Part shown: one piece after another, positions 1 through 54,045 of the stretch
How positions within the stretch are numbered: the stretch's first letter is position 1
Layout: the number at the start of each line of letters is the position of its first letter
Translations under genes and position numbers: made by a program
The notes under the pieces: model-generated
The model's database searches: none
What the model saw: the letters and a program-made list of their open reading frames with translations, nothing else
What the model was told of the DNA's origin: nothing
IMG/VR virus record: IMGVR_UViG_3300017971_000341
Location: 1-54,045 of that record
Source: a virus
Length of the DNA: 54,045 nt
Direction: 5' to 3' (one strand)

Positions 1-221
1 CGTAACAGTCTCCCAGAACTCCCTACCAATTGGACCCCCTGACGATCCTCCTGCTTCCCTGGAGCCTCCCCCACAAAGAGGATTTTCAGGTCGCCTCGTC
101 CAGTAACAGGCATCTTGGGCGAGAAGCAGGACCTAGATAATCCACACTTGCCACATTTGGGGATTCCATGGCCCAAGGTCTCTGTAGTTTGCCACGATCC
201 TAATCCAAAGAATCCAGACAT
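1..221 (-). CDS. Uracil-DNA glycosylase, family 4-like (N-terminal part, cut by window edge)
   Basis: The reading frame starts at ATG 219-221 and runs off the left edge, giving about 73 residues. It has two close CxxC-type cysteines and a later Cys (KCGKCGLSRSC, residues about 26-36), as in Fe-S-containing family 4/5 glycosylases. The active-site block follows: GEAPG, then ED, then G..LVG.SGRLL, matching the family pattern GEAPG..ED..G..F.G.AG.LL. In this family the enzyme removes uracil from DNA. It lies downstream of the clamp gene in the leftward replication block, which fits a repair or DNA-quality role. The C-terminal half is outside the window, so later motifs cannot be checked. Confidence 0.82.
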   Translation of the reverse strand, partial: MSGFFGLGSWQTTETLGHGIPKCGKCGLSRSCFSPKMPVTGRGDLKILFVGEAPGKQEDRQGVQLVGSSGRLL

Positions 222-244
222 AGATCCAATTACCCTATCTTCTG

Positions 245-375
245 CTCTGACTCCGGCTCCGGCTCCAGCTCCGGCTCCAGCTCCGGCTCCGGCTCCGGCT
301 CCAGCCCCAGCTCCGGCTCCCACTTCGGCTCCAGCTCCGACTCCCACTCCGGCTCCAGCTCCAGCTCCGGCTCCA
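245..375. repeat. GC-rich hexanucleotide (GGCTCC/AGCTCC) repeat tract
   Basis: Imperfect tandem copies of GGCTCC and AGCTCC run for about 130 bases between the clamp gene and the uracil-DNA glycosylase. On the - strand one frame (230-421, TTG start, no ribosome binding site) would read as an acidic Glu-Pro-Glu-Leu repeat protein of 63 residues ending 9 bases before the glycosylase start. Other frames are also open through the repeat, because it has no stops in several phases. I therefore call it a repeat and not a gene. It could still encode a short acidic linker protein. Confidence 0.7.
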
Positions 376-471
376 AACCAGGCGAGGATCCACCATGCAG
401 GGATTCATTTATCTCGGTCAATCGTTGCTATGATACGGCTGAAAAGGCAGTCATGCATAATATTGTCGACC

Positions 472-1473
472 CTAGTCCACCTCGAGGCAGACAACAAATT
501 CCACGTTGTCTGTGGCGATCTTCATCTTCCTGTTACCAATCTGAACCTTCCTGCTCCTCTTTAGGATCTCGTCCAGAAATAACGGGTGAACGTCGAAGGC
601 GAGGGTCGGGCCGTCATAGCGGATTCGCTTCTGCTCTCGATACCACCCAGATTCCTTACGACCAATTACCGAGATTAGACCTTTCTTGATTTCAACCCTG
701 ACCAGTGGATTGTCACCAGTCATGATTGTGGCCCTCCCCAGAATCTTGGACAGATTTGGTGGGAGTCTCACGTCCGAGGCCGTGGACAGCTTCAAGATCT
801 TCTCAATGTGGGTTGGGTACTTGAGCGCATAACACCGACACACGATCTCGTGTCCTTCCTCGATCAGCCAGTGAATCCACCCCTCATTCGAGACAGCAGT
901 CTTGAGGACGCCTAATCCGTCGAGCTTGGCTATAGATTCCCCGGGTACTGACACCTCTCGTGGGAATCCAGTTTGGCCCGAGTAGCGATAGAGCCGGTAG
1001 TTGTCACAAGCCTCTACTAGATCCTTGGTCACGTGCACCATGGTGGTAACAGGACTCGCCGAATTTCTCCCACACGTCTTAGCAGCCTGCTGTAGAGCGT
1101 CAGGGACTCCCTCCCGGATCTTCCGCCACTTCTTTGGGATTGGTATCTCGCCTAGAGGGAGAGACACCTCCGATACACAGGAGATTCCAGCTCTCCTCCT
1201 CTTTCCCTGGACCAGCACCTCTGATCCCTTCTTTCGTATGTCGATCTCCTCGTCTGGGTACTTAGCGAGTAATTTAATCAGATCGTCGGCGGGGACCACC
1301 GCATTCTCCAAATCCAAGGGGGATTTGGTCCTCACCAAGATCTCGCCGTCAAAGCTCGATATCGTCCCAGCACCAAACACTAAGCAATTGGATTGGTCTA
1401 AGATCTCGTGTCGCGTGACAGCTATTTGATTGACTTTCAGGGTACGCAAAAGCTCCTTACGATTGACTTGCAC
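472..1473 (-). CDS. Putative DNA polymerase sliding clamp (beta-clamp-like)
   Basis: The product has 333 residues, near the size of bacterial beta clamps (about 370). The N-terminus (VNRKELLRTLKVNQIAV) resembles the clamp pattern of helper helix and strand, followed by QSNCLVF and a region with SPLDLENAVVPADDLIKLLAKY, like the first clamp domain and its linker. Sliding clamps encircle DNA and hold the polymerase on the template. I chose the GTG at 1471-1473 because GGAGGA lies 5-6 bases upstream; the frame extends further (to 1629) without a start-associated site. It sits among replication genes. The assignment rests on weak overall resemblance, and no polymerase gene is visible in the window. 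Confidence 0.55.
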   Translation of the reverse strand: MQVNRKELLRTLKVNQIAVTRHEILDQSNCLVFGAGTISSFDGEILVRTKSPLDLENAVVPADDLIKLLAKYPDEEIDIRKKGSEVLVQGKRRRAGISCVSEVSLPLGEIPIPKKWRKIREGVPDALQQAAKTCGRNSASPVTTMVHVTKDLVEACDNYRLYRYSGQTGFPREVSVPGESIAKLDGLGVLKTAVSNEGWIHWLIEEGHEIVCRCYALKYPTHIEKILKLSTASDVRLPPNLSKILGRATIMTGDNPLVRVEIKKGLISVIGRKESGWYREQKRIRYDGPTLAFDVHPLFLDEILKRSRKVQIGNRKMKIATDNVEFVVCLEVD

Positions 1474-1544
1474 AGTGCTCCTCCAATGCGACCAGAGAGG
1501 ACCCAACAACAGAGCCCCCTCTGGTCCATTCTTTATGGCGGGTC

Positions 1545-2393
1545 TCAGCCCAGGTAATTGATTGAATCCCCGTCGACTTCGACGATCCCAAGCGCAGTGA
1601 GGGCCTGAAGGCACTGGAACTGATACCACTTGGCAGAATTCTCGGTGGCGTCAATCGACGCAGCTCTGGTCCCCTGATCTGAATACTCGCGTAGCGCTCT
1701 GCTGAGAGCTGTGGATCGGCTCTTACTGCCACGGATTGCCCTTGCTGTGATCTCCATCCAAGTCTTTCTCTTGGATCCCTTCTTCTTCGTAGCCTTCTTG
1801 GCTGTCTTCTTCTTTGAGGTCTTCTTCTTCGCTGGAGTCTTCTTGGCTGTCTTCTTCGCTGGAGTCTTCTTGGCTGTCTTCTTGGCTGTCTTCTTCGCTG
1901 GAGTCTTCTTGGCTGTCTTCTTCGCTGTCTTCTTCGCTGGAGTCTTCTTGGCCTTCTTCTTGGCTGTCTTCTTCGCTGGAGTCTTCTTGGCTGTCTTCTT
2001 CTTCGCTGGAGTCTTCTTGGCTGTCTTCTTCTTCGCTGGAGTCTTCTTGGCTGTCTTCACTGAATTCTCCTTCTTTGTGGTCTTGACCTCCTCGTCCTCG
2101 TCGACCTCGTCGACCTCCTCGTCCTCCTCGTCGACCTCCTCGTCGACCTCCTCGTCGACCTCCTCGTCGACCTCCTCGTCGACCTCTTCCTCCTCGTCGA
2201 CCTCTTCCTCCTCGTCGACCTCAAATCCCAAATCCGTGAGTAGGTCTATCTCTTCGTCCGAGAGATCGTCTGGAGGATCCACCTCCAGTAGAGATCTCTC
2301 CAGCTTAGCCTGTGCTCGCCTAGCAGAGATCCCATCCTTGTACCCGATTCCCAGCTTCTTCAGCAGTCCCAATACCAAATCACTTCGGTTCAT
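1545..2393 (-). CDS. Histone H1-like protein: acidic tract, Lys/Ala/Pro repeats and C-terminal domain
   Basis: A 282-residue protein in four parts: an N-terminal domain (residues 1-58) with SARRAQAKLERSL; an acidic DEE/VDEE tract (about 59-102); repeats of AKKTPAKK type (about 110-205), very like the C-terminal tail of histone H1 and bacterial H1 homologues; and a C-terminal segment (about 208-282), possibly a small winged-helix-like fold. Such Lys-rich tails bind DNA without sequence specificity. The role could be nucleoid compaction, packaging or host chromatin interference; none is proven. The ATG has GGAG five bases upstream. The preceding 112 bases (2394-2505) hold no gene but contain TATATA and TATAAG tracts that could belong to a promoter. 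The next gene downstream is the clamp. Confidence 0.75.
   Translation of the reverse strand: MNRSDLVLGLLKKLGIGYKDGISARRAQAKLERSLLEVDPPDDLSDEEIDLLTDLGFEVDEEEEVDEEEEVDEEVDEEVDEEVDEEVDEEDEEVDEVDEDEEVKTTKKENSVKTAKKTPAKKKTAKKTPAKKKTAKKTPAKKTAKKKAKKTPAKKTAKKTAKKTPAKKTAKKTAKKTPAKKTAKKTPAKKKTSKKKTAKKATKKKGSKRKTWMEITARAIRGSKSRSTALSRALREYSDQGTRAASIDATENSAKWYQFQCLQALTALGIVEVDGDSINYLG
1776..2225 (-). repeat. In-frame Lys-rich and acidic coding repeats of the H1-like gene
   Basis: On the + strand this reads as tandem variants of gctgtcttcttcgctggagtcttcttg (about 1790-2055) followed by a trinucleotide-based ctcgtcgac/ctcctcgtc tract (about 2090-2222). All are in frame with the - strand gene and encode the AKKTPAKK block and the DEE block. 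Copy number is likely to vary between relatives. Confidence 0.85.
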
Positions 2394-2505
2394 TTCACTC
2401 CTTCTTCTCTCGTTGTTGATTTCGTCTCTCTCTACTTATATAGTTCCATTCCCCTGGTTAGAAAATCGGATTGTGCTGGATCTCTTATAAGACGTGGGAT
2501 CTAGC

Positions 2506-3921
2506 CTAGAGCATAGAGCAGCAGAGAGCCCTCCCCAGTGCGGGACATTGGGCGATCCAGAGACACTGATTCGCTCTGTAGGGGGACTCTCTCAACACAA
2601 TCCAATTCAAACGCATCACCTCTAGATTCTTCTCACGGGGTGTCTGATTCAGTCCGAGCATTCCTGTGACATGAGCCATTTTCCTCTTGTCTTCCGAGAA
2701 GTTGCTCATGTCTTGCGTCTCCTTCCCGTAGCTCCCTGCGTCCGCTTGCGTAGGGGCAATCACTAGGACGTGTTTTTCTTGGCTGAGTCGGCGTAGAGCC
2801 TTCCACGTGTCGTTAACCTGCTCTCTCTCTCCCTTCTTTGGATCTTCTGGGGCCAGGATATCGGCGTAGTCGATTAGGATCACGTCAGGGATAAATCCGT
2901 CCTCTACTTCCCACTTCTCTAGGATTCCCTCGATCTCACGTACGTTGATTGAAGAATTCGGGTGAACAGATACCCGACAGTAGCTCTCGGTTTTTGAGAG
3001 GCCGTGTGTCCTGACGAATTTACGGACAGCTCTCAAGCAAGCTACTCTGGAGATCGTGTGCGGTCTATACTTCTCCCTGGTCTTCAGAACTACTGGTCGA
3101 TCTTCCTGATCACTACCATTGTTGATCCGCATTCGGTATGGGATCTCGATAGTCCCACATTGGCTTCTCCAGATTGGACGGCCAGAGACGCGCATTCCAA
3201 GGCGCCGAATGAATTGAGCCTCAGACAGATCACCAACCTCGAAGAATGCCACCCTGCGCCTCTGACGGAGAGCTTGGTAGGCGATTTCAAGGCAGAACGC
3301 TGTTTTGCCTCGCTTCTCGGGTCCTTGGATTGCGATCAAAGCGTCTCGGGTCATAGCCGAATCTAGAAATTTCCCGGCCAGTCCGGGGAACTGAATCACA
3401 GGCTTGGCTGGATCCTGAAAAGCCCTCTGCCAGACCCCTCTATCGGTCAGAGGATCCACACCAACTCCCTGACCTACTTGGGTGGAGTGGTAGCCCAGGA
3501 CAGAATCCTCTGCAGCCTCTCTATCTCCCTGAGTGAGGTGGTAGCTTAGATCGTCGCGCAACTTGGTGAGTTTTTGCTTGGTGATCCAATTCCCTAACTG
3601 GTCCAGCAAGTACGGGACATTGACCCCATTCTCGGAGTACTCCCCAGAGAGACTCGAAAGCAAATCATGTACGGAATCTACTAACCCCTCGTCGTCGTTG
3701 TCCTCTGACCATGACTGGTAGATCGATTCGATTTGTTGACCTGGAGCCTCCCGGTACTCTCGGTGGTAATCCAGACACCACTCTGCTACCTGTCTCAGGT
3801 GGCTAGATCTGATCAGCCTTGGGTCGAGGTGCAGAGACGCCTGCGAGGCGAACTCTGAACTGGTGATTAGAGCGGTGATCAACCGCTTTTCGAGACCACT
3901 TTCTACCTTCTGTCGTCTCAC
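2506..3921 (-). CDS. Replicative DNA helicase, DnaB-like
   Basis: About 471 residues. The N-terminal part (AlsoDnaB-like: EKRLITALITSSEFASQ, then DPRLIRSSHLRQVAEW) resembles the DnaB N-terminal helical domain. The ATPase domain has Walker A GPEKRGKTAF, Walker B VILIDYADIL with the usual Asp-Tyr, and a C-terminal H4-like glutamine motif around GLNQTPREK. DnaB-family hexamers unwind the fork ahead of the polymerase and recruit primase. I prefer the GTG at 3919-3921, which has AGAGGA seven bases upstream; an ATG at 3936 and a TTG at 3978 are in frame with poorer spacing. The neighbours are a replication protein upstream and, further up, a TOPRIM primase, forming a replisome block. Confidence 0.85.
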   Translation of the reverse strand: MRRQKVESGLEKRLITALITSSEFASQASLHLDPRLIRSSHLRQVAEWCLDYHREYREAPGQQIESIYQSWSEDNDDEGLVDSVHDLLSSLSGEYSENGVNVPYLLDQLGNWITKQKLTKLRDDLSYHLTQGDREAAEDSVLGYHSTQVGQGVGVDPLTDRGVWQRAFQDPAKPVIQFPGLAGKFLDSAMTRDALIAIQGPEKRGKTAFCLEIAYQALRQRRRVAFFEVGDLSEAQFIRRLGMRVSGRPIWRSQCGTIEIPYRMRINNGSDQEDRPVVLKTREKYRPHTISRVACLRAVRKFVRTHGLSKTESYCRVSVHPNSSINVREIEGILEKWEVEDGFIPDVILIDYADILAPEDPKKGEREQVNDTWKALRRLSQEKHVLVIAPTQADAGSYGKETQDMSNFSEDKRKMAHVTGMLGLNQTPREKNLEVMRLNWIVLRESPYRANQCLWIAQCPALGRALCCSML

Positions 3922-4038
3922 AGATCTTCCTCTCATTCTTCCAGGCTCGAGAAACGCACGGAGCGTTTGTGTGTGCAACGATCTCAGTGATACATGGCAT
4001 ATCAGTCAAGCCAACAAAAACAGGCTCGTACAGGGCAG

Positions 4039-5313
4039 CTATGGCAGCCCAATCCTAGCCAAGGTCTTCTTGCAACACTTCCCGTCGACGTTTTGGCGCA
4101 GAATCTTTCTGGAGTATCGCAGGAAGTGCTTTCCATGGGGTGGCATGAACTCTTGTAGACTCCCACCCCATTGGCTCCAGCTGGAGACTTGCTTGGCAAT
4201 CCAATCTAGATACCAGTCCTGTCGCCAGTATGGCAGGCAACTAGCTAAGAAGGTCTCGGCGTCAAATCTCAGGGCATAGTTGCCGTTCTTCCCAGACTCC
4301 TTTCGCAACTGCTCGCGCATGGCGTCCTCAGCGTCACACGACCATGCGCTTACCGATTGGAGGAGGAGTGGCAGATCTTCTGTCCCTTCGTGTACTCCCC
4401 ATGTTTCTCTCCAACGCTGTTTGGTCCACTCTAGAGATTTCTTCTGAGCTTTGGTGAGCTGTACCTCCTCGTGTTTGGGCCTGGCAATTCCTTCCAATCT
4501 GCTCTTGGCATCTTCAATAGCCAGGAATTTGTTCCTGAAGGATTTTCCACTGTAGGCGATTGGCAGATACTTGGAGTTGTCTTGAATCAGATCATTTTCG
4601 AAAGCTTGGCAGTACCAGTCCAAAACCCTCTTGATTCTCCTGACGTCTAGTTGGTCCTTTGTGTGGAGCTTCCGGATCTCGGAAGCCCACCCCACTACCT
4701 TGGAATTCTGATTGATCTTTCGTACTCGGCCAACTGCGTCTGCTAGCTTCTTGGCGTATCTCTCCCACCTCTTCTCCAGCTCTGGGGTCTTGGGAGTGCC
4801 TTTCTCACACCTAAAACCATGATATGAAGTCTTCTCTAAGGTCTTCTCCTGCTCCTTATAATGGTTGGTCCCTTTTGGCCCATCCAGTTGGTCCCTTTCG
4901 GCACTATCAAGTTGGTCCCTTTTGGCCCATCTTGTTTGGCCCGTTTTGGCTGAAATTGACGGGTGCTTCTCCCTCCACTCCGCCAAGAATTCCACGAGTA
5001 AATCCCAGTCGATTGAATACCACGTTTTGGCCGGGATCCCTCTTCTGGATACGGTCAGGAAAGGGACGTCTTTGATCTTTTTCTTGGCTATTTTCAGTTC
5101 CTTCCTGTGGATTCCAGTCTCCTCCCTGATCTGATCGTCCGTTTTCCAGATCTCGTCTGTGTCGACAGCCGAGAGCCAGAACATGATCTGAGAGAGCACG
5201 AGCCCTCCCTTTATCGATCCTGTGATTTCAGCGTAGATTGGATAGAAGACTATGGGCCTCTCGTTCAGGGCGCGCATGCATGATTTGATTGCCCCTCTCT
5301 TCTGCTCATTCAT
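4039..5313 (-). CDS. Putative replication initiation/helicase-loading protein
   Basis: 424 residues from the ATG at 5311-5313. The N-terminal 100 residues (PIVFYPIYAEITGSIKGGLVLSQIMFWL, then TDDQIREETGIHRKELKIAKKKI) look like the winged-helix domain common at the start of phage replisome organisers. Residues about 130-175 hold repeats of WAKRDQLD/GPKGTNH, and the C-terminal half is helical and tryptophan-rich. Such proteins usually bind the origin and deliver helicase. The start overlaps the end of the upstream HTH gene (stop 5306-5308), which implies coupled translation. The downstream gene is the DnaB-like helicase. Function is inferred from the N-terminal pattern and gene order; I see no catalytic motif. 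Confidence 0.55.
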   Translation of the reverse strand: MNEQKRGAIKSCMRALNERPIVFYPIYAEITGSIKGGLVLSQIMFWLSAVDTDEIWKTDDQIREETGIHRKELKIAKKKIKDVPFLTVSRRGIPAKTWYSIDWDLLVEFLAEWREKHPSISAKTGQTRWAKRDQLDSAERDQLDGPKGTNHYKEQEKTLEKTSYHGFRCEKGTPKTPELEKRWERYAKKLADAVGRVRKINQNSKVVGWASEIRKLHTKDQLDVRRIKRVLDWYCQAFENDLIQDNSKYLPIAYSGKSFRNKFLAIEDAKSRLEGIARPKHEEVQLTKAQKKSLEWTKQRWRETWGVHEGTEDLPLLLQSVSAWSCDAEDAMREQLRKESGKNGNYALRFDAETFLASCLPYWRQDWYLDWIAKQVSSWSQWGGSLQEFMPPHGKHFLRYSRKILRQNVDGKCCKKTLARIGLP

Positions 5314-5527
5314 GAGTGTCTCTGGTCCTCCTGCCCACTGGTCTGCGATCGTTTGATCGAGGTCTGCCAGGACTCGGTCTCTCGAGCACAGCCTTGGTGC
5401 GGAGGGCAGACGGTCGGATATACCAGCGGTGTCCTCGCTTGACAGCACGAATTCTGCCGATCTTCACGTAATGCCAGGCTATCTGATATGAGCATCCCAA
5501 TACTTCAGCAGCTTCTGAAATCGTCAC
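5306..5527 (-). CDS. Small helix-turn-helix DNA-binding protein (excisionase/MerR-like)
   Basis: 73 residues. Residues 1-43 fit the HTH_17/excisionase pattern: TISEAAEVLGCSYQIAWHYVKIG followed by a wing with a basic GHRWYIRPSAL end. The C-terminal 30 residues are basic and Pro/Arg-rich. Such proteins bind short operators or architectural sites. I chose the GTG at 5525-5527, which has the perfect site AAAGGAGG four bases upstream; the frame runs on upstream without one. The gene overlaps the next one by eight bases. With no integrase in the window, a role as origin-binding or regulatory protein is more likely than excision. Confidence 0.75.
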   Translation of the reverse strand: MTISEAAEVLGCSYQIAWHYVKIGRIRAVKRGHRWYIRPSALRTKAVLERPSPGRPRSNDRRPVGRRTRDTHE

Positions 5528-5574
5528 TCTTCCTCCTTTGGGCCAACAAGGGACGAGCAAGATAGCACACAAGA

Positions 5575-6480
5575 CTAGTCCTGTCTATTGAATATTAGAG
5601 CGCCCATAAGACTCTTAGCCTCTAAGGGTTCCAAGTCTCCAGGATCACACGGCATGTCGTCCACCAGCTCTGTCGACCCTGGGTAGGCTGATAGCCACTC
5701 AGCTAGACGTCTGGCTGATCTTTGTGCATTCTGGTCTGGATCGTAGCAGACAAATCTATGCTTGAATTGTCGAATCAGATTGGCTTGTGTCACCGTCCAA
5801 TCTATTCCCAAGGTGGCTACTGATCCTGGTCCCAGTCTCCAGACGTCTGCAGGACCCTCGACCACTACGATCGAATCACCTGGCACGTTATGAATGCCAT
5901 AGAGGAATCCGTTCGGATCCTCTGCGCAGTCTTGTTTATCCGTGATTCGGTATTTGGGTTTTGCCCGTGAGCTGATTGATCGGCCGATATGGGCGACTGG
6001 AACACCGAACCGATTGCAGATCGTGCCGACGACTCGCCAATTCCATTTCCCGCTAAGGTGTCGTGTGCCTTCTAGCCCCCACTCCCTCTCGATCTCTCGA
6101 GATCTGAATCCCCGACGTCTCAGATAGGATCTGTGTTGATGAGATAGAGATTCGAGGTGGGGAGGTGGGACGAGGACAGATCTGTGTCGTCTGGTCCGGG
6201 GGATTCCTGGAGAGTCCATTTGGTACTTCTGCAGGACTTTGTAAATCTTCGATCGGTCAGAGGTCCGCAGGATTTCTCCAAGGTAGGACCAGACACTGTG
6301 CCCTCCGCACCTCCAGCAGTTGAAATAGCCACTCTCGAGAGAGAATCCAAGGTGGAAGCCAGATACGCCACCAGCACAGAAGGGACAATGCAATTGAATC
6401 CAACCCTCGTGACAGTGGTGGTGTCCGCTGTCGATCGAATCCATATGGTGCTCTTGTGCGAATCGGACGATATCAAACAC
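5575..6480 (-). CDS. DNA primase with CHC2-type zinc finger and TOPRIM domain
   Basis: 301 residues. A zinc-binding pair CPFC (about residue 33) and CWRC (about 55) matches the CHC2 finger of DnaG-type primases. The TOPRIM fold is marked by VVVEGPADV (glutamate metal ligand, about residue 212) and CYDPDQNAQRSARRLAEWL (the D.D site, about 250-270). The protein would make RNA primers at the fork. It is shorter than DnaG and lacks a helicase domain, which the separate DnaB-like gene supplies. The GTG start lies four bases after the stop of the SNF2 gene (6484), implying coupled translation; its own ribosome site is weak. Confidence 0.88.
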   Translation of the reverse strand: MFDIVRFAQEHHMDSIDSGHHHCHEGWIQLHCPFCAGGVSGFHLGFSLESGYFNCWRCGGHSVWSYLGEILRTSDRSKIYKVLQKYQMDSPGIPRTRRHRSVLVPPPHLESLSHQHRSYLRRRGFRSREIEREWGLEGTRHLSGKWNWRVVGTICNRFGVPVAHIGRSISSRAKPKYRITDKQDCAEDPNGFLYGIHNVPGDSIVVVEGPADVWRLGPGSVATLGIDWTVTQANLIRQFKHRFVCYDPDQNAQRSARRLAEWLSAYPGSTELVDDMPCDPGDLEPLEAKSLMGALIFNRQD

Positions 6481-6483
6481 AGA

Positions 6484-7830
6484 CTATCTCAACAGATCTA
6501 GGTAAGACTGAGAGGGACCTAGAATCTGATCACACACCTCTCGTTTCTTTTCCTGAATCTCCATAATCCTCTCTTCAATCGTGTTGGATCCCACAAGGTA
6601 GTAGCAGTCCACAGAATCGGCAGTCTGTCCGATCCTCAAGGATCGGTCCTCTGCTTGGTCGTGATCTGCTGGTACCCAGCCGATCTCCAGGAATAGAATC
6701 GTAGAAGCTGCTGTGAGATTTAGTCCGTGACCAGCTGCTTGCAACTGGCCAAGGAAGATCCTGCAATCGGGATCGGTTTGGAATCGATCCACTAGCCGCA
6801 TTCTCTGATCTGTTCTCACCGACCCGTCCACCTTTACACTGATCTTCCGGAACACAGAATAGACGTGGTCTAGCACGTCTGTGTGAATCCCGAAGATTAG
6901 AAGCTTGTCCTCTGTGGCGTCTATCCAGTCGTTGATCAATCGAGCAGCCATGCGCAATTTCCCCACAGCTGCTAGGTGCTTGAGTTTGCCTAGACGAACC
7001 AAAGCTATTGCACCCTTGGCCTTCTTGACTGCCTTTTCGCCTCCTTGTTCTCTGATCCAATTTACTATGTCGTCTTGTGCCTTGGTGTACTCTGCTTGAT
7101 TGTCGATCTCGACCGGAATCGTGATTCTTCTTTTGGGTGGCAGGTGGGGGAGGACCTCTCGCTTTGTTCTCCGAATCATGATCCCCTGCAAGCGGTCTTG
7201 CAGCTCCTCTAGATTGGAGGATCCAGAAAAGTCCCAATGGCCACCGAATCCCTTCTTTGGATCGCAGTAGCGAAATGCAAATCTCCAGAATGATTTGAAC
7301 TCTCGAGGTCGAATCATTTCTAGGACGGGGTATAGCTCTGAAGGTTTGTTGAGGACAGGAGTACCGGATAGAGCAATCACGTGTTGGCTAGCCTTGGCTA
7401 ATCGTCTGCATGCTTTGGTTCTCTTCGCCTTCCTGTTTTTTGCTTTGTGGCATTCGTCGATAACGAGGCCAGCGGGCTTTGTCTCCAAGAGGACGCCCAG
7501 CCACGAATTTAGAATGTCGTAGTTGACGATCAGGAAGGGGGAGGAGACGTGTTTGGGTCTCCTCCCATTTAACACCACTGAATCCAACCCGAACAACTTT
7601 CGAAGCTCTCTCTGCCAGTTCAGCTTTAGTGACGCTGGGCAGACTACGACCACGGGTCTGATTTCTGGGTGGACAGCGAACCACCCAGCAGCCTGCAGCG
7701 TCTTCCCCAGACCCATGTCGTCACCAATCAGAACTCTCCCGAGGTTCCGTTCGACGAATCGCACTCCCCGTACTTGGTACCGGTACGGATCGACTCTCAG
7801 AATGGATCGGAGCTGGGATCCGATAGACAT
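6484..7830 (-). CDS. SNF2-family DNA helicase/translocase
   Basis: 448 residues with the full SF2/SNF2 motif set: motif I IGDDMGLGKTLQA, Ia VVVCPASLKLNWQRE, II VIDECHKAKN (DECH variant), III ALSGTPVLN, V QAAGHGLNLTAAS and VI DQAEDRSLRIGQ. Proteins of this type translocate on duplex DNA and displace bound proteins or remodel forks; in phages they often sit with replication genes, as here. The ATG has GGAGTAG about nine bases upstream, inside the end of the preceding small zinc protein gene. No extra nuclease domain is visible. Confidence 0.93.
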   Translation of the reverse strand: MSIGSQLRSILRVDPYRYQVRGVRFVERNLGRVLIGDDMGLGKTLQAAGWFAVHPEIRPVVVVCPASLKLNWQRELRKLFGLDSVVLNGRRPKHVSSPFLIVNYDILNSWLGVLLETKPAGLVIDECHKAKNRKAKRTKACRRLAKASQHVIALSGTPVLNKPSELYPVLEMIRPREFKSFWRFAFRYCDPKKGFGGHWDFSGSSNLEELQDRLQGIMIRRTKREVLPHLPPKRRITIPVEIDNQAEYTKAQDDIVNWIREQGGEKAVKKAKGAIALVRLGKLKHLAAVGKLRMAARLINDWIDATEDKLLIFGIHTDVLDHVYSVFRKISVKVDGSVRTDQRMRLVDRFQTDPDCRIFLGQLQAAGHGLNLTAASTILFLEIGWVPADHDQAEDRSLRIGQTADSVDCYYLVGSNTIEERIMEIQEKKREVCDQILGPSQSYLDLLR

Positions 7831-7836
7831 TTCTCT

Positions 7837-8076
7837 CTACTCCAACCGATACACGGAACAACCAGCTCTGGCGAATTGGTAGTAGGGATCGAGTGCATGG
7901 TGCTCGCAAAAGAAGCGGACCTCTAATGGATGATCGATTCGATAGGTGGCGTCCTCCTCGCAGTTCCCATATTCGCACTCTCCGTCGTGCTTGTGACAAG
8001 TGGGACAGTATAGATTCCCGTGCAGCTCACACACTCGTAAGCACTCGGGGCAGTATTCCTCATGACGTGAGGACAT
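7837..8076 (-). CDS. Small cysteine/histidine-rich zinc-binding protein
   Basis: 79 residues with CPECLRVC, CPTCHKHDGEC and CEHH clusters, enough for two zinc sites. No family recognised. It starts at the ATG 8074-8076, with GGAGGTGA about nine bases upstream, inside the end of the sigma-like gene, and ends six bases before the SNF2 helicase start. This tight linkage suggests co-expression with replication genes. Confidence 0.7.
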   Translation of the reverse strand: MSSRHEEYCPECLRVCELHGNLYCPTCHKHDGECEYGNCEEDATYRIDHPLEVRFFCEHHALDPYYQFARAGCSVYRLE

Positions 8077-8593
8077 TGGATCTCACCTCCTCCCAGATCT
8101 GATTCGCATCTCCAGCAGACCAACCCCAATGGTTGATCGCGTACTGTTTCGCCATTCTTCTAACTCGCACGGGAGCGCGAGGGGAGAATTCCTCCGCTAT
8201 CTCTTCGGGAGTCTCTAGCAGAATACCCACCAAGGCTCTCGCCTCCTCACTGATCTCCGACCATAGACTGTCTAGCCAAGAATCCCGACTCTCCAGACGA
8301 TCTAGATCTGAATCTGGGATCTCTCTCTTGGTCCTTTTGATCTCCGACCACAAAGCACTCTGAATCCTCCCCCAGAGATACGTGGACAACCGACACCTAC
8401 CAGGGTCGTAGCGATTTTCGCATAGTGTCACCACCAGGCTGTGTTCAGCTACCTCTAGCAGATCCGAGTAGGATCTCCCGTAGGCTCTGGCGAATCTCCG
8501 AGCCAAACAGCGAGCGATCCCCAAATGATCTCGATACAGACTCTCGTTCCCGCTTGCGGCGTTCTCTGGGATCGATTTGTTTCGGCCAGACAC
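8060..8593 (-). CDS. Sigma-70 region 2-like protein (putative phage sigma factor)
   Basis: 177 residues. The segment YSDLLEVAEHSLVVTLCENRYDPGRCRLSTYLWGRIQSALW resembles sigma-70 region 2 (D-L-x-Q-E-G-x-x-G-L then F-D-P-x-R-G-x-x-F-S-T-Y-x-x-x-x-I-R), followed by a basic KRTKRE. The C-terminal part (YAINHWGWSAGDANQIWEEV) could hold a helix-turn-helix. It may redirect host RNA polymerase to late promoters, or be a sigma-derived DNA-binding protein. GTG start with GGAGGAG about eight bases upstream. It overlaps the downstream zinc protein by 17 bases. Confidence 0.6.
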   Translation of the reverse strand: MSGRNKSIPENAASGNESLYRDHLGIARCLARRFARAYGRSYSDLLEVAEHSLVVTLCENRYDPGRCRLSTYLWGRIQSALWSEIKRTKREIPDSDLDRLESRDSWLDSLWSEISEEARALVGILLETPEEIAEEFSPRAPVRVRRMAKQYAINHWGWSAGDANQIWEEVRSNVLTS

Positions 8594-8598
8594 AACAC

Positions 8599-8811
8599 CT
8601 ACTCCTCCCCCTGTGGAAACGTGAACTTGATCCTCGTGAACTCGATCCTCACGGGTTTGGGTCTCGGAGGATCAAACCACTTGGCGGCGGCGGCAGCTTC
8701 CGCTTTGGTCCTATGCAGCTGCACCTCGTGGAATTCGTCGATGTAAGGTATGCCGTTTGGCATGCACAAAACCCACCAGTTCAAGCGCTCTTCGTCCATA
8801 GAATCATTCAT
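8599..8811 (-). CDS. Hypothetical protein, 70 residues
   Basis: I do not recognise this protein. It has a tryptophan-containing start (RLNWWVLCM), an alanine-rich stretch (KAEAAAAAKWF) and a C-terminal beta-like segment (VRIEFTRIKFTFP). I chose the ATG at 8809-8811 because AAAGGAG lies five bases upstream; a GTG two codons earlier is too close to that site. The stop is five bases before the sigma-like gene's start, so the two are probably co-translated. Confidence 0.6.
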   Translation of the reverse strand: MNDSMDEERLNWWVLCMPNGIPYIDEFHEVQLHRTKAEAAAAAKWFDPPRPKPVRIEFTRIKFTFPQGEE

Positions 8812-8880
8812 TGCCACTCCTTTTCTGATTAGAATCTCGATCCTATTCTAGACGAACAGACCGTGGTGATCCATAAAATT

Positions 8881-9399
8881 TTAGGGATTCTCCCACCCAC
8901 AACCTGCTCGACACTGTAGACCGTGGGTCTTTGCCGTCCTTCCCACGCCGCCAGACCAGAGACAGGCACTACACTGAGGGCAGCGACCATTCCTCTGCCC
9001 AGCTCTCTCACAGGACTGGCACTCTACAACTGACGTGAAGACAGTCTCCTCCCCTGTCCTTCCGCAGCTCTTGCAGATCAGTAGCCGATTAGGACGTACA
9101 GCCTGCCCAGCGCAGAACGAGCACTGAGTAGACGCGCCACGAATCAGGGAGTAGATCACTACTGCTTGGGGTACTCCACAATCGCAAACGCAATCCACGT
9201 AGCGGTGCATTCTCCCAACGATCCGAAATCCGACGGACACCACAGTCCAACTCCCCCAACGACTCCCGATAGGTGGGTCGTGTCTGGGTGTGCGTGTTAC
9301 TTTGGGAGTGTAGCGCGCAAGACTGTCCCCTCTAGTCCTTGGGGTCCCCAGAGGGAGTACACCTCTCTTCAGCCTCCCGTCTCTACTTGTCCTAGCCAT
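8881..9399 (-). CDS. Zinc-binding protein, first gene of the leftward early block
   Basis: 172 residues, with many CxxC pairs: CVCDCG, CSFC, CKSCG, CQSC, CPQCSAC. The central part (IGSRWGSWTVV, then HRYVDCVCDCG and RGASTQCSFC) matches a small domain often found next to HNH or AP2 domains in phage proteins, but no HNH motif is seen here. It could bind nucleic acid. The ATG has GGAG eight bases upstream; a further in-frame extension to 9447 overlaps the promoter at 9434-9461 and is unlikely. Being first after the promoter, it is probably expressed early. Confidence 0.65.
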   Translation of the reverse strand: MARTSRDGRLKRGVLPLGTPRTRGDSLARYTPKVTRTPRHDPPIGSRWGSWTVVSVGFRIVGRMHRYVDCVCDCGVPQAVVIYSLIRGASTQCSFCAGQAVRPNRLLICKSCGRTGEETVFTSVVECQSCERAGQRNGRCPQCSACLWSGGVGRTAKTHGLQCRAGCGWENP

Positions 9400-9433
9400 T
9401 GTGTATTCTCCAGGTCCAGAGTTCAGAGGGAGC

Positions 9434-9461
9434 ATAATACAAAACAAACACGACAGGTCAA
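9434..9461 (-). promoter_or_regulatory. Sigma70-type promoter for the leftward replication block
   Basis: On the - strand, TTGACC (9456-9461, 5 of 6 matches to the -35 consensus) is separated by 16 bases from TATTAT (9434-9439, 5 of 6 matches to -10). Transcription would start near 9427 and give a short leader before the ATG at 9399. It sits in the 92-base divergent gap between the two transcription directions. No equally good + strand promoter is visible there. Confidence 0.65.
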
Positions 9462-9491
9462 CTGCGTTTTTGAGAGAGAAAGGAAATCCCC

Positions 9492-9893
9492 ATGAAGATT
9501 ATTTTGGATATGGACACGGAGTCTGGTCAATTGATCCCTATCTTTGGCATGAAGACACACGATCCAGTGGAGCTAGATCCAATGTTCTGGCTAGTCATGT
9601 CATGGCGTCAACAGAGGGCAAAAGACATAGTGCCAGCTCTAGTCAAATGCGTGCAACTCGTTCGTGATTACGGGGCCGGGAATCTATCGAAGGGTGAGAA
9701 GGAAAAAGCTAAGAATGCGGAGGAATTGGTCACGGAATTCCTCGTCCAGTGCGCAACGCACCCCAATGCTATTGTGTCTGTCAAGGTCCTAGAGGGTGAT
9801 CATGAGGTCATGGAGGATTGTGATTATTGTGATTGGCGAGCAGTCAACAACTCCCAGGGAGGATCACCAATCCTAGAAAGCTCAGGAAGCTAG
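9492..9893 (+). CDS. Hypothetical protein, first gene of the rightward block
   Basis: 133 residues, not recognised. It is helical in the middle (RAKDIVPALVKCVQLVRDYG, then EKEKAKNAEELVTEFLVQC) with a CDYC pair near the end. The ATG has AAAGGAAA about seven bases upstream. It lies between the divergent promoter region and the terminase genes, and its stop overlaps a perfect inverted repeat (9893-9917). A regulatory or DNA-binding role is possible, but nothing in the sequence proves it. Confidence 0.6.
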   Translation: MKIILDMDTESGQLIPIFGMKTHDPVELDPMFWLVMSWRQQRAKDIVPALVKCVQLVRDYGAGNLSKGEKEKAKNAEELVTEFLVQCATHPNAIVSVKVLEGDHEVMEDCDYCDWRAVNNSQGGSPILESSGS

Positions 9894-9917
9894 GGGTACC
9901 CTGTACCAGGGTACCCC
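9893..9917. other. Perfect 11-bp inverted repeat (hairpin) before the terminase small subunit gene
   Basis: GGGGTACCCTG (9893-9903), loop TAC, CAGGGTACCCC (9907-9917). On the + strand it is followed by TAAAAAG, not a T-run, so it is not a standard terminator in either direction. It could be an mRNA processing or stability hairpin, or a protein-binding operator. Confidence 0.75.
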
Positions 9918-9945
9918 TAAAAAGCCCCAAGGAGGATTGGATTTA

Positions 9946-10452
9946 GTGGCCAAGCAAAGGACCAGTAGGAATCACAATATCAAGAGGAATAAGTACGCAA
10001 TCAAGAAGGTAAGGAAGCCCAAGGTATCACTATCCAAACCGAGGGTAATGAAGGCCATTCCAGGATCAGGGGGCAGGATCTCCACCATGGCACACAAGCT
10101 GGGGACCACGTACAAATCTCTCCATAGGGCACTAAGGAGACCAGCCTGGGAAGACGTCAGAGAGGCTATCCACGAGGAGAAGGAGAGACTAGCAGACGTT
10201 GCTGAGTTCACGATCGACGAAATGATCTCCCAGAGGCTAGATTTTCGTGTAGCTGCCAGTACAGCACGGTGGTACTTGGAACGGCTGCATTCTGATAGGG
10301 GCTACCAGGAGCGCAAGAACGTGACTCTGGAGGGCGGAGAACACCCGATTCGGGTTGAACAGAAGAGTCTGATAGCAGTGGCCAATCTGCCCCTGAATCT
10401 GCGTGTGCAATTGCTAGAGGAGCTGGATTCACGTGTCGAAGAAGAAGAGTAA
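9946..10452 (+). CDS. Putative terminase small subunit
   Basis: 168 residues. After a basic N-terminus there is a helix-turn-helix-like segment (GGRISTMAHKLGTTYKSLHRAL), then a helical region (REAIHEEKERLADVAEFTIDEM, then STARWYLERLHSDRGY) and a final segment (NLRVQLLEELDSRVEEEE). This resembles small terminases that recognise the packaging site through an HTH and oligomerise through helices. The GTG start at 9946 is supported by GGAGG about ten bases upstream. It lies two genes before the large terminase. Confidence 0.65.
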   Translation: MAKQRTSRNHNIKRNKYAIKKVRKPKVSLSKPRVMKAIPGSGGRISTMAHKLGTTYKSLHRALRRPAWEDVREAIHEEKERLADVAEFTIDEMISQRLDFRVAASTARWYLERLHSDRGYQERKNVTLEGGEHPIRVEQKSLIAVANLPLNLRVQLLEELDSRVEEEE

Positions 10453-10762
10453 AGACGAACACACGGATCGGAAGATCAGGGAGTATCAGAATCCCAATTC
10501 TGGCTCCACGATCAATAAGTGCGTGATATGTCGGAGGAGAATTAAACCGATTCGACCATGGGATCAGGGAGGCTGTGAGATCTGTACTAATTGTATCCAG
10601 GGGGTGAGGGCTCGGTATCAGTGGGCTAGAGCCAAAAAGAGGAATCAACTACGCACTCTAGCCAGGGACAGCGTAGACAGGACTGATTACCACAAGGAAG
10701 CCCACAGAGTCCAAGGATTGGACGATCTGTTTTCCGCCCTGAAATCCAAACGAATCTACTAA
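10433..10762 (+). CDS. Hypothetical zinc-ribbon protein between terminase genes
   Basis: 109 residues, with CVIC near residue 30 and CEICTNC near residue 48: a four-cysteine zinc ribbon in a very basic protein (KKKSKDEHTDRK at the start, WARAKKRNQL later). The GTG start overlaps the small terminase by 20 bases and the stop overlaps the large terminase ATG by one base, so the three are translationally linked. It may assist DNA recognition in packaging; the family is not recognised. Confidence 0.65.
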   Translation: MSKKKSKDEHTDRKIREYQNPNSGSTINKCVICRRRIKPIRPWDQGGCEICTNCIQGVRARYQWARAKKRNQLRTLARDSVDRTDYHKEAHRVQGLDDLFSALKSKRIY

Positions 10763-12201
10763 TGCACTATGATCCCATAGAGCTTGAATCTAGCGTCTGT
10801 CGAGACAGTCTATGGCAATTCGTGCGTAGGTTTTGGCCCACAGTGATCCCGGAGAATCTAATCTACAATTGGCATATGGAGGCTCTGTGCAACGTTCTCC
10901 AGGAGGCTGCTGAGAGGGTCTTCCAAGGAGAGAGGAGGAGGCATGATTTGGTGGTCAACATTCCTCCTGGTACATCCAAGTCGTCGATTGTCTCTGTCTT
11001 CTTTCCCGCGTGGTGTTGGATTCGAATGCCGTCCTGCAAGACAATCTGTACCTCCTACTCCTATCACCTAGCTATGGATCTCTCTCGCAAGAGCAGAGAC
11101 GTGGTGCAGAGTGACAAATGGATCAGGCTGTTCGGGGATATCCAGCTCAGGGAGGACCAGAATACAAAGGGGTACTTTGCGAATGCTCATGGCGGATCTA
11201 GGTACGCAGTGGGCACCAATGGAACTGTGACCGGATTCCATGGGCACTTTTTGATTATCGACGATCCTATAGACCCTCACGGGGTGATTTCAAAGCCGGT
11301 ACTCGACACAGCAAATAGATTCACAACTGAGACGCTAGCCACCAGGAAGATTGACAAGGCGATCACAGTTACGATCCTGGTAATGCAACGACTCCACCAA
11401 TCAGATCCAGCTGCAGAAATGCTCAAGCGAGGCAAGACAGGAGGGGGAGACGTTTGGCATATCAATCTGCCAGCTGAGATCCTGGAGGGGAGAGAGGAGG
11501 ACGTCAGACCACAGGATTACCTTAGTCACTACCAAGACGGTTTGCTGGATCCAGCCAGACTCCCTCGAGAGGTCCTCAAGCAAATGGAAATCAACATGGG
11601 GCCATTTGCTTACGCTGGGCAAATGCTGCAGACCCCGGTACCCCGTGGTGGAGGCATGTTCTCCACCGAGAAGATTGAGATCGTCGATCCTCCAGTTCGA
11701 TTCAAGAGGAGGATTAGGTACTGGGACAAAGCTGGATCTAAGGACACTGGGGCATATACAGTTGGTGCTCTGATTGGATTGGACATGACGGGGAGGTATT
11801 GGATCCTGGACGTGGTGAGAGGACAGTGGGAGGTCCACGCCAGGGAAGCCAAGATCCTACAGACAGCACAAGCAGACGGGGCAGACGTTGAGATAGGGGT
11901 AGAGCAGGAGCCCGGATCTGGTGGCAAGGATTCAATGACACTCACTATCCAGAATCTAGCGGGATTCCGTGTCAAGGCTGATCGACCGACAGGGGACAAG
12001 ATCCTCCGAGCGGAGCCATTCGCCGGCCAAGTGAACGGAGGCAACGTCTACATGGCTCCTGGTCTTTGGAATCGATTCTATCTGGACGAGCTGCAGTACT
12101 TCCCCCACTCAGCCACTAAGGATCAGGTGGACGCGTCGAGTGGTGGATTCAATCTACTCACCAAGATCAGAACGAGAGTGGGTGGTTTGTGTTTGAGATA
12201 G
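10762..12201 (+). CDS. terL: Terminase large subunit (packaging ATPase/nuclease)
   Basis: 479 residues. The ATPase half has Walker A-like NIPPGTSKSS (about residues 70-79), an adenine-motif-like region, TGFHGHFLIIDDPI as Walker B (about 157-170) and a coupling motif near VTILVMQRLHQSDPA. The nuclease half begins at RYWDKAGSKDTGAYTVG (first metal Asp, about residue 320) and ends with a region containing KDQVDASSGGF, matching the RNase H-like nuclease of Terminase_6 type. It cuts concatemers and pumps DNA into proheads through the portal encoded two genes later. Confidence 0.96.
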   Translation: MHYDPIELESSVCRDSLWQFVRRFWPTVIPENLIYNWHMEALCNVLQEAAERVFQGERRRHDLVVNIPPGTSKSSIVSVFFPAWCWIRMPSCKTICTSYSYHLAMDLSRKSRDVVQSDKWIRLFGDIQLREDQNTKGYFANAHGGSRYAVGTNGTVTGFHGHFLIIDDPIDPHGVISKPVLDTANRFTTETLATRKIDKAITVTILVMQRLHQSDPAAEMLKRGKTGGGDVWHINLPAEILEGREEDVRPQDYLSHYQDGLLDPARLPREVLKQMEINMGPFAYAGQMLQTPVPRGGGMFSTEKIEIVDPPVRFKRRIRYWDKAGSKDTGAYTVGALIGLDMTGRYWILDVVRGQWEVHAREAKILQTAQADGADVEIGVEQEPGSGGKDSMTLTIQNLAGFRVKADRPTGDKILRAEPFAGQVNGGNVYMAPGLWNRFYLDELQYFPHSATKDQVDASSGGFNLLTKIRTRVGGLCLR

Positions 12202-12203
12202 AC

Positions 12204-12380
12204 ATGGATCAAAAGAGAGCTGTGTTTCTAATGCAGGAATACGCCAAATTCATGGGGATCGAATCACGATTCCTGTCAACACATGAGGTCCTCACGAGTC
12301 TAGAGGATCCAGAGATTCAAGACCTACTCGGGTCGGAGGTGGCAGCAATGTATCGAGCAGCAGCAGAAGCATTGAGGTAG
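12204..12380 (+). CDS. Small hypothetical protein between terminase and portal
   Basis: 58 residues if it starts at ATG 12204, or 63 from the GTG at 12189, which overlaps the terminase end. Helical and acidic, with MQEYAKFMGIESRF and a C-terminal AAMYRAAAEALR. Not recognised. It is five bases from the portal start. Neither start has a strong ribosome site, so coupling to terminase translation is likely. Confidence 0.5.
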   Translation: MDQKRAVFLMQEYAKFMGIESRFLSTHEVLTSLEDPEIQDLLGSEVAAMYRAAAEALR

Positions 12381-12385
12381 ACGCC

Positions 12386-13804
12386 ATGAACAACACCACT
12401 CCTACTTTCCAATCAGTCATAGACAGACTGGATCCGACAGCTAGACACTTGATCGAGAATTCACTGATCTCGAGGTCCACTCTCCTGACTGAGTTATTCG
12501 ATTCCAGAAGGGATATCGATATCGAATGTGGCTATCCGAAGGACATAACGGCAGCCATGTTTCGATACCTATACGACAGGGAGGGAATTGGACACAGGGT
12601 TGTTTCTGTCATGCCGGAGGAGTGCTGGTCTCATGATCCAGAGGTGCGTGAGAATGAGGATCCAGAGGAGACGCCATTTGAAGAGGCGTGGAATGTCTTG
12701 CAGAGCAAAAAGAATCTCTGGCACTATCTCCACAGGGTAGACGAGCTGTCAGGGATCGGCAGATTTGGAGTCTTGCTACTGGGGCTCTCTGACGGATTGG
12801 ATCTATCGGAGCCTGTTGCAGGAATCAACGAGCGTGGAGAGAAGGTAGAGGGCCCAGAGGGGCTGCAGGTGCTCTACGTTCGGGCCTTCGACGAATCGGT
12901 GGCCACAGTGGACAGACGGGAGGTAGACGAACGCAACCCAAGATTCGGACAACCTACCCAGTACACTCTCACCTTCCGCGATATGGAGGAGGGAGGAGGA
13001 TCAGCGACCCACATTACCCGGAGGGTCCACTGGTCCAGAGTGATCCATGTAGCGGACAACAGACAGACGTCAGAGATCTACGGCACTCCTCGAATGCAGG
13101 TGGTCTACAATCGGATCTACGACATTCGGAAGATCCTGAGCGGGTCCGGTGAAATGTTTTGGAAGGGAGCATTCCCTGGCTACTCATTCGAGGTGAATCC
13201 AGACATTGTGGATCCGACTTTGGACACAGACACCCTGAGAGACGAGCTAGCCAATTGGGCGAATGGATTGCAAAGGTACTTCGCTGTCCAGGGTGTATCC
13301 GCCAAGAGTCTAGCTCCTCAAGTAGCGGATCCAAGCAACCACATAGAGGCACAGCTAGAGAATATTGCGATCACGCTCGGGATTCCTAAGAGAATCCTAT
13401 TCGGGTCGGAGCAGGCAAAGCTGGCCTCCTCTCAGGACGTGAGGACGTGGAATCGTAGACTGTGGAGGAGACAGACCAAGTATCTCACGCCCATGTTGAT
13501 CAGCCCACTGGTGGAGCGTCTGATCTATATAGGAGTACTGCCAGAGCCAGCAGACGGACCAGACGCTTACGAGGTTGTATGGCCTGATCTCAACACTCTG
13601 TCCGACGAGGAGTGGGCAATCGTAGCTGAGAGGACGGCCAAGACTCTTGCCACGTACATTCAAGCCGGGGTCGATCAGGTGGTTCCTCCTGCCGAATTCC
13701 TGTCTATGATCATGGGCAGGGACGTTGAGGAGGTAAAGCAAATCATGAAGGCTGCCAAAGCCTACGCGTTTGGGGAGGACGACGCAGAAGACGAGGAGGA
13801 GTAA
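12386..13804 (+). CDS. Portal protein (DUF1073/anti-CBASS Acb1-N-like portal family)
   Basis: 472 residues. The order of features fits this portal family: an N-terminal FRYLYDREGIGHRVVSVMPEECWSHDPEV segment, then LSGIGRFGVLLLGLSDG, a stem/crown region, ENIAITLGIPKRILFGSEQAKLASSQD (about residues 325-350) and a C-terminal helical part with an acidic tail (DDAEDEEE). The portal forms a 12-subunit ring at one capsid vertex for DNA entry and exit. GAGGTAG lies eight bases before the ATG. It overlaps the next gene (ATG inside the GGAGTAATG stop region). Confidence 0.88.
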   Translation: MNNTTPTFQSVIDRLDPTARHLIENSLISRSTLLTELFDSRRDIDIECGYPKDITAAMFRYLYDREGIGHRVVSVMPEECWSHDPEVRENEDPEETPFEEAWNVLQSKKNLWHYLHRVDELSGIGRFGVLLLGLSDGLDLSEPVAGINERGEKVEGPEGLQVLYVRAFDESVATVDRREVDERNPRFGQPTQYTLTFRDMEEGGGSATHITRRVHWSRVIHVADNRQTSEIYGTPRMQVVYNRIYDIRKILSGSGEMFWKGAFPGYSFEVNPDIVDPTLDTDTLRDELANWANGLQRYFAVQGVSAKSLAPQVADPSNHIEAQLENIAITLGIPKRILFGSEQAKLASSQDVRTWNRRLWRRQTKYLTPMLISPLVERLIYIGVLPEPADGPDAYEVVWPDLNTLSDEEWAIVAERTAKTLATYIQAGVDQVVPPAEFLSMIMGRDVEEVKQIMKAAKAYAFGEDDAEDEEE

Positions 13805-14334
13805 TGTCAGGGGTAGAGGGAGTTTGGTTAGATCTGATTCGACACACCAAACCCGAGACAGTCCTGGATATTGGGTGTAGGGATCTGAGGTCCACCAGAG
13901 CCATAGCGGATCTGATTGGAGAAGGATACAGAGGGGTGGACGTTGACGCGGAGGCGATAGCCAGAGCTGGAGACTCGAGGTGTTTTGCTGTTGGTCGCAA
14001 GGATTTCGGTCTGTCTTTGGGCATGCAATTCGACATGATTCTGCTCTCCTGTGTCGTCTACCACCTCACCAATGATTTGGTGACTCTGCTTTTTATGGCT
14101 CTTCCGGAGCTGCTGACGAAGGACGGAATCGCCTGGCTGAACGTCAACACTGTGATCCCGGAGGCGTCGTGGAATGGATTGCCATTCGTCAGGAGGTCCG
14201 TCGGATTCTACAAGGGACTAGCAGAGTTCAATCAGCTTAGGCTGAATGACGTTGGGTGTCTTTCTGATTGGGGGTACACGCTGTCCAGGAGTACAGCCAG
14301 CAATCGTTTGCTGATTGTGAGGAGGAAGGTGTGA
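13804..14334 (+). CDS. Class I SAM-dependent methyltransferase
   Basis: 176 residues. Motif I is VLDIGCRDLRSTRAIA (about residues 20-35), followed by YRGVDVDAEAI (motif II acidic loop) and FDMILLSCVVYHLTND (motif IV-like), then a strand with GIAWLNVNT. It resembles small methyltransferases acting on small molecules or sugars. The substrate is unknown. It is inserted between the portal and Mu F-like genes and overlaps the APS kinase-like gene by four bases (GTGA). The pairing with a sulfate-activating kinase suggests a shared glycan-modification purpose, an inference. Confidence 0.82.
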   Translation: MSGVEGVWLDLIRHTKPETVLDIGCRDLRSTRAIADLIGEGYRGVDVDAEAIARAGDSRCFAVGRKDFGLSLGMQFDMILLSCVVYHLTNDLVTLLFMALPELLTKDGIAWLNVNTVIPEASWNGLPFVRRSVGFYKGLAEFNQLRLNDVGCLSDWGYTLSRSTASNRLLIVRRKV

Positions 14335-14813
14335 GTGTCATTTGGATCACAGGCTATCCGGGGTCTGGCAAGACGACCTTAGCGAAACGTTTGTCTTTGG
14401 ACGTCTATCGCATTGTGATTCTGGACGGGGACGAATTGCGAGAGTGTTGGGGGAATCTTGGATTCTCTGCGACGGATAGATTTGCTCAAGCTCTCAGAGC
14501 TGCGCATTTGGCCAAGATCCTAGCTAGACAGGGGGAGATCCCTGTAGTGTCTCTGGTCTCACCGGACGCTGCAGCCAGGAGGACAGCCAGTGAGATCATA
14601 GGACCAATCGGATTGATCATGGTCCACCTCGCAACGCCTCTCGAGGAGTGCAAGAGGCGGAAGCCAAGCGTCTACGAGAATCCTCCATACGCAATAGAGA
14701 ATGTCTACGAGCCACCACAGTACCCTGACGTGCGTCTGTCTGGGTGTGAGAGTGTTGGGGAAGCTTCCAGGCGGATTTGGCGATACATGTCTGGTCTCGA
14801 GGAAGACGAGTAA
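14331..14813 (+). CDS. Adenylylsulfate (APS) kinase-like protein
   Basis: 160 residues. P-loop ITGYPGSGKTTLAKRL (residues about 5-20); LDGDELRECWGNLGFSATDR (about 33-53), matching the APS kinase signature LDGD..R..L...LGFS..DR; a central ARQGEIPVVSLVSPDAAARR; and a C-terminal YEPPQYPDVRL, comparable to the YE.P..PEL end of CysC. APS kinase phosphorylates adenylylsulfate to PAPS, the donor for sulfotransferases, and two sulfotransferase-like genes lie at 36883-38692. GTG start with GGAGG five bases upstream; the longer frame from 14268 is not supported. The KGLY/FTG segment of classic CysC is altered, so another small-molecule kinase activity is possible. Confidence 0.75.
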   Translation: MSVIWITGYPGSGKTTLAKRLSLDVYRIVILDGDELRECWGNLGFSATDRFAQALRAAHLAKILARQGEIPVVSLVSPDAAARRTASEIIGPIGLIMVHLATPLEECKRRKPSVYENPPYAIENVYEPPQYPDVRLSGCESVGEASRRIWRYMSGLEEDE

Positions 14814-15778
14814 TGCCACTGCGATCTGATCCGACCAGGACCACAATGCTGCGTCGTCAATTTGTGGCTGACATGCGACGTCGATTCAAGTCGATCGCTA
14901 AGAGCGTTAGAGAGCTGGTTGTAGATCTTGACGTGTTCGGGTTGAGTGGTCCTGTGTCCTTTCTCCAGGCGGTGTCTCCTGGGGTTTGGAGATTCAGGAC
15001 CGACCCACAGAAGGTCCAGGCTTTTAGGGATTGGCTGCAGGAACAAGTAGACCGGAAGATCCTCACGGTAGACCACACAGGCAAGCCATGGACCGCTTCC
15101 TATATCGACAGCGCATACCGGAAGGGAGTAGTCCGAGCATTTGAGGACGTGCGGAAGGAGGCTCTGTCGGAGGGCGCAGATTTCTACGCGGGCACCAAGG
15201 AGGAATTTCTGCGATCTGCTTTCGCGCAGCCAGAACGGCTCTCCAAGATTGAGTTGCTGGCTACCAGAGCGTTTGAGGATCTACGTGGTGTTGGATCTAC
15301 TATGGGCCAGCAGCTCTCGAGAGAGCTGGCGTCTGGTTTGGCTCACGGTCTGAATCCCATGACGATTGCTAAGGGCATGACAGAGCGGATTGGCAATCTG
15401 ACCAGGACGAGAGCGGAGCTGATTGCGCAAACGGAGATCATAGCGGCACACGCGGAAGGGCAATTAGATTCGTTCCAGGATCTTGGAGTAGAGGAGGTGG
15501 GGGTTTTGGCAGAGTGGAGTACAGCAGGAGACGACAGAGTGTGTGAGCGGTGCGGGGCAATGGAGGGTCAGCTTCTCACTATCGAGGAAGCTAGAGGAAT
15601 GATTCCAATCCACCCAAGATGCCGTTGCACATGGATACCCTCTACAGTGGCACGAGCCAAGGACCGCAAGAAGAATTTGCTGGCAGCTGTGAAGGGATCG
15701 ATCAGAGCCGAACGCAAGAAGGGATCTCTGAAACAAGCAATAGCCAAGTCCACATGGGCTGGCAAGAATCTGTTATAG
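14813..15778 (+). CDS. Phage Mu F-like head morphogenesis protein
   Basis: 321 residues from the ATG at 14813, which overlaps the stop of the kinase gene. The C-terminal third is diagnostic: RTRAELIAQTEIIAAHAEGQ, then WSTAGDDRVCERCGAMEGQ and IPIHPRCRCTWIP, with the metal-binding Cys/His set of the Mu F domain. The N-terminal two thirds are helical. Such minor head proteins associate with the portal inside the prohead and may be ejected with DNA. Its place just after the portal (apart from the two inserted modification genes) is standard. Confidence 0.93.
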   Translation: MPLRSDPTRTTMLRRQFVADMRRRFKSIAKSVRELVVDLDVFGLSGPVSFLQAVSPGVWRFRTDPQKVQAFRDWLQEQVDRKILTVDHTGKPWTASYIDSAYRKGVVRAFEDVRKEALSEGADFYAGTKEEFLRSAFAQPERLSKIELLATRAFEDLRGVGSTMGQQLSRELASGLAHGLNPMTIAKGMTERIGNLTRTRAELIAQTEIIAAHAEGQLDSFQDLGVEEVGVLAEWSTAGDDRVCERCGAMEGQLLTIEEARGMIPIHPRCRCTWIPSTVARAKDRKKNLLAAVKGSIRAERKKGSLKQAIAKSTWAGKNLL

Positions 15779-15791
15779 GGGAGGACTGATT

Positions 15792-16085
15792 GTGGGAGAG
15801 ACGAAGGAAGATTTGAAGGTGTTGGAGGGAGACAACGAAGAGCTGAAGCCTATAGAGGCTCTGCATATCGGTTTTGTAAATCTGTGCGAGCAGTACAAGA
15901 ACATGGGGGATCAGCTAATGTTCCTGGGCAACGTCCTCCACATGGTCACGCAGCAACTACCAGAGGAGGACAGCTTGCGAGTCGAGGTAGTCCAGAAAGG
16001 ATCTCCAGCATTCCAAGAACTCAAGCGAGACAAATTCATGATCAAACATGGTATTGGTAGGGGCAGGAAGGGGAGGAGCCTGTGA
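15792..16085 (+). CDS. Hypothetical protein, 97 residues
   Basis: Not recognised. Acidic N-terminus, a central helical part (LHIGFVNLCEQYKNMGDQLMFLGNVLHMVTQQL) and a basic end (GRGRKGRSL). The GTG start has GGGGAGGA about six bases upstream and the stop overlaps the next gene (GTGA). It sits between the Mu F-like and protease genes, where small head-associated or regulatory proteins are common. Confidence 0.6.
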   Translation: MGETKEDLKVLEGDNEELKPIEALHIGFVNLCEQYKNMGDQLMFLGNVLHMVTQQLPEEDSLRVEVVQKGSPAFQELKRDKFMIKHGIGRGRKGRSL

Positions 16086-16297
16086 ATGAGTACGATCGAG
16101 GCAGGAAACAGAAGGCTCAAATGATCTGGATTGAGAGCATGTTGGCCACTGTGCAAGTAAAGCGGTGGTATGGTTCTCTGATTCTGAAAGTAGAGGACGG
16201 CATGATTCGAAGGGTGGTCAAAGAGGAGTCAATAATGCCCCCGTCCGACAGAGTGGGCAAGGGGAATCTTGCACGGAGTGGGAGGTCTCGGGTATAG
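16082..16297 (+). CDS. DUF2292-like small protein
   Basis: 71 residues. The core (VKRWYGSLILKVEDGMIRRVVKEESI) matches the DUF2292 pattern YGSV.I.V.DG.V..IE..E. Its function is unknown in the literature I can recall. It uses a GTG start with a GGGGAGGAG site about six bases upstream, overlapping the previous gene. It is followed by an intrinsic terminator at 16338. Confidence 0.6.
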   Translation: MNEYDRGRKQKAQMIWIESMLATVQVKRWYGSLILKVEDGMIRRVVKEESIMPPSDRVGKGNLARSGRSRV

Positions 16298-16337
16298 TAG
16301 AAGATTGACGTATCGAATATCTGGTAGGTACCTCACA

Positions 16338-16371
16338 AGAGGGCTCGGTTTTCGGGCCCTCTTTTCTTTTT
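16338..16371 (+). terminator. Rho-independent terminator upstream of the protease gene
   Basis: AGAGGGCTCG (16338-16347), loop GTTTT, CGGGCCCTCT (16353-16362), a 10-bp stem with one G-T pair, followed by TTTCTTTTT. It ends the packaging/portal transcript. The T-run is directly followed by the GGGGGGAGG ribosome site of the protease gene, leaving no room for a promoter after the terminator, so head gene expression must depend on read-through or on an upstream start within 16298-16337. Confidence 0.85.
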
Positions 16372-16381
16372 GGGGGGAGGA

Positions 16382-18067
16382 ATGGGAAGACAGGCAGCAT
16401 TACTAGTTACAAATGAGGATCAAACGGAGAACGCAGTCTGGTCCACCAAGTACGTCAATGATCTGCCGGATTCTGCCTTTCTCCATGTCGAGTCTGGTGG
16501 CAAGAAGGACGAGGAAGGTAAGACCACTCCCAGGACCCTACGTCACTTCCCCTACAAGGATCAGAATGGAGAGGTGGACCTCCCGCACCTCAGGAATGCA
16601 CTAGCCAGGATTCCTCAGTCGAGTCTGTCTCAGGCCGTGAAGGACAAGACCACAGCGAAGGCAGAGAAGATCCTCGAGGAACAAAAGAAGAAGGCCACAA
16701 CTAATCAATTCTGCGTGGTCACTCTAAATTTGCAGGGAGCCAAGATCAGCTACAGGAAGCTCCAAGGCAATCAGTACTTGGTCGTGCCTATGGTCATGCT
16801 GGTAGAGGGAGTCCATGCAGGATCGAATGGCCCTCTGCTCTATCTTGGAGAGGACCTCTCCAAGACTCCAGAGATTTGGAATCACAAACCTGTAGTGGTC
16901 TACCACCCCCAAGACAATGGGGTGGGGATTTCTGCGTGCTCTCCTGACGTCCTCGAGGCTCAGGGCGTAGGAATGATCATGGGAGCCAAGTACGAAGGAG
17001 GGAAGCTCAAAGCAGAAGCATGGCTTGAAGAGGATCGCCTGGAGAAGGTAGACGATAGGGTTTTGGAGGCTCTCCGAAACGGAGAAATGATCGAGCTATC
17101 TACGGGTCTCTACACAGACGTGGAGTCCACAGAGGGGGATTGGAATGGTGAGAAGTATGTAGCGATAGCCCGAAACTATCGACCAGACCACTTGGCAATC
17201 CTCCCTGACTTGGTGGGGGCGTGCTCGATCGCTAAGGGTGGTGGGCTGCTCCGCAATGAGCAATCACACGACACGATCAGGGCGGACCTCTGCAGGGTTT
17301 TGCAGGACGAGCTGAATCACAATGATTGGTGGATTGACGCGGTTTTCTCTGACTTCGTGGTCTACTGCTCAAGCAACAAACTATACAAGCGTGGGTATTC
17401 GTCCACCGACACGGGGGTCTCTCTATTGGAGGGGGACCCGGTGGAGGTGGTGAGGGTGACTGAGTACCGTTCGGTGGACGGTCAGTACATAGGCAATGTG
17501 GAGGAGAGATCAGGCATGGACAAGGAGTTGTTTGTGGGCGATCTGATCTTGAATGGGGCATGGGAGGAGTCGGATCGACCCTTCCTCATGTCTCTGGAAG
17601 AGGATCAGCTGAAGAAGATCGGCCCCAAGAAGGATCCGACCGTGAACGAGGAACCTAAGACCAAGGACGAGGATCTGCCCAAGGAGGATCCAGTAGCCAA
17701 CAAGAGACCGAAGGAGGAATCAGTGAATAAGAGTCTCACGGTGGCGGACTACATTGCCAATGCGCCAGACGGAATTCGGGACATGCTGGCGTCTGGCCTC
17801 AGGGCTCACGAGGCAGAGAGGATTCGTCTGTCTGCTGTGATCAGCGCGAACGAGAAGAACACGTTCACGTCGGAGCAGCTTGAGGGCATGAATCTGGAGA
17901 CTCTCCAGGCAGTGGCCAATCTGGCTCGCGGTAAGCAGGAACAGGAGGAGAGCCTGTCTGTTCCTTCGTTCGCGGGACTGGCAGACGCTCTCATGGGGAA
18001 TCGGGGCGACACTAAGATCGAGCCTCTGAATCCTCCGGTCATGAACTTTGAAACGGCTGCCAAGTAG
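16382..18067 (+). CDS. Prohead protease (DUF2213-like) with extra N-terminal domain and likely scaffold tail
   Basis: 561 residues. Residues about 15-105 (NDLPDSAFLHVESG...LRHFPYKDQNGEVDLPHLRNALARI) match a small domain seen alone in other phages (DUF6582-like). The protease region (about 115-290) has EMIELSTGLYTDVE and NYRPDHLAILPDLVGACSIAKGGG, the DUF2213 signature with Ser and His in reach for catalysis. Residues about 410-460 are Lys/Glu/Pro-rich and the end is helical, suiting a scaffold part. It would cleave head proteins during maturation. The ATG follows GGGGGGAGGA closely; a TTG at 16370 is in frame but lies in the terminator T-run. Confidence 0.82.
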   Translation: MGRQAALLVTNEDQTENAVWSTKYVNDLPDSAFLHVESGGKKDEEGKTTPRTLRHFPYKDQNGEVDLPHLRNALARIPQSSLSQAVKDKTTAKAEKILEEQKKKATTNQFCVVTLNLQGAKISYRKLQGNQYLVVPMVMLVEGVHAGSNGPLLYLGEDLSKTPEIWNHKPVVVYHPQDNGVGISACSPDVLEAQGVGMIMGAKYEGGKLKAEAWLEEDRLEKVDDRVLEALRNGEMIELSTGLYTDVESTEGDWNGEKYVAIARNYRPDHLAILPDLVGACSIAKGGGLLRNEQSHDTIRADLCRVLQDELNHNDWWIDAVFSDFVVYCSSNKLYKRGYSSTDTGVSLLEGDPVEVVRVTEYRSVDGQYIGNVEERSGMDKELFVGDLILNGAWEESDRPFLMSLEEDQLKKIGPKKDPTVNEEPKTKDEDLPKEDPVANKRPKEESVNKSLTVADYIANAPDGIRDMLASGLRAHEAERIRLSAVISANEKNTFTSEQLEGMNLETLQAVANLARGKQEQEESLSVPSFAGLADALMGNRGDTKIEPLNPPVMNFETAAK

Positions 18068-18082
18068 GAAAGGAGGCAAGCT

Positions 18083-18517
18083 GTGGCTGACAATCAGATT
18101 CAACTGAGTGGCGATTACATTCGGGAGGAGGCTCTAGCTTCCGGGACCGTCTCTCCGGGAATGCTCTTGGAGCTGACCAGTGCCACGGCAGACACCGTGA
18201 AGGCTCATGCCACGCAGGGTGGAGAGCATGAACGGGCGTTTGCGGTGGAGGACAGCCTCCAGGGCAATGAGATAACGGACGATTACGCGAATGGAGCCCT
18301 GGTCCAGTACAACATTGTGCAGCCTGGTGCACGAGTCCAGGCTTTGCTCAAAGCTGGCGAGAGTGTCACCAAGGGTGACACTCTGATCAGTGGCGGGGAC
18401 GGGACCTTGATAGGTGATACGGGCAGTCCAGTTCAGAAGACTGCCATTGCTTTGGAGACCTTGGACCTGTCTGCTTCGGGCTCGTCCAACACGCTAATGG
18501 ACGTTCGAGTCCTGTAG
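18083..18517 (+). CDS. Capsid decoration protein
   Basis: 144 residues, beta-rich, with the pattern of small head decoration proteins located between protease and capsid genes: LASGTVSPGMLLELTSATADTVKAHA, then GGEHERAFAVEDSLQGNEI, YANGALVQYNIVQPGARVQALLKAG and VTKGDTLISGGDGTLI. Such proteins bind the outside of the mature capsid and stabilise it. GTG start with AAAGGAGG about seven bases upstream, 15 bases after the protease stop. Confidence 0.82.
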   Translation: MADNQIQLSGDYIREEALASGTVSPGMLLELTSATADTVKAHATQGGEHERAFAVEDSLQGNEITDDYANGALVQYNIVQPGARVQALLKAGESVTKGDTLISGGDGTLIGDTGSPVQKTAIALETLDLSASGSSNTLMDVRVL

Positions 18518-18532
18518 GAAGGGAGCAGAACC

Positions 18533-19579
18533 ATGGATTACATTCTGAACGGACAGGGAATGGGTGACGTCGCCTCGACGTTGATTCGGAACGGCATGGA
18601 CCCTGGAGTCCTCCGGCCATTTGAGGCACAGGACGGTAGGACGTACGTGACGCGCAACGGGATTGCAGTTCCGGTACTGAATGCTACTGCGAGCCTCAGA
18701 AGGGACGACTGGATTCAGATCGATCGGTCTGTGATCAAGGCTGCGCAACCTCGATTGAAGGCTGTGAGCGATCTTCGATCCCGTGGTCTCGAGTACACAA
18801 TCCCCAATGGTATGGGGAGGATAACTCTTGATCACGAGAAGATGGGCGACATTTCCGACGCGGCAATCAGCATGGACGGCATGCGAGAATCGAAGTCGGA
18901 TCAGCCTCAATTCGATCTGTCGAGTATTCCTCTTCCGATCATCCACAAGGACTTCCAATTGTCGGCGCGACAGGTCATGGCCTCGCGCAACGGTGGCAGT
19001 CCTTTGGATACGACGGGAGCGGAGTTGGCTGGTCGGAAGGTGGCAGAAAGTGCGGAGAAGCTGTTGATCGGTGCTCTCAGCACGTACACCTTTGGCGGAG
19101 GTACGATCTACGGCTACAAGAATTTCGCCAGTGCTTTGACCCGGACGATTACGTCTCCGACGGCATCTGGCTGGTCGGCTGCCACGACCCTGACCGAGGT
19201 CCTGCAAATGAGGCAGGACGCTTACGACGCGTATCACTACGGTCCGTTCGTGCTGTACGCGAGTCCTGCGTGGGATGTGTACATGGATGCAGATTACTCC
19301 ACTCAGTATCCAGGAGTGACCTTGCGCCAACGGATCCAGAATGTGGAGGAAATCGAGGTTTGCAGGACTCTGGATTACCAGGGGACTGGCTACACCTTGA
19401 TCCTCGTGCAGATGACCTCAGACGTCGCGCGCATGCTGATTGGTATGGAGATCCAGACCGTCCAGTGGGAGTCCAAGGGTGGAATGCAGCTCAATTTTAA
19501 GGTGATGGGCATTCTGGTGCCTCACCTGCGAGCTGATATCAACGGCAACACTGGGATTGTTTACGGGAGCACTGCGTAG
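18533..19579 (+). CDS. Major capsid protein (HK97-like fold)
   Basis: 348 residues. Gene order (protease, decoration protein, this gene) and features point to the capsid: an N-terminal arm, IPLPIIHKDFQLSARQVMASRNGG, AGRKVAESAEKLLIGALSTYTFGGGTIYG, the LYASPAWDVYMDADYSTQYPG segment and a C-terminal beta part with VWESKG-like QWESKGGMQLNFKVMGI. It resembles the encapsulin/linocin-related capsid group. No propeptide is evident, so the protease may act on its own tail or on minor proteins. GGGAGCAG lies before the ATG. A strong hairpin follows 14 bases after the stop. Confidence 0.93.
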   Translation: MDYILNGQGMGDVASTLIRNGMDPGVLRPFEAQDGRTYVTRNGIAVPVLNATASLRRDDWIQIDRSVIKAAQPRLKAVSDLRSRGLEYTIPNGMGRITLDHEKMGDISDAAISMDGMRESKSDQPQFDLSSIPLPIIHKDFQLSARQVMASRNGGSPLDTTGAELAGRKVAESAEKLLIGALSTYTFGGGTIYGYKNFASALTRTITSPTASGWSAATTLTEVLQMRQDAYDAYHYGPFVLYASPAWDVYMDADYSTQYPGVTLRQRIQNVEEIEVCRTLDYQGTGYTLILVQMTSDVARMLIGMEIQTVQWESKGGMQLNFKVMGILVPHLRADINGNTGIVYGSTA

Positions 19580-19592
19580 GCTAGACAAGGAT

Positions 19593-19627
19593 CCCCAGGG
19601 TTGAGACCTCCCCACTCAACCCTGGGG
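19593..19627 (+). terminator. GC-rich hairpin after the major capsid gene
   Basis: A perfect 13-bp stem: CCCCAGGGTTGAG (19593-19605) and CTCAACCCTGGGG (19615-19627) with a nine-base loop, followed by TGTCTTGT. The T-run is broken, so termination may be partial; it may also protect the 3' end of capsid mRNA. A sister hairpin with the same CCCAGGG core follows the tail tube gene at 23916. Confidence 0.75.
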
Positions 19628-19657
19628 TGTCTTGTATGGGGAGAGGGAAGGACACGT

Positions 19658-20074
19658 GTGAAATTCAAGGTGTTGGGCCCAAAGCATAGTCAGTACGGTA
19701 AGACCTACAAGACGGGTGACATTATTCTGACCGGTATGGATCTGGAGAAGATGTTCGGCAAGAACAGATTCGCCAGGGTAGATTTGATACCTGATCCGAA
19801 TCCTGATCCGGTGTTCGTGACCACTACTCCGGTCAAACCAGAGCCCGAGAAGATCAAACCAGAGCCCGAGAAGAAAGAATCCAAGACTGTGAAGGGGAAG
19901 GGGACTCTCTGCACGGCGAGTTTTCCTCTGGCTGTAGAGGAGTGTTTTTGCGTGTACAGGAGAGGTGGTTGGTACCACGTTTTCGAGGACGAGCATTCTG
20001 ATTCTCCGCTGAACGAGAAGGGGATCAAGAAGGCTCATGTGGACGCATTCATAAGGGAGTACCTTGAGGGGTAA
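19658..20074 (+). CDS. Hypothetical protein after capsid gene, with KPEPEK repeats
   Basis: 138 residues. N-terminal VKFKVLGPKHSQYGKTYKTGDII looks like a small beta-barrel domain; the centre has two copies of IKPEPEK/VKPEPEK (about residues 61-75); the C-terminus (CFCVYRRGGWYHVFEDEH) is a separate small domain. No family recognised; similarly placed proteins can be head-tail or decoration factors. GTG start with GGGAAGGA seven bases upstream, in a leader that is nearly the same as that of the gene at 23977. Confidence 0.65.
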   Translation: MKFKVLGPKHSQYGKTYKTGDIILTGMDLEKMFGKNRFARVDLIPDPNPDPVFVTTTPVKPEPEKIKPEPEKKESKTVKGKGTLCTASFPLAVEECFCVYRRGGWYHVFEDEHSDSPLNEKGIKKAHVDAFIREYLEG

Positions 20075-20738
20075 GCTCCCTACGTTTTGGACTCCTGATC
20101 CGATCTGGGAAGGGGAGGACTGCTATGTCATTGGTGGTGGTCCTTCCTTACGTGGATTTGATTGGGGATTACTCAGAGGACAGAACACGATCGGCTGCAA
20201 TTCTGCGTTTCTGCTAGGCTCGCATGTTTGCAAGATTGTGATCTTCGGCGATTTCATTTGGTGGGAGAAGATTGGACGCGACTGTCTCCAGGAATACGGG
20301 GGTCTGGTCGTGAGCATTCTTCCCCCCTCCAGCAGCCAGGCTGTATCCGAGATCCCTTGGGTACTCTCCATGGATCGTAATGGTGGAGAGGTCTCCAGAG
20401 ACAAGCTGTGTTGGGCCGATAACGTTGGAGCGGCTGCGTTGAATCTAGCTCTGATACTAGGAGCACGGCGTGTTTTCCTGCTCGGATTCGATATGCAGCT
20501 TGGTCCCAAAGACGAGAAGACTGGCAGGGATCCGGGGAGGGCTAATTGGCATGATTGTCGGTGCGAGCCGGCTAGAGCAGAAGCATACCCAAGATTCCTG
20601 CGCGGATTCCCGCGTGTTGCAGATTCGATTCGACGTGTGTTTCCGGGTCGAGAGATCTACAACGTCACAGACGGAAGCAGCAAGCTAGACGTGTTTCCCA
20701 AGATCACTCTGGGAAGCACTCCAATTGGGGAGGACTAA
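20064..20738 (+). CDS. MptE/DUF115-like Rossmann protein, possible glycosyltransferase
   Basis: 224 residues. CYVIGGGPSLRGFDWGLL near the start is a nucleotide-binding-like loop of the DUF115/MptE group; NTIGCNSAFLLG, KIVIFGDFIWW, then NVGAAALNLALILGARRVFLLGFDMQL complete the pattern that these proteins share with sialyltransferase-like glycosyltransferases. A role in modifying a virion or cell-surface glycan is inferred. The TTG start has GGGAG four bases upstream and overlaps the previous gene by 11 bases. The same GNG/GGG-then-N pattern recurs in the GT29-like protein at 38689. Confidence 0.65.
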   Translation: MRGKLPTFWTPDPIWEGEDCYVIGGGPSLRGFDWGLLRGQNTIGCNSAFLLGSHVCKIVIFGDFIWWEKIGRDCLQEYGGLVVSILPPSSSQAVSEIPWVLSMDRNGGEVSRDKLCWADNVGAAALNLALILGARRVFLLGFDMQLGPKDEKTGRDPGRANWHDCRCEPARAEAYPRFLRGFPRVADSIRRVFPGREIYNVTDGSSKLDVFPKITLGSTPIGED

Positions 20739-20740
20739 TC

Positions 20741-21082
20741 ATGGAAGAGCAACAGAGCATTGGATCCTTGGTGTGGTTATTTGTAAACAGTCCAGTAGGT
20801 CTCACGATTGTTGGATCTGTTTTGGTCTGGATTCTGGGGATGGTGTTCAGGCAGAAACCCACTTGGCAAAAGATCTACGACGAGCACAAGGGTCTACTGG
20901 TAGACGCAGTCAAGCACGCAGAGAGAGCGATACCAGACGACACCGAGAACAAGGCAGCAGCCAGGGCAGACGCCGCTCTGAAATTCGTCCTCAAGGTCCA
21001 ATCCCACCTTGGAGGCAGGCAGAAGGCAGTGAAGGAAGCAATCAATGCAGCTCACAACGTGGTGGAGAGGAAGGAGCGGTAG
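20741..21082 (+). CDS. Membrane protein, possible holin
   Basis: 113 residues with one clear membrane segment near the N-terminus (SPVGLTIVGSVLVWILGMVF) and a basic, helical C-terminal part. This arrangement fits small holin-like or anchored phage proteins. GGGGAGGACTAATC precedes the ATG. It opens a run of three small membrane or lipoprotein genes that sit, unusually, between the capsid and connector genes. No endolysin is seen nearby, so the lysis role is a guess. Confidence 0.55.
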   Translation: MEEQQSIGSLVWLFVNSPVGLTIVGSVLVWILGMVFRQKPTWQKIYDEHKGLLVDAVKHAERAIPDDTENKAAARADAALKFVLKVQSHLGGRQKAVKEAINAAHNVVERKER

Positions 21083-21243
21083 TGGGTTGGATCTCTCCCA
21101 TTGTCTTGGCTCTTGTCGCTGTACTGAAGGTGTTCTTCGGCACGGACAAGTTGCAGAAGAGGACTGTAGAGCACCCAGAGCCACATATTGAGGTCACTGG
21201 TGGACAGACTGACGTTGAGCGTTTGGCCGATCTTGGTTTGTAG
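21082..21243 (+). CDS. Small membrane protein overlapping a lipoprotein gene (possible inner spanin)
   Basis: 53 residues from GTG 21082, which overlaps the previous stop (TAGTG) and has GGAAGGAG about six bases upstream. The N-terminus is a membrane segment (WISPIVLALVAVLKVFF) followed by a charged tail. Its last 44 bases are overlapped in another frame by the lipoprotein gene at 21200. Overlapping membrane/lipoprotein pairs are typical of Rz/Rz1 spanins, but this partner is much shorter than known Rz proteins. Confidence 0.5.
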   Translation: MGWISPIVLALVAVLKVFFGTDKLQKRTVEHPEPHIEVTGGQTDVERLADLGL

Positions 21244-21511
21244 CCTCCTTGTTGGCTGCTCTGGATTCACTCTGGGGCCAACTGTGGAGGAGCGAGCTGT
21301 GATTGTCAGGAGTGGGACGGCAATAGAGTGTCTAGAGAATACGGAGGTCAGGGCTCGTGTACTAGCTGGTGACGGAGAGTCCAAGGTGTTCGATCAAGAC
21401 GTGGGTGGTTGGATCATGATGCACCCGGACCATTGGGAAGCGCTGAAGAGAGAGATCCAAAGATTGCGCGGGACAGGCAAGAGGGAAGAGGGCAATGGCG
21501 AGGACCACTAG
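21200..21511 (+). CDS. Putative lipoprotein
   Basis: 103 residues from the GTG at 21200, which has GAGG six bases upstream; a TTG at 21188 is also in frame. The N-terminus is a signal peptide with lipobox LLVGC (RLTLSVWPILVCSLLVGC), after which the mature part is soluble and charged. It would be anchored to a membrane by its lipid. It overlaps the membrane protein before it and the connector gene after it. A role as outer spanin or surface protein is possible. Confidence 0.6.
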   Translation: MDRLTLSVWPILVCSLLVGCSGFTLGPTVEERAVIVRSGTAIECLENTEVRARVLAGDGESKVFDQDVGGWIMMHPDHWEALKREIQRLRGTGKREEGNGEDH

Positions 21512-21902
21512 CACAGCTGTCGAGGGAATCATAGAGGTCGATTCCACGATCTCTCTGACACCATTCATAGAGGTGGCGAACGCTTTGGTCACTGAGCTGT
21601 GCTCCGATTCGAGCTACACAGACGCCAGGCTAGAGCTGATTGAGCGTTGGTTGTCAGCCCACTTCTACGCGGTCCGGGATCTACGCACGGCTAGCGAGCG
21701 TGCAGGCAAAGTAGGCGCGTCTTATCAGCACAAGGTGGATTTGAATCTAGCCGTGACTGTCTATGGCCAGCAGGCAATGCTGATCGACACAGACGGCAAT
21801 TTAGCGGCACTGAACGCGAAGGTGGCTCAAGGAGGGGGCCGAACGGTTGGGGTCACGTGGCTTGGTACTGGAGACAGTGAGGGCAACGATGACACTGATT
21901 AA
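21495..21902 (+). CDS. Head-tail adaptor/connector protein
   Basis: 135 residues. YTDARLELIERWLSAHFYAVRDLRTASERAGKVGASYQHKV, then LAVTVYGQQAMLIDTDGNLAAL matches the helical head-tail adaptor family that docks under the portal. The ATG has GAAGAGGG close upstream and overlaps the lipoprotein gene by 17 bases. It starts the connector set (adaptor, head closure, gp10-like, tail terminator). Confidence 0.8.
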   Translation: MARTTSTAVEGIIEVDSTISLTPFIEVANALVTELCSDSSYTDARLELIERWLSAHFYAVRDLRTASERAGKVGASYQHKVDLNLAVTVYGQQAMLIDTDGNLAALNAKVAQGGGRTVGVTWLGTGDSEGNDDTD

Positions 21903-21911
21903 GAGTAGTTC

Positions 21912-22277
21912 ATGACGGTAGACGAACTGTGGAAGATTGGGTTTCGCAGCGTACTTGCGGTCTTGGTTGGACTGGTCGCATGGATCGTAAAAGTGACCCT
22001 GGGGAATCGTGAGAGATCAGCGATCCAAGAGCAGAAGCTTGCGACTTTGGAGGGGAGGCTCTCAGACTTGGAGGAGGAGCAGGTCAGGAAGGAGGACATT
22101 CGAGTACTCCTGAAAGAGGTAATGATCGAGAGGGATAACACGCTGTGTTTGATTGTCAAGCAGGCGGTTACTGAGGGAGTGGCCAATTGTAGGAGACAGC
22201 GTAGGGAGGAAATGACAGAGGAGGTGGAGCTAATAGTCCGTCGAATCCTAGAGAGTAGCCATGGCGGCCGCGACTGA
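21912..22277 (+). CDS. Membrane-anchored coiled-coil protein
   Basis: 121 residues. An N-terminal membrane segment (FRSVLAVLVGLVAWIVKVTL) is followed by a long charged helix (QEQKLATLEGRLSDLEEEQVRKEDIRVLLKEVM), a likely coiled coil. This layout is that of an inner spanin or an anchored accessory protein. Its presence inside the connector block is unusual. It overlaps the head closure gene by 17 bases. Confidence 0.6.
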   Translation: MTVDELWKIGFRSVLAVLVGLVAWIVKVTLGNRERSAIQEQKLATLEGRLSDLEEEQVRKEDIRVLLKEVMIERDNTLCLIVKQAVTEGVANCRRQRREEMTEEVELIVRRILESSHGGRD

Positions 22278-22629
22278 CAACATAGGAATCGCTGTCAAGA
22301 CTATGCGTCAGACAGCAGTCTACTGGGCTCCCACAGGATCCCACGACGCTAATGGACAGCCCACGTACGAGACTCCAGAGGAGATCTCGTGCAGGTGGGA
22401 CGACGTGGCAGAGGAATTCATAACAGCCACTGGATCTAGGGAGCTGTCAAGAGCCCAGCTGATTGTGGACAGGGATCTAGAGGTCACTGGAATGATTCTC
22501 CTGGGGACTTTGGGATCTTCGATCGATCAAGCAGACCCCCACGCCAATGTGGGGGCCTGGGAGATCAGGCAGACGGCCAAGACACCCAGTCTGAGAGGCA
22601 CCAAGTACCTTAGGGAGGCGATTCTCTAA
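22261..22629 (+). CDS. Head closure protein (head-tail stopper)
   Basis: 122 residues. TAVYWAPTGSHDANGQPTYETPEEISCRWDD, then ATGSRELSRAQLIVDRDLEVTGMILLG matches the beta-barrel head closure/stopper family that seals the portal after packaging. It follows the adaptor and overlaps the gp10-like gene by one base, as usual in siphoviruses. Confidence 0.82.
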   Translation: MAAATDNIGIAVKTMRQTAVYWAPTGSHDANGQPTYETPEEISCRWDDVAEEFITATGSRELSRAQLIVDRDLEVTGMILLGTLGSSIDQADPHANVGAWEIRQTAKTPSLRGTKYLREAIL

Positions 22630-23054
22630 TGGCCTCCCTGGTGAAGATTGACGGGGTGAGGGACATTCAGCGGAATTTGTGTAAGGCGGATTCGCGAATT
22701 CGCAAGGCTCTTGAGAGAGGAGTGGTCAAAGCTGGTTTGTACATTCAGCGGGAGAGTCAGCGGATTGTTCCCGTGGACACTGGAAATCTCAAAGCGTCTG
22801 CATTCACTCGGAAGATCGGCAGCGGAGTGAAATTCGACGTGATTGTGGGGTACACAGCCAGCTACGCAATCTATGTTCACGAGAACATAGAAGAGAAGAA
22901 CAAGGGAGAGCCCAGACCACGTAGGAGAGGAGTGGATAGAGGCAACTTCTGGGATCCTCCGGGCAGAGGACAATCCAAATTCCTCGAGACTCCTGCTAGA
23001 GAAGGCAAGCGAAGGTTGATTCAGATCGTGAGGAAAGAGGCGGAGAGGTTGTGA
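22629..23054 (+). CDS. HK97 gp10-like neck/tail completion protein
   Basis: 141 residues. Pattern of the family: KALERGVVKAGLYIQRESQRIVPVDTGNLKASAF, then VGYTASYAIYVHENIE, and at the end KFLETPAREGKRRLIQIV. Proteins of this group join heads to tails. It overlaps neighbouring genes by one base upstream and four bases downstream (GTGA). Confidence 0.9.
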   Translation: MASLVKIDGVRDIQRNLCKADSRIRKALERGVVKAGLYIQRESQRIVPVDTGNLKASAFTRKIGSGVKFDVIVGYTASYAIYVHENIEEKNKGEPRPRRRGVDRGNFWDPPGRGQSKFLETPAREGKRRLIQIVRKEAERL

Positions 23055-23482
23055 TCACCCATTCTCCAGCTGCAATCATTGCTGACTTCCTGATTGCTGA
23101 AGGAGTCTTTACGGATCCCAGTGCTGATTCGAGCTGGCCACTCTTCATAGCTCACGAGCCAAACAGTCCAGACGAATGCGGAACGATCTACACCACCACA
23201 GGAGTAGACGACGGGCGGTTAATGACGGGGGTCAATATCCTCCACCATGGGATTCAGATTCGGGTGAGAGGAGACGACTACGACGCAGCGTGGCTGCAGT
23301 TGCAGGACGCATTGGATTCTTTGGAGGGACTGAACAACGAATCAGTTGTGATTGATTCCTCAACGTATACGGTGTTCAACACAAGTCAGACTGGACCTGC
23401 TATTCCCCTGGGTGTGGAGCCTGGGACCAGGCGCAGGTTCCTATTCACTGCCAATCTTTTGGTCTCCTTGAGGGAGGAATAG
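23051..23482 (+). CDS. Tail terminator protein
   Basis: 143 residues. ITHSPAAIIADFLIAEGV at the start, GVNILHHGIQIRVRGDDYDAAWLQLQDALDSLEGL in the middle and RRRFLFTANLLVSLREE at the end give the short alpha/beta fold of tail terminators that cap the tail tube. GTG start overlapping the gp10-like gene; the tail tube gene follows two bases later. Confidence 0.82.
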   Translation: MITHSPAAIIADFLIAEGVFTDPSADSSWPLFIAHEPNSPDECGTIYTTTGVDDGRLMTGVNILHHGIQIRVRGDDYDAAWLQLQDALDSLEGLNNESVVIDSSTYTVFNTSQTGPAIPLGVEPGTRRRFLFTANLLVSLREE

Positions 23483-23484
23483 CA

Positions 23485-23907
23485 ATGGCGAGGATGGACG
23501 ACGGATTCGCAACCCTGATCACGTTCGACGAAGATTCGGATGTGCAACTTTGGGAGAAGGAGGTCTCTCCTCCGGGTGTCTCTGGTGGAGGAGCAAACGA
23601 CACGACCACCATGCAAAACACAGCATGGCGTACCATGTCTCCTAAGCAGCTGAAGACACTCACGCCTAGTAGTTTGGTGGCTGCTTACGATCCAGCCGTG
23701 TACGACGAAATCGTCACCATGTGCAATGTCAATCAGCAGATCACGGTAACATTCCCGGACAGCTCCACGTTGGTCTTCTGGGGTTGGATCGACGAGTTCA
23801 CTCCGAATCGGATCGTGGAAGGAGAGCAACCAACGGCTGAGGTCACAATCGTGCCCAGCAACCAGAATGGGAGTGGAGTAGAGACTGCGCCGTCCTACTC
23901 TGCTTAA
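23485..23907 (+). CDS. Major tail (tube) protein
   Basis: 140 residues. It has the beta-rich pattern of small siphovirus tube proteins: DGFATLITFDEDSDVQLWEKEVSPPGVSGG near the start, then QITVTFPDSSTLVFWGWIDEFTPN and EGEQPTAEVTIVPSN. It comes after the terminator and before the chaperone, the standard place. It stacks in rings to form the tail tube. A strong hairpin follows the stop. Confidence 0.88.
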   Translation: MARMDDGFATLITFDEDSDVQLWEKEVSPPGVSGGGANDTTTMQNTAWRTMSPKQLKTLTPSSLVAAYDPAVYDEIVTMCNVNQQITVTFPDSSTLVFWGWIDEFTPNRIVEGEQPTAEVTIVPSNQNGSGVETAPSYSA

Positions 23908-23915
23908 TCAGGAAT

Positions 23916-23949
23916 CCCTGGGGTGGGGGATCCCCTCCCCACCCCAGGG
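23916..23949 (+). terminator. GC-rich hairpin after the tail tube gene
   Basis: A perfect 13-bp stem: CCCTGGGGTGGGG (23916-23928) with CCCCACCCCAGGG (23937-23949), followed by TTGCTAT. It likely lowers read-through into the tail chaperone or stabilises tube mRNA. It resembles the hairpin after the capsid gene, and the leader that follows (GGGAAGGACACG) is shared. Confidence 0.75.
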
Positions 23950-23976
23950 TTGCTATAGGGGAAGGGAAGGACACGC

Positions 23977-24333
23977 ATGGAAGAACTGAGATTTGATCTG
24001 GATCGTAAAGAGCTACCGATTGTATTGGAGGGAGCTAGTGAACGCTTGCATTTGGTTCTGCGAGAGCTAACCGGAAAGGATCGAGACAAGTATCTCTCCT
24101 CGCTGTCTGGGAGAATGCGATTCGACGCCAGCGGTCAGCCAATCGGCTTAAAGAGCTTTGATGGTCTGCAGTCTGGTCTCCTCTCTCTGTGTCTATACGA
24201 CGATCAGGGGAATCGGATCAAGCGAAGCTCCATTGAGGAATGGCCAGCAAGCACTCAGACTAGGATCTTCGAAAAGGCCCAAGAGATTAACGCCCTCAAT
24301 CAAGAGGCTGTGGACCTCGCGGGAAACGACTAA
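23977..24333 (+). CDS. Tail assembly chaperone, short form (G-like)
   Basis: 118 residues. ELRFDLDRKELPIVLEGASERLHLVLRELTGKDRDKYLSSL is the start pattern of G-type tail chaperones. It coats the tape measure before tube assembly. The ATG has GGGAAGGA seven bases upstream. Near the end of the frame lies the slippery sequence GGGAAAC, two codons before the stop, which lets a fraction of ribosomes make the longer GT form. Confidence 0.88.
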   Translation: MEELRFDLDRKELPIVLEGASERLHLVLRELTGKDRDKYLSSLSGRMRFDASGQPIGLKSFDGLQSGLLSLCLYDDQGNRIKRSSIEEWPASTQTRIFEKAQEINALNQEAVDLAGND

Positions 24334-24674
24334 GGGGCGAGAGGGGACAATGGTTCCGTCTCGCCTCTCACTTGGGACTGCCGTTGCAAGAGGTTCAGGC
24401 CAAGACCACCTCCTCGGAATTTGTGGAGTGGATTCACTTCTTGGATCTCGAGGTGAATTCATTCCACCGAGAGAATTACTATCTAGCGCAGATTGCAGCA
24501 GAGGTGCGCAGAGGACACGTGAAGGATCCAGGCAAGGTTAAGATAGACGATCTGATTCTCAAATTTGAGAATAAGGATCCCAATCTACGAGTAGACGATT
24601 TGTCTCCTGATGATCGTATGGCTCGTAGCAAGAGCTTCTGGTTGGCGACTCTTGGCATGAGCGGGAAGGACTGA
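23977..24674 (+). CDS. Tail assembly chaperone, frameshifted long form (GT-like)
   Basis: Predicted 232 residues: 117 codons to 24327 in the first frame, then a -1 shift so that reading resumes at 24327 and ends at 24674. The T part begins LRGERGQWFRLASHLGLP and continues VQAKTTSSEFVEWIHFLDLEV, the usual pattern of T domains (W..LA..LG, EF.EW). The T frame has no good start of its own; an in-frame ATG at 24372 has no ribosome site and would remove the conserved WFRLASHLG. The GT form links the chaperone to the tape measure and tube proteins. Confidence 0.88.
24321..24365 (+). promoter_or_regulatory. Programmed -1 ribosomal frameshift signal
   Basis: The heptamer G GGA AAC (24321-24327) is in the right phase of the G frame for X XXY YYZ slippage. 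Eight bases after it a hairpin can form: GGCGAGA (24336-24342) with TCTCGCC (24359-24365). The G stop TAA (24331-24333) lies in the spacer. This is the same logic as the lambda G/GT signal. Confidence 0.9.
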
Positions 24675-24676
24675 TC

Positions 24677-26755
24677 ATGTTCAAGCTCTCGATAGGAGAT
24701 CTCTACGTCCGCTTGCTTGGCGACGCGTCCGCATTCAACAAGATGATGGACGGCGCCGAAAGGAAGATGCTTGCCGCAAGTAAGAAGATGGAATCTGTGG
24801 GTAAGAAGTTGTTCACCAAGGTTACCTTGCCTTTGGTTGGGATTGGTGGAGCCTCTGTTAAGGCTTTTTCCGATTTCGACGACGCCATGACGAAGTCAGT
24901 AGCAATTATGGGTGGTGTGTCCGACGAAATGCGAAAGAAGATGGAGGATACAGCCAAGGAGATCTCAAGCAAGACAACCACTTCTGCCAAGGAATTAGCG
25001 GAGGCCTATTACTTCTTGGCGTCTGCTGGAATGGATGCGGAGCAAGCGATAGCAGCGTTAGCGGCTGTGGAGAAGTTTTCGATAGCTGGTGCGTTCGATA
25101 TGGCCAAGGCCACTGATCTATTGACTGATGCACAATCTACTTTGGGTTTGGCTTCCAAGAATCCTGCTGAGAATCTCAAAAACATGCGCTATGTGTCCGA
25201 CCAGCTAGTTGGGATCGCATCGACAGCCAATGCGAGTGTTGAGCAGTTCTCTAAGGCAATCGTCACGAAGAGTGGTCCAGCTCTGAAGTATCTAGGCAAG
25301 AGTCTGGAAGAAGGGTTAGCGGTCCTTGGGGTGTTTGCCGATCGATCGTACAAAGCTGAGCAGGGAGGTGAGAAGCTAGCTATTGTCCTTCGAGATGTGC
25401 GTACTGCTGCACGCAATAATGCAGAGGCTTGGGCTGCTCTGGGGATTCGGGCATTTGACGCCAACGAGAAGATGCTCCCTGTGGCAGACATTGTAGAGGA
25501 TCTAGATAATCTGTTTAGTGGTCTGACTGATCAGCAGAAGGGAGCGGCACAAGCTCTGCTGGGATTTCAGGACAGATCATTTGACGCACTAGCCACATTG
25601 CTGGGGACATCTCAGGCGATTCGGGAGTATCACAAGCAGTTGCTCGGAATGGCTGGCAAAACCGAGGAAGTGGCAAGGGTCCAGCTCTCTTCGTTCAATG
25701 CTCAAATGGTACAGGTTTGGAATAACGTGGTGTTGGTAGGGATGAGTATCGGCAAGATCCTAGCTCCTTATGTCCTGAAAATGGGCAAGCTGGTGCAGGA
25801 AGCCACATTGTGGTGGTTTGGGTTATCCTCCAGTACTCAGGAGATGATAATCGCATTGGCTGCATTCTTTGCGCTGATTGGACCAGTGCTCATGGTGCTG
25901 AGTGGAGCCGTCAAGTTGTTTGGGTTGCTGTACCTGAAGACGATTGCATGGACTGGGGCTATTGCGGTCACTGTGGGTGCTATAGCACTACTGACTGATG
26001 TCATTCTTAGAATGACGGACAGCGGGAATCTAGGTTTGATTGAGTTGGTTAACAACTTCCGAATTGGTGGCGATAAGATTTCCACTAGGGTCAAGGTCGC
26101 TTGGTTGGAGATCTTCAAGGGATTTGAGTGGATGCGAATCCACACGACGGCTGGGTGGGAGGCTATCGCATACCACGCAATGAATGCCATGGGGTGGTTG
26201 TATCGTGGCGTGATGAAGGTTCTCCAGAAGATCACATACGCGTTTGGGTTCGACGAGATTGCTGAGAGCGCACAGAAGGGTATAGATGAGAGTTTGAAGA
26301 ATAGGGAGGCTCGGACTCTCAAATTCATTGGGAGGATCGGGAGCCTGTACAGGGAGAATGCAAATCTCCAGCAGCAGTATAACCAGGCGATTGCAGAGTC
26401 TTACGCGGCAGACGAGCGGGAATTCCTCAAGACCCAGAAGAAGAAGAAGGCAACTGAACTCACAATACCAGAGGTCAAACTACCAGAGATTCCTGGGGCT
26501 GCAGCTCCTATGGGGTTTGGAATGCCAGAGATACCTGGATTTGGAATGCCCTCCATTCCCATGCTGGGGGCCGGGACGTCTGGCAGACCCCAAGAATTTG
26601 AGCAAATCAGCCTCCGTCGATTTGGGCTATCTGGTCCTGGGGGTTTGAGTACCAAGCCTCCCAAGCAAGAGGTCGAGGCTAAGGGGGTCGAGGACAGAAT
26701 GGATACGCTAATCGACGTTGTGAAGAACAAACAGAGTGTGGCTGTGTTGGGGTAG
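24677..26755 (+). CDS. Tape measure protein (TP901 type)
   Basis: 692 residues. An N-terminal helix-rich part (SAFNKMMDGAERKMLAASKKMESVGKKLF), then the TP901 core: FDDAMTKSVAIMGGVSDE, AKELAEAYYFLASAGMDAEQAIAAL, VEQFSKAIVTKSGPALKYLGKSLEEGLAVLGVFADRS. Hydrophobic segments occupy about residues 385-450 (MIIALAAFFALIGPVLMVLSG and AWTGAIAVTVGAIALLTDVIL). The C-terminus is Pro/Gly-rich. It sets tail length; by the rule of about 0.15 nm per residue, a tail near 100 nm is inferred. It follows the GT gene by two bases. Confidence 0.95.
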   Translation: MFKLSIGDLYVRLLGDASAFNKMMDGAERKMLAASKKMESVGKKLFTKVTLPLVGIGGASVKAFSDFDDAMTKSVAIMGGVSDEMRKKMEDTAKEISSKTTTSAKELAEAYYFLASAGMDAEQAIAALAAVEKFSIAGAFDMAKATDLLTDAQSTLGLASKNPAENLKNMRYVSDQLVGIASTANASVEQFSKAIVTKSGPALKYLGKSLEEGLAVLGVFADRSYKAEQGGEKLAIVLRDVRTAARNNAEAWAALGIRAFDANEKMLPVADIVEDLDNLFSGLTDQQKGAAQALLGFQDRSFDALATLLGTSQAIREYHKQLLGMAGKTEEVARVQLSSFNAQMVQVWNNVVLVGMSIGKILAPYVLKMGKLVQEATLWWFGLSSSTQEMIIALAAFFALIGPVLMVLSGAVKLFGLLYLKTIAWTGAIAVTVGAIALLTDVILRMTDSGNLGLIELVNNFRIGGDKISTRVKVAWLEIFKGFEWMRIHTTAGWEAIAYHAMNAMGWLYRGVMKVLQKITYAFGFDEIAESAQKGIDESLKNREARTLKFIGRIGSLYRENANLQQQYNQAIAESYAADEREFLKTQKKKKATELTIPEVKLPEIPGAAAPMGFGMPEIPGFGMPSIPMLGAGTSGRPQEFEQISLRRFGLSGPGGLSTKPPKQEVEAKGVEDRMDTLIDVVKNKQSVAVLG

Positions 26756-26758
26756 GCT

Positions 26759-27571
26759 ATGGCAGCTAGTGCAAAGATTCAGAGGACGGATCTGCTAGAG
26801 GCTCAGGAGAGACACGGAGCTATTGTTCGTCTTGTGATGCGGAGTCGTGTTGTTGATCTAACAGACACGACGTACGAAACGCTCATGACAGCCTTGGACG
26901 TTTCAGGGATCCCGGCAGCAGGATCTACTCTGACGGGTGCTCCCAATCTGATCCTGACCGAGAGAAACCCAAAGCTCGTTAATAAGGGGGTGGTGGACGT
27001 AGATCTGGTCTACGAGCATTTCATGAACGAGGGCCAAGATCTAGACACACCTCTGGGTGGGTTGTCCACTGGTCGGATTTCTGCGAACGTGCAACAGGTC
27101 ACGTCCAATTTAGACGGGGACGATGTACCGATCACTGTGGAGCACACGTACCCTGCGACAGATCCAGATTGGCCAGGCGAAACAAAGACACAGGGAGGAG
27201 AGATTCAGTACTACCAACCGCAGAGGACTATATTTCTGCAGGGAATCAAGGACACGTTCCGGCCGTGGGTGATCGCCAATTCGATCATAGGTAAGGTAAA
27301 CAGTACCACGTGGTCTGGTGAGGGCCGGCACGAATGGATGTGCACCAATGTCACGTGGACTCTCTACGATCGTGATACGCAGAATCGATACCTCATGACT
27401 TTTGAGTTCCAACACAATCCAGACTCGTGGAATCCCACAGCAGTGTTTATCGACGAGCGCACCGGTCGCCCTCCTGTGGATTTGGTAGAGGACGAGGGAT
27501 ACAAATACATTCGCAAGCACGACGCAATCAATTTCGAGCGGGTTATTGGCACTAGAATCCAGGGAGGCTAG
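26759..27571 (+). CDS. Tail protein, likely distal tail or tip component
   Basis: 270 residues, beta-rich, not matched to a named family. Features: RTDLLEAQERHGAIVRLVMR at the start, LTERNPKLVNKGVVDVDLVYEHF, NVQQVTSNLDGDDVPITVEHTYP, HEWMCTNVTWTLYDRD and PVDLVEDEGYKYIRKHDAINF. Position right after the tape measure suggests the distal tail protein or tip hub. Three bases separate it from the tape measure gene. Confidence 0.65.
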   Translation: MAASAKIQRTDLLEAQERHGAIVRLVMRSRVVDLTDTTYETLMTALDVSGIPAAGSTLTGAPNLILTERNPKLVNKGVVDVDLVYEHFMNEGQDLDTPLGGLSTGRISANVQQVTSNLDGDDVPITVEHTYPATDPDWPGETKTQGGEIQYYQPQRTIFLQGIKDTFRPWVIANSIIGKVNSTTWSGEGRHEWMCTNVTWTLYDRDTQNRYLMTFEFQHNPDSWNPTAVFIDERTGRPPVDLVEDEGYKYIRKHDAINFERVIGTRIQGG

Positions 27572-27573
27572 TA

Positions 27574-28101
27574 GTGGATCTGCCGTCCTTTCGTCCCCGC
27601 CAATCACTGTTAGCTGAGGATCTGAATAAGATTGTCAATGCTGTGATTCAGAGAGTTGGTGGAGGGAAAGGGATTCAAGCTGCTAACTTCGGTGGGAATG
27701 TCCTGGTCTCCAAAAGCTTCGAGAGGAGACCTCCAACTGTGCTGCGTCAAATGGAGATCCAAAGTGTACAGGGGGACTATCTTGTCTGTCGCACTCTAGA
27801 CGCAAGTGGTACTCAGGGACCTAATGACGTCTACGTCCTCAAGCCATGGACCCTACGCCAGACACCGTTTGACGGGCAGACGGTCAACGGTGTGTCCTAC
27901 GCATATTCAGACGCCAGCAACCGGACAGCTACAGCAGGAGACGAGGAGGAGGATCAACAGATCACCCAAGATTACTATACTGGGGCTGTGATCTATGTCA
28001 TGGATTCAGATGCGAGTGTAGAGGTCGTGGCTGGAGTGTTTGCTCGGGTGATCGACGTGAATGTGGACGCGCGAGCGTGGCTCAAGGTACCTGAGGAGTA
28101 G
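27574..28101 (+). CDS. Hypothetical virion (tail tip) protein
   Basis: 175 residues. PSFRPRQSLLAEDLNKIVNAVIQRVGGGKGIQAANFGGNVLV is a segment I know from many phage tail proteins of unknown role; the rest is beta-rich. GTG start with GGGAGG about seven bases upstream. It follows the tail protein at 26759 and probably forms part of the tip. Confidence 0.6.
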   Translation: MDLPSFRPRQSLLAEDLNKIVNAVIQRVGGGKGIQAANFGGNVLVSKSFERRPPTVLRQMEIQSVQGDYLVCRTLDASGTQGPNDVYVLKPWTLRQTPFDGQTVNGVSYAYSDASNRTATAGDEEEDQQITQDYYTGAVIYVMDSDASVEVVAGVFARVIDVNVDARAWLKVPEE

Positions 28102-28104
28102 CGA

Positions 28105-28728
28105 GTGGTCACGCCTAAGAGATCGACACTGGGTGTTGGACTGAGATCTCCGCTCGGAGTACTGGACGCGGTAAAGACGATAGATTTCACGTCCTATGGG
28201 GACGCCACGATCAGCCTCTTGGGCACGTCCTACGTGAGGCACTACACATGGGACTACTCCTATCCACAGACTTGGGTTCTTGAGTACACGTACTCCCTCA
28301 CGAATGCCACTTTCCCAATGGGTGGACGTACATACGCGCTGAATCGGATCTTCAATGGAACTGGCTTGGCCATGGGTCGCTACTTTTTGATCTATCCATG
28401 GACCAGCTTCAGCGTCAACGACACCATGTCTTCACACCCAGGATTCTATGTGATCCCGGAGTACTGGGGATCTCCCCCTTACTCGGCAGCATTCGCCACC
28501 CCAGTGTTTTCCATCCAACCAGGCTATGCCAAAGCTGCAATCGACTTCAGTACCAATGTATCAGTGCCAATGGATGGTGGAGGGATCTGTAACGACACCT
28601 ATGGAGAGATTTTGTTGGAATACACTCTCAATACGCCCTACACCCCGATTCCTGGAAAGCTGAACAGAATGGATTTCAGTATCGATCTAGCGCTAGCCCC
28701 AGGCTCGGCCGGAGTGGCAGAGGCATGA
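28105..28728 (+). CDS. Hypothetical virion protein, aromatic-rich
   Basis: 207 residues, rich in Tyr, Trp and Phe (YVRHYTWDYSYPQTWVLEYTYSL), beta-type, with no family recognised. It may be a tip or carbohydrate-binding component. GTG start with GAGGAGTAG close upstream; stop overlaps the next gene (ATGA). Confidence 0.55.
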   Translation: MVTPKRSTLGVGLRSPLGVLDAVKTIDFTSYGDATISLLGTSYVRHYTWDYSYPQTWVLEYTYSLTNATFPMGGRTYALNRIFNGTGLAMGRYFLIYPWTSFSVNDTMSSHPGFYVIPEYWGSPPYSAAFATPVFSIQPGYAKAAIDFSTNVSVPMDGGGICNDTYGEILLEYTLNTPYTPIPGKLNRMDFSIDLALAPGSAGVAEA

Positions 28729-29168
28729 GAGGATCGTTTGTACTAACTCACGTCAAGAGGAGCGGGGAGAGAAAGAGGCACGTATTGGAGAATGCGGCTG
28801 TTGGTGAGGGGTTGCATGCAGCTCTTTCTCAGCTCTTGAGCAATGCTGGCAAGATGTATCTCGAGTTTGGGTTGATCGACGACGACGGATACACAGGGAT
28901 CAGCTACAACGACACTTACTCCAGTCACGCAGGCTGGACCGAGCAGGGGCAACGAGCAGAGTGGGATCCCGGGACCGCTACAGGGGGTGTGATTGCTTCT
29001 GACTCTCCGTCTTCCATGGTCTTGACCAGCGGATTGGATATCAAGGGGATTGCTGCATTCGAATTCAGTAACAATGTGCTCTGGTCTACTGCGGTTTTAG
29101 CGGATCCGATATCCGCCTCAGCAGGAGACACGATCAACATTGAGTACCAAGTGACATTTGGCCCATGA
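28725..29168 (+). CDS. Hypothetical tail-associated protein
   Basis: 147 residues. The start (SFVLTHVKRSGERKRHVLENAAVGEGLHAALSQLL) follows a pattern common to phage tail proteins that begin with a short beta hairpin and an 'ENxxVxxGL' helix; the remainder is a beta-sandwich (AEWDPGTATGGVIAS, then FSNNVLWSTAVLADPISASAGDTINIEYQV). Overlaps both neighbours by four bases. Confidence 0.55.
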   Translation: MRGSFVLTHVKRSGERKRHVLENAAVGEGLHAALSQLLSNAGKMYLEFGLIDDDGYTGISYNDTYSSHAGWTEQGQRAEWDPGTATGGVIASDSPSSMVLTSGLDIKGIAAFEFSNNVLWSTAVLADPISASAGDTINIEYQVTFGP

Positions 29169-29686
29169 GTATAATCAATGCGACCGTTGTGAGGCAGGCA
29201 GAAGGGACATGGCTCTTCACGTGGGATCCTGGATCGTCTCCCTACTCTGTGTGGCTAGACGGAGAGCTGCTTGAAAGTGGATTGACAGACGAGGAGTACG
29301 AGTACACAGGGGCTGTCTACCCTGACGAGGCTCCTCCACTGGAGATCATAGAGAGCGGGGACACGGCAGAGAATGACGAATTCCCTCCGTATCTGCTCCT
29401 ACAGTGGTGGGGTCTCCAAGACGCCTCTGGCTACATGATAGAGCAGTATGTGAGTGGATCGTGGATTGAGGAAGTCCACATAATGGAGCGAGCGAGAGGG
29501 TACTACAGCTGGGCCACTGATCCTCTTGAGGACGGCAGCTCGCACCAATTCAGGATCACTGCAGTCGGCCTCTATGGGAATGAGGGGACCCCGGTGGCAT
29601 TCACCACTACGATCTGCAGGAATCCAGAGCCGCCAGATGTCGATATTGTGATATCTGGCGGGGACGTTGTGATCAGCGAGGCTTAG
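29165..29686 (+). CDS. Tail protein with fibronectin type III-like domains
   Basis: 173 residues. Two beta-sandwich segments: GTWLFTWDPGSSPYSVWLDGELLES at the start, and LLLQWWGLQDASGYMIEQYVSGSWIEEV with SSHQFRITAVGLYGNEGTPVAFTTTI, the W..... Y.v......y.v.. a...G pattern of Fn3. Such domains in phage tails bind surface sugars weakly. Start overlaps the previous stop. Confidence 0.65.
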   Translation: MSIINATVVRQAEGTWLFTWDPGSSPYSVWLDGELLESGLTDEEYEYTGAVYPDEAPPLEIIESGDTAENDEFPPYLLLQWWGLQDASGYMIEQYVSGSWIEEVHIMERARGYYSWATDPLEDGSSHQFRITAVGLYGNEGTPVAFTTTICRNPEPPDVDIVISGGDVVISEA

Positions 29687-29688
29687 AC

Positions 29689-30462
29689 GTGGGTGATGTA
29701 GGGAGACAGATTGATGCCTTGGGAATCCTCCTCACAGGAGGAGCGACCAACGCAAATCCGGACTCCAGTCTAGGAGGAGCTGTCTCGTCCACTAGGGTTC
29801 GTGGACTCGGTCACATTGTCTCCAATCAAGTACCGTCGATCAGAATAGACAACGTGTTCCCAGCGTGCGGCGAGGGAGATGCTGCACTGGCCGTCGATTC
29901 CAGTGACGATCTAGTGTTCACAGAGCCTAGTGGATCTGCAGGTACCCCTGTCACGATTGCGGAGGGCGAGTCCAAGATCGTAGTAGGATCAGATATTAAT
30001 AAAGCGGTCCGGGTGTACCGTGAGGCTGGATTGGTCCACTACGGTGATTCTGATCTAGAGTTACTCGAGGCTCTCAACGGTGTATTGGCTATGTCCAATG
30101 TCTCTAATGCGCAGAGGGTGGCAGGAGTCACGACCTACCGCGCTCTCATGTTCTATGCGCAGGGAGACTATGGTGTGTTGGACATTCGGCTCTGGATGCC
30201 TGCTGTGGGTGGTGCTCAGGCTACGTTCTCTTTGGGTCTTGAGACTCCTTCTGGTGGTGCAATCCAATCAATCCCAAACGAGACGACAGCTCCTACTGCT
30301 GTCAGCTTCTCGACCCCAGTCAATGAGGGATCCGCTCTGACGATTCCTGTGATCCACCCGGGTGGTTACATGGGTCTCTGGATTCGCAGAGTCTTTCCCG
30401 CCGCTGGGACTATGAATCGGAGAGAGGATTTCCAACTGGCCATGAAATACAAAGGAGCGTGA
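29689..30462 (+). CDS. Hypothetical virion protein (fibre region)
   Basis: 257 residues, glycine- and valine-rich, beta-type. N-terminal LGGAVSSTRVRGLGHIVSNQVPSIRIDNVFPA resembles connectors that sit before fibre domains; the C-terminal part (YRALMFYAQGDYGVLDIRLWMP, then AGTMNRREDFQLAMKYKG) looks like a jelly-roll. GTG start; its ribosome site (GAGG about six bases upstream) is modest. Confidence 0.55.
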   Translation: MGDVGRQIDALGILLTGGATNANPDSSLGGAVSSTRVRGLGHIVSNQVPSIRIDNVFPACGEGDAALAVDSSDDLVFTEPSGSAGTPVTIAEGESKIVVGSDINKAVRVYREAGLVHYGDSDLELLEALNGVLAMSNVSNAQRVAGVTTYRALMFYAQGDYGVLDIRLWMPAVGGAQATFSLGLETPSGGAIQSIPNETTAPTAVSFSTPVNEGSALTIPVIHPGGYMGLWIRRVFPAAGTMNRREDFQLAMKYKGA

Positions 30463-30465
30463 CCT

Positions 30466-30912
30466 ATGGCAGGAATACGAGCCGTTGCGCAAACAGCAGA
30501 GGTGGCGACTGGGACCGCAAAGAAGACCATTCTGCAGCTTGTGGCTGCCTCCAATCATAGAGTGTTGGTGAAGGAGTTCTCGGTCTCATTCGACGGGGTA
30601 GATAACACTGCAGAGCCGATTCTTGTGCAGCTGTTGATCCAATCTGACGCTGGAACTATGTCCTCCCTGACCCCGCAAAAGCTGAATCAGGGGGACGACG
30701 AGACCCTGCAAACCACAGCACAACACACAGCTACCGCAGAGCCGACGGGAACTACAGAGATCATGGGTGAACAAGTCCACCCTCAGGGAGGGTATACCTG
30801 GCAGGCTCCCTATGGTGGAGAGATCGTGATAAATGGTGGGGACCGATTGGGGTTGGTGACCACGGCTGCGGTCGACGTCAACGCAAAGGCTCGATTTGTA
30901 TTCGAGGAATAG
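30466..30912 (+). CDS. Hypothetical virion protein, beta-sandwich
   Basis: 148 residues. VAQTAEVATGTAKKTILQLVAASNHRVLVKEFSVSF and EIMGEQVHPQGGYTWQAPYGGEIVINGGDRLGL are typical of a small structural protein found near tail fibres in many phages. It may be a head or tail decoration. AAAGGAG lies before the ATG. Confidence 0.6.
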   Translation: MAGIRAVAQTAEVATGTAKKTILQLVAASNHRVLVKEFSVSFDGVDNTAEPILVQLLIQSDAGTMSSLTPQKLNQGDDETLQTTAQHTATAEPTGTTEIMGEQVHPQGGYTWQAPYGGEIVINGGDRLGLVTTAAVDVNAKARFVFEE

Positions 30913-30915
30913 CCC

Positions 30916-31542
30916 ATGAGTCTAGTTGCTGATCGTGTCAAGGAGACAAGCACCACCACAGGAACAGGCACCTATGATTTGGACGGAGCGGTAACTGGAT
31001 TCCAGGGATTTGTAGCTGGGATTGGTGACGGCAATCCATGCTACTACTGTGTGGAGGACGGCACTGATTGGGAGGTGGGAATCGGTACCGTCACAGACGC
31101 GACCCCTGACACTCTCTCGAGAGACACGATCCTAGCGTCGTCGAATGGGGACGCTGCGGTGAATTGGGGATCGGGAGCTAAACGTGTATTCGTCACGATC
31201 CCTGCAGATCAGGCTGTCTCAGGCAGACCACAGACTAGTCACGCTGCCAATTTCGACATTAAGGATTCAGGCTACCACGACAACATAGGGGCTGGTGGGA
31301 CAATCACAGGGACATTCGCAGACGAGTCTGGGATTGAGGCTGTGGTGGCACGAGTAGACGACTATGAGGTTCGGATTCTCCCACCGAGTGGCAAGCAGAT
31401 CCTTTGGTCTGGTGGTCGTATGGCTGTGGACGAGTACCTGGCGATCGTATCGGAGGTGGGTGTTTTGAATTGCATTGTGAATCCTGCTGGAGACGTGCAA
31501 GTGATCTCCGAATTCGGGGACATACAGGAGCAGACTCCATGA
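30916..31542 (+). CDS. Tail fibre-associated protein
   Basis: 208 residues. The N-terminal 100 residues (VADRVKETSTTTGTGTYDLDGAVTGFQGFVAGIGDGNPCYYCVEDGTDWEVGIGTVT, then LSRDTILASSNGDAAVNWGSGAKRVFVTIPAD) match a domain frequent at the start of phage tail fibre proteins. The C-terminal part is a short beta region. It sits just before the large adhesin gene, whose ATG overlaps this stop by four bases. Confidence 0.7.
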   Translation: MSLVADRVKETSTTTGTGTYDLDGAVTGFQGFVAGIGDGNPCYYCVEDGTDWEVGIGTVTDATPDTLSRDTILASSNGDAAVNWGSGAKRVFVTIPADQAVSGRPQTSHAANFDIKDSGYHDNIGAGGTITGTFADESGIEAVVARVDDYEVRILPPSGKQILWSGGRMAVDEYLAIVSEVGVLNCIVNPAGDVQVISEFGDIQEQTP

Positions 31543-33551
31543 GTGCTAGCGACAAGAGATCTCTTGGAGTGTTTGGGTTGTTTGTGATCCTGGCCATGCT
31601 ATTGGTTTCATTTGCCCTCGCTGGAGAAAAGACAATCCGCGCGGGCTATGTCGAGGGTAGGGCAACTCCGTCTGGTGTGTCTGACACTTCTGGTGGGACT
31701 CTCACCCTCTCTGGTGGGCAGGGGAGAGGGAATGCAGATCCTTCCATGGTCGTGCTGAGAGTGCCCACCAGACAAGCATCTGGTGGCACTCTCCAATCAT
31801 TGACAGACATAATCACTATGGGAGTTGATCAGGGCGTTTCGATCATAGCGTCAGCCTCGATCAGCGATACTCTCACCGTAGGAGGCACGTCGACTCTCAC
31901 CGGTCAAGCAACATTCACCGCTGGTTTGATTGATTCGACGCTCACAGCGGGGCGTGTCCCTTACGCGGACACCGACTCGAGCCTGACCGACGCGTCTACG
32001 TTCACATTCGACGGCACCAATCTTAGTGTTGTCGGCGCTGGCATCAACTCAGAAATCTTCGGGGCTAGTGCTGCGGCTGCTGGCACAGAGTCGTTTGCCG
32101 CAGGTAACTCTGCGAGTGCTGCCGGACAAGACGCGACAGCTGTAGGTCAGGGCAGCAACGCCTCTGCACAGCAGGCTACCTGCATGGGCCAAGATAGCGC
32201 AGCGTCAAATACTGGCGCCACGTCCTACGGAGAGACAGCCAGTGCCTCGGGTTCACAGTCGACAGCTATAGGCCAAGCTTCGACCGCCAGCGCAAACCGT
32301 GCGGTGGCCTTGGGCCGATATGCCAGAGCCACCACCGGAGCGGGCGCTACGGCATTAGGGGCCACTTCTTGTGCTTCTGCGACAGACGCGATAGCAATCG
32401 GGGAATCTGCCGATGCGCTGTACACCGGAGCGATCGCGCTGGGAGCAGACTGCCAAACTGATGCAAATTATCAGTTTGCTGTGAACAACGTAACTGACAT
32501 GGTTGTTGGTCGTGGCTGTTCAGGTGCGGAGCCTTGGGCGCTCACCATGCGCGTTACGCCTGCTGACAACACAAATACGGATCAAGCAGGTGGGTCCTGG
32601 ACTCTGATCAGCGGGGCAGGGACCGGAGACGGTACTGCTTCGCAGTTCTTGTTTCAGACGCCTAATCTAGTCGGGTCAGGTACAGCTTCTCAGACTGTTT
32701 CAACTCGCCTGACGATTGACGCAACCGGTATAGACGTCGAAGGCAACGCTGTACTTGATCGCCTCGAGTGGTTTGAGGTGTCTACCGCTGGGGTTGGCGC
32801 TCCCAATGTGCTTGTCGACGAGTCCAGCAAAGTGATCATTAACACCGGAGCCACGGCAGAAGCTTACAACACGCTCCCCAGCGCGGCGGCTGGATTGATC
32901 TACGCATTCGTCTGCAACGACGACGACGGCATACGCGTTACTGCTGCGGCGGGAGACACGATTAGATTGGGGGATTCTGAAACAGCAGCGGCGGGTTATA
33001 TCGCCTGTGTCAACACGGGCTCCACGGTGCACCTACTTGCGATCGACAGTGACACATGGTTTGCGATCGGGAGTGGGGACAACTTCACACATTGGTCTGT
33101 AGACGGATCACATTCTGGTTACGGGGCTGCGGCTCAAACTTACATATCTGCAAGCGCCAGCATTGACGCCTCGGGAGGAGATACGGTCGTAGGTGGTACG
33201 TGGTCTCTCTCTGACGCGTCTTGTGGATTCACGAACGACAACGGCACGCTCACGTACACTGGTGTAGCTGACGGTTGTTTTCTTGTGAATATGTCAGTGA
33301 GCGCCGATATCGACGGAGCAGGAGACGCCGGTCAGTACGACTTCAAAGTCTTCCATAATGGCACGGAACTGACGGGGTCTAAGGCAATTCAATACTACAC
33401 GGCTGCTGCGCAGTCTCACCCGGCCAGCGTTTCGATATTCGTCGAGCTGTCTACTGACGACACGTTGCGGGCATATGTTGATGGGAGCGCAGCAGGAACC
33501 GGGAATATTACTGTCACCACGGCTTGTTTGGCTGTGTCAGCACTAGAGTGA
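31539..33551 (+). CDS. Fibre/adhesin with signal-like N-terminus, YadA-like repeats and C-terminal jelly-roll
   Basis: 670 residues from ATG 31539 (GGAG eight bases upstream). Residues about 9-28 (LGVFGLFVILAMLLVSFALA) form a signal peptide or membrane segment, rare for a tail fibre. Residues about 170-305 hold repeats of about 14 residues with the YadA head pattern AxAxG..A.A.G (ASAAGQDATAVGQGSNASA, then STAIGQASTASANRAVALG), which form trimeric beta-rolls. The C-terminal 150 residues (SVDGSHSGYGAAAQTYISAS to VTTACLAVSALE) suit a C1q/TNF-like trimeric tip. No YadA membrane anchor is present. It is probably the receptor-binding fibre, or a membrane-exposed adhesin. The DNA of 31900-32460 is poor in GATC, unlike its neighbours. 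Confidence 0.78.
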   Translation: MSASDKRSLGVFGLFVILAMLLVSFALAGEKTIRAGYVEGRATPSGVSDTSGGTLTLSGGQGRGNADPSMVVLRVPTRQASGGTLQSLTDIITMGVDQGVSIIASASISDTLTVGGTSTLTGQATFTAGLIDSTLTAGRVPYADTDSSLTDASTFTFDGTNLSVVGAGINSEIFGASAAAAGTESFAAGNSASAAGQDATAVGQGSNASAQQATCMGQDSAASNTGATSYGETASASGSQSTAIGQASTASANRAVALGRYARATTGAGATALGATSCASATDAIAIGESADALYTGAIALGADCQTDANYQFAVNNVTDMVVGRGCSGAEPWALTMRVTPADNTNTDQAGGSWTLISGAGTGDGTASQFLFQTPNLVGSGTASQTVSTRLTIDATGIDVEGNAVLDRLEWFEVSTAGVGAPNVLVDESSKVIINTGATAEAYNTLPSAAAGLIYAFVCNDDDGIRVTAAAGDTIRLGDSETAAAGYIACVNTGSTVHLLAIDSDTWFAIGSGDNFTHWSVDGSHSGYGAAAQTYISASASIDASGGDTVVGGTWSLSDASCGFTNDNGTLTYTGVADGCFLVNMSVSADIDGAGDAGQYDFKVFHNGTELTGSKAIQYYTAAAQSHPASVSIFVELSTDDTLRAYVDGSAAGTGNITVTTACLAVSALE

Positions 33552-33561
33552 GAGAGGAATC

Positions 33562-33831
33562 ATGTCTGAATCGGGGAAAGCTAGCAATCTTCAGGCGGCT
33601 CTCATGATCGCTGGTTTCGTGATCCTGTTTGTCATGGCAGCGGGGGCTTTGTATAGAGCGAATCCAAAACCGCTCCACGCTCCGGCTTCCACGCCAGTTC
33701 CTCAATTGATGCCGACTACAGAGATCGCTGAAGGTATCCACAATCTGCGAGTGCAGGGTGGGTGGGTCGTATTCTCGGACCGCTGGGGTGTGTTCGTTCC
33801 TTCTCAAATCGCACCAGTACAGACGAGGTGA
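33562..33831 (+). CDS. Small membrane protein next to the adhesin gene
   Basis: 89 residues with one membrane segment (ALMIAGFVILFVMAAGALYRA, about residues 13-33), a Pro-rich linker (LHAPASTPVPQLMP) and a folded C-terminus (IHNLRVQGGWVVFSDRWGVFV). Clear ribosome site GAGAGAGG. Its closeness to an adhesin with a signal-like start suggests that the two act together at a membrane; otherwise not recognised. Confidence 0.6.
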   Translation: MSESGKASNLQAALMIAGFVILFVMAAGALYRANPKPLHAPASTPVPQLMPTTEIAEGIHNLRVQGGWVVFSDRWGVFVPSQIAPVQTR

Positions 33832-33834
33832 ATC

Positions 33835-34098
33835 ATGATCGTAGAAGTTTCCAGTTTGAGTGCCGATAAGCAAGACGCCATTCAAGAGTTGTCAGACAAG
33901 ATCCGAATGTGGGACGGAGTAGCGAGGGACTTGACTCGGGCGCAGGATCAGTTGACCGAGGTTCAAGCACGCGCTGCTGCCGCGCGTGCTGGCATTGAGA
34001 GTGTTCTTGCATTCTTCGGGATCACCACTGGCTCCGTCACGTCGTTCTCTGCGACGTTCAGCGGCGAAACTGTTTTGGAGATTCGAATCAACGAGTGA
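33835..34098 (+). CDS. Hypothetical protein with coiled-coil segment
   Basis: 87 residues. A helical part (DKQDAIQELSDKIRMWDGVARDLTRAQDQLTEVQARAAAARAGI) is followed by a short beta end (GSVTSFSATFSGETVLEIRINE). Could be a chaperone or a small trimerising fibre component for the adhesin before it. Not recognised. GAGGTGAATC precedes the ATG. Confidence 0.55.
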   Translation: MIVEVSSLSADKQDAIQELSDKIRMWDGVARDLTRAQDQLTEVQARAAAARAGIESVLAFFGITTGSVTSFSATFSGETVLEIRINE

Positions 34099-34112
34099 CA
34101 ACAGGCTGATTC

Positions 34113-34946
34113 ATGCTTGGGCACAGTGCGATTTCCGAGACTCCGATTTCAGCTCTCCCTATTGTGGGGTCGGTTCTGCCGTCGTTCCGCCGCAGGGTCC
34201 TTGGGAGTCGCACTGTACACCCCAGCATGTATCACGGGGGCAGTGGAGTCATTAGATCTGGAGGCAAGCCACCTCCATGGGTCGAATTCTCACAGACGTA
34301 TCAGCAAGGATTCAGGATAGCGGATAGCGCATACGATCTATATGAGTTGTATGTGGGAGAGGACGCTACAGTTGATTTCGACGCCAGCGGTCAGCCAGTG
34401 CAGACGTCCTCTTCCCTGCCGTTCTCTTGGACTCCTACTCCTCCGGGATCGGGATCCAAGACACTGCACATAGTAGTGCGGAAACGGAATGCATACAATC
34501 TTGTCTCCCTCAACGTGTACGAGACAATCAAGGTTATCAATGCTCTGTCTGCAGAGGTCCCTGGACCTGTGAGCGATCCATACGACGTGGCCGTCTATGA
34601 CGGAGACTTGGGCTACGTCCAGGTAATGGCTAAGTACTGCTCGACTGAGGACGGTAGTTATCCAGCTGACACGTGGGAGATCTACGTCAAGGAGGGTGCT
34701 GATCCAGTAGCAGGAGTAGATACTCCAGACTACGACGAATCCATGGTGTTCTTGGGGCACGAATCAGGAGTGTCCCAAGCGATAGGACCATTCACCCCTG
34801 GTGCTGTAGTTCATGTGCTGGTGGTCGCTAAGAGGTCGTCAGATTCCGAGAGGGGTGAAGCTTCGATCGAATTACACACCCTTGCCATTTCTCTAGATCT
34901 GGACGAGGGACTCATGTTTGGGGGTGGGATGCATGAGCAGAGATAA
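34113..34946 (+). CDS. Tail protein with Ig/Fn3-like domains
   Basis: 277 residues. The N-terminus (MLGHSAISETPISALP) is a motif common in phage tail and fibre proteins. Two beta-sandwich segments follow (YDLYELYVGEDATVDFDASGQPV...SWTPTPPGSGSKTLHIVVRKRN, and PADTWEIYVKEGADPV...AVVHVLVVAKRSS). Its ribosome site is weak (AACAGGC), so it may depend on read-through translation from the gene before it. It overlaps the next gene by 14 bases. Confidence 0.65.
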   Translation: MLGHSAISETPISALPIVGSVLPSFRRRVLGSRTVHPSMYHGGSGVIRSGGKPPPWVEFSQTYQQGFRIADSAYDLYELYVGEDATVDFDASGQPVQTSSSLPFSWTPTPPGSGSKTLHIVVRKRNAYNLVSLNVYETIKVINALSAEVPGPVSDPYDVAVYDGDLGYVQVMAKYCSTEDGSYPADTWEIYVKEGADPVAGVDTPDYDESMVFLGHESGVSQAIGPFTPGAVVHVLVVAKRSSDSERGEASIELHTLAISLDLDEGLMFGGGMHEQR

Positions 34947-35598
34947 GATCGAGTGGTCTTGGATTCCAGACAGCACTGATTGGCCAATCACTGTATCCTA
35001 CTTCACCAATGCGTTCTACCAGCGGGATGCGTTCGAGTTGGCTCGGTCTTGTCGCATGTTCCAATTGCCTTACTTGATCCAAGAGGTCCCAGATCTTGGT
35101 GGCTGGAGGGAGAACACCAATCACAAACCAACGTGGCTGATGCAAATCCATGAGAGGTTGCCAGACAGACCAATTGTGTGGCTAGATGCAGATGGTAGAT
35201 TTCGTCAGCTCCCTAGCCTTCTCCTAATCTTGCACGAGGGAATTGCATACCACACGTGGGCCGGTCGCAAGCCTGCGTCCGGTACTGTGTGGTTTGGATC
35301 TAATGGGCGTTTGGATTTACTTGAGGAGTGGGAGAGGGAGGTTCGACAGTACCCGAAGGACACAGACCAAGTCTGTCTTGGACGAGTGGTAGACCACCTC
35401 GAGATTCCGCATACGGAGCTGCCAGAGTCCTACTGCTGGGTGTTTGACGTGGAGGGGTGTGACCTAGCGATCCTCCCTGTGGTCGAGCACATGCAAGCGT
35501 CTCGCTGGACTCATAGGAGAGTCCCAGCAATCCGATCCAGCAGGCTAAATAGAGATCCCGTGCCAAAAGGGAAGAACAAACACAGGAGGAATGGCTAG
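34933..35598 (+). CDS. Glycosyltransferase-like protein (GT-A fold, DxD motif)
   Basis: 221 residues from the ATG at 34933. ITVSYFTNAFYQRDAFELARSCRMF at the start and PIVWLDADGRFRQLPSLL (the DxD-like metal site, about residue 80) suit a GT-A nucleotide-sugar transferase; the C-terminal half has DTDQVCLGRVVDHL, a common acceptor-side pattern. A longer start at 34918 is possible. It opens a run of six modification genes that end the rightward block. Acceptor unknown. Confidence 0.65.
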   Translation: MSRDKIEWSWIPDSTDWPITVSYFTNAFYQRDAFELARSCRMFQLPYLIQEVPDLGGWRENTNHKPTWLMQIHERLPDRPIVWLDADGRFRQLPSLLLILHEGIAYHTWAGRKPASGTVWFGSNGRLDLLEEWEREVRQYPKDTDQVCLGRVVDHLEIPHTELPESYCWVFDVEGCDLAILPVVEHMQASRWTHRRVPAIRSSRLNRDPVPKGKNKHRRNG

Positions 35599-36155
35599 TG
35601 GGACGTCAAAAGACGAGCAGACGCCAGGAATGGCGAATGTCAATGCAGCAGTGGCTCTTGTGTCTGTTGGGAATCAAAGACGACGGGCCTTTGGTTCTGG
35701 ATCTCGGCACAGAGTATGGGCACACAGGAGAGTCCATTCGTGGATTCCTCCCGTCCTCGCACATTGTGGGGGTCGAGGTTCACGAGCCCACTCTGCAGGC
35801 TTGCCGAGAGGATCGAGGGCACGTCTACAACAATCTCGTTCTGTGTGACGCCTTGAAATTTCTCAGAAAGACAGAGCGCAAGTGGGATGCAATCATTGCG
35901 GCTGAATTGATCGAGCATCTAACCAAGGAGGACGGGAAGCGTTTGTGCACTCTCGTGACGAAGAGATCAAAAGCAGCGATCCTCACGTCTCCAATTGGAT
36001 TCGCTCCTCAGGGACAGATCGAGAACAATCCACACCAAGAGCACATATCGGGGTGGGTTCCCGAGGAGCTTGAGAAGTTAGGATTCAAGTCATTTGCTCA
36101 AGTCTATTTCGGGTACACGTTAGGTGTCTACTACTGGAGCGAGAAACCAATATGA
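35598..36155 (+). CDS. Class I SAM-dependent methyltransferase
   Basis: 185 residues. Motif I LVLDLGTEYGHTGESI (about residues 33-48), VGVEVHEPTLQACRE (motif II), WDAIIAAELIEHLTKEDG (motif IV) and later strands. Similar to methyltransferases in capsule and LPS clusters. GTG start with GGAGGAATGG upstream, overlapping the preceding stop by one base and the next gene by four. Likely a sugar or small-molecule substrate, given the neighbours. Confidence 0.82.
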   Translation: MGRQKTSRRQEWRMSMQQWLLCLLGIKDDGPLVLDLGTEYGHTGESIRGFLPSSHIVGVEVHEPTLQACREDRGHVYNNLVLCDALKFLRKTERKWDAIIAAELIEHLTKEDGKRLCTLVTKRSKAAILTSPIGFAPQGQIENNPHQEHISGWVPEELEKLGFKSFAQVYFGYTLGVYYWSEKPI

Positions 36156-36892
36156 CCAGGATCGCAGCAGGATTCCACGTCCGAGACGACGATTGGATCC
36201 TCCCTCGCAAGCTAGACGCTCTTCGATTTTGTGATCGTGTTGTGGTTTTGATCGACGACAGATCTCCAGTAGCACCCACAGCCAAGATCTGCCAAGCCTA
36301 TCCCAACGTGATCACCAGGGTTCACAAAAACACGCAGGACCTTCCGGACCTAGGACCAGACGGACCGATTTGTGAGGAAGGTAGAATGCGTCAAGAGACG
36401 TGGGATCTCTTGGCAGAGAGCAATCCAGATTGGGTGATTCTAGGGGACGCCGACGAGATCCCTACTCCAGACGTGGTGGAATTCCTGGCCGATCCTCCAG
36501 ACGTCGACTTGGTGTATCTAGACGTTGTCCAACTCTATCAGAGCAGTCGCCACTACATTGGTGGTCCTGATTGTTTGTGGTCTCATGAGCACCCAGGATC
36601 GAACAAAAAAGGAGCCTTGATCCACTTCGATCCTGCTGTGCACAGGGACGGGGGCTATCGGTATGACGAGCGTATGCAGAGGCACTGCAGACTAGAGCCC
36701 AGTCCAACGCACAAAGCAAGAGCTGTTGTGAATCCACGGCGCATTCATGTTGATCAACCAAAACTGATTCACTGGAAGTGGGTCAACTGGGATCGCTGGC
36801 AAGGATCATTCCAAGCTGAGCTGCCAAAGTACCAGAGGCTGTGGGAGGGAATGACACTGAAGAATACCCCGGAGGATTGGTTGTGGGACTGA
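36152..36892 (+). CDS. Glycosyltransferase family 2-like protein
   Basis: 246 residues. RIAAGFHVRDDDWILPRKLDALRFCDRVVVLIDDRS begins a GT2/GT92-type fold; DWVILGDADEIPTPDVVEFL (about residues 92-112) carries the DxDE metal site; a His/Trp-rich end (KLIHWKWVNWDRW) is typical of this group. It transfers a sugar from a nucleotide donor. It overlaps both neighbours. Confidence 0.8.
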   Translation: MTRIAAGFHVRDDDWILPRKLDALRFCDRVVVLIDDRSPVAPTAKICQAYPNVITRVHKNTQDLPDLGPDGPICEEGRMRQETWDLLAESNPDWVILGDADEIPTPDVVEFLADPPDVDLVYLDVVQLYQSSRHYIGGPDCLWSHEHPGSNKKGALIHFDPAVHRDGGYRYDERMQRHCRLEPSPTHKARAVVNPRRIHVDQPKLIHWKWVNWDRWQGSFQAELPKYQRLWEGMTLKNTPEDWLWD

Positions 36893-38022
36893 TCTCGTTC
36901 CTTCACGTACCGAGGACTGGAGGCTGGTCTGTTGCTCGTGGTGTAGTTTCTGCGCTGGGAGAGGAGCGAGCGGTCCATGTGACGACTTGGAAGGAGGGAA
37001 ATCTCTCCGTCTACAGGCGTGTGGGCGAGGACCCTAGGATTCTTTGGGTTGGTGGTCACTACTCGTGGGGAGAATTTGGCAGACCCACACGGTGGGTGAC
37101 AGTACTTCGGGATCCTGTTGACCGCGTGCTGAGTTGCTACTCCTATTATCGATCCCGTACTCCCGAATTGTCTATCGGGAGAGCTGCTCAGATCATGCCA
37201 ATTCAAGACTGGGTCAGGGTGAGATGGCCCCAGATTACCAATGTGGTGACCTCCATGCTGAGTGGTGGGTCTGGAGATCTGCAAACAGCTCTAAGGAATC
37301 TAGAGGCGTGTGAGTTGGTAGGAACCACACCAGAGCTTGGGAATTTCATGGAGTCTCTTGGATCCATGCTTGGTGTGGAGATCGAGCAGACCCACGCCAA
37401 CCATGCTCCTGGGATCAGGAGAGAGCGAGCGGAACCAGAGTTAGTGGATTTAATAGAGGGAATCAATCAAGACGATATGGAACTGTGGAGATTTCTGGAA
37501 GGGCGGAAAATGCGAGACGAGAGGACGTGGAAAGACATTCGTGGCCACTTTGATTTTGCTGATCTCTACGACCGGATAGTGCACGAGGCAAGGAATGGGG
37601 ACGTCTTTGTAGAGCTGGGGGCTTGGTTGGGGAAGTCTCTAGCGTACTTTGCGCAGCGAGTGAAGGAGAGCGGAAAGCAGATCACAATCTACGGTGTCGA
37701 CACGTTCCAGTGGTCCTCCAGAGAGGAGCTAGAGTCGAATCTTCGGAGCTGTGGTGTCCTCCACATGGTGCATGTTGTTCAGTCAGACTCGGCGGAATTT
37801 GCTGCAAGATTCTCTGACGGTATGATCGACTTTGCGTTTATTGACGCTGATCATTCCTACGAGGCTGTACGTCGTGACATTCTAGCGTGGTTGCCTAAAA
37901 TGCGAGACGGAGGAACTCTAGCAGGACATGACCGACAGAGAGAGAGCGTGCACACAGCTGTACACGAGATCTTTGGTCGCGTGAATCCTTATGGTCCCTC
38001 CTCCTGGGTGGAGGTCCTCTAG
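36883..38022 (+). CDS. Fusion: sulfotransferase (N) and SAM methyltransferase (C)
   Basis: 379 residues from the GTG at 36883 (GGAGG seven bases upstream). N-terminal domain (1-200): FLHVPRTGGWSVARG matches the HxPKTGGTS loop that binds the 5'-phosphosulfate of PAPS, and VTVLRDPVDRVLSCYSYYR matches the LRDPVERxxSxY loop for the 3'-phosphate. C-terminal domain (225-379): GDVFVELGAWLGKSLAYFA, YGVDTFQW, FAFIDADHSYEAVRRDILAWLPKMRDGGTLAGHD is a Methyltransf_24-type class I methyltransferase. The fusion suggests that one acceptor is both sulfated and methylated. The Lys of PKTGG is Arg here (PRTGG), which should be noted for activity. Confidence 0.82.
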   Translation: MGLISFLHVPRTGGWSVARGVVSALGEERAVHVTTWKEGNLSVYRRVGEDPRILWVGGHYSWGEFGRPTRWVTVLRDPVDRVLSCYSYYRSRTPELSIGRAAQIMPIQDWVRVRWPQITNVVTSMLSGGSGDLQTALRNLEACELVGTTPELGNFMESLGSMLGVEIEQTHANHAPGIRRERAEPELVDLIEGINQDDMELWRFLEGRKMRDERTWKDIRGHFDFADLYDRIVHEARNGDVFVELGAWLGKSLAYFAQRVKESGKQITIYGVDTFQWSSREELESNLRSCGVLHMVHVVQSDSAEFAARFSDGMIDFAFIDADHSYEAVRRDILAWLPKMRDGGTLAGHDRQRESVHTAVHEIFGRVNPYGPSSWVEVL

Positions 38023-38023
38023 T

Positions 38024-38692
38024 ATGGCTCTGATTGTCTGCTCTCAGCCAAAGGCTGGGACTTACTTCTTGGCTCCTCTACTGGCTGAATTGGGAATCCC
38101 ATGGAGCAGGATTCATGTGACTCCCACTGGGTACATAGACCATTCCAAATCCACGCCTCAGGAGATTCGAGCTGGAGGAACCCTTGAACTGTGTCCTCTT
38201 GGCAAGACACTGCAGAAGCTAGGGCAGAGAGTGGCACAGGGTCATTTGGGTCCATGCGAGGACCTACTGCGCCACAAGGTGGTGGTGATTGTCCGCAATG
38301 GCCGATCTAGATTGCGGTCCCGAATTCAGATGGCAGGGGTTGGTGCGTTTCGGTTTCTTGAATCTCCCAGCGCTGATTTGTTCGTCCAGCAGTCCAAAGC
38401 AGTAGCAGAGTGGTGGACGTCAGATCACCCAGTAGCTAGATTCAAATTCGAGGACATGTTGCCTGCTATGACCCTCCATGTCCTTGACGATCTAGCTATG
38501 ATCACGGGTCGGTCGCTAAAGGACGTCATGGCTGCATACCACAATGTGGTTGGGAAAGACTACGGAACTCTGAATCCTGATCAGTCCCACCACGGGGTGC
38601 TCCAGCCCACCACCGAATTGTGGTATCAAAAGCATCTAGCAGAGCTGGATCGATTCTTGGGTTACTCTCCTGAGGCTGGGAGACTGGTGTGA
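38024..38692 (+). CDS. Sulfotransferase-like protein
   Basis: 222 residues. VCSQPKAGTYFLAPLLAELG near the start matches the PKSGTT(F/Y)L phosphosulfate loop; KVVVIVRNGRSRLRSRI takes the place of the RDPRDxxxS loop; ARFKFEDMLPAMTLHVLDDLAMITG matches the 'yEdL...p......i..fLG' region. It would move sulfate from PAPS to a hydroxyl on a sugar or protein. It starts one base after the fusion gene, with GGAGG upstream, and overlaps the GT29-like gene by four bases. Confidence 0.72.
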   Translation: MALIVCSQPKAGTYFLAPLLAELGIPWSRIHVTPTGYIDHSKSTPQEIRAGGTLELCPLGKTLQKLGQRVAQGHLGPCEDLLRHKVVVIVRNGRSRLRSRIQMAGVGAFRFLESPSADLFVQQSKAVAEWWTSDHPVARFKFEDMLPAMTLHVLDDLAMITGRSLKDVMAAYHNVVGKDYGTLNPDQSHHGVLQPTTELWYQKHLAELDRFLGYSPEAGRLV

Positions 38693-39210
38693 TCTCGACT
38701 GAGGATCTACTTGCGGATCTCCCTCGACCAATAGCTGTGGTGGGGAATGGATCCGTGGACCTCAAGGGGGAGGAGATCGACAGTCATGCATCTGTGATTC
38801 GAATCAACAACTATCGAATCCTGGGATACGAGAATTGGGTAGGGTCTAAGATCGGAGTTTGGTGTGTGAATTGTTGGTGGGATCTAGAGAATCGGACCCC
38901 CTCTGTCCCTGTATGCACTCCCTTCCATGCAGAGGACGACTCCGGCAGGATTTTACGGTGGGAGGCTCGTTATGGAGTCGATTTGATCAAACCGGAGCGT
39001 CGGTGGTCTGAGGAGGTGCGAGGGATCAAAGCCAAGAAGCCCAGCACTGGTCTCCTCCTCCTGTTTGCACTGGACTCGCTAGGGATTCCAGCGGACGCCT
39101 ATGGTTTCGACGGGCTAGTGGCTGGTCACTATTGGGACAGAGCACATAAGCACGACCACCCAGAGGAGCGGAGCGCTCTTGATTCTCTGACCCTGATAAA
39201 TTACAGGTGA
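38689..39210 (+). CDS. GT29-like sialyltransferase-type protein
   Basis: 173 residues. Motif L: IAVVGNGSVDLKGEEIDSHASVIRINNYRILGYENWVGSK, with the GN.......G..ID....V.R.N.....YE..VG.K pattern; motif S: KKPSTGLLLLFALDSLGIPADAYGFDGL; end motifs HYWD and H....ERSALDSL, the motif III and VS equivalents. GT29 enzymes transfer sialic acid from CMP-sialate; the bacterial and viral members often have unknown donors. It is half the length of animal enzymes but keeps the core. It is the last gene before the rightward terminator. Confidence 0.78.
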   Translation: MISTEDLLADLPRPIAVVGNGSVDLKGEEIDSHASVIRINNYRILGYENWVGSKIGVWCVNCWWDLENRTPSVPVCTPFHAEDDSGRILRWEARYGVDLIKPERRWSEEVRGIKAKKPSTGLLLLFALDSLGIPADAYGFDGLVAGHYWDRAHKHDHPEERSALDSLTLINYR

Positions 39211-39270
39211 GGTGCGGGGCTGCTTGTCCTTCCCACTCCTTCTTGCGCAGCCCCGCACCTCTTTCTTTGT
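39209..39270 (+). terminator. Intrinsic terminator ending the rightward block
   Basis: A 15-bp perfect stem, GAGGTGCGGGGCTGC (39209-39223) and GCAGCCCCGCACCTC (39247-39261), with a 23-base loop and then TTTCTTTGT. It starts inside the stop codon of the GT29-like gene. It closes the late transcript before the convergent - strand genes. Confidence 0.88.
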
Positions 39271-39287
39271 CTGTCTGAGACAGACAA
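39267..39287. other. Second inverted repeat in the convergent gap
   Basis: TTGTCTGTCT and AGACAGACAA are perfect inverted repeats around one central G (39267-39287), right after the rightward terminator and six bases from the stop of the leftward gene at 39294. It may help to end leftward transcripts, although no T-run follows on the - strand, or be a protein-binding site. Confidence 0.6.
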
Positions 39288-39293
39288 CAAGCG

Positions 39294-39503
39294 CTAGTCC
39301 CCGACGAACAGTAGATTTTCCACCAACGGGCTCCCCTTGATGTTTGTCGTCACCTTGTAGAGATACCCTCCTCGCGAAGGAGTGTCTATCCTAGCCCTCG
39401 TTGTTACGCAGATACCCAGGCGATTCTCGTCTGTATCTGGTCCTTCGTCCTTCAGTATTGCATTGCTCTCGACGAATTCCCAGAAACGTGTCTTCTTGGT
39501 CAT
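39294..39503 (-). CDS. Hypothetical protein, 69 residues, last gene of leftward block
   Basis: Not recognised. Start TKKTRFWEFVESNAILKDEG, then a beta-like end (LGICVTTRARID, GGYLYKVTTNIKGSPLVENLLFVGD). ATG with GAGAG six bases upstream. The next 61 bases (39504-39564) hold no gene. Confidence 0.55.
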   Translation of the reverse strand: MTKKTRFWEFVESNAILKDEGPDTDENRLGICVTTRARIDTPSRGGYLYKVTTNIKGSPLVENLLFVGD

Positions 39504-39564
39504 TTTACTCTCTCATAGTGTCTCGAATGATCTTGCTGCCACTATCTTTACATCTCTTGGTATC

Positions 39565-39915
39565 TTACAATTTCCCCCTCTGCAATTTGCGGATCCGTTT
39601 GCGGATCTTGGATTTGTCTGTCTCCCCCCAACCGGAGTAGAGACGCCAGAGCGCCAAGAAGATCTCTCTCTGGGTGGCTCTCTTGGATCGGAGCCGATCC
39701 ATTAGACGCCTGGCTTGGATCCTCCTGCTTCGTGCTATTCGTGCACCCCAAGTAGGCCACCAGTCCTCTTCTGCGCACTCGTGACAGAGGAATTTGATCT
39801 CCTCCTCTGCCGCGTCGTCTAACGAGAAGAAGATCTCGCGGAACTCGCCACAGTGGGAGCACTCAGAGTAGAGAGGATCATGTGCCTTGTGCCGTAGTCT
39901 CTTTTTGATTCTCAC
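39565..39915 (-). CDS. Small basic zinc-binding protein
   Basis: 116 residues, with CSHCG and CHEC pairs about 25 residues apart (a zinc ribbon) and a very basic C-terminal half (ARSRRIQARRLMDRLRSKR, then KSKIRKRIRKLQRGKL). Probably binds nucleic acid. GTG start with GGAGGG directly upstream, overlapping the stop of the next upstream gene by four bases. Confidence 0.6.
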   Translation of the reverse strand: MRIKKRLRHKAHDPLYSECSHCGEFREIFFSLDDAAEEEIKFLCHECAEEDWWPTWGARIARSRRIQARRLMDRLRSKRATQREIFLALWRLYSGWGETDKSKIRKRIRKLQRGKL

Positions 39916-40151
39916 AAGCCCTCCTGTAGTGCTGCGTTCAGGTTCTCTCCAGCCTCTCTCCCTAAATCGGTGAGGTAGATCTTCCCGCCGAATGCCCGGG
40001 CCAACCCACCTCGGAGGAGCACAAACTCAGCTCGCTCGTAGCGGGTAATGCTGTGGTCTAGAGCTAGGTACAGGAGTACCTTTGGCGATTCTCCCCCTGT
40101 TTCCGCCAGCGCGGATAGGATTGCCATTACGTCTAGTCTGATTTGATCCAC
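39912..40151 (-). CDS. Small winged-helix-like protein
   Basis: 79 residues. RLDVMAILSALAETGG, then ALDHSITRYERAEFVLLRGGLARAFGGKIYLTDLGREAGENL follows the pattern of a winged helix with the final '...YxLTxLGR.' wing, seen in many regulators. GTG start with GGAG six bases upstream. It may regulate transcription or be a structural DNA-binding protein. Confidence 0.55.
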   Translation of the reverse strand: MDQIRLDVMAILSALAETGGESPKVLLYLALDHSITRYERAEFVLLRGGLARAFGGKIYLTDLGREAGENLNAALQEGL

Positions 40152-40157
40152 AATTAC

Positions 40158-40208
40158 TCCGATCTACTGATCGCCCACTTCCCTGGGCCCAGGGAGCACG
40201 ATTCCTGG
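40158..40208 (-). other. Inverted-repeat region downstream of the helicase gene
   Basis: CCCTGGGCCCAGGG is a palindrome near 40181, and the wider stretch (about 40174-40222) pairs CCACTTCCCTGG with CCAGGGAGTGG. No T-run follows on the - strand. It may stabilise helicase mRNA or partly terminate. The flanking gap is only 78 bases. Confidence 0.45.
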
Positions 40209-40229
40209 ACCCAGGGAGTGGACTGAGAT

Positions 40230-42236
40230 TTAGATTCTCCTAGCGCAGACAGGACCGATTCCAGCTGCTATTGATTCCGGGGTAGTGAGGAGACGATTGC
40301 AGATCCAGCAGTTGCCCGATCGGATCGCATAGGATTTGCCTGCCTTCTTGGGGTCTCCTCGGATTGTGTCCCAGTCCTGTTGATACTCGTCTGATTGGTG
40401 TTGCCACCGACGCCAGACGTAGAGTCTGGATCCTCGCGCGAATCCGAATCCCTGGTAGTCTGACGTGTTCTCCGGTCCGGTCAGGATTGAGAGAATCCGG
40501 CCGCCTGGTGCGAATCTGGCGTCCTGTGCTTGGGTGCGGAGTCGATACGTCCTCCGGCTCCCGTCCTCTCGGACTACTGTGTAGTAGCCGTCCGGTACCT
40601 CTGGTTCTTGCGTCTGCTCCTGCGTCTGCTCCTGCGTCTGCTCCTGCGTCTGCTCCTGCGTCTGCGTCTGCTCAGGATCTGGTCTGGGTTGAATCTCGCC
40701 GTCTGGTCGGAGGGAGAGACCGAGCTGATCTAGTAGAGGGAGGACCGAGAATTGAGCAGCATTCGGGGTCGCCTCGGAGTCCAGACCGTAGCGCTCTCCG
40801 GCCCCGCGCCACCAGCGGATTTGGCCTGCCGAGCAGCTCCAGGTCTTAGCCGCAGAGGTCCGGTGTCCTTTTGGACTCTCGACCTCTGCTCGAGTCCAGT
40901 CCCCGTACCGGTCGCGACCGGATAGGTGGACGCGAATCTCTCGGGTCGCGCAGATTGCTCGATCGGAGGTGGGGTCGAGGATCACTACACGCTCGTGGCC
41001 GCAGCCACCGTTGCGCGAAGGTTGCCACAGGGACCACATTGTGGCTGTGACGCCGCCACTCAGGGGCAGCTCGATCGGTCGGGCACGCGAGAGGCCCTTG
41101 ATCAGCCCAGCGCGGGCACCGCGACAGCTCGCGCGACCGAACGCCTCCTGCGCCTGGCGGATAGCTTCCCGAGGCAGAGCCCCCTCCAGCAGGTATCCGT
41201 GACGTTCGAGATTCCGATTCACCCCGAGATATTCCGGTTGGACCGGTCCTGGTCGCGTGATTCTGCCACACTTTTGAATCCACGCGACGGGAGAGAGAGT
41301 GCTAGAGGCGTCTACCCACCTCCTCAGGTAAGGTAGGTCGACTCCCTCTCCTAGCACCTTGACACTCGCCAGCACTGATCCTCCCGTCGCGTGGGCCTTG
41401 AAAATCTTTGCTCTCTCTGCTGCTGGAGTGGTTCCCAGGACCACGTGGGCGGGGACCGAGATCTCTCGGAGGGCTGCAGCGGTGGCCACCGCTGCCTCCA
41501 CAGAGTTGAGCGTCACGCAGGTGGGCTTGGAGAGATCGAGTCCTGCGATCAGCTCGGCGAGAGGTCGAGCAGACGCCAGCTCGACCTCTCCCGAGTCGAT
41601 CTCCCCACGACGGATTGGGCACTGATCGTCGTCGATTAGTGGTTCCACGCGCCACTCGGGCAGGGCCCAAGCACCGATATCTCGGGCTTGCGGGATCGTG
41701 AGGATTGTCCGGGGCGAGCCCCAGAAGGCACGCAGTCGCTCACTCTCCTCCGGCGATCCCCGATAGGGGGTGGCAGTCCAGCCGATCCAGACAGTAGTGT
41801 CGGGACAGAGAGCTGCCAACCCACCACCCGCCACGGTCTCGCGGACTGCGTGGTGAGCCTCGTCCACGATCAGTACTGAGGGTGGAGGTATGGATCCCTT
41901 CTGCAGCCGATTCCGCAGCCGGACTGGGGTCGTGCAGCGGATCTGCTCTCCCAGTTTGGCTAGCTGGGTCGCGGACCCTGCGAGATCCTCTGGCCTCGCA
42001 CCGCAGCGCTCGAGATAGCCTCGTAGGACCTCGAGGGAGGGGGTGACGATCCAGGCGTCGTCGCCTCGTGCCAGGAGGGCGCGGAGGAGGCCCAGCTGGG
42101 CTGTTCCCTTCCCAGTGCCGGTCGGGAGGGCAACCAAGACACGCGATCCTGGAGGGGCTGCGATCCCTAGAGAGACTGCCTCCTCCTGGTACGGCCGTAG
42201 GGTCTGATTCCAGTTGGTGAGGGAGATCATGGCCAT
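40230..42236 (-). CDS. SF2 helicase with C-terminal DUF6011-like zinc domain
   Basis: 668 residues. Motif set: LRPYQEEAVSLGIAAPPGSRVLVALPTGTGKG (Q and I), IVDEAHHAV (DEAH box), GWTATPYRG (III), a helicase C domain with VLGEGVDLPYLRRWVDASSTLSPVAWIQKCGRITR (V and VI). A Gln/Thr linker (TQEQ repeats, residues about 520-545) joins a C-terminal domain ending CWICNRLLTTPESIAAGIGPVCARRI, a four-Cys zinc motif of the DUF6011 type. It resembles RadD/UvsW-type DNA helicases that act in recombination or fork restart. The ATG at 42236 lies inside the end of the pentapeptide gene and uses a GAGGGGG site from a duplicated 43-bp element. Confidence 0.88.
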   Translation of the reverse strand: MAMISLTNWNQTLRPYQEEAVSLGIAAPPGSRVLVALPTGTGKGTAQLGLLRALLARGDDAWIVTPSLEVLRGYLERCGARPEDLAGSATQLAKLGEQIRCTTPVRLRNRLQKGSIPPPSVLIVDEAHHAVRETVAGGGLAALCPDTTVWIGWTATPYRGSPEESERLRAFWGSPRTILTIPQARDIGAWALPEWRVEPLIDDDQCPIRRGEIDSGEVELASARPLAELIAGLDLSKPTCVTLNSVEAAVATAAALREISVPAHVVLGTTPAAERAKIFKAHATGGSVLASVKVLGEGVDLPYLRRWVDASSTLSPVAWIQKCGRITRPGPVQPEYLGVNRNLERHGYLLEGALPREAIRQAQEAFGRASCRGARAGLIKGLSRARPIELPLSGGVTATMWSLWQPSRNGGCGHERVVILDPTSDRAICATREIRVHLSGRDRYGDWTRAEVESPKGHRTSAAKTWSCSAGQIRWWRGAGERYGLDSEATPNAAQFSVLPLLDQLGLSLRPDGEIQPRPDPEQTQTQEQTQEQTQEQTQEQTQEPEVPDGYYTVVREDGSRRTYRLRTQAQDARFAPGGRILSILTGPENTSDYQGFGFARGSRLYVWRRWQHQSDEYQQDWDTIRGDPKKAGKSYAIRSGNCWICNRLLTTPESIAAGIGPVCARRI
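40609..40673 (-). repeat. 12-bp coding repeat (Thr-Gln-Glu-Gln linker)
   Basis: Tandem copies of ctcctgcgtctg on the + strand, in frame with the helicase gene, giving (TQEQ)n in the linker between helicase core and zinc domain. The number of copies is likely variable. Confidence 0.85.
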
Positions 42237-42886
42237 GCTACCCCCTCTCTCTGCGAGGCCTCGCGCCCTCGGCGGATCGTCTCGGCCTCCTCCCCGGTCA
42301 GCACGTACAGGATCCACCCGGGTCCGCCCAGGTCCGCGCGACTGACGCAGGCGCCGTCGATCGCGGCGCCGCAGAGGGTGGTGCGGCGGAGATCGGCGCC
42401 ACTGAGATCGGCGCGGCGGAGGTCGGCGTCCTGGAGGACAGCACCACTGAGGCCGGCGCCCCGGAGGCCGGCGCCCCAGAGGTCGGCGCCGCAGAGGTTG
42501 GCGTCGCGGAGGTCGGCGCCACTGAGATCGGCGTCCTGGAGGTCAGTGCTGCAGAGGACAGCGCGGCGGAGGACGGCGCCCCGGAGGTCGGTGTGGCAGA
42601 GGTCGGCGCCTTGGAGGTCGGCGTTGGTGAGGACAGCGCCGTCAATCGCGGCGCCGCTAAGGGCAGCGCCGCGGAGGTCAGCGCCCTGGAGGTCGGCGTC
42701 GGCGAGGTTGGCGTCCTGGAGGACGGCGCCCCGGAGGACGGCGCAGCGGAGGTCGGCGCCCCGGAGGTCGGTGTGGCGGAGGTCGGCGTCTTGGAGATCG
42801 GCGCGCACCCCACCCTCCTGCCCCCCTAGCCAGAGCCCGTGGAGCCGGAGTATCTCGGCGAGTTGATCGCGTGAGATCGCAGTCAT
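42227..42886 (-). CDS. Pentapeptide-repeat protein 1
   Basis: 219 residues from the ATG at 42886. An N-terminal segment with ISRDQLAEILRLHGLWLGGQEG, then about 30 repeats of the A(D/V)LxG type (ADLQDADLRHTDLRGADL and so on), then WILYVLTGEEAETIRRGREASQREGVAWP. Such proteins form a four-sided right-handed beta-helix; some (Qnr, MfpA) mimic DNA and bind gyrase. The role here is unknown. The gene is a near copy of the next upstream one, with the same start and end segments. Confidence 0.88.
   Translation of the reverse strand: MTAISRDQLAEILRLHGLWLGGQEGGVRADLQDADLRHTDLRGADLRCAVLRGAVLQDANLADADLQGADLRGAALSGAAIDGAVLTNADLQGADLCHTDLRGAVLRRAVLCSTDLQDADLSGADLRDANLCGADLWGAGLRGAGLSGAVLQDADLRRADLSGADLRRTTLCGAAIDGACVSRADLGGPGWILYVLTGEEAETIRRGREASQREGVAWP
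42234..42276. repeat. 43-bp direct repeat, copy 1
   Basis: Identical to 42884-42926. It covers the last codons of one pentapeptide gene, the ribosome site and the start of the following gene (the helicase). The two copies mark the duplication unit. Confidence 0.9.
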
Positions 42887-43356
42887 GCTACCCCCTCTCT
42901 CTGCGAGGCCTCGCGCCCTCGGCGGACCAACTCCCATTCCGCGTCTGTCAACGCAGAAAGAATCCACCCCGGTCCGCCCACGTCCGCACGATCGACTATT
43001 ACTCCGTCGATCGTGGCGCCGCAGAGGGTGGTGCGGCGGAGGTCGGCGCAGTGGAGGTTAGCGCCTTGGAGGTCGGCTCCCCGGAGATCGGCGCCGGTGA
43101 GGCAGGCGTGACGGAGGTCGGTGTCGCGGAGGTCGGCGCCGCAGAGGTCGGCGCCGAAGAGGGTGGTGCGGCGGAGGTCGGCGCCTTGGAGGTCGGCGTC
43201 CTGAAGATCGGCGTGACTGAGGTCGGCGTCCTGAAGATCGGCGTGACTGAGGTCGGCGCCGCTGAGGTCGGCGCGCACCCCACCCTCCAACCCTCTCAGC
43301 CAGAGCCCGTGGAGCCGGAGTATCTCGGCGAGTTGCTCGCTGCTGTAGGTAGCCAC
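42883..43356 (-). CDS. Pentapeptide-repeat protein 2
   Basis: 157 residues. N-terminal SSEQLAEILRLHGLWLRGLEG, about 18 A(D/H)L-type repeats (ADLSGADLSHADLQDADLSH and so on), then WILSALTDAEWELVRRGREASQREGVA. It is shorter than its neighbour by about 12 repeats but keeps both ends. GTG start with GAGGAGGAG upstream. It overlaps the downstream copy by four bases. Confidence 0.88.
   Translation of the reverse strand: MATYSSEQLAEILRLHGLWLRGLEGGVRADLSGADLSHADLQDADLSHADLQDADLQGADLRRTTLFGADLCGADLRDTDLRHACLTGADLRGADLQGANLHCADLRRTTLCGATIDGVIVDRADVGGPGWILSALTDAEWELVRRGREASQREGVA
42884..42926. repeat. 43-bp direct repeat, copy 2
   Basis: Identical to 42234-42276. Here it joins pentapeptide gene 2 to pentapeptide gene 1, with the same GAGGGGG site and ATG position. 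It supports a recent tandem duplication or conversion. Confidence 0.9.
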
Positions 43357-43357
43357 G

Positions 43358-43942
<585 letters not shown>

Positions 43943-43972
43943 TGTCGTGCTCCTTTTGTTGTCGACAAGAGT

Positions 43973-44001
43973 AGTATGGCAATTGCCGTGGCCTTCGACA
44001 A
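43973..44001 (-). promoter_or_regulatory. Promoter for the pentapeptide/helicase operon
   Basis: On the - strand, TTGTCG (43996-44001) and CATACT (43973-43978) are 17 bases apart, each four of six matches to consensus, with an AT-rich stretch just upstream (about 44008-44030, TAAAATATTTTAAAATT) that could act as an UP element. The next gene's ribosome site lies 20 bases further. It is the only gap of more than 80 bases between 39565 and 52653. Confidence 0.5.
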
Positions 44002-44051
44002 GGGTGAATTTTAAAATATTTTAGAAAGCTAAGCTATGATCTGATAAGCAC

Positions 44052-44624
44052 TTAGGAAAGGTCGATCACTCGACCAATCCGCAGTCCCTCGTCGTGGAGT
44101 ACCATTACTATCTGCACCCGCAAATCCCTACTGAGCTGCTCGAGCAGGGATCGGATCCGATCCTGGTGCCCCGTCGAGAGGAATCGCAGGGGCTCGTCGA
44201 GGATCAGCACGCGAGATCGATCCCGCGCAAGTAGCAGGCAGGACAGACGGAGCGCCAGAGCAGCGATATCCACGACCCCTCCGCCGGCAGCGGACAGAGG
44301 ATCCACCTCCAATCCTTCCCGGACGAATACTAATCTAGCCTCGGTCTGGCCTCTTTTGCGCTCAAATTGGATTCTGAATTCATACGGATCGTCGAAGATT
44401 GCAGCAAGGCTCTCACACACGATTCCAGCAATCTGCGAATGAGCCTTAGTCTGCACCTCCTGTGCTACGGTTTGGGTGATTTGTTGGGCCTCCTCCAATA
44501 CAGCTAAATCTTTCTCGGATTGCTTGATCGATCGGCTCTCGTCTCTGCATGCTTGTTTGGCTGCAGCTAGCTCGACTCTCCTACGACTGACCGCCTTCCT
44601 CAAATCAGACAGAGAGGAAATCAC
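44052..44624 (-). CDS. SbcC/Rad50 C-terminal half (split ATPase)
   Basis: 190 residues. After a coiled-coil start (KQSEKDLAVLEEAQQITQTVAQEV) come SLAAIFDDPYEFRIQFERKRGQTEARLVF, the ABC signature region DPLSAAGGGVVDIAALALRL, Walker B RVLILDEPLRFLS and the H-loop IVMVLHDE. This is the C-terminal ATPase lobe of the Rad50/SbcC family, with no Walker A. It must pair with the N-terminal lobe at 45746-46756. GGAAATC lies near the ATG at 44624, which overlaps the previous gene by 20 bases. Confidence 0.82.
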   Translation of the reverse strand: MISSLSDLRKAVSRRRVELAAAKQACRDESRSIKQSEKDLAVLEEAQQITQTVAQEVQTKAHSQIAGIVCESLAAIFDDPYEFRIQFERKRGQTEARLVFVREGLEVDPLSAAGGGVVDIAALALRLSCLLLARDRSRVLILDEPLRFLSTGHQDRIRSLLEQLSRDLRVQIVMVLHDEGLRIGRVIDLS

Positions 44625-44853
44625 TCCACTCCTCCTCGAATTCCTCTAGTGCTGCCGTGAACGTCTCCTCTGCTTCTTTCTCCTCTGCTTTGATTTTGAC
44701 TAGCAGCTTCTTGGCCTGGTCGATCGAATCGCAATCAAACTCTTCAGAGAGTCTGCGCAAGCACTCGTCTAGAGCACCACTGGCCTGATCCGATTCCCTT
44801 TGTAGTCGACTAACCTTGTCCTTTAGATCTGCAAAACGCTGAATCAGATTCAT
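44605..44853 (-). CDS. Coiled-coil protein between SbcD and SbcC C-half
   Basis: 82 residues, almost all charged helix (LKDKVSRLQRESDQASGALDECLRRL, then AKKLLVKIKAEEKEAEETFTAALEEFEEEW). It looks like one piece of the SbcC coiled-coil arm, or a small partner of the complex. ATG overlaps the SbcD stop (ATGA). Its size would suit the return strand from hook to ATPase lobe, but it has no hook CxxC. Confidence 0.6.
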   Translation of the reverse strand: MNLIQRFADLKDKVSRLQRESDQASGALDECLRRLSEEFDCDSIDQAKKLLVKIKAEEKEAEETFTAALEEFEEEWSDFLSV

Positions 44854-45776
44854 TCCATAGCCTCCAGAATAGCAGCTCTCACTAGAGGGTGTGCGTCAAG
44901 TCTGTCTAAGACCTCTTCCATGGAATCGCGAAAGTCAAACTTCGATTTACTTAGATCCAGAAGGCTGTCTATGAAATCTGACAGCTCCGGATCCTCTTTG
45001 GATTCAGTTAGAATCTCTCGAGTGTCTGCTATGTGATCCTCACTAATATCGAGTAGAAAAGATTGTAGGTGGCCAGACGCATAGAGCACCCCTACCCGTG
45101 GCTTGTGCTCGATCTCGTCTGCTCTACGACGCAGGAGGGATCCACAATTGTAGACTACAGGACCGTCGTCTAGCTCCTCTTCCCACGCCTGGTGATTGTC
45201 ACCGGCCACAACTAGATCGTACCCTTGGAGAGATTTCCGATTGGAGAACAGAGAGGAGCTACGTTGTGCTTTCGGGTGAGAGTGTCCTGGCGTCCATAGA
45301 TATTGGTGAATCACAGCCACCTGGTAGTGTCCTGGGATCTCCTCGCGTAGCGGTTGGATCGGCTCTCCGTAAGGGAATCCCCAAACGTCTAGCCACTGAT
45401 TCACCCGAATCCTCTTGTGTGATCCAAGCATGCGAATCCGATCAGCCAGTACCAAGCTCGTGAAGGCGGACCTCTCGATCAGATCCAATCTGTGTAGAGG
45501 CAGATCGTGTTGGCCTGGGATCGCTAGTATTTCAGGGAGGCGAGTCAAGGCAAAGTTGATCAGCTCTGCTGGAGCATTCCACCGGTCGAACAAATCACCA
45601 GCACAGATCACAGGAGCGTTGTGGACCTCTTGGAGATTAGAGATCTGATCGAGTGGTCGCTGCATGGCAGCACGCCAGTCTGGCTCGTCAGACCGAGCTA
45701 TAGGAGGTTTGAGTGTAAGGTGTATATCAGAGCAGAGAATTGCTACTACGGGATCTCCTGCCCGCACAGCGGACAC
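44850..45776 (-). CDS. SbcD/Mre11-like nuclease (metallophosphoesterase)
   Basis: 308 residues from the GTG at 45776 (GGGAG four bases upstream). Metallophosphoesterase motifs: LCSDIHLT, CAGDLFDRWN, AIPGQHDLPL, VAVIHQYLW and VVAGDNHQAW, in the usual order for Mre11/SbcD/gp47 (a GDNH in place of GH.H, of note). The capping and helix-loop-helix end binds SbcC. It resects DNA ends with the SbcC ATPase. It overlaps the SbcC N-half gene by 31 bases. Confidence 0.85.
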   Translation of the reverse strand: MSAVRAGDPVVAILCSDIHLTLKPPIARSDEPDWRAAMQRPLDQISNLQEVHNAPVICAGDLFDRWNAPAELINFALTRLPEILAIPGQHDLPLHRLDLIERSAFTSLVLADRIRMLGSHKRIRVNQWLDVWGFPYGEPIQPLREEIPGHYQVAVIHQYLWTPGHSHPKAQRSSSLFSNRKSLQGYDLVVAGDNHQAWEEELDDGPVVYNCGSLLRRRADEIEHKPRVGVLYASGHLQSFLLDISEDHIADTREILTESKEDPELSDFIDSLLDLSKSKFDFRDSMEEVLDRLDAHPLVRAAILEAME

Positions 45777-46756
45777 GTCTCTCCCAGTTCCGATTCGAAT
45801 CTGGCCTTTGCTCCCTTCAGATCTTTTGACACTCGACATGATTTCCTCTTGGCTCTCTCGATCTCTTGAATCCTGGCTGCTAGTGATTCTTTCACGCCGT
45901 GGATTTCTAACAGTCTTGAGCACAGGCGGCCTAGTTCTGTGGGCTCTGGTGGGCACTCAATCTTGTCTCTGTATTGGATTGCGCTAGAGATCAGATTCCA
46001 TAAACGCACCCTGGACTTCCTGACGGCCTTGGCCTTCTTGCCAATGCCTCGTACACGACATCCATTCTTGTGTGCGTCATGCAGACTGGCAGAGAGGTCT
46101 CTCTGTTCCTCCGCCTTGGCGAGTAGAGTAGACAGGTCTCCAGCTCTCTTTGCTCTGTCCTTCTGTTCCCACTCGAGGGTCTCCAAATGCTTGAGACCTT
46201 GGGCTGCTCGACCCACAGGAGAAAGCGCCTTGCGTCTGGCTCGGGCCTCCTCTAGTCGAGCCCGACAAGCTTCCTGCATTGTTTTTGTTTTGCGGATCTT
46301 CGACGCCAGATTTGCCAGCGTCCTGTCCACTAGATCCAAATCTACGATCTCATTGATTTGTTTCGACACTTGGCCAGGAGACAAGGAGAACCAATAGGGT
46401 GGATCATGCTGACCCTGGAAGTTGATCTCTCCAAGGCCCAAAACACGATCCACTTCCTCTGGGACCTCGTGACCAAACGCCACGAGGTCCCTCTTTTCTA
46501 CACGGTAGAGATTCTTCTGTGATCCTCTCCTGCGTTCTACGATCCCTTTGTCGGTCTCAACTCGGACTAAGGTCTCCTTCGCCCCGTCCTTGACGAATGC
46601 GTCTCCTCTGGGTTTGTTCAGCGCAACCCAACGCAGCGCCCTGAGAATCGCTGACTTGCCCACGTCAGACGGCCCAACGATCGAGGTCACAGAACCCAGC
46701 TCGATCTCTAGATCCTCGTGGCTTTGGAAATTCCTAAGCGTCAGTTTGCGGATCAC
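45746..46756 (-). CDS. SbcC/Rad50 N-terminal half ending at the zinc hook
   Basis: 336 residues. IRKLTLRNFQSHEDLEIELGSVTSIVGPSDVGKSAILRAL holds the ABC start and Walker A (GPSDVGKS); a Q-loop is in INFQGQHDPPYW; then a long coiled coil (about 150-325); and the last residues are TCPLCGQEIP, the CxxC zinc hook at the very C-terminus. So the protein ends where the normal SbcC arm turns back. The C-lobe is encoded separately, two genes further on. GTG start with GAGGACTG upstream. Confidence 0.88.
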   Translation of the reverse strand: MIRKLTLRNFQSHEDLEIELGSVTSIVGPSDVGKSAILRALRWVALNKPRGDAFVKDGAKETLVRVETDKGIVERRRGSQKNLYRVEKRDLVAFGHEVPEEVDRVLGLGEINFQGQHDPPYWFSLSPGQVSKQINEIVDLDLVDRTLANLASKIRKTKTMQEACRARLEEARARRKALSPVGRAAQGLKHLETLEWEQKDRAKRAGDLSTLLAKAEEQRDLSASLHDAHKNGCRVRGIGKKAKAVRKSRVRLWNLISSAIQYRDKIECPPEPTELGRLCSRLLEIHGVKESLAARIQEIERAKRKSCRVSKDLKGAKARFESELGETCPLCGQEIP

Positions 46757-46759
46757 TGA

Positions 46760-46921
46760 TCAGTCCTCGTAGGGATAGTCTCTGCAATAGCAGCATGAGC
46801 ACTGCTTCTCCTGCGTGCATTGGTCCTCTGCTACAGGACAGCAGACACACCAGACTCGATCCTGCTCTGGATCACAACACCCAATTAGGAGGCAGAGAGC
46901 AACAGCAGTCGCAATCCTCAC
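46760..46921 (-). CDS. Small cysteine-rich putative lipoprotein
   Basis: 53 residues, too short for routine calls. Start GTG 46919-46921 overlaps the previous stop (GTGA) and has AGGAGG five bases upstream. It reads VRIATAVALCLLIGCCD at the start, a signal peptide with lipobox LLIGC, and then has 9 more cysteines in 37 residues (WCVCC, QC, QCSCCYC). Lipid-anchored and disulfide-rich, it would be exported. Stop 46760-46762 is three bases before the SbcC N-half gene. Possible roles: superinfection exclusion or host envelope interference, not proven. Confidence 0.6.
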   Translation of the reverse strand: MRIATAVALCLLIGCCDPEQDRVWCVCCPVAEDQCTQEKQCSCCYCRDYPYED

Positions 46922-47211
46922 GCATTCCTCCTGGCCTTCTTGATCAGATTGGCATAGTCGTTCTCCGCGATTTGCTGCAGAAGGAGCCGAGCCACCCGAT
47001 CGTTGTAGCCAGAAATCTCAACGACAGCTCTGATCAGATCTCTATTGATTGGCCAGCGAGCAGCCATTAGGAGGAGGTCAACACACGCCTTGTACCTCTG
47101 TCCTTCATTCTCACAAGTCATTGGGATTGACTCTGCTTCAAGCCTGGCTGCTATATTCTTGATCACCTTGCGGTCAGCTCTTAACTGCCTGACCTCGTCC
47201 CTTCCTGCCAC
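46918..47211 (-). CDS. Hypothetical protein, 97 residues
   Basis: Helical and charged (VRQLRADRKVIKNIAARLEAE, then DLIRAVVEISGYNDRVARLLLQQIAEND). Not recognised; it could be a small helical DNA-binding or anti-host protein. GTG start with GGAGGACAAC upstream, overlapping the nuclease gene by 38 bases. It lies in a recombination block. Confidence 0.55.
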   Translation of the reverse strand: MAGRDEVRQLRADRKVIKNIAARLEAESIPMTCENEGQRYKACVDLLLMAARWPINRDLIRAVVEISGYNDRVARLLLQQIAENDYANLIKKARRNA

Positions 47212-47815
47212 GTTGTCCTCCCCTGCTTAGTTCTCGAATATGAGACGGATCCACTAGATTGAAGAAATTCTCTAACGGAGTGCAGAACACCCGGAGTCCT
47301 TCTGCTGTCAGTAGCATAGCCTTGGGTCGTGCTTCGTTGATTCTGGATTTGGTCGCGTTCGCAAGATCCGCATAGAATCTCCATGGCATGAGAACCATTG
47401 ATTTCCTTCGGTCCCTTGCGTGAATCAGAATCCAATAGAGGGCGCCGCTGTTTATCGAGTCCTCGCGGACCTGTCCTATGAATCTCTCCAGTGGCTGTGG
47501 GTGCATTTCTGTCGTCTTGGTCTTGGGAGAATATGCTGGTGCTTTATCTAGGACGTCGTGGATTGTGGCCTTGTTGTAGCCCTTCTTCAATTCGATTGTG
47601 GCCACGTCTAGAAGAGTAGATCCGATTGGATCTACAGCAAGGACGTCAGCATATTGCCCATGGGTCCTCTTGCCAATCTTGGCTCTCGCTTTGGACATGG
47701 CTCCACTACCAGCCGTACGCCAGAATACGTCGTCCCTCTCGCCACGTGTCCACCAGAGAGAGATCGCCCGACATATAGACCTCTCGTATGCGCTCCCTTT
47801 GGATTGCTTAGCCAC
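47174..47815 (-). CDS. PD-(D/E)xK-type nuclease, resolvase-like
   Basis: 213 residues. GSAYERSICRAISLWWTRGERDDVFWRTAGSGA, then YADVLAVDP and VATIELKKGY (D, then ExK) fit the PD-(D/E)xK fold of Holliday-junction resolvases and VRR-like nucleases. The later part (LIHARDRRKSMVLMPWRFYADL) completes a small alpha/beta fold. It probably cuts branched DNA during recombination or packaging. GTG start; weak ribosome site; placed one base after the DNA methyltransferase stop region. Confidence 0.65.
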   Translation of the reverse strand: MAKQSKGSAYERSICRAISLWWTRGERDDVFWRTAGSGAMSKARAKIGKRTHGQYADVLAVDPIGSTLLDVATIELKKGYNKATIHDVLDKAPAYSPKTKTTEMHPQPLERFIGQVREDSINSGALYWILIHARDRRKSMVLMPWRFYADLANATKSRINEARPKAMLLTAEGLRVFCTPLENFFNLVDPSHIRELSRGGQRGRKGRGQAVKS

Positions 47816-47818
47816 TGA

Positions 47819-48562
47819 TCACCACAACAATCCCACCTTTCGGTTGGTCCAGATCACCTCTATTGATTTGTTGATCTTCTGCTCATAGCTTGCTCGCGGT
47901 CTTGCTTTGACCAGTGGTCGAAACGGTAGCCAATCAGCTCCTTCGTTCTCGCACACGATCACAAAACCCTTCCTGCTCTTGCACCAATGTGCTAAGTGGT
48001 CGTAGTCAATTTGATTATCGTGGTATCTCCTTCCAGCCTCATTGTTGTATGGAGGATCCACAAACCATGTAGCTTCTTGATTCTTCAGCTCTGAGTAGTC
48101 TTTGCAGAGGATCGTCCATGACGGTACTGGTGTGTGGAGTGTCTTGATTGACTGTTTGATACGGCTGGAGCAGACAGACCCAAACTCCGTTACAATCTTA
48201 TGCCCCACTGTGTTATCACCATCTATCCCTCCAATTCCTTGTGCTCCCCAGCAACGCAAAAAGTAGAATAGACCGGTGCCGAATCTTGCCAGGTCTCTTA
48301 TGTCTGTCCCTTTATCCAATCTATCCGGCAGTAGATCTAACAACTCAGCCGTGGAGTGCTTCTGCAGGAATTTCCAGATCTTGTATGTGGGTTTGTTCAA
48401 ATCATTCAGAATCACGCGCCTTCCGCGTGACCAGTACAGGCTATATGCACCAGATCCAGCGAACGGTTCAACGATCGTCTTGTGCCTTGGCCTGGAATAT
48501 AGGTGGATTACTTTGCTTTTTGATCCATAGTAGGAGAACAGAGATCTGTGACGTCTAGTCAC
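47819..48562 (-). CDS. DNA adenine methyltransferase, D12 class (copy A)
   Basis: 247 residues. SLFSYYGSKSK at the start, TIVEPFAGSGAYSLYWS (motif I, about 24-40), ILNDLNKPTYKIW, and TWFVDPPYNN (DPPY motif IV). D12-class enzymes usually methylate adenine in GATC. I chose the GTG at 48562, with GGAGGAGG four to five bases upstream; it overlaps the flap exonuclease stop. This is the first of three such genes in 4 kb and is the most divergent. Confidence 0.9.
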   Translation of the reverse strand: MTRRHRSLFSYYGSKSKVIHLYSRPRHKTIVEPFAGSGAYSLYWSRGRRVILNDLNKPTYKIWKFLQKHSTAELLDLLPDRLDKGTDIRDLARFGTGLFYFLRCWGAQGIGGIDGDNTVGHKIVTEFGSVCSSRIKQSIKTLHTPVPSWTILCKDYSELKNQEATWFVDPPYNNEAGRRYHDNQIDYDHLAHWCKSRKGFVIVCENEGADWLPFRPLVKARPRASYEQKINKSIEVIWTNRKVGLLW

Positions 48563-48563
48563 T

Positions 48564-49454
48564 CTACCTCCTCCTGAATCTGATTCTCTTGTGGCCATGA
48601 AAGAATCTGATCCATGCGTTCCTCTTAGGTCCCTGCAAGTAGGACACGATCCCGTACCTCTTGCACAGATCAAAGAATTCACCTGGGTTGTATCTTGGCT
48701 CTCGTAGATCGACTGTCTTAGTCCTCTCGTGTGGGAGAATCACTAGTGGTTTGTTTCTGGCTACGATCCTCTGTCCGTTCTCTGAAGTGATTGCTTGATA
48801 TGTCTTGTAGCGACTGGGCAGACAACCGGTGAGGTACTTGACAGCTGTCTGCTCCCCTACTCCCTGGATCCCGGGAACTCCGTCACTGGAGCACCCTGCT
48901 ATAGATTTGACCTCTCCCCACCTGTGTGGCGAGATTCCACGAGCCGCCAGGAAGGACGCGGGATTGTGACAGGTCCCTCTGCTGGGGTCATACCAATGCA
49001 CCGAGTCTCGAATGCATTGGTACAGATCCCCGTCAGACGTGACCATGATCGCTTGCGTTTGTGTCCCCTCGAATTGAGAAGCAGCCATTGCAATCAGATC
49101 GTCAGACTCAAGCCCTACCTGCCTGTAGATCTTGAATCCAGACTCAGGAAGGATCTTGGTCTGCAACAATCTGACCTGATCCCACATGATTGAGATCTGT
49201 TCCCGCTCCTCCTCTGTCCTGTTGTCTACTCGTTTTTGTTTGTACTCTGGGAAAGATTGCTTTCGGTGGCTCTTCTTGGAATCAGCGAAGAGAGCTACTC
49301 GATTGCTCAATACCTTGGGATCGGTGCAGATCGACCTGAGTTGCTCCAGGAACCCGAATATGACTCCTGTCGGATAGTCCTCGTGCTCCAATCCGTGGAG
49401 AGCACACCGGGCTCTGTGGGCTAGATAGGAGAGATCAATTAGTACCCAGATCAC
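48564..49454 (-). CDS. 5'-3' exonuclease/flap endonuclease
   Basis: 296 residues from the GTG at 49454. WVLIDLSYLAHRA (first metal Asp), ALFADSKKSHRKQSFPEYKQKR, GLESDDLIAMAASQ (metal Asp-Asp), VTSDGDLYQCI and GCSSDGVPGIQGVGEQTAVKYL (helix-hairpin-helix) are the full FEN/PolI-5' nuclease set. It removes RNA primers and flaps. It overlaps the preceding methyltransferase by four bases (GTGA). Confidence 0.95.
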   Translation of the reverse strand: MIWVLIDLSYLAHRARCALHGLEHEDYPTGVIFGFLEQLRSICTDPKVLSNRVALFADSKKSHRKQSFPEYKQKRVDNRTEEEREQISIMWDQVRLLQTKILPESGFKIYRQVGLESDDLIAMAASQFEGTQTQAIMVTSDGDLYQCIRDSVHWYDPSRGTCHNPASFLAARGISPHRWGEVKSIAGCSSDGVPGIQGVGEQTAVKYLTGCLPSRYKTYQAITSENGQRIVARNKPLVILPHERTKTVDLREPRYNPGEFFDLCKRYGIVSYLQGPKRNAWIRFFHGHKRIRFRRR

Positions 49455-50593
49455 AATCCGAATCCTACCGTGGATTGCTTGGTGTGAGGGGAGAGCCAAA
49501 GCACTTCCTTGTGTCGATTCTTTGTATTTGCTGTCTGCTTGCCCTTATGTGTCCCGTAGGCTCTATTCACTGAATAGCGATAGACCACCCAATTGTCCGG
49601 CATTTTATGCTCTCCTTGATAGCCGGCCAAGACAATCCGCAGTCTGGATTCCTCCCCATGCTCTACTGCCCAATCCCTCACGAGCCTAGACACATTACCT
49701 CCGTCGTGGGTGTAGAGATCCTTCTCACGAATCTCATCGTCATAAGGAGGATCCAGAAAGATTCCTACCGATCCCTCTCTTGGGTATGTCAAAGCCCCCA
49801 TAGTTAGGACTCTTGTCCAATCCCCACAAATCACCCTCACGTCCTCCAGACGCTCCGACAATTGGATCATGTAGGCTAGGATCCAATTGTGCCGGCCCCT
49901 AGATTGCTGTCTGTTGATCCCTTGGCCTGAATTCCCTAGGTGGGGTCGCTGTCTGTTGATTCCTTGGCCTGAATCCCCTAGGTGGGGTCGCTGTCTGTTG
50001 ATTCCTTGGCCTGAATCCCCTAGGTGGGGTCGCTGTCTGTTGATTCCTTGGCCTGAATCCCCTAGGTGGGGTCGCTTTCTGCTGATTCCTTGGCCTGAAT
50101 CCCCTAGGTGGGGTCGCTGTCTGTTGATTCCTCGACCAGATTCTTTTACCAATCTCTTCTTTTCACGATCCAATACCCAGGGACCTTGGCCACTACACCA
50201 CCCAGCACCAATCCATGAGCAGATTCCCCACACCCACCATCCTGCTACCTTGGCACTGTAGTAATTGGGATCTGCTTCCAGTCTCTCCCTCCTCCTCTTC
50301 TGGGTTCTGACTAGCCACGAATGTTTAGCCACTAGATCGCATTCGTTCACGGGGTCAGACGCGAAATCAGCCACTCTCTCTGGATCATGTTTCACAGCTC
50401 GCCAGAAATTGGCGATAAAATAATCAAGATCGTTAACGGTCTCTGTCCTATGATTGTGGCTCTTGGGCCTCTCGAGCAGCACAGCCAAACTACCCGCAAA
50501 TGGTTCCACGTAGTGATGCACATCTCCCAGAGCAGACCACACTAGATCTGCTGCCCTCCTCTTTCCCCCAAACCAGGGAAATGGCGCCTTCAT
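49451..50593 (-). CDS. DNA adenine methyltransferase, D12 class (copy B, with tandem-repeat insert)
   Basis: 380 residues from the ATG at 50593. PFPWFGGKRRAADLVW, HYVEPFAGSLAVLLERP (motif I), TVNDLDYFIANFWRA, IFLDPPYDDEI (motif IV). Residues about 150-235 hold an insert with five to six 14-residue units (INRQRPHLGDSGQG) between WIGAGWCSGQGPW and the second half. It should methylate adenine, probably in GATC. It overlaps the copy C stop (ATGA) and ends in GFGL just as copy C does. Confidence 0.92.
   Translation of the reverse strand: MKAPFPWFGGKRRAADLVWSALGDVHHYVEPFAGSLAVLLERPKSHNHRTETVNDLDYFIANFWRAVKHDPERVADFASDPVNECDLVAKHSWLVRTQKRRRERLEADPNYYSAKVAGWWVWGICSWIGAGWCSGQGPWVLDREKKRLVKESGRGINRQRPHLGDSGQGISRKRPHLGDSGQGINRQRPHLGDSGQGINRQRPHLGDSGQGINRQRPHLGNSGQGINRQQSRGRHNWILAYMIQLSERLEDVRVICGDWTRVLTMGALTYPREGSVGIFLDPPYDDEIREKDLYTHDGGNVSRLVRDWAVEHGEESRLRIVLAGYQGEHKMPDNWVVYRYSVNRAYGTHKGKQTANTKNRHKEVLWLSPHTKQSTVGFGL
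49906..50137 (-). repeat. 42-bp in-frame tandem repeat in methyltransferase copy B
   Basis: Five full units of 42 bp (starting at 49906, 49948, 49990, 50032 and 50074) and a partial sixth, nearly identical, beginning gctgtctgttgattccttgg on the + strand. It keeps the frame and encodes the PHLGDSGQGINRQR units. It has no spacers, so it is not a CRISPR array. Confidence 0.95.
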
Positions 50594-51453
50594 AATCCGA
50601 ATCCCTTCATCGCCTTCCCTTCCCCTCTTTTGATCCACAAACTCTCTACTCTTGATTGGTTCTTGTTCAAGGATCCAATCCCTTTCAATCCTGTCTTTCT
50701 GGTCCTGGGTGCAGCAAAACAGACCGTTTTCCAGTCATGTCTGGCCCACTCTGGCGAATTGTCTAGCGGTTTGTGGATCTCATGCCAATAGCCCGACAAA
50801 GCCACTGATCCCTGTAGACCCATGATTGTGTCTACTAATTCCACGTGGTCCTCTAGATTCAGCTCCTCGTGATAAACCCCATCCCGACGCAAATCTGGCA
50901 CGTATGGAGGATCCAAGTAGAACAGGGTCTCTTTTGAGTCGTAGAAATCCAGGACCTTTCGCCAATCATTACACTCGATTTGAACTCTGCGCAGCCTCCT
51001 GTGAATTTGGGGGAGGCCTTCCACCGCACTGATCCAGGTTTGAGTAGCTAAACTAGAAGTGGGACTGAACCCCCACCCAGATGTCCTGTTCAACCCTCCT
51101 GTTCCTCCAAAGGATTGACGATTTAACACATACCACTTGACGGCACGGGCGACTTGGTCCTTCTCGCCTCTCCATGTATTCTTACAGTCCATCCACAGCT
51201 GGCGAGAATGAGGGAGCGCACTAACCCTCCGAGCAAATTTCTTGAACTTCTTTGGATCCGATAAGACACAGAACAAATCATACAACGCGTGATCTAGATC
51301 ATTGTAGACCTCTAGATCTACTGGGCTCCGAGCAAACAGGAGACTAGCACCACCTCCAAAGACTTCCACGTAACGAGAGCATAGGGGCATTAAGGGAATG
51401 ATCTTCTTGGCGATCGCCCCCTTCCCACCGAACCATAGCAGAGGTCCTCTCAT
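50590..51453 (-). CDS. DNA adenine methyltransferase, D12 class (copy C)
   Basis: 287 residues from the ATG at 51453. GPLLWFGGKGAIAKKII, YVEVFGGGASLLFA (motif I variant VFGGGA), VYNDLDHALYDLFCV, TLFYLDPPYVPD (motif IV), and NRQSFGGTGG typical of phage D12 enzymes. It ends in KAMKGFGL, with the same last residues and the same overlapping start context as copy B. It overlaps the RecA-like stop (ATGA). Confidence 0.92.
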   Translation of the reverse strand: MRGPLLWFGGKGAIAKKIIPLMPLCSRYVEVFGGGASLLFARSPVDLEVYNDLDHALYDLFCVLSDPKKFKKFARRVSALPHSRQLWMDCKNTWRGEKDQVARAVKWYVLNRQSFGGTGGLNRTSGWGFSPTSSLATQTWISAVEGLPQIHRRLRRVQIECNDWRKVLDFYDSKETLFYLDPPYVPDLRRDGVYHEELNLEDHVELVDTIMGLQGSVALSGYWHEIHKPLDNSPEWARHDWKTVCFAAPRTRKTGLKGIGSLNKNQSRVESLWIKRGEGKAMKGFGL

Positions 51454-52550
51454 TGGTACCGCTTCTTTCGATTCAGCTCTCCAGCTTCCTCTATCTCCCT
51501 CCAGCAATCACCAACTACAGATTGCAACTGTCTAACCAGTCCTTCCCGTTCGATTGTCTCTATCAAACTCTCCCGAGTCCCACTGATCCCTAGACCCTCA
51601 GCCTTGATTGTTTTCTTGGTCTTCTTCCATTGACCTTCAGCTGTCAGATAATCAATGCACGAGCCGATATCGTCTATCCCATACGAGGGATAAATCAGAG
51701 TCTCAACCTCATGGAGTTTGCCTGTTGTCCTGTTCTTTTTTATCTGCAATTTGATCTTGGTTCCAATCTTCCTGGCCTTGCCTCGAATCGTCTTCTTGAC
51801 GACTCCGGAGACTGAAGACCAAATCTCTACTGTGCTGTAGAACCGAAGAGCCTTTCCTCCTGATCTCGTCTTTCTCTCGAATCCAAATCCGAGGTTGTCT
51901 CGAGTCTGGGAGACCACAATTAGAATACTCCCAGTCTTGCTTAGCCCACTCAGAATCCTGCGAATCCCTGCACTGTTAGCCTTGGCCTTCGCCGTCCCAT
52001 AGGACCCCGTGGTTTCCCTCCCCTGCTTGTGTGCTGCTTTCTGCTGCTGGAATTTGGTGCTGTCTTCCTCGGAGTAGAGGGCGTCCATGGAATCCAAAAC
52101 ATAGACGAATGGAGAGCCGTCCTGTACTGCGTCGTCTACGTGGTAGTAGAAATCCTCTACAGTCCTAGAGTAGATTGGGTTGTTGTCCTCGTCTCTTGCC
52201 GGAGGCTCAACCCTGACCGCTGTCGTCTTTCCAAACAGACCAGCAACATCTAGCAGCATGCCGTCTTCTGCATTGTCGTAGACCAGACGGTACTTGTGGA
52301 ATCTCCGACTTCTGCACGCTTCTGCAAAGCATGACATTGAGAGGAATGTTTTTCCGCTGGTGCTGTCCCCTACTAGTAGGTAGTACTTCCCGCACAGGAA
52401 CCCTCCATAAGGATTACCAGAGCACGCTAGATTTAGCAGGGTGCTGCCGGTCGACAGCAGATCACTCCTTTTGATCCTCTTGCTTCTCCTTTTCTCTCTT
52501 CTCGATTTGGCTACTGCCTGAGCAGCTCGTTTAATTCTTTTGATCGTCAC
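51450..52550 (-). CDS. RecA-like recombinase
   Basis: 366 residues if the GTG at 52550 is used. STGSTLLNLACSGNPYGGFLCGKYYLLVGDSTSGKTFLSM (Walker A), PFVYVLDSMDALYSEED (Walker B), GIRRILSGLSKTGSILIVVSQTRDN, then the L2-like GFERKTRSGGKALRFYSTVEIW. It is a RecA/UvsX-type strand exchange protein. The frame is open to 52652, and the intergenic GGAGGAGGGG lies 12 bases before a TTG there, so a longer start is possible. It follows the ssDNA-binding protein gene, its natural partner. Confidence 0.9.
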   Translation of the reverse strand: MTIKRIKRAAQAVAKSRREKRRSKRIKRSDLLSTGSTLLNLACSGNPYGGFLCGKYYLLVGDSTSGKTFLSMSCFAEACRSRRFHKYRLVYDNAEDGMLLDVAGLFGKTTAVRVEPPARDEDNNPIYSRTVEDFYYHVDDAVQDGSPFVYVLDSMDALYSEEDSTKFQQQKAAHKQGRETTGSYGTAKAKANSAGIRRILSGLSKTGSILIVVSQTRDNLGFGFERKTRSGGKALRFYSTVEIWSSVSGVVKKTIRGKARKIGTKIKLQIKKNRTTGKLHEVETLIYPSYGIDDIGSCIDYLTAEGQWKKTKKTIKAEGLGISGTRESLIETIEREGLVRQLQSVVGDCWREIEEAGELNRKKRYQ

Positions 52551-52685
52551 ATAGACCCCGCTGGTGATAGGTGGGGAGGAGGAGCCGAAAAACGCCCGAG
52601 AGATAACACACCACTCGATTGCTCCGATCTTCAGCTGGATCACTCCAACCAATTGGTTGTGGCCCCTCCTCCCCTATGAATCTAG

Positions 52686-53864
52686 CTACGAATCGCTGGC
52701 CTCCTCGCAAGCCTCCCAGTGAGGACAATCCTCGCACTCGTCGTGGACGTCGCAGTCCTCTCCGAATTTGCCACCAGCTGGGCACTTGTTCTTTGAGGTC
52801 TTCTTCTTGGTTGCCTTCTTCTTCGGGGCTTTCTTGACTGCCTTCTTCTTCGTGGCCTTCTTCTTGGCCTTCTTCTTGGCCTTCTTCTTGGCCGGAGGTG
52901 GAGGCTCTTGCTCTTCGTCCTCCTCTTCGTCCTCCTCTTCGTCCTCCTCTTCGTCCTCCTCTTCGTCCTCCTCTTCGTCCTCCTCTTCGTCCTCCTCTTC
53001 GTCCTCAGAATCCCAGGGAGGCTTGTCTTCCTTGGCCTTCTTCTTAGTAGCCTTCTTGGGTCTCTTTTTCTCTGCCTCGTCTTCCTCGTCTTCCTCCTCG
53101 TCTCCTATGTCCTCTTGGAAGAATAGATCCTTGAGTTTCTCGTAGCTCATCACATTGAGGCATTTGTCGAGATCTACTGTGCTCTCTAGAATCTCATCCT
53201 CGTCTAGGTCTCCCCGATCCACAAAAGAGAATCGAGTAGCCTTGAGGTACTTGGCGCCGTTGAAAGTCGCCTCTGAGAATCTGACCTCGAGTGTTCTGCC
53301 TCCATCCGTGCAGTGGTAGAAATCCCAGTTGTCCTCGTCGGTCTCTTCGATCTCTTTCTTGAGTCCTTGTGATCCCTTGTCGTAGGACCAAAACTTCCCG
53401 GAAGAAGTGTTGTACACACTGAATTTCTCTTCTTCACGATTGAATTTGTTGAACATCACATACTGGCGAGCCTTCAGCGAATCAATCACGTCCTGGTGTG
53501 CCAGGTCCCCATTGCGTCTGTCCAGCTTGATCAATCTGTCCATCTCCTCATGAATTGGACAGGGCTTGTTGATCGACTTGGGACAGACGACATCCCATCC
53601 GTTTGGCCCCACGTTTCTGTGTACAAGGTAGTGTCTCTTGTACCAGAGGGCTCCCTTGTCCACATTGTCTGGGTGGCTATCTACCGTGACCTCGTAGGGC
53701 ACCAAATCAATTACTTGTGTTCCCTTCTTCGTCGGATACCACTCCTCCACACCGTCTGGCAGATTGAGCAGAGGTGGCCCATGTCCTCCGGTGCTTGCAT
53801 TCTTTTTGGTGTGGCTTGACGGCATTCGCTTTCTTCGACTCTTCCTACGACTTCTCTTTGCCAT
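52686..53864 (-). CDS. Single-stranded DNA-binding protein (gp32-like) with charged repeat tail
   Basis: 392 residues. The N-terminal and central domain (WDVVCPKSINKPCPIHEEMDRLIK, FNREEEKFSVYNTSSGKFWSYDKG, FSFVDRGDLDEDEILESTVDLDKCLNVMSYEKLKDLF) fit a gp32-like OB fold with a zinc site that phages use to coat ssDNA. Then a Lys patch, a DEEE tract (about 286-318), a second Lys-rich KKAKKKAKKK block (about 325-355) and a Cys-rich end (CDVHDECEDCPHWEAC). Acidic tails in SSBs recruit partner proteins; the added Lys block is odd. ATG with AAGGGATC upstream, after the small membrane gene. Confidence 0.78.
   Translation of the reverse strand: MAKRSRRKSRRKRMPSSHTKKNASTGGHGPPLLNLPDGVEEWYPTKKGTQVIDLVPYEVTVDSHPDNVDKGALWYKRHYLVHRNVGPNGWDVVCPKSINKPCPIHEEMDRLIKLDRRNGDLAHQDVIDSLKARQYVMFNKFNREEEKFSVYNTSSGKFWSYDKGSQGLKKEIEETDEDNWDFYHCTDGGRTLEVRFSEATFNGAKYLKATRFSFVDRGDLDEDEILESTVDLDKCLNVMSYEKLKDLFFQEDIGDEEEDEEDEAEKKRPKKATKKKAKEDKPPWDSEDEEEDEEEDEEEDEEEDEEEDEEEDEEEDEEQEPPPPAKKKAKKKAKKKATKKKAVKKAPKKKATKKKTSKNKCPAGGKFGEDCDVHDECEDCPHWEACEEASDS
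52798..53006 (-). repeat. Lys-rich and acidic coding repeats of the ssDNA-binding protein
   Basis: On the + strand, ttcttcttggcc-type repeats (about 52798-52896) and a tract of tcctcttcgtcc repeats (about 52916-53004, twelve-base period) encode the KKAKKK and EEEDEEED stretches. Confidence 0.85.
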
Positions 53865-53982
53865 TGCGATCCCTTTCGTCCAGTGATCTGATAATTGCTC
53901 TCGTGGCTACTCGTGCAGCCACATAGACCCACGGAATCAGAGCTGCCCCAATCACAATCAGGGTCAGCCAATCAAGTCTCAT
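53845..53982 (-). CDS. Small single-pass membrane protein
   Basis: 45 residues, too short for routine calls. ATG 53980-53982 has GGAGGAGG about five bases upstream. It reads MRLDWLTLIVIGAALIPWVYVAARVATRA, a membrane segment, then a charged tail (DERDRNGKEKS). It overlaps the ssDNA-binding protein start by 20 bases and the previous partial gene's stop by 11. A second copy of its IGAALIPWVY segment lies in the partial gene at 53972-54045. Confidence 0.65.
   Translation of the reverse strand: MRLDWLTLIVIGAALIPWVYVAARVATRAIIRSLDERDRNGKEKS
53923..53948. repeat. 26-bp direct repeat, copy 1
   Basis: Identical to 54020-54045. It encodes GAALIPWVY of the small membrane protein. The second copy reaches the window edge, so the repeat may be longer. 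Confidence 0.9.
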
Positions 53983-54045
53983 TGTCCTCCTCCTCGTCCT
54001 CAGAGATCAGGAAGACCGAATAGACCCACGGAATCAGAGCTGCCC
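53972..54045 (-). CDS. C-terminal end of a second small membrane protein (cut by window edge)
   Basis: The frame entering from the right edge reads GAALIPWVYSVFLISEDEEEDNET and stops at 53972-53974, overlapping the next gene's start (ATGAGACTTGA). It shares the membrane segment GAALIPWVY with the gene at 53845-53982, then differs, ending in an acidic tail. It is thus a tandem relative. The start is outside the window. Confidence 0.6.
   Translation of the reverse strand, partial: AALIPWVYSVFLISEDEEEDNET
54020..54045. repeat. 26-bp direct repeat, copy 2
   Basis: Identical to 53923-53948; may continue past the window edge. See the small membrane protein pair. Confidence 0.85.

Follow-up and report, generated by a model that had tools for sequence, protein, structure and literature searches.

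A candidate late glycan-tailoring module with an APS-kinase-family gene and two predicted sulfotransferases in an uncultured phage

Genes of the APS-kinase family (cysC) have been found in phages before: 62 were counted in 7,334 freshwater phage genomes (PMC10914622), hadal viruses carry them too (PMC9529941), and both studies read viral cysC as serving assimilatory sulfate reduction. Sulfotransferases have also been described in phages, namely Sulfotransfer_3 genes in OM43 phages and cyanophage S-SRM01, whose function is called unclear in the passages of PMC10580990 that concern them. As for phage-made glycans, mycobacteriophage virions are glycosylated by phage glycosyltransferases (Freeman et al. 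2023, as cited in the relevant part of PMC12691614). Either gene, cysC or sulfotransferase, is known from phages on its own, while their pairing appears to be undescribed; in open-access full text, we found no papers joining the two.

Both kinds of genes occur in the window, by which we mean the whole analysed stretch of 54,045 nucleotides from an uncultured phage (IMG/VR record IMGVR_UViG_3300017971_000341). All ORFs named in the original prediction are present there (Table 1), inside a late operon on the + strand that includes terminase, portal, minor head, MCP, tail and fibre-like genes. Virion genes (TerL, portal, minor head, MCP and tape measure) are interspersed among the named ORFs. The kinase is 22 kb away from the sulfotransferases, which are flanked by sugar enzymes at the 3' end of the operon. 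Judging by this gene order, the kinase and the sulfotransferases would be expressed late, together with the virion genes. A sister contig (IMGVR_UViG_3300017963_000387) carries all the named genes with a 1 nt difference across the 15 genes compared, which makes chance or an assembly error very improbable. The DNA-level search of phage records with the window returned no matches, and Rfam and tRNA searches of the window found none. ATP sulfurylase had been noted as not seen, in agreement with our finding no HxGH motif of the ATP-sulfurylase type in the window.

Table 1. Named features of the window and the matches on which their assignments are based
Feature	Coordinates	Strand	Evidence
Class I methyltransferase, portal/minor-head slot, overlaps kinase start	13804..14334	+	Methyltransf_12 E 1.2e-5, below cut-off
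APS-kinase-family protein, short lid, proposed PAPS-forming kinase	14331..14813	+	PF01583, motifs
MptE/Maf-like or GT42-like protein, after MCP	20064..20738	+	phrog_4603 'alpha-2,3-sialyltransferase' E 3e-20
GT-A-like glycosyltransferase	34933..35598	+	Nucleotid_trans E 0.11 only, below cut-off
Class I methyltransferase	35598..36155	+	Methyltransf_25 27.3 bits, cut-off 27
GT2-like glycosyltransferase	36152..36892	+	Glyco_tranf_2_4 E 0.0017, below cut-off
Predicted Sulfotransfer_2/HS6OST-type sulfotransferase N-half (ST1) + Methyltransf_24 C-half	36883..38022	+	Profiles
Predicted sulfotransferase of viral SQPKAGTY family (A6; ST2)	38024..38692	+	Family profile, motifs, fold
GT29 (sialyltransferase)-like protein, short	38689..39210	+	PF00777 E 3.5e-11, 43 bits vs 23

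The original prediction saw an APS kinase-like protein in the first of the key genes, and this assignment is borne out. The protein matches PF01583 (APS_kinase) with an E-value of 1.5e-24 and 87 bits against a cut-off of 21.1, as well as 24 APS-kinase sequences in PDB (best E 5e-18), and alignments show that the P-loop GYPGSGKTT, DGDELR, LGFSATDR and the SP motif (VSP) are kept. Its start codon is GTG at 14331, whereas the longest frame opens at TTG 14268. The second part of the claim, namely that this kinase makes PAPS, stands less firmly. In the same alignments, the lid KGLYKKA..FTG is missing, being shortened to PSVYENPPYAIENVYEPP, and the conserved Asn of NIRR is absent. The lost lid would presumably include the Phe that stacks on adenine in APS kinase structures. 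Because it is the APS-binding lid that has been lost, the case for APS as the acceptor is weakened. In addition, the protein misses the threshold of the apsK equivalog TIGR00455 (84 bits against a cut-off of 138.7), and its matches include the PRK05541 subfamily. The best syntenic relative is L125:3393-4148 (41% over 93 aa, E 1.9e-16). In a quick tree, the kinase forms a long branch beside a short-lid viral group; since long branches may join artificially and make the placement of the window protein unsure, we do not take the tree as proof. In other words, by sequence this is an APS-kinase-family protein for which APS is the putative acceptor, and the acceptor of the short-lid kinase is the weakest step in the sulfation reading.

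Two sulfotransferases with PAPS-loop residues had been proposed as well, and both are recovered, one by family profile and the other by profile and fold. The N-half of the fusion protein matches phrog_3347 (galactose-3-O-sulfotransferase) with an E-value of 9.5e-4, and its hhalign comparison to viral sulfotransferase (Sulfotransfer_2) profiles gave 93-96%. The profile of its family (A7) matches heparan sulfate 6-O-sulfotransferase (5t03, E 2.1e-10) and heparan sulfate 2-O-sulfotransferase (E 5.9e-5), and 6 of the 11 family members match PF03567. On these profiles, the N-half is a predicted member of the heparan 6-O/2-O-sulfotransferase family. It has the motifs PRTGG and RDPVDRVLS, but its PAPS-binding residues are only partly the usual ones: R76 and S84 (3' PSB) are invariant in the family, whereas the usual 5' PSB Lys is absent, with Arg of PRTGG instead (common to L054 and L178), and Trp replaces Thr in the 5' PAPS loop. 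The tblastn search with this half in phage records gave no matches. The C-half is matched by Methyltransf_24 (E 1.6e-23).

The separate sulfotransferase gene gave no match in direct family-profile searches, and a two-sequence hhalign against other sulfotransferases yielded nothing significant, a result superseded by the 13-sequence profile (the window protein and 12 viral homologs) and the fold. SQPKAGTY, R91 and S99 of the 5' and 3' PAPS loops are invariant across the 13 aligned sequences, so that in the window protein both the 5' PSB loop PKxGT and the 3' PSB R-x7-S are present. Cytosolic sulfotransferases come out on top when the family profile is compared with PDB (5x2b, E 1.7e-4). The AF2 model built from the 13 sequences, used instead of an unusable single-sequence model (pLDDT 37), has pLDDT 81 and resembles PAP/PAPS-bound sulfotransferases (Foldseek prob 1.00; VIA Z 11.5, rmsd 3.9, 195 aligned). 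Family profile, motifs and predicted fold all identify the protein as a putative PAPS sulfotransferase. A tblastn search in phage records gave one match, which was insignificant.

The glycan-modifying setting proposed earlier is confirmed in that sugar and methyl enzymes cluster around the sulfotransferases, with assignments of differing firmness. The GT29-like protein clears its profile cut-off, although with 173 aa it is short compared with the 272-position profile; it can be called GT29-like, with CMP-sialic acid transfer putative. Both the GT-A-like and GT2-like assignments rely on matches below the cut-off; homologs of the former were found in L023, L114 and G062 (30%, E 2.5e-21). As to the three methyltransferases, the fused C-half is clear and the gene at 35598 just passes, but the one at 13804 does not. 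The MptE-like protein, which scores 18.9 bits against PF01973, under the cut-off of 34.6, had been counted as part of the kit. We rejected it, since its gene follows MCP in almost all relatives found by MCP and is therefore a core gene of the lineage.

This lineage set, collected by an MCP search, comprises 28 relatives and the sister contig, many of the records being fragments. An APS kinase over the cut-off was detected in one of the 28 relatives, G062 (IMGVR_UViG_3300028840_002623), where it lies between portal and minor head, in the same slot as the window kinase. The two kinases share 41% identity over 93 aa, compared with 59.6% for MCP and 49% for portal, and the G062 protein additionally carries a fused HxGH nucleotidyltransferase. 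At its 3' end, the G062 late operon also has two sulfotransferase-like genes, glycosyltransferases and FkbM-like methyltransferases, but the GT-A-like gene is the only detectable homolog between the two 3' clusters and the sulfotransferases are unrelated. Since a homologous kinase in the same slot accompanies different sulfotransferases, the simplest reading is that the lineage would have retained the donor kinase and swapped the transferases. Of the Pfam families found among the relatives' 131 accessory ORFs, Sulfotransfer_3 was the most frequent (8); the next ones include GDP-mannose dehydratase (6), FkbM methyltransferase (6), GT2 (6) and GT11 (5). The original prediction had named related phages keeping one part without the other as evidence against it, and such phages were found: in eight other MCP relatives, from a set in which many records are fragments, a Sulfotransfer_3 gene is present with no APS kinase seen. 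The idea of sulfation nonetheless stands, because host PAPS could feed these sulfotransferases.

To what extent are kinases and sulfotransferases linked in other viruses? Scanning for APS-kinase-like genes, we found at least 80 viral contigs, with a full lid in about 20 of those listed and a short lid in the remainder; subsets of them were taken for Pfam tests (50 records) and for adjacency (49 nonredundant kinases). A sulfotransferase scored over its Pfam cut-off in 19 of the 50 kinase-bearing records, whereas PAPS reductase (cysH, PF01507) was found in none of the 50, sister contig included. The control gene, ThyX, occurred in 7 of the 50 and never near the kinase. With custom sulfotransferase profiles, a sulfotransferase was located no more than 200 b from the kinase in 9 of the 49 nonredundant loci; in 2000 draws of random genes from these loci, the mean was 1.4 and the highest count 7. 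When the distance was widened to 5 kb, 12 of the 21 full-lid kinases and 5 of the 28 short-lid ones had a sulfotransferase, where the short-lid kinase of L057 is classed as full-lid by the pattern. Short-lid kinases directly adjoin sulfotransferases in five nonredundant groups, a homolog of the second window sulfotransferase overlaps an APS-kinase-like gene in L276, and in L037 (IMGVR_UViG_3300033153_002979) a sulfotransferase-like domain and an APS kinase are fused in one 393-aa ORF. The reverse search with the first sulfotransferase found an APS-kinase-like gene within 5 kb in 7 of 18 loci, several of these being near-copies. Hence the co-occurrence across phages that had been suggested as a check is observed, while the view that such a pairing is unusual fails because it recurs in many viral contigs. 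That the two genes adjoin, are fused in one case and lack an accompanying cysH in the tested records points to one shared function, glycan sulfation. The related viral genomes thereby suggest that phage 'cysC' usually serves sulfate decoration of glycans and not sulfur nutrition.

Based on these observations, we consider it reasonably probable that the window encodes a late glycan-tailoring module with a sulfation arm, made up of the kinase, two sulfotransferases and sugar and methyl enzymes. The sulfation reading as such is well supported, and more by the comparative pattern than by the window alone. In the proposed scheme, the kinase would phosphorylate host-made APS and raise PAPS, probably making the sulfate donor for the two sulfotransferases. 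The latter, for which family, fold and motifs are in place, would move sulfate from PAPS to hydroxyls, presumably those of sugars. The neighbouring glycosyltransferases and methyltransferases, given their clustering, may build and cap the same glycan. A charged glycan coat on the virion might then shield the particle or alter adsorption. Besides the lost lid of the kinase, the 22 kb between kinase and sulfotransferases and the unusual 5' PAPS loop of the first sulfotransferase count against this scheme.

The kinase-like protein might, however, be a small-molecule kinase that is related to APS kinases but has another substrate, acting for example in a CDP-phosphoramidate pathway (as in Campylobacter capsule synthesis) or a NAD pathway, with the sulfotransferases drawing on host PAPS. 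The lost lid, the TIGR00455 score, the PRK05541 match and, with the long-branch warning, the tree would all fit this explanation, and so would the eight relatives in which a sulfotransferase but no kinase was seen. Moreover, in some cultured phages (Casjensviridae), fusions of a short-lid kinase and an HxGH nucleotidyltransferase adjoin NADAR genes. Because of these fusions, some of the short-lid kinases may act in NAD pathways, and in the Casjensviridae NADAR loci NAD metabolism is just as likely. Among cultured Casjensviridae with a short-lid kinase, Sulfotransfer_3 is matched in only one, below the threshold. We nonetheless regard this explanation as unlikely for the window: short-lid kinases directly beside sulfotransferases argue against it, the APS-site motifs DGDxxR, GFSxxDR and SP are retained, and an inspection of the window ORFs turned up none recognisable as belonging to a CDP-phosphoramidate pathway. 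Far less probable still is the published interpretation of viral cysC (PMC10914622, PMC9529941), by which the kinase would boost host assimilatory sulfate reduction for cysteine. We rejected sulfate assimilation on the absence of cysH from all tested records, to which the frequency of sulfotransferases in the same records and their adjacency and fusion to the kinase may be added.

Where the glycan resides is a separate issue. The position of the genes among structural ones, and the exchangeable sugar modules that the lineage carries next to head and tail genes, make the virion its most likely site, with about an even chance. Alternatively, the module might modify a glycan on the host surface, be it capsule, LPS or O-antigen, blocking superinfection or altering receptors. 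The enzyme classes would be the same and phages are known to modify O-antigens, but the module sits among late structural genes and we noticed in it none of the genes for O-antigen conversion (membrane flippase, polymerase, acyltransferase), so that we find this alternative somewhat unlikely. Returning to glycan sulfation as the preferred reading, we tentatively extend it to other viruses: genes with which phages themselves supply PAPS to dedicated sulfotransferases may be widespread, in a viral glycan-sulfation system to which the published phage cysC would belong, and not to sulfur assimilation. Its kinases would be short-lid or full-lid, some fused to a sulfotransferase or to a small HxGH adenylyltransferase, which may produce APS in the manner of a minimal ATP sulfurylase.

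The pairing offers one testable role for two common phage annotations, sulfotransferase and cysC, on whose function there has been no agreement. If this is the case, viral sulfur genes would be counted differently in biogeochemistry, and one would expect phage particles, or host surfaces modified by phages, to be sulfated, a modification that we did not find in open-access literature. Published viral cysC and the window kinase are both APS-kinase-family genes of phage genomes; however, the former have been read as sulfate reduction genes, whereas those examined here are linked to sulfotransferases without cysH, and the window kinase, unlike published viral cysC, has no lid. The sulfotransferases of OM43 phages and S-SRM01 have a fold in common with those of the window, but belong to different Pfam families, and the passages of PMC10580990 that concern them report no donor kinase. 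Mycobacteriophage glycosylation is similar in that phage glycosyltransferases decorate virions, sulfation not being mentioned in the relevant part of PMC12691614. Closer is L037, which like the window combines a sulfotransferase-like domain and an APS kinase and has an MptE-like gene nearby; it differs in its full APS lid, and its sulfotransferase half is assigned solely by the PRKSGT and RRDPKNIAVS motifs. In rhizobia, Nod factors are sulfated by NodPQ/NodH, where a gene for PAPS supply is combined with a dedicated sulfotransferase for a secreted glycan. Donor supply and sulfotransferase are combined there, as they would be in the window, the rhizobial system being bacterial and including ATP sulfurylase.

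Directly past the major capsid protein gene in almost all relatives of the lineage (contigs L124-L151) lies an MptE/Maf-like gene (phrog_4603, GT42-like; 20064-20738 in the window), which may be a core virion glycosyltransferase. Among the head genes of these relatives there are also a GDP-mannose dehydratase and an epimerase/GDP-fucose-synthase-like gene (L125:5619-7489, L124:639-2521). GT11 genes, too, are found in relatives.

Other features of the window
Feature	Position	Strand or remark
Helicase-like gene and two pentapeptide-repeat proteins	40230-43500	GC-rich segment
Three clustered DNA-adenine-methyltransferase-like genes	47819-51507	(-)
Proteins containing extended stretches of Lys/Ala/Pro (KKTAKKTPAKK) and of Glu/Asp	1545-2393 and 52686-53864	(-)

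The GC-rich segment, at 64-70% GC versus about 53% in the rest of the window, is possibly a recent import. In one of the methyltransferase-like genes a unit of about 14 residues (INRQRPHLGDSGQG) is repeated in frame, and the low complexity of the Lys/Ala/Pro-rich proteins is histone-tail-like.

In another viral contig (IMGVR_UViG_3300033153_002979), a single 393-aa ORF (L037:2630-3808) combines a sulfotransferase-like half, with the motifs PRKSGT and RRDPKNIAVS, and a full-lid APS kinase. An HxGH nucleotidyltransferase (e.g. GRWQPFHKGH) is fused to an APS-kinase-like domain in viral loci L041:9575-10540, L069:9989-10795 and L125:3393-4148; such fusions might represent a minimal viral PAPS synthase or else an NAD-type enzyme. 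The short-lid kinase-nucleotidyltransferase is also found in cultured phages of the Casjensviridae (L285, L286, L287), where one NADAR-type and one MazG-like gene lie next to it, together with a 'cysteine dioxygenase'.

Follow-up and report, generated by a model that had tools for sequence, protein, structure and literature searches.

A Rad50 divided at its zinc hook: probable three-chain Mre11-Rad50 complexes in viruses and bacteria

Introduction

The closest described systems to the viral locus considered here are the SbcCD/Mre11-Rad50 complexes, exemplified by E. coli SbcC and Pyrococcus furiosus Rad50, with which it has in common both ATPase lobes, a CPxC hook, an SbcD/Mre11 nuclease and organization as an operon. 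It differs from them in a Rad50 made of three chains with a chain end at the hook, in a GGGVxD signature, and in an N-terminal arm that appears modular; the phage form of its nuclease also carries Gln and Asp at two positions of metal site 2. The gp46/gp47 pair of bacteriophage T4 is likewise a phage SbcCD, serving recombination-dependent replication, but gp46 is a single 560-aa chain with an internal CxxC motif at residue 287. Two small genes, 46.1 and 46.2, lie between the SbcC and SbcD genes of T4 (L186:3982-4432).

Separate lobes have a structural precedent in the P. furiosus Rad50 heads solved as distinct N and C chains (1f2t A/B, 1ii8 A/B and 3qkr A/B). The engineered P. furiosus catalytic domain (1f2t/1f2u) resembles the present proteins in forming one head from two chains, but it is a laboratory construct without hook, CC protein (the small coiled-coil protein described below) or full arm. 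Yoshida et al. 2011 (PMC3175470) describe Mre11/Rad50 fusion proteins in which SbcD is joined to Rad50 parts. These differ from the window, where the genes are separate, in having SbcD and SbcC in one chain, and the passages on them mention neither a separate C-lobe gene nor a CC gene. For two of the fusions one P-loop segment is reported as not seen, which might be accounted for by a C-lobe encoded in a gene of its own. The lobe families themselves are already represented by PHROG 16465 ("exonuclease", the N-lobe profile) and PHROG 15167 ("ATPase", the C-lobe profile), whose annotations stand apart and do not mark them as two parts of the same protein. A literature search of openly accessible journal papers returned no published description of a split Rad50/SbcC, only of one-chain Rad50.

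Organization of the locus

The window, meaning the entire stretch of DNA analysed, is the whole of virus record IMGVR_UViG_3300017971_000341 (54,045 bp). Its features relevant to Rad50 are the following.

46756..45746, minus strand: N-lobe and ascending arm of Rad50/SbcC (336 aa, GTG start, ending in ETCPLCGQEIP and the stop)
46652..46675, minus strand: Walker A of the N-lobe, GPSDVGKS by sequence (G28, G33 and K34 invariant in 60 phage N-lobes)
45764..45775, minus strand: codons of the CPLC zinc-hook motif, 5 codons before the N-lobe stop
44850..45839, minus strand: SbcD/Mre11-type nuclease (329 aa from the ATG at 45839), beginning within the 3' end of the N-lobe gene
44853..44605, minus strand: CC, an 82-aa coiled-coil protein with a helix-turn-helix pattern, its start lying on the SbcD stop (ATGA)
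44624..44052, minus strand: C-lobe and basal coil of Rad50/SbcC (190 aa, GTG start preceded by GAGGAGG)
44268..44285, minus strand: divergent ABC signature GGGVVD of the C-lobe, in place of an LSGGE-type motif
44190..44210, minus strand: Walker B of the C-lobe, VLILDEP
44094..44096, minus strand: H-loop histidine codon of the C-lobe (VLHDE)

A ribosome-binding-like sequence stands ahead of every start in this four-gene set. The mechanical open reading frame of SbcD runs from 45956, and its most likely start is either the ATG at 45839 (AGAGGA before it) or a GTG at 45776 (GGGAGA before it), the latter overlapping the codon of the first hook cysteine in the N-lobe gene. A preliminary description of this DNA had placed the division of SbcC at the hook, the N-lobe ending at CPLCGQEIP and the C-lobe forming a separate gene, with SbcD and the 82-residue coiled-coil gene between them. 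Those coordinates are exact and the order N-SbcD-CC-C holds. Its further proposals, of a complex necessarily put together from several chains and of coupled synthesis suggested by the overlapping starts, agree with the distribution of the Rad50 lobes and CC over three genes and with overlaps of up to 94 nt (N-lobe/SbcD), 4 nt (SbcD/CC, ATGA) and 20 nt (CC/C-lobe). No second C-lobe was found in the window, which is the complete virus record.

Adjoining the operon, two pentapeptide-repeat genes (ADLxx repeats) lie side by side at 42364-43274. Three D12-class adenine methyltransferase genes are clustered at 47819-51507, and a tandem repeat (42-bp unit, 5.4 copies, 96% match) occupies 49906-50132 within a Dam-type methyltransferase gene.

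Domain identity and catalytic residues

Profile and structure searches relate the N-lobe to AAA_23 (9e-12), to the PHROG exonuclease family (2e-29) and to the P. furiosus Rad50 N chain 3qkr_A (5e-12), and the top Foldseek matches of its AlphaFold model are P. furiosus Mre11-Rad50, with a VIA-align Z of 13.2 to 9a9j_A. The C-lobe matches Rad50 profile positions 684-857 (7.5e-10) and the P. furiosus Rad50 C chain 3qkr_B (2.7e-9), whereas SbcD matches the calcineurin-like phosphoesterases (1.8e-8) and P. furiosus Mre11 (2e-4). With a Walker A motif and a Rad50-type fold in one lobe, and Walker B and an H-loop in the other, the identification of the N- and C-lobes as two halves of Rad50, and of SbcD as an Mre11-type phosphoesterase, is well supported. 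The Walker A, Walker B, H-loop and SbcD catalytic residues are strongly conserved among relatives, and every metal-ligand position of SbcD is occupied. A predicted zinc hook is present as a CPxC motif at the end of the N chain, and the two lobes and two coil strands that a single polypeptide carries in SbcCD are divided among three genes.

Residues depart from the canonical pattern in two respects. The LSGGE-type ABC signature is replaced by GGGVxD, in which the usual serine and glutamate are not kept; among phage C-lobes the third glycine is found in 74/75 and the aspartate in 75/75. In the phage SbcDs, two changes are linked (P. furiosus Mre11 numbering), N84 being replaced by Gln in 64/66 and H206 by Asp in 66/66, at the second metal site. 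Nearly all bacterial members keep Asn and His at these positions.

Distribution in viruses

A protein search returned 15 viral relatives, and a search with the C-lobe alignment returned 348 viral contigs, of which 80 were kept. The order N-SbcD-CC-C, whose presence in other phages the preliminary description had proposed as a check, occurs in 62 of the 81 phage loci tallied, and contig ends cut nearly all of the others. Every one of 63 distinct phage N-lobes has a CxxC motif near its C-terminus (60 CPxC, and one each of CVLC, CATC and CETC), and no more than 16 residues follow the motif in 58 of the 60 with CPxC. The arrangement extends to cultured phages. Microcystis phage Mvi-JY20 carries the four genes in the order N-SbcD-CC-C, each annotated as hypothetical, with an N-lobe ending near CSQC, and in Bacillus phage vB_BboS-125 the N, CC and C genes are annotated as exonuclease, hypothetical and ATPase, respectively.

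In a single contig, a break within one gene, whether from sequencing or assembly error or from decay of an SbcC pseudogene, could look like this arrangement. The explanation is vanishingly improbable here, as SbcD sits between the pieces and as intact motifs and gene arrangement are kept in dozens of independent contigs, in cultured phages and in a complete bacterial chromosome. The recurrence in dozens of diverged contigs means that the split is not due to chance, and this independent conservation rules out the frameshift or assembly artefact that the preliminary description had asked to be checked.

Distribution in bacteria and relation to one-chain SbcC

Beyond what the preliminary description considered, the split is no phage oddity. 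The C-lobe was found on 70 bacterial genome contigs, mostly of Clostridia-type Firmicutes and including a complete Carboxydocella chromosome. The gene order in 54 of these 70 loci is SbcD-N-CC-C, and a CxxC motif lies at the N-lobe end in all 62 non-fused genomic N-lobes. Among 149 genomes of the Carboxydocella phylum, scored for one-chain SbcC at a threshold of E up to 1e-20, 57 have one-chain SbcC, 27 have the split C-lobe and 1 has both, where 10.3 would be expected (Fisher p 1.4e-5, a statistic that ignores kinship); 66 of the 149 have neither form at the thresholds used. A strong one-chain SbcC match was obtained in only 2 of 18 split-bearing genomes (none in 16), whereas 12 of 14 controls gave some match. 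The split system thus appears, from these gene inventories, to take the place of ordinary SbcC in many bacteria, and would account for Clostridia-type genomes that seemingly have no SbcC.

Fusions, permutations and phylogeny

Variant loci occur on plasmids of Bacillus, Geobacillus, Paenibacillus, Aneurinibacillus, Alkaliphilus and Variovorax. Four Firmicutes plasmid loci (L022, L023, L026 and L027) encode SbcD-N-lobe fusions with separate CC and C genes. A Variovorax plasmid gene (L025:4749-6719) encodes the C-lobe followed by the N-lobe, with CPLC near the C-terminus and a His-rich tail, and is flanked by a 97-aa CC-like gene upstream and SbcD downstream; judged by its domain order, the predicted product is a circularly permuted Rad50 with its ends at the hook. 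No viral relatives of this C-N protein were found in a search. In two further loci (L145:4630-6684 and L148:2626-4707), SbcD, N and C are joined in one chain of ~690 aa without arm or hook. A head-domain tree separates the split forms from the one-chain SbcCs included and places the armless L145 and L148 proteins inside the split clade; support for the whole split clade, permuted form included, is weak (0.547). A mixed alignment contained no conserved stretch good enough for a genome scan.

These fusions bear on whether the N- and C-lobes belong together at all. In the cultured Microbacterium phage Magritte, whose N-lobe has no hook, and in Tunturi_5, the two lobes are encoded far apart in the genome, as might be expected if they were parts of different ATPases working apart and CC an unrelated small protein. 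Such an interpretation is very unlikely, because both lobes are required for an ABC half-site, the natural C-N and SbcD-N-C fusions unite the same pieces, and the pieces, CC included, lie in one operon at almost all loci.

The CC protein

A point absent from the preliminary description is that CC is a conserved component, present across split loci and staying in the operon in almost all. Phage CC and Firmicutes CC are homologous by profile comparison (probability 96.6, E 6.8e-10). Comparison with the E. coli SbcC profile aligns CC to residues 530-563, just past the hook, at P 0.063, and comparison with 15 one-chain SbcCs gives best columns of 803-866 for phage CC and 675-740 for Firmicutes CC. 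The best matches of both groups fall on the descending side of one-chain SbcC, but at different places, and the link of CC to the descending coil is weak. Assignment of CC as the immediate post-hook coil was set aside, given the P of only 0.063 and the disagreement between the two descending-side placements. A broader role as a stand-in for the descending coil may be inferred.

Arm length and modules

The preliminary description had expected that the split would make the arm much shorter, an expectation that is not upheld. In the N-lobe of the window the hook cysteine is residue 328, before that of E. coli SbcC (505) but beyond that of one-chain T4 gp46 (287), and the distance from start to hook in split relatives clusters near 285, 329, 368, 411, 457 and 504, while a single case lies at 600. 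Self-similarity of the N arm peaks at a lag of 47 residues in Firmicutes (z 55 pooled, 5-8 in single sequences) and of 44 in phages (z 13). Pooling counts related sequences as though each were independent, so more trust belongs to the values from single sequences. Autocorrelation of the E. coli SbcC arm gave no peak comparable to that at lag 44/47. The hook thus shifts by ~44-47 residues at a time, and the number of N modules would determine how long the arm is. The N arm varies in length by more than 200 residues with no change in the size of CC or of the C coil, which argues against simple one-to-one pairing.

AlphaFold monomer models of two N-lobes differ in the continuity of the arm. That of the window protein (pLDDT 88) has arm helices at 140-177, 179-267 and 272-324, and that of the Orenia protein (pLDDT 75) has arm helices beginning at 157, 198, 252, 299, 349, 396 and 441. 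The near-continuous long helices of the former, together with a summed length of CC (82 residues) and C coil (~60) close to the 185-residue N arm of the window, would suit an ordinary long coiled coil in which CC and the C coil constitute the full descending partner, giving a particle shaped like one-chain Rad50. This geometry is an appreciable possibility, if somewhat doubtful, since the N arms of relatives lengthen by ~47-residue modules with CC and C coil unchanged and the Orenia arm is broken into helices of about 40-60 residues. The arm geometry of the split complex is in either case inferred. Also plausible, though tentative, is a distinct Rad50 architecture with a two-chain head, an arm that is a variable string of ~44-47-residue single-helix N modules, and an exchangeable CC. 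Release of a chain, and not opening of the hook, could then be what opens the arm or ring, and this form would replace one-chain SbcC across a large bacterial group and the viruses of that group.

Proposed mechanism and biological role

Taken together, the locus quite probably encodes a naturally split Mre11-Rad50 (SbcCD) complex, its Rad50 composed of three chains and dimerizing through zinc-bound N-chain ends, that functions in end-processing. Points against this assignment include the weak link of CC to the descending coil, the varying N-arm length beside a constant CC and C coil, the signature lacking the usual LSGGE serine and glutamate, and the hookless N-lobe of Magritte. In the proposed mechanism, the N- and C-lobes would join non-covalently to form the ABC head, in the manner of the P. 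furiosus chains produced separately, and ATP would cause two heads to engage, with SbcD docked at the base of the coil. CC would pack on the N arm, lengthwise or close to its tip, replacing the descending coil that one-chain Rad50 provides itself, and one zinc ion would link two N-chain C-termini, either to close the ring or to hold two DNA ends together. Trimming or resection of DNA ends by the enzyme would feed the recombination and replication set of the phage itself. A break that always falls at the hook would be explained by the hook apex being the sole place where the chain can be interrupted while sparing head and rod.

Other genes of the window specify a UvsX-like recombinase, an SSB-like protein, a 5'-3' exonuclease, a RusA-like PDDEXK protein (resolvase) and a helicase, which makes recombination-dependent replication or repair the most likely role. 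In a PADLOC comparison confined to the locus, models for mad3, LmuB and GajA match both lobes weakly, as a defence or anti-defence ATPase-nuclease of the Lamassu, Gabija or MADS kind would. That the proteins belong to such a system and not to recombination is nonetheless unlikely: the common ABC head explains the weak matches, the partner is an Mre11-type nuclease with UvsX-like recombinase, SSB-like protein, exonuclease and resolvase as neighbours, and the bacterial system appears to stand in for SbcC.

Implications

The split Rad50 looks like a widespread, previously unrecognised build of the Mre11-Rad50 machine, and phage genes labelled "exonuclease", "ATPase" and "hypothetical" would be pieces of one enzyme. 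It has long been asked whether the arms of Rad50 and SMC proteins must be continuous, and how their rings open. A natural Rad50 whose chain ends lie at the hook, made of small, separately expressible proteins, would allow subunits to be omitted or swapped singly and would thereby offer a direct test.
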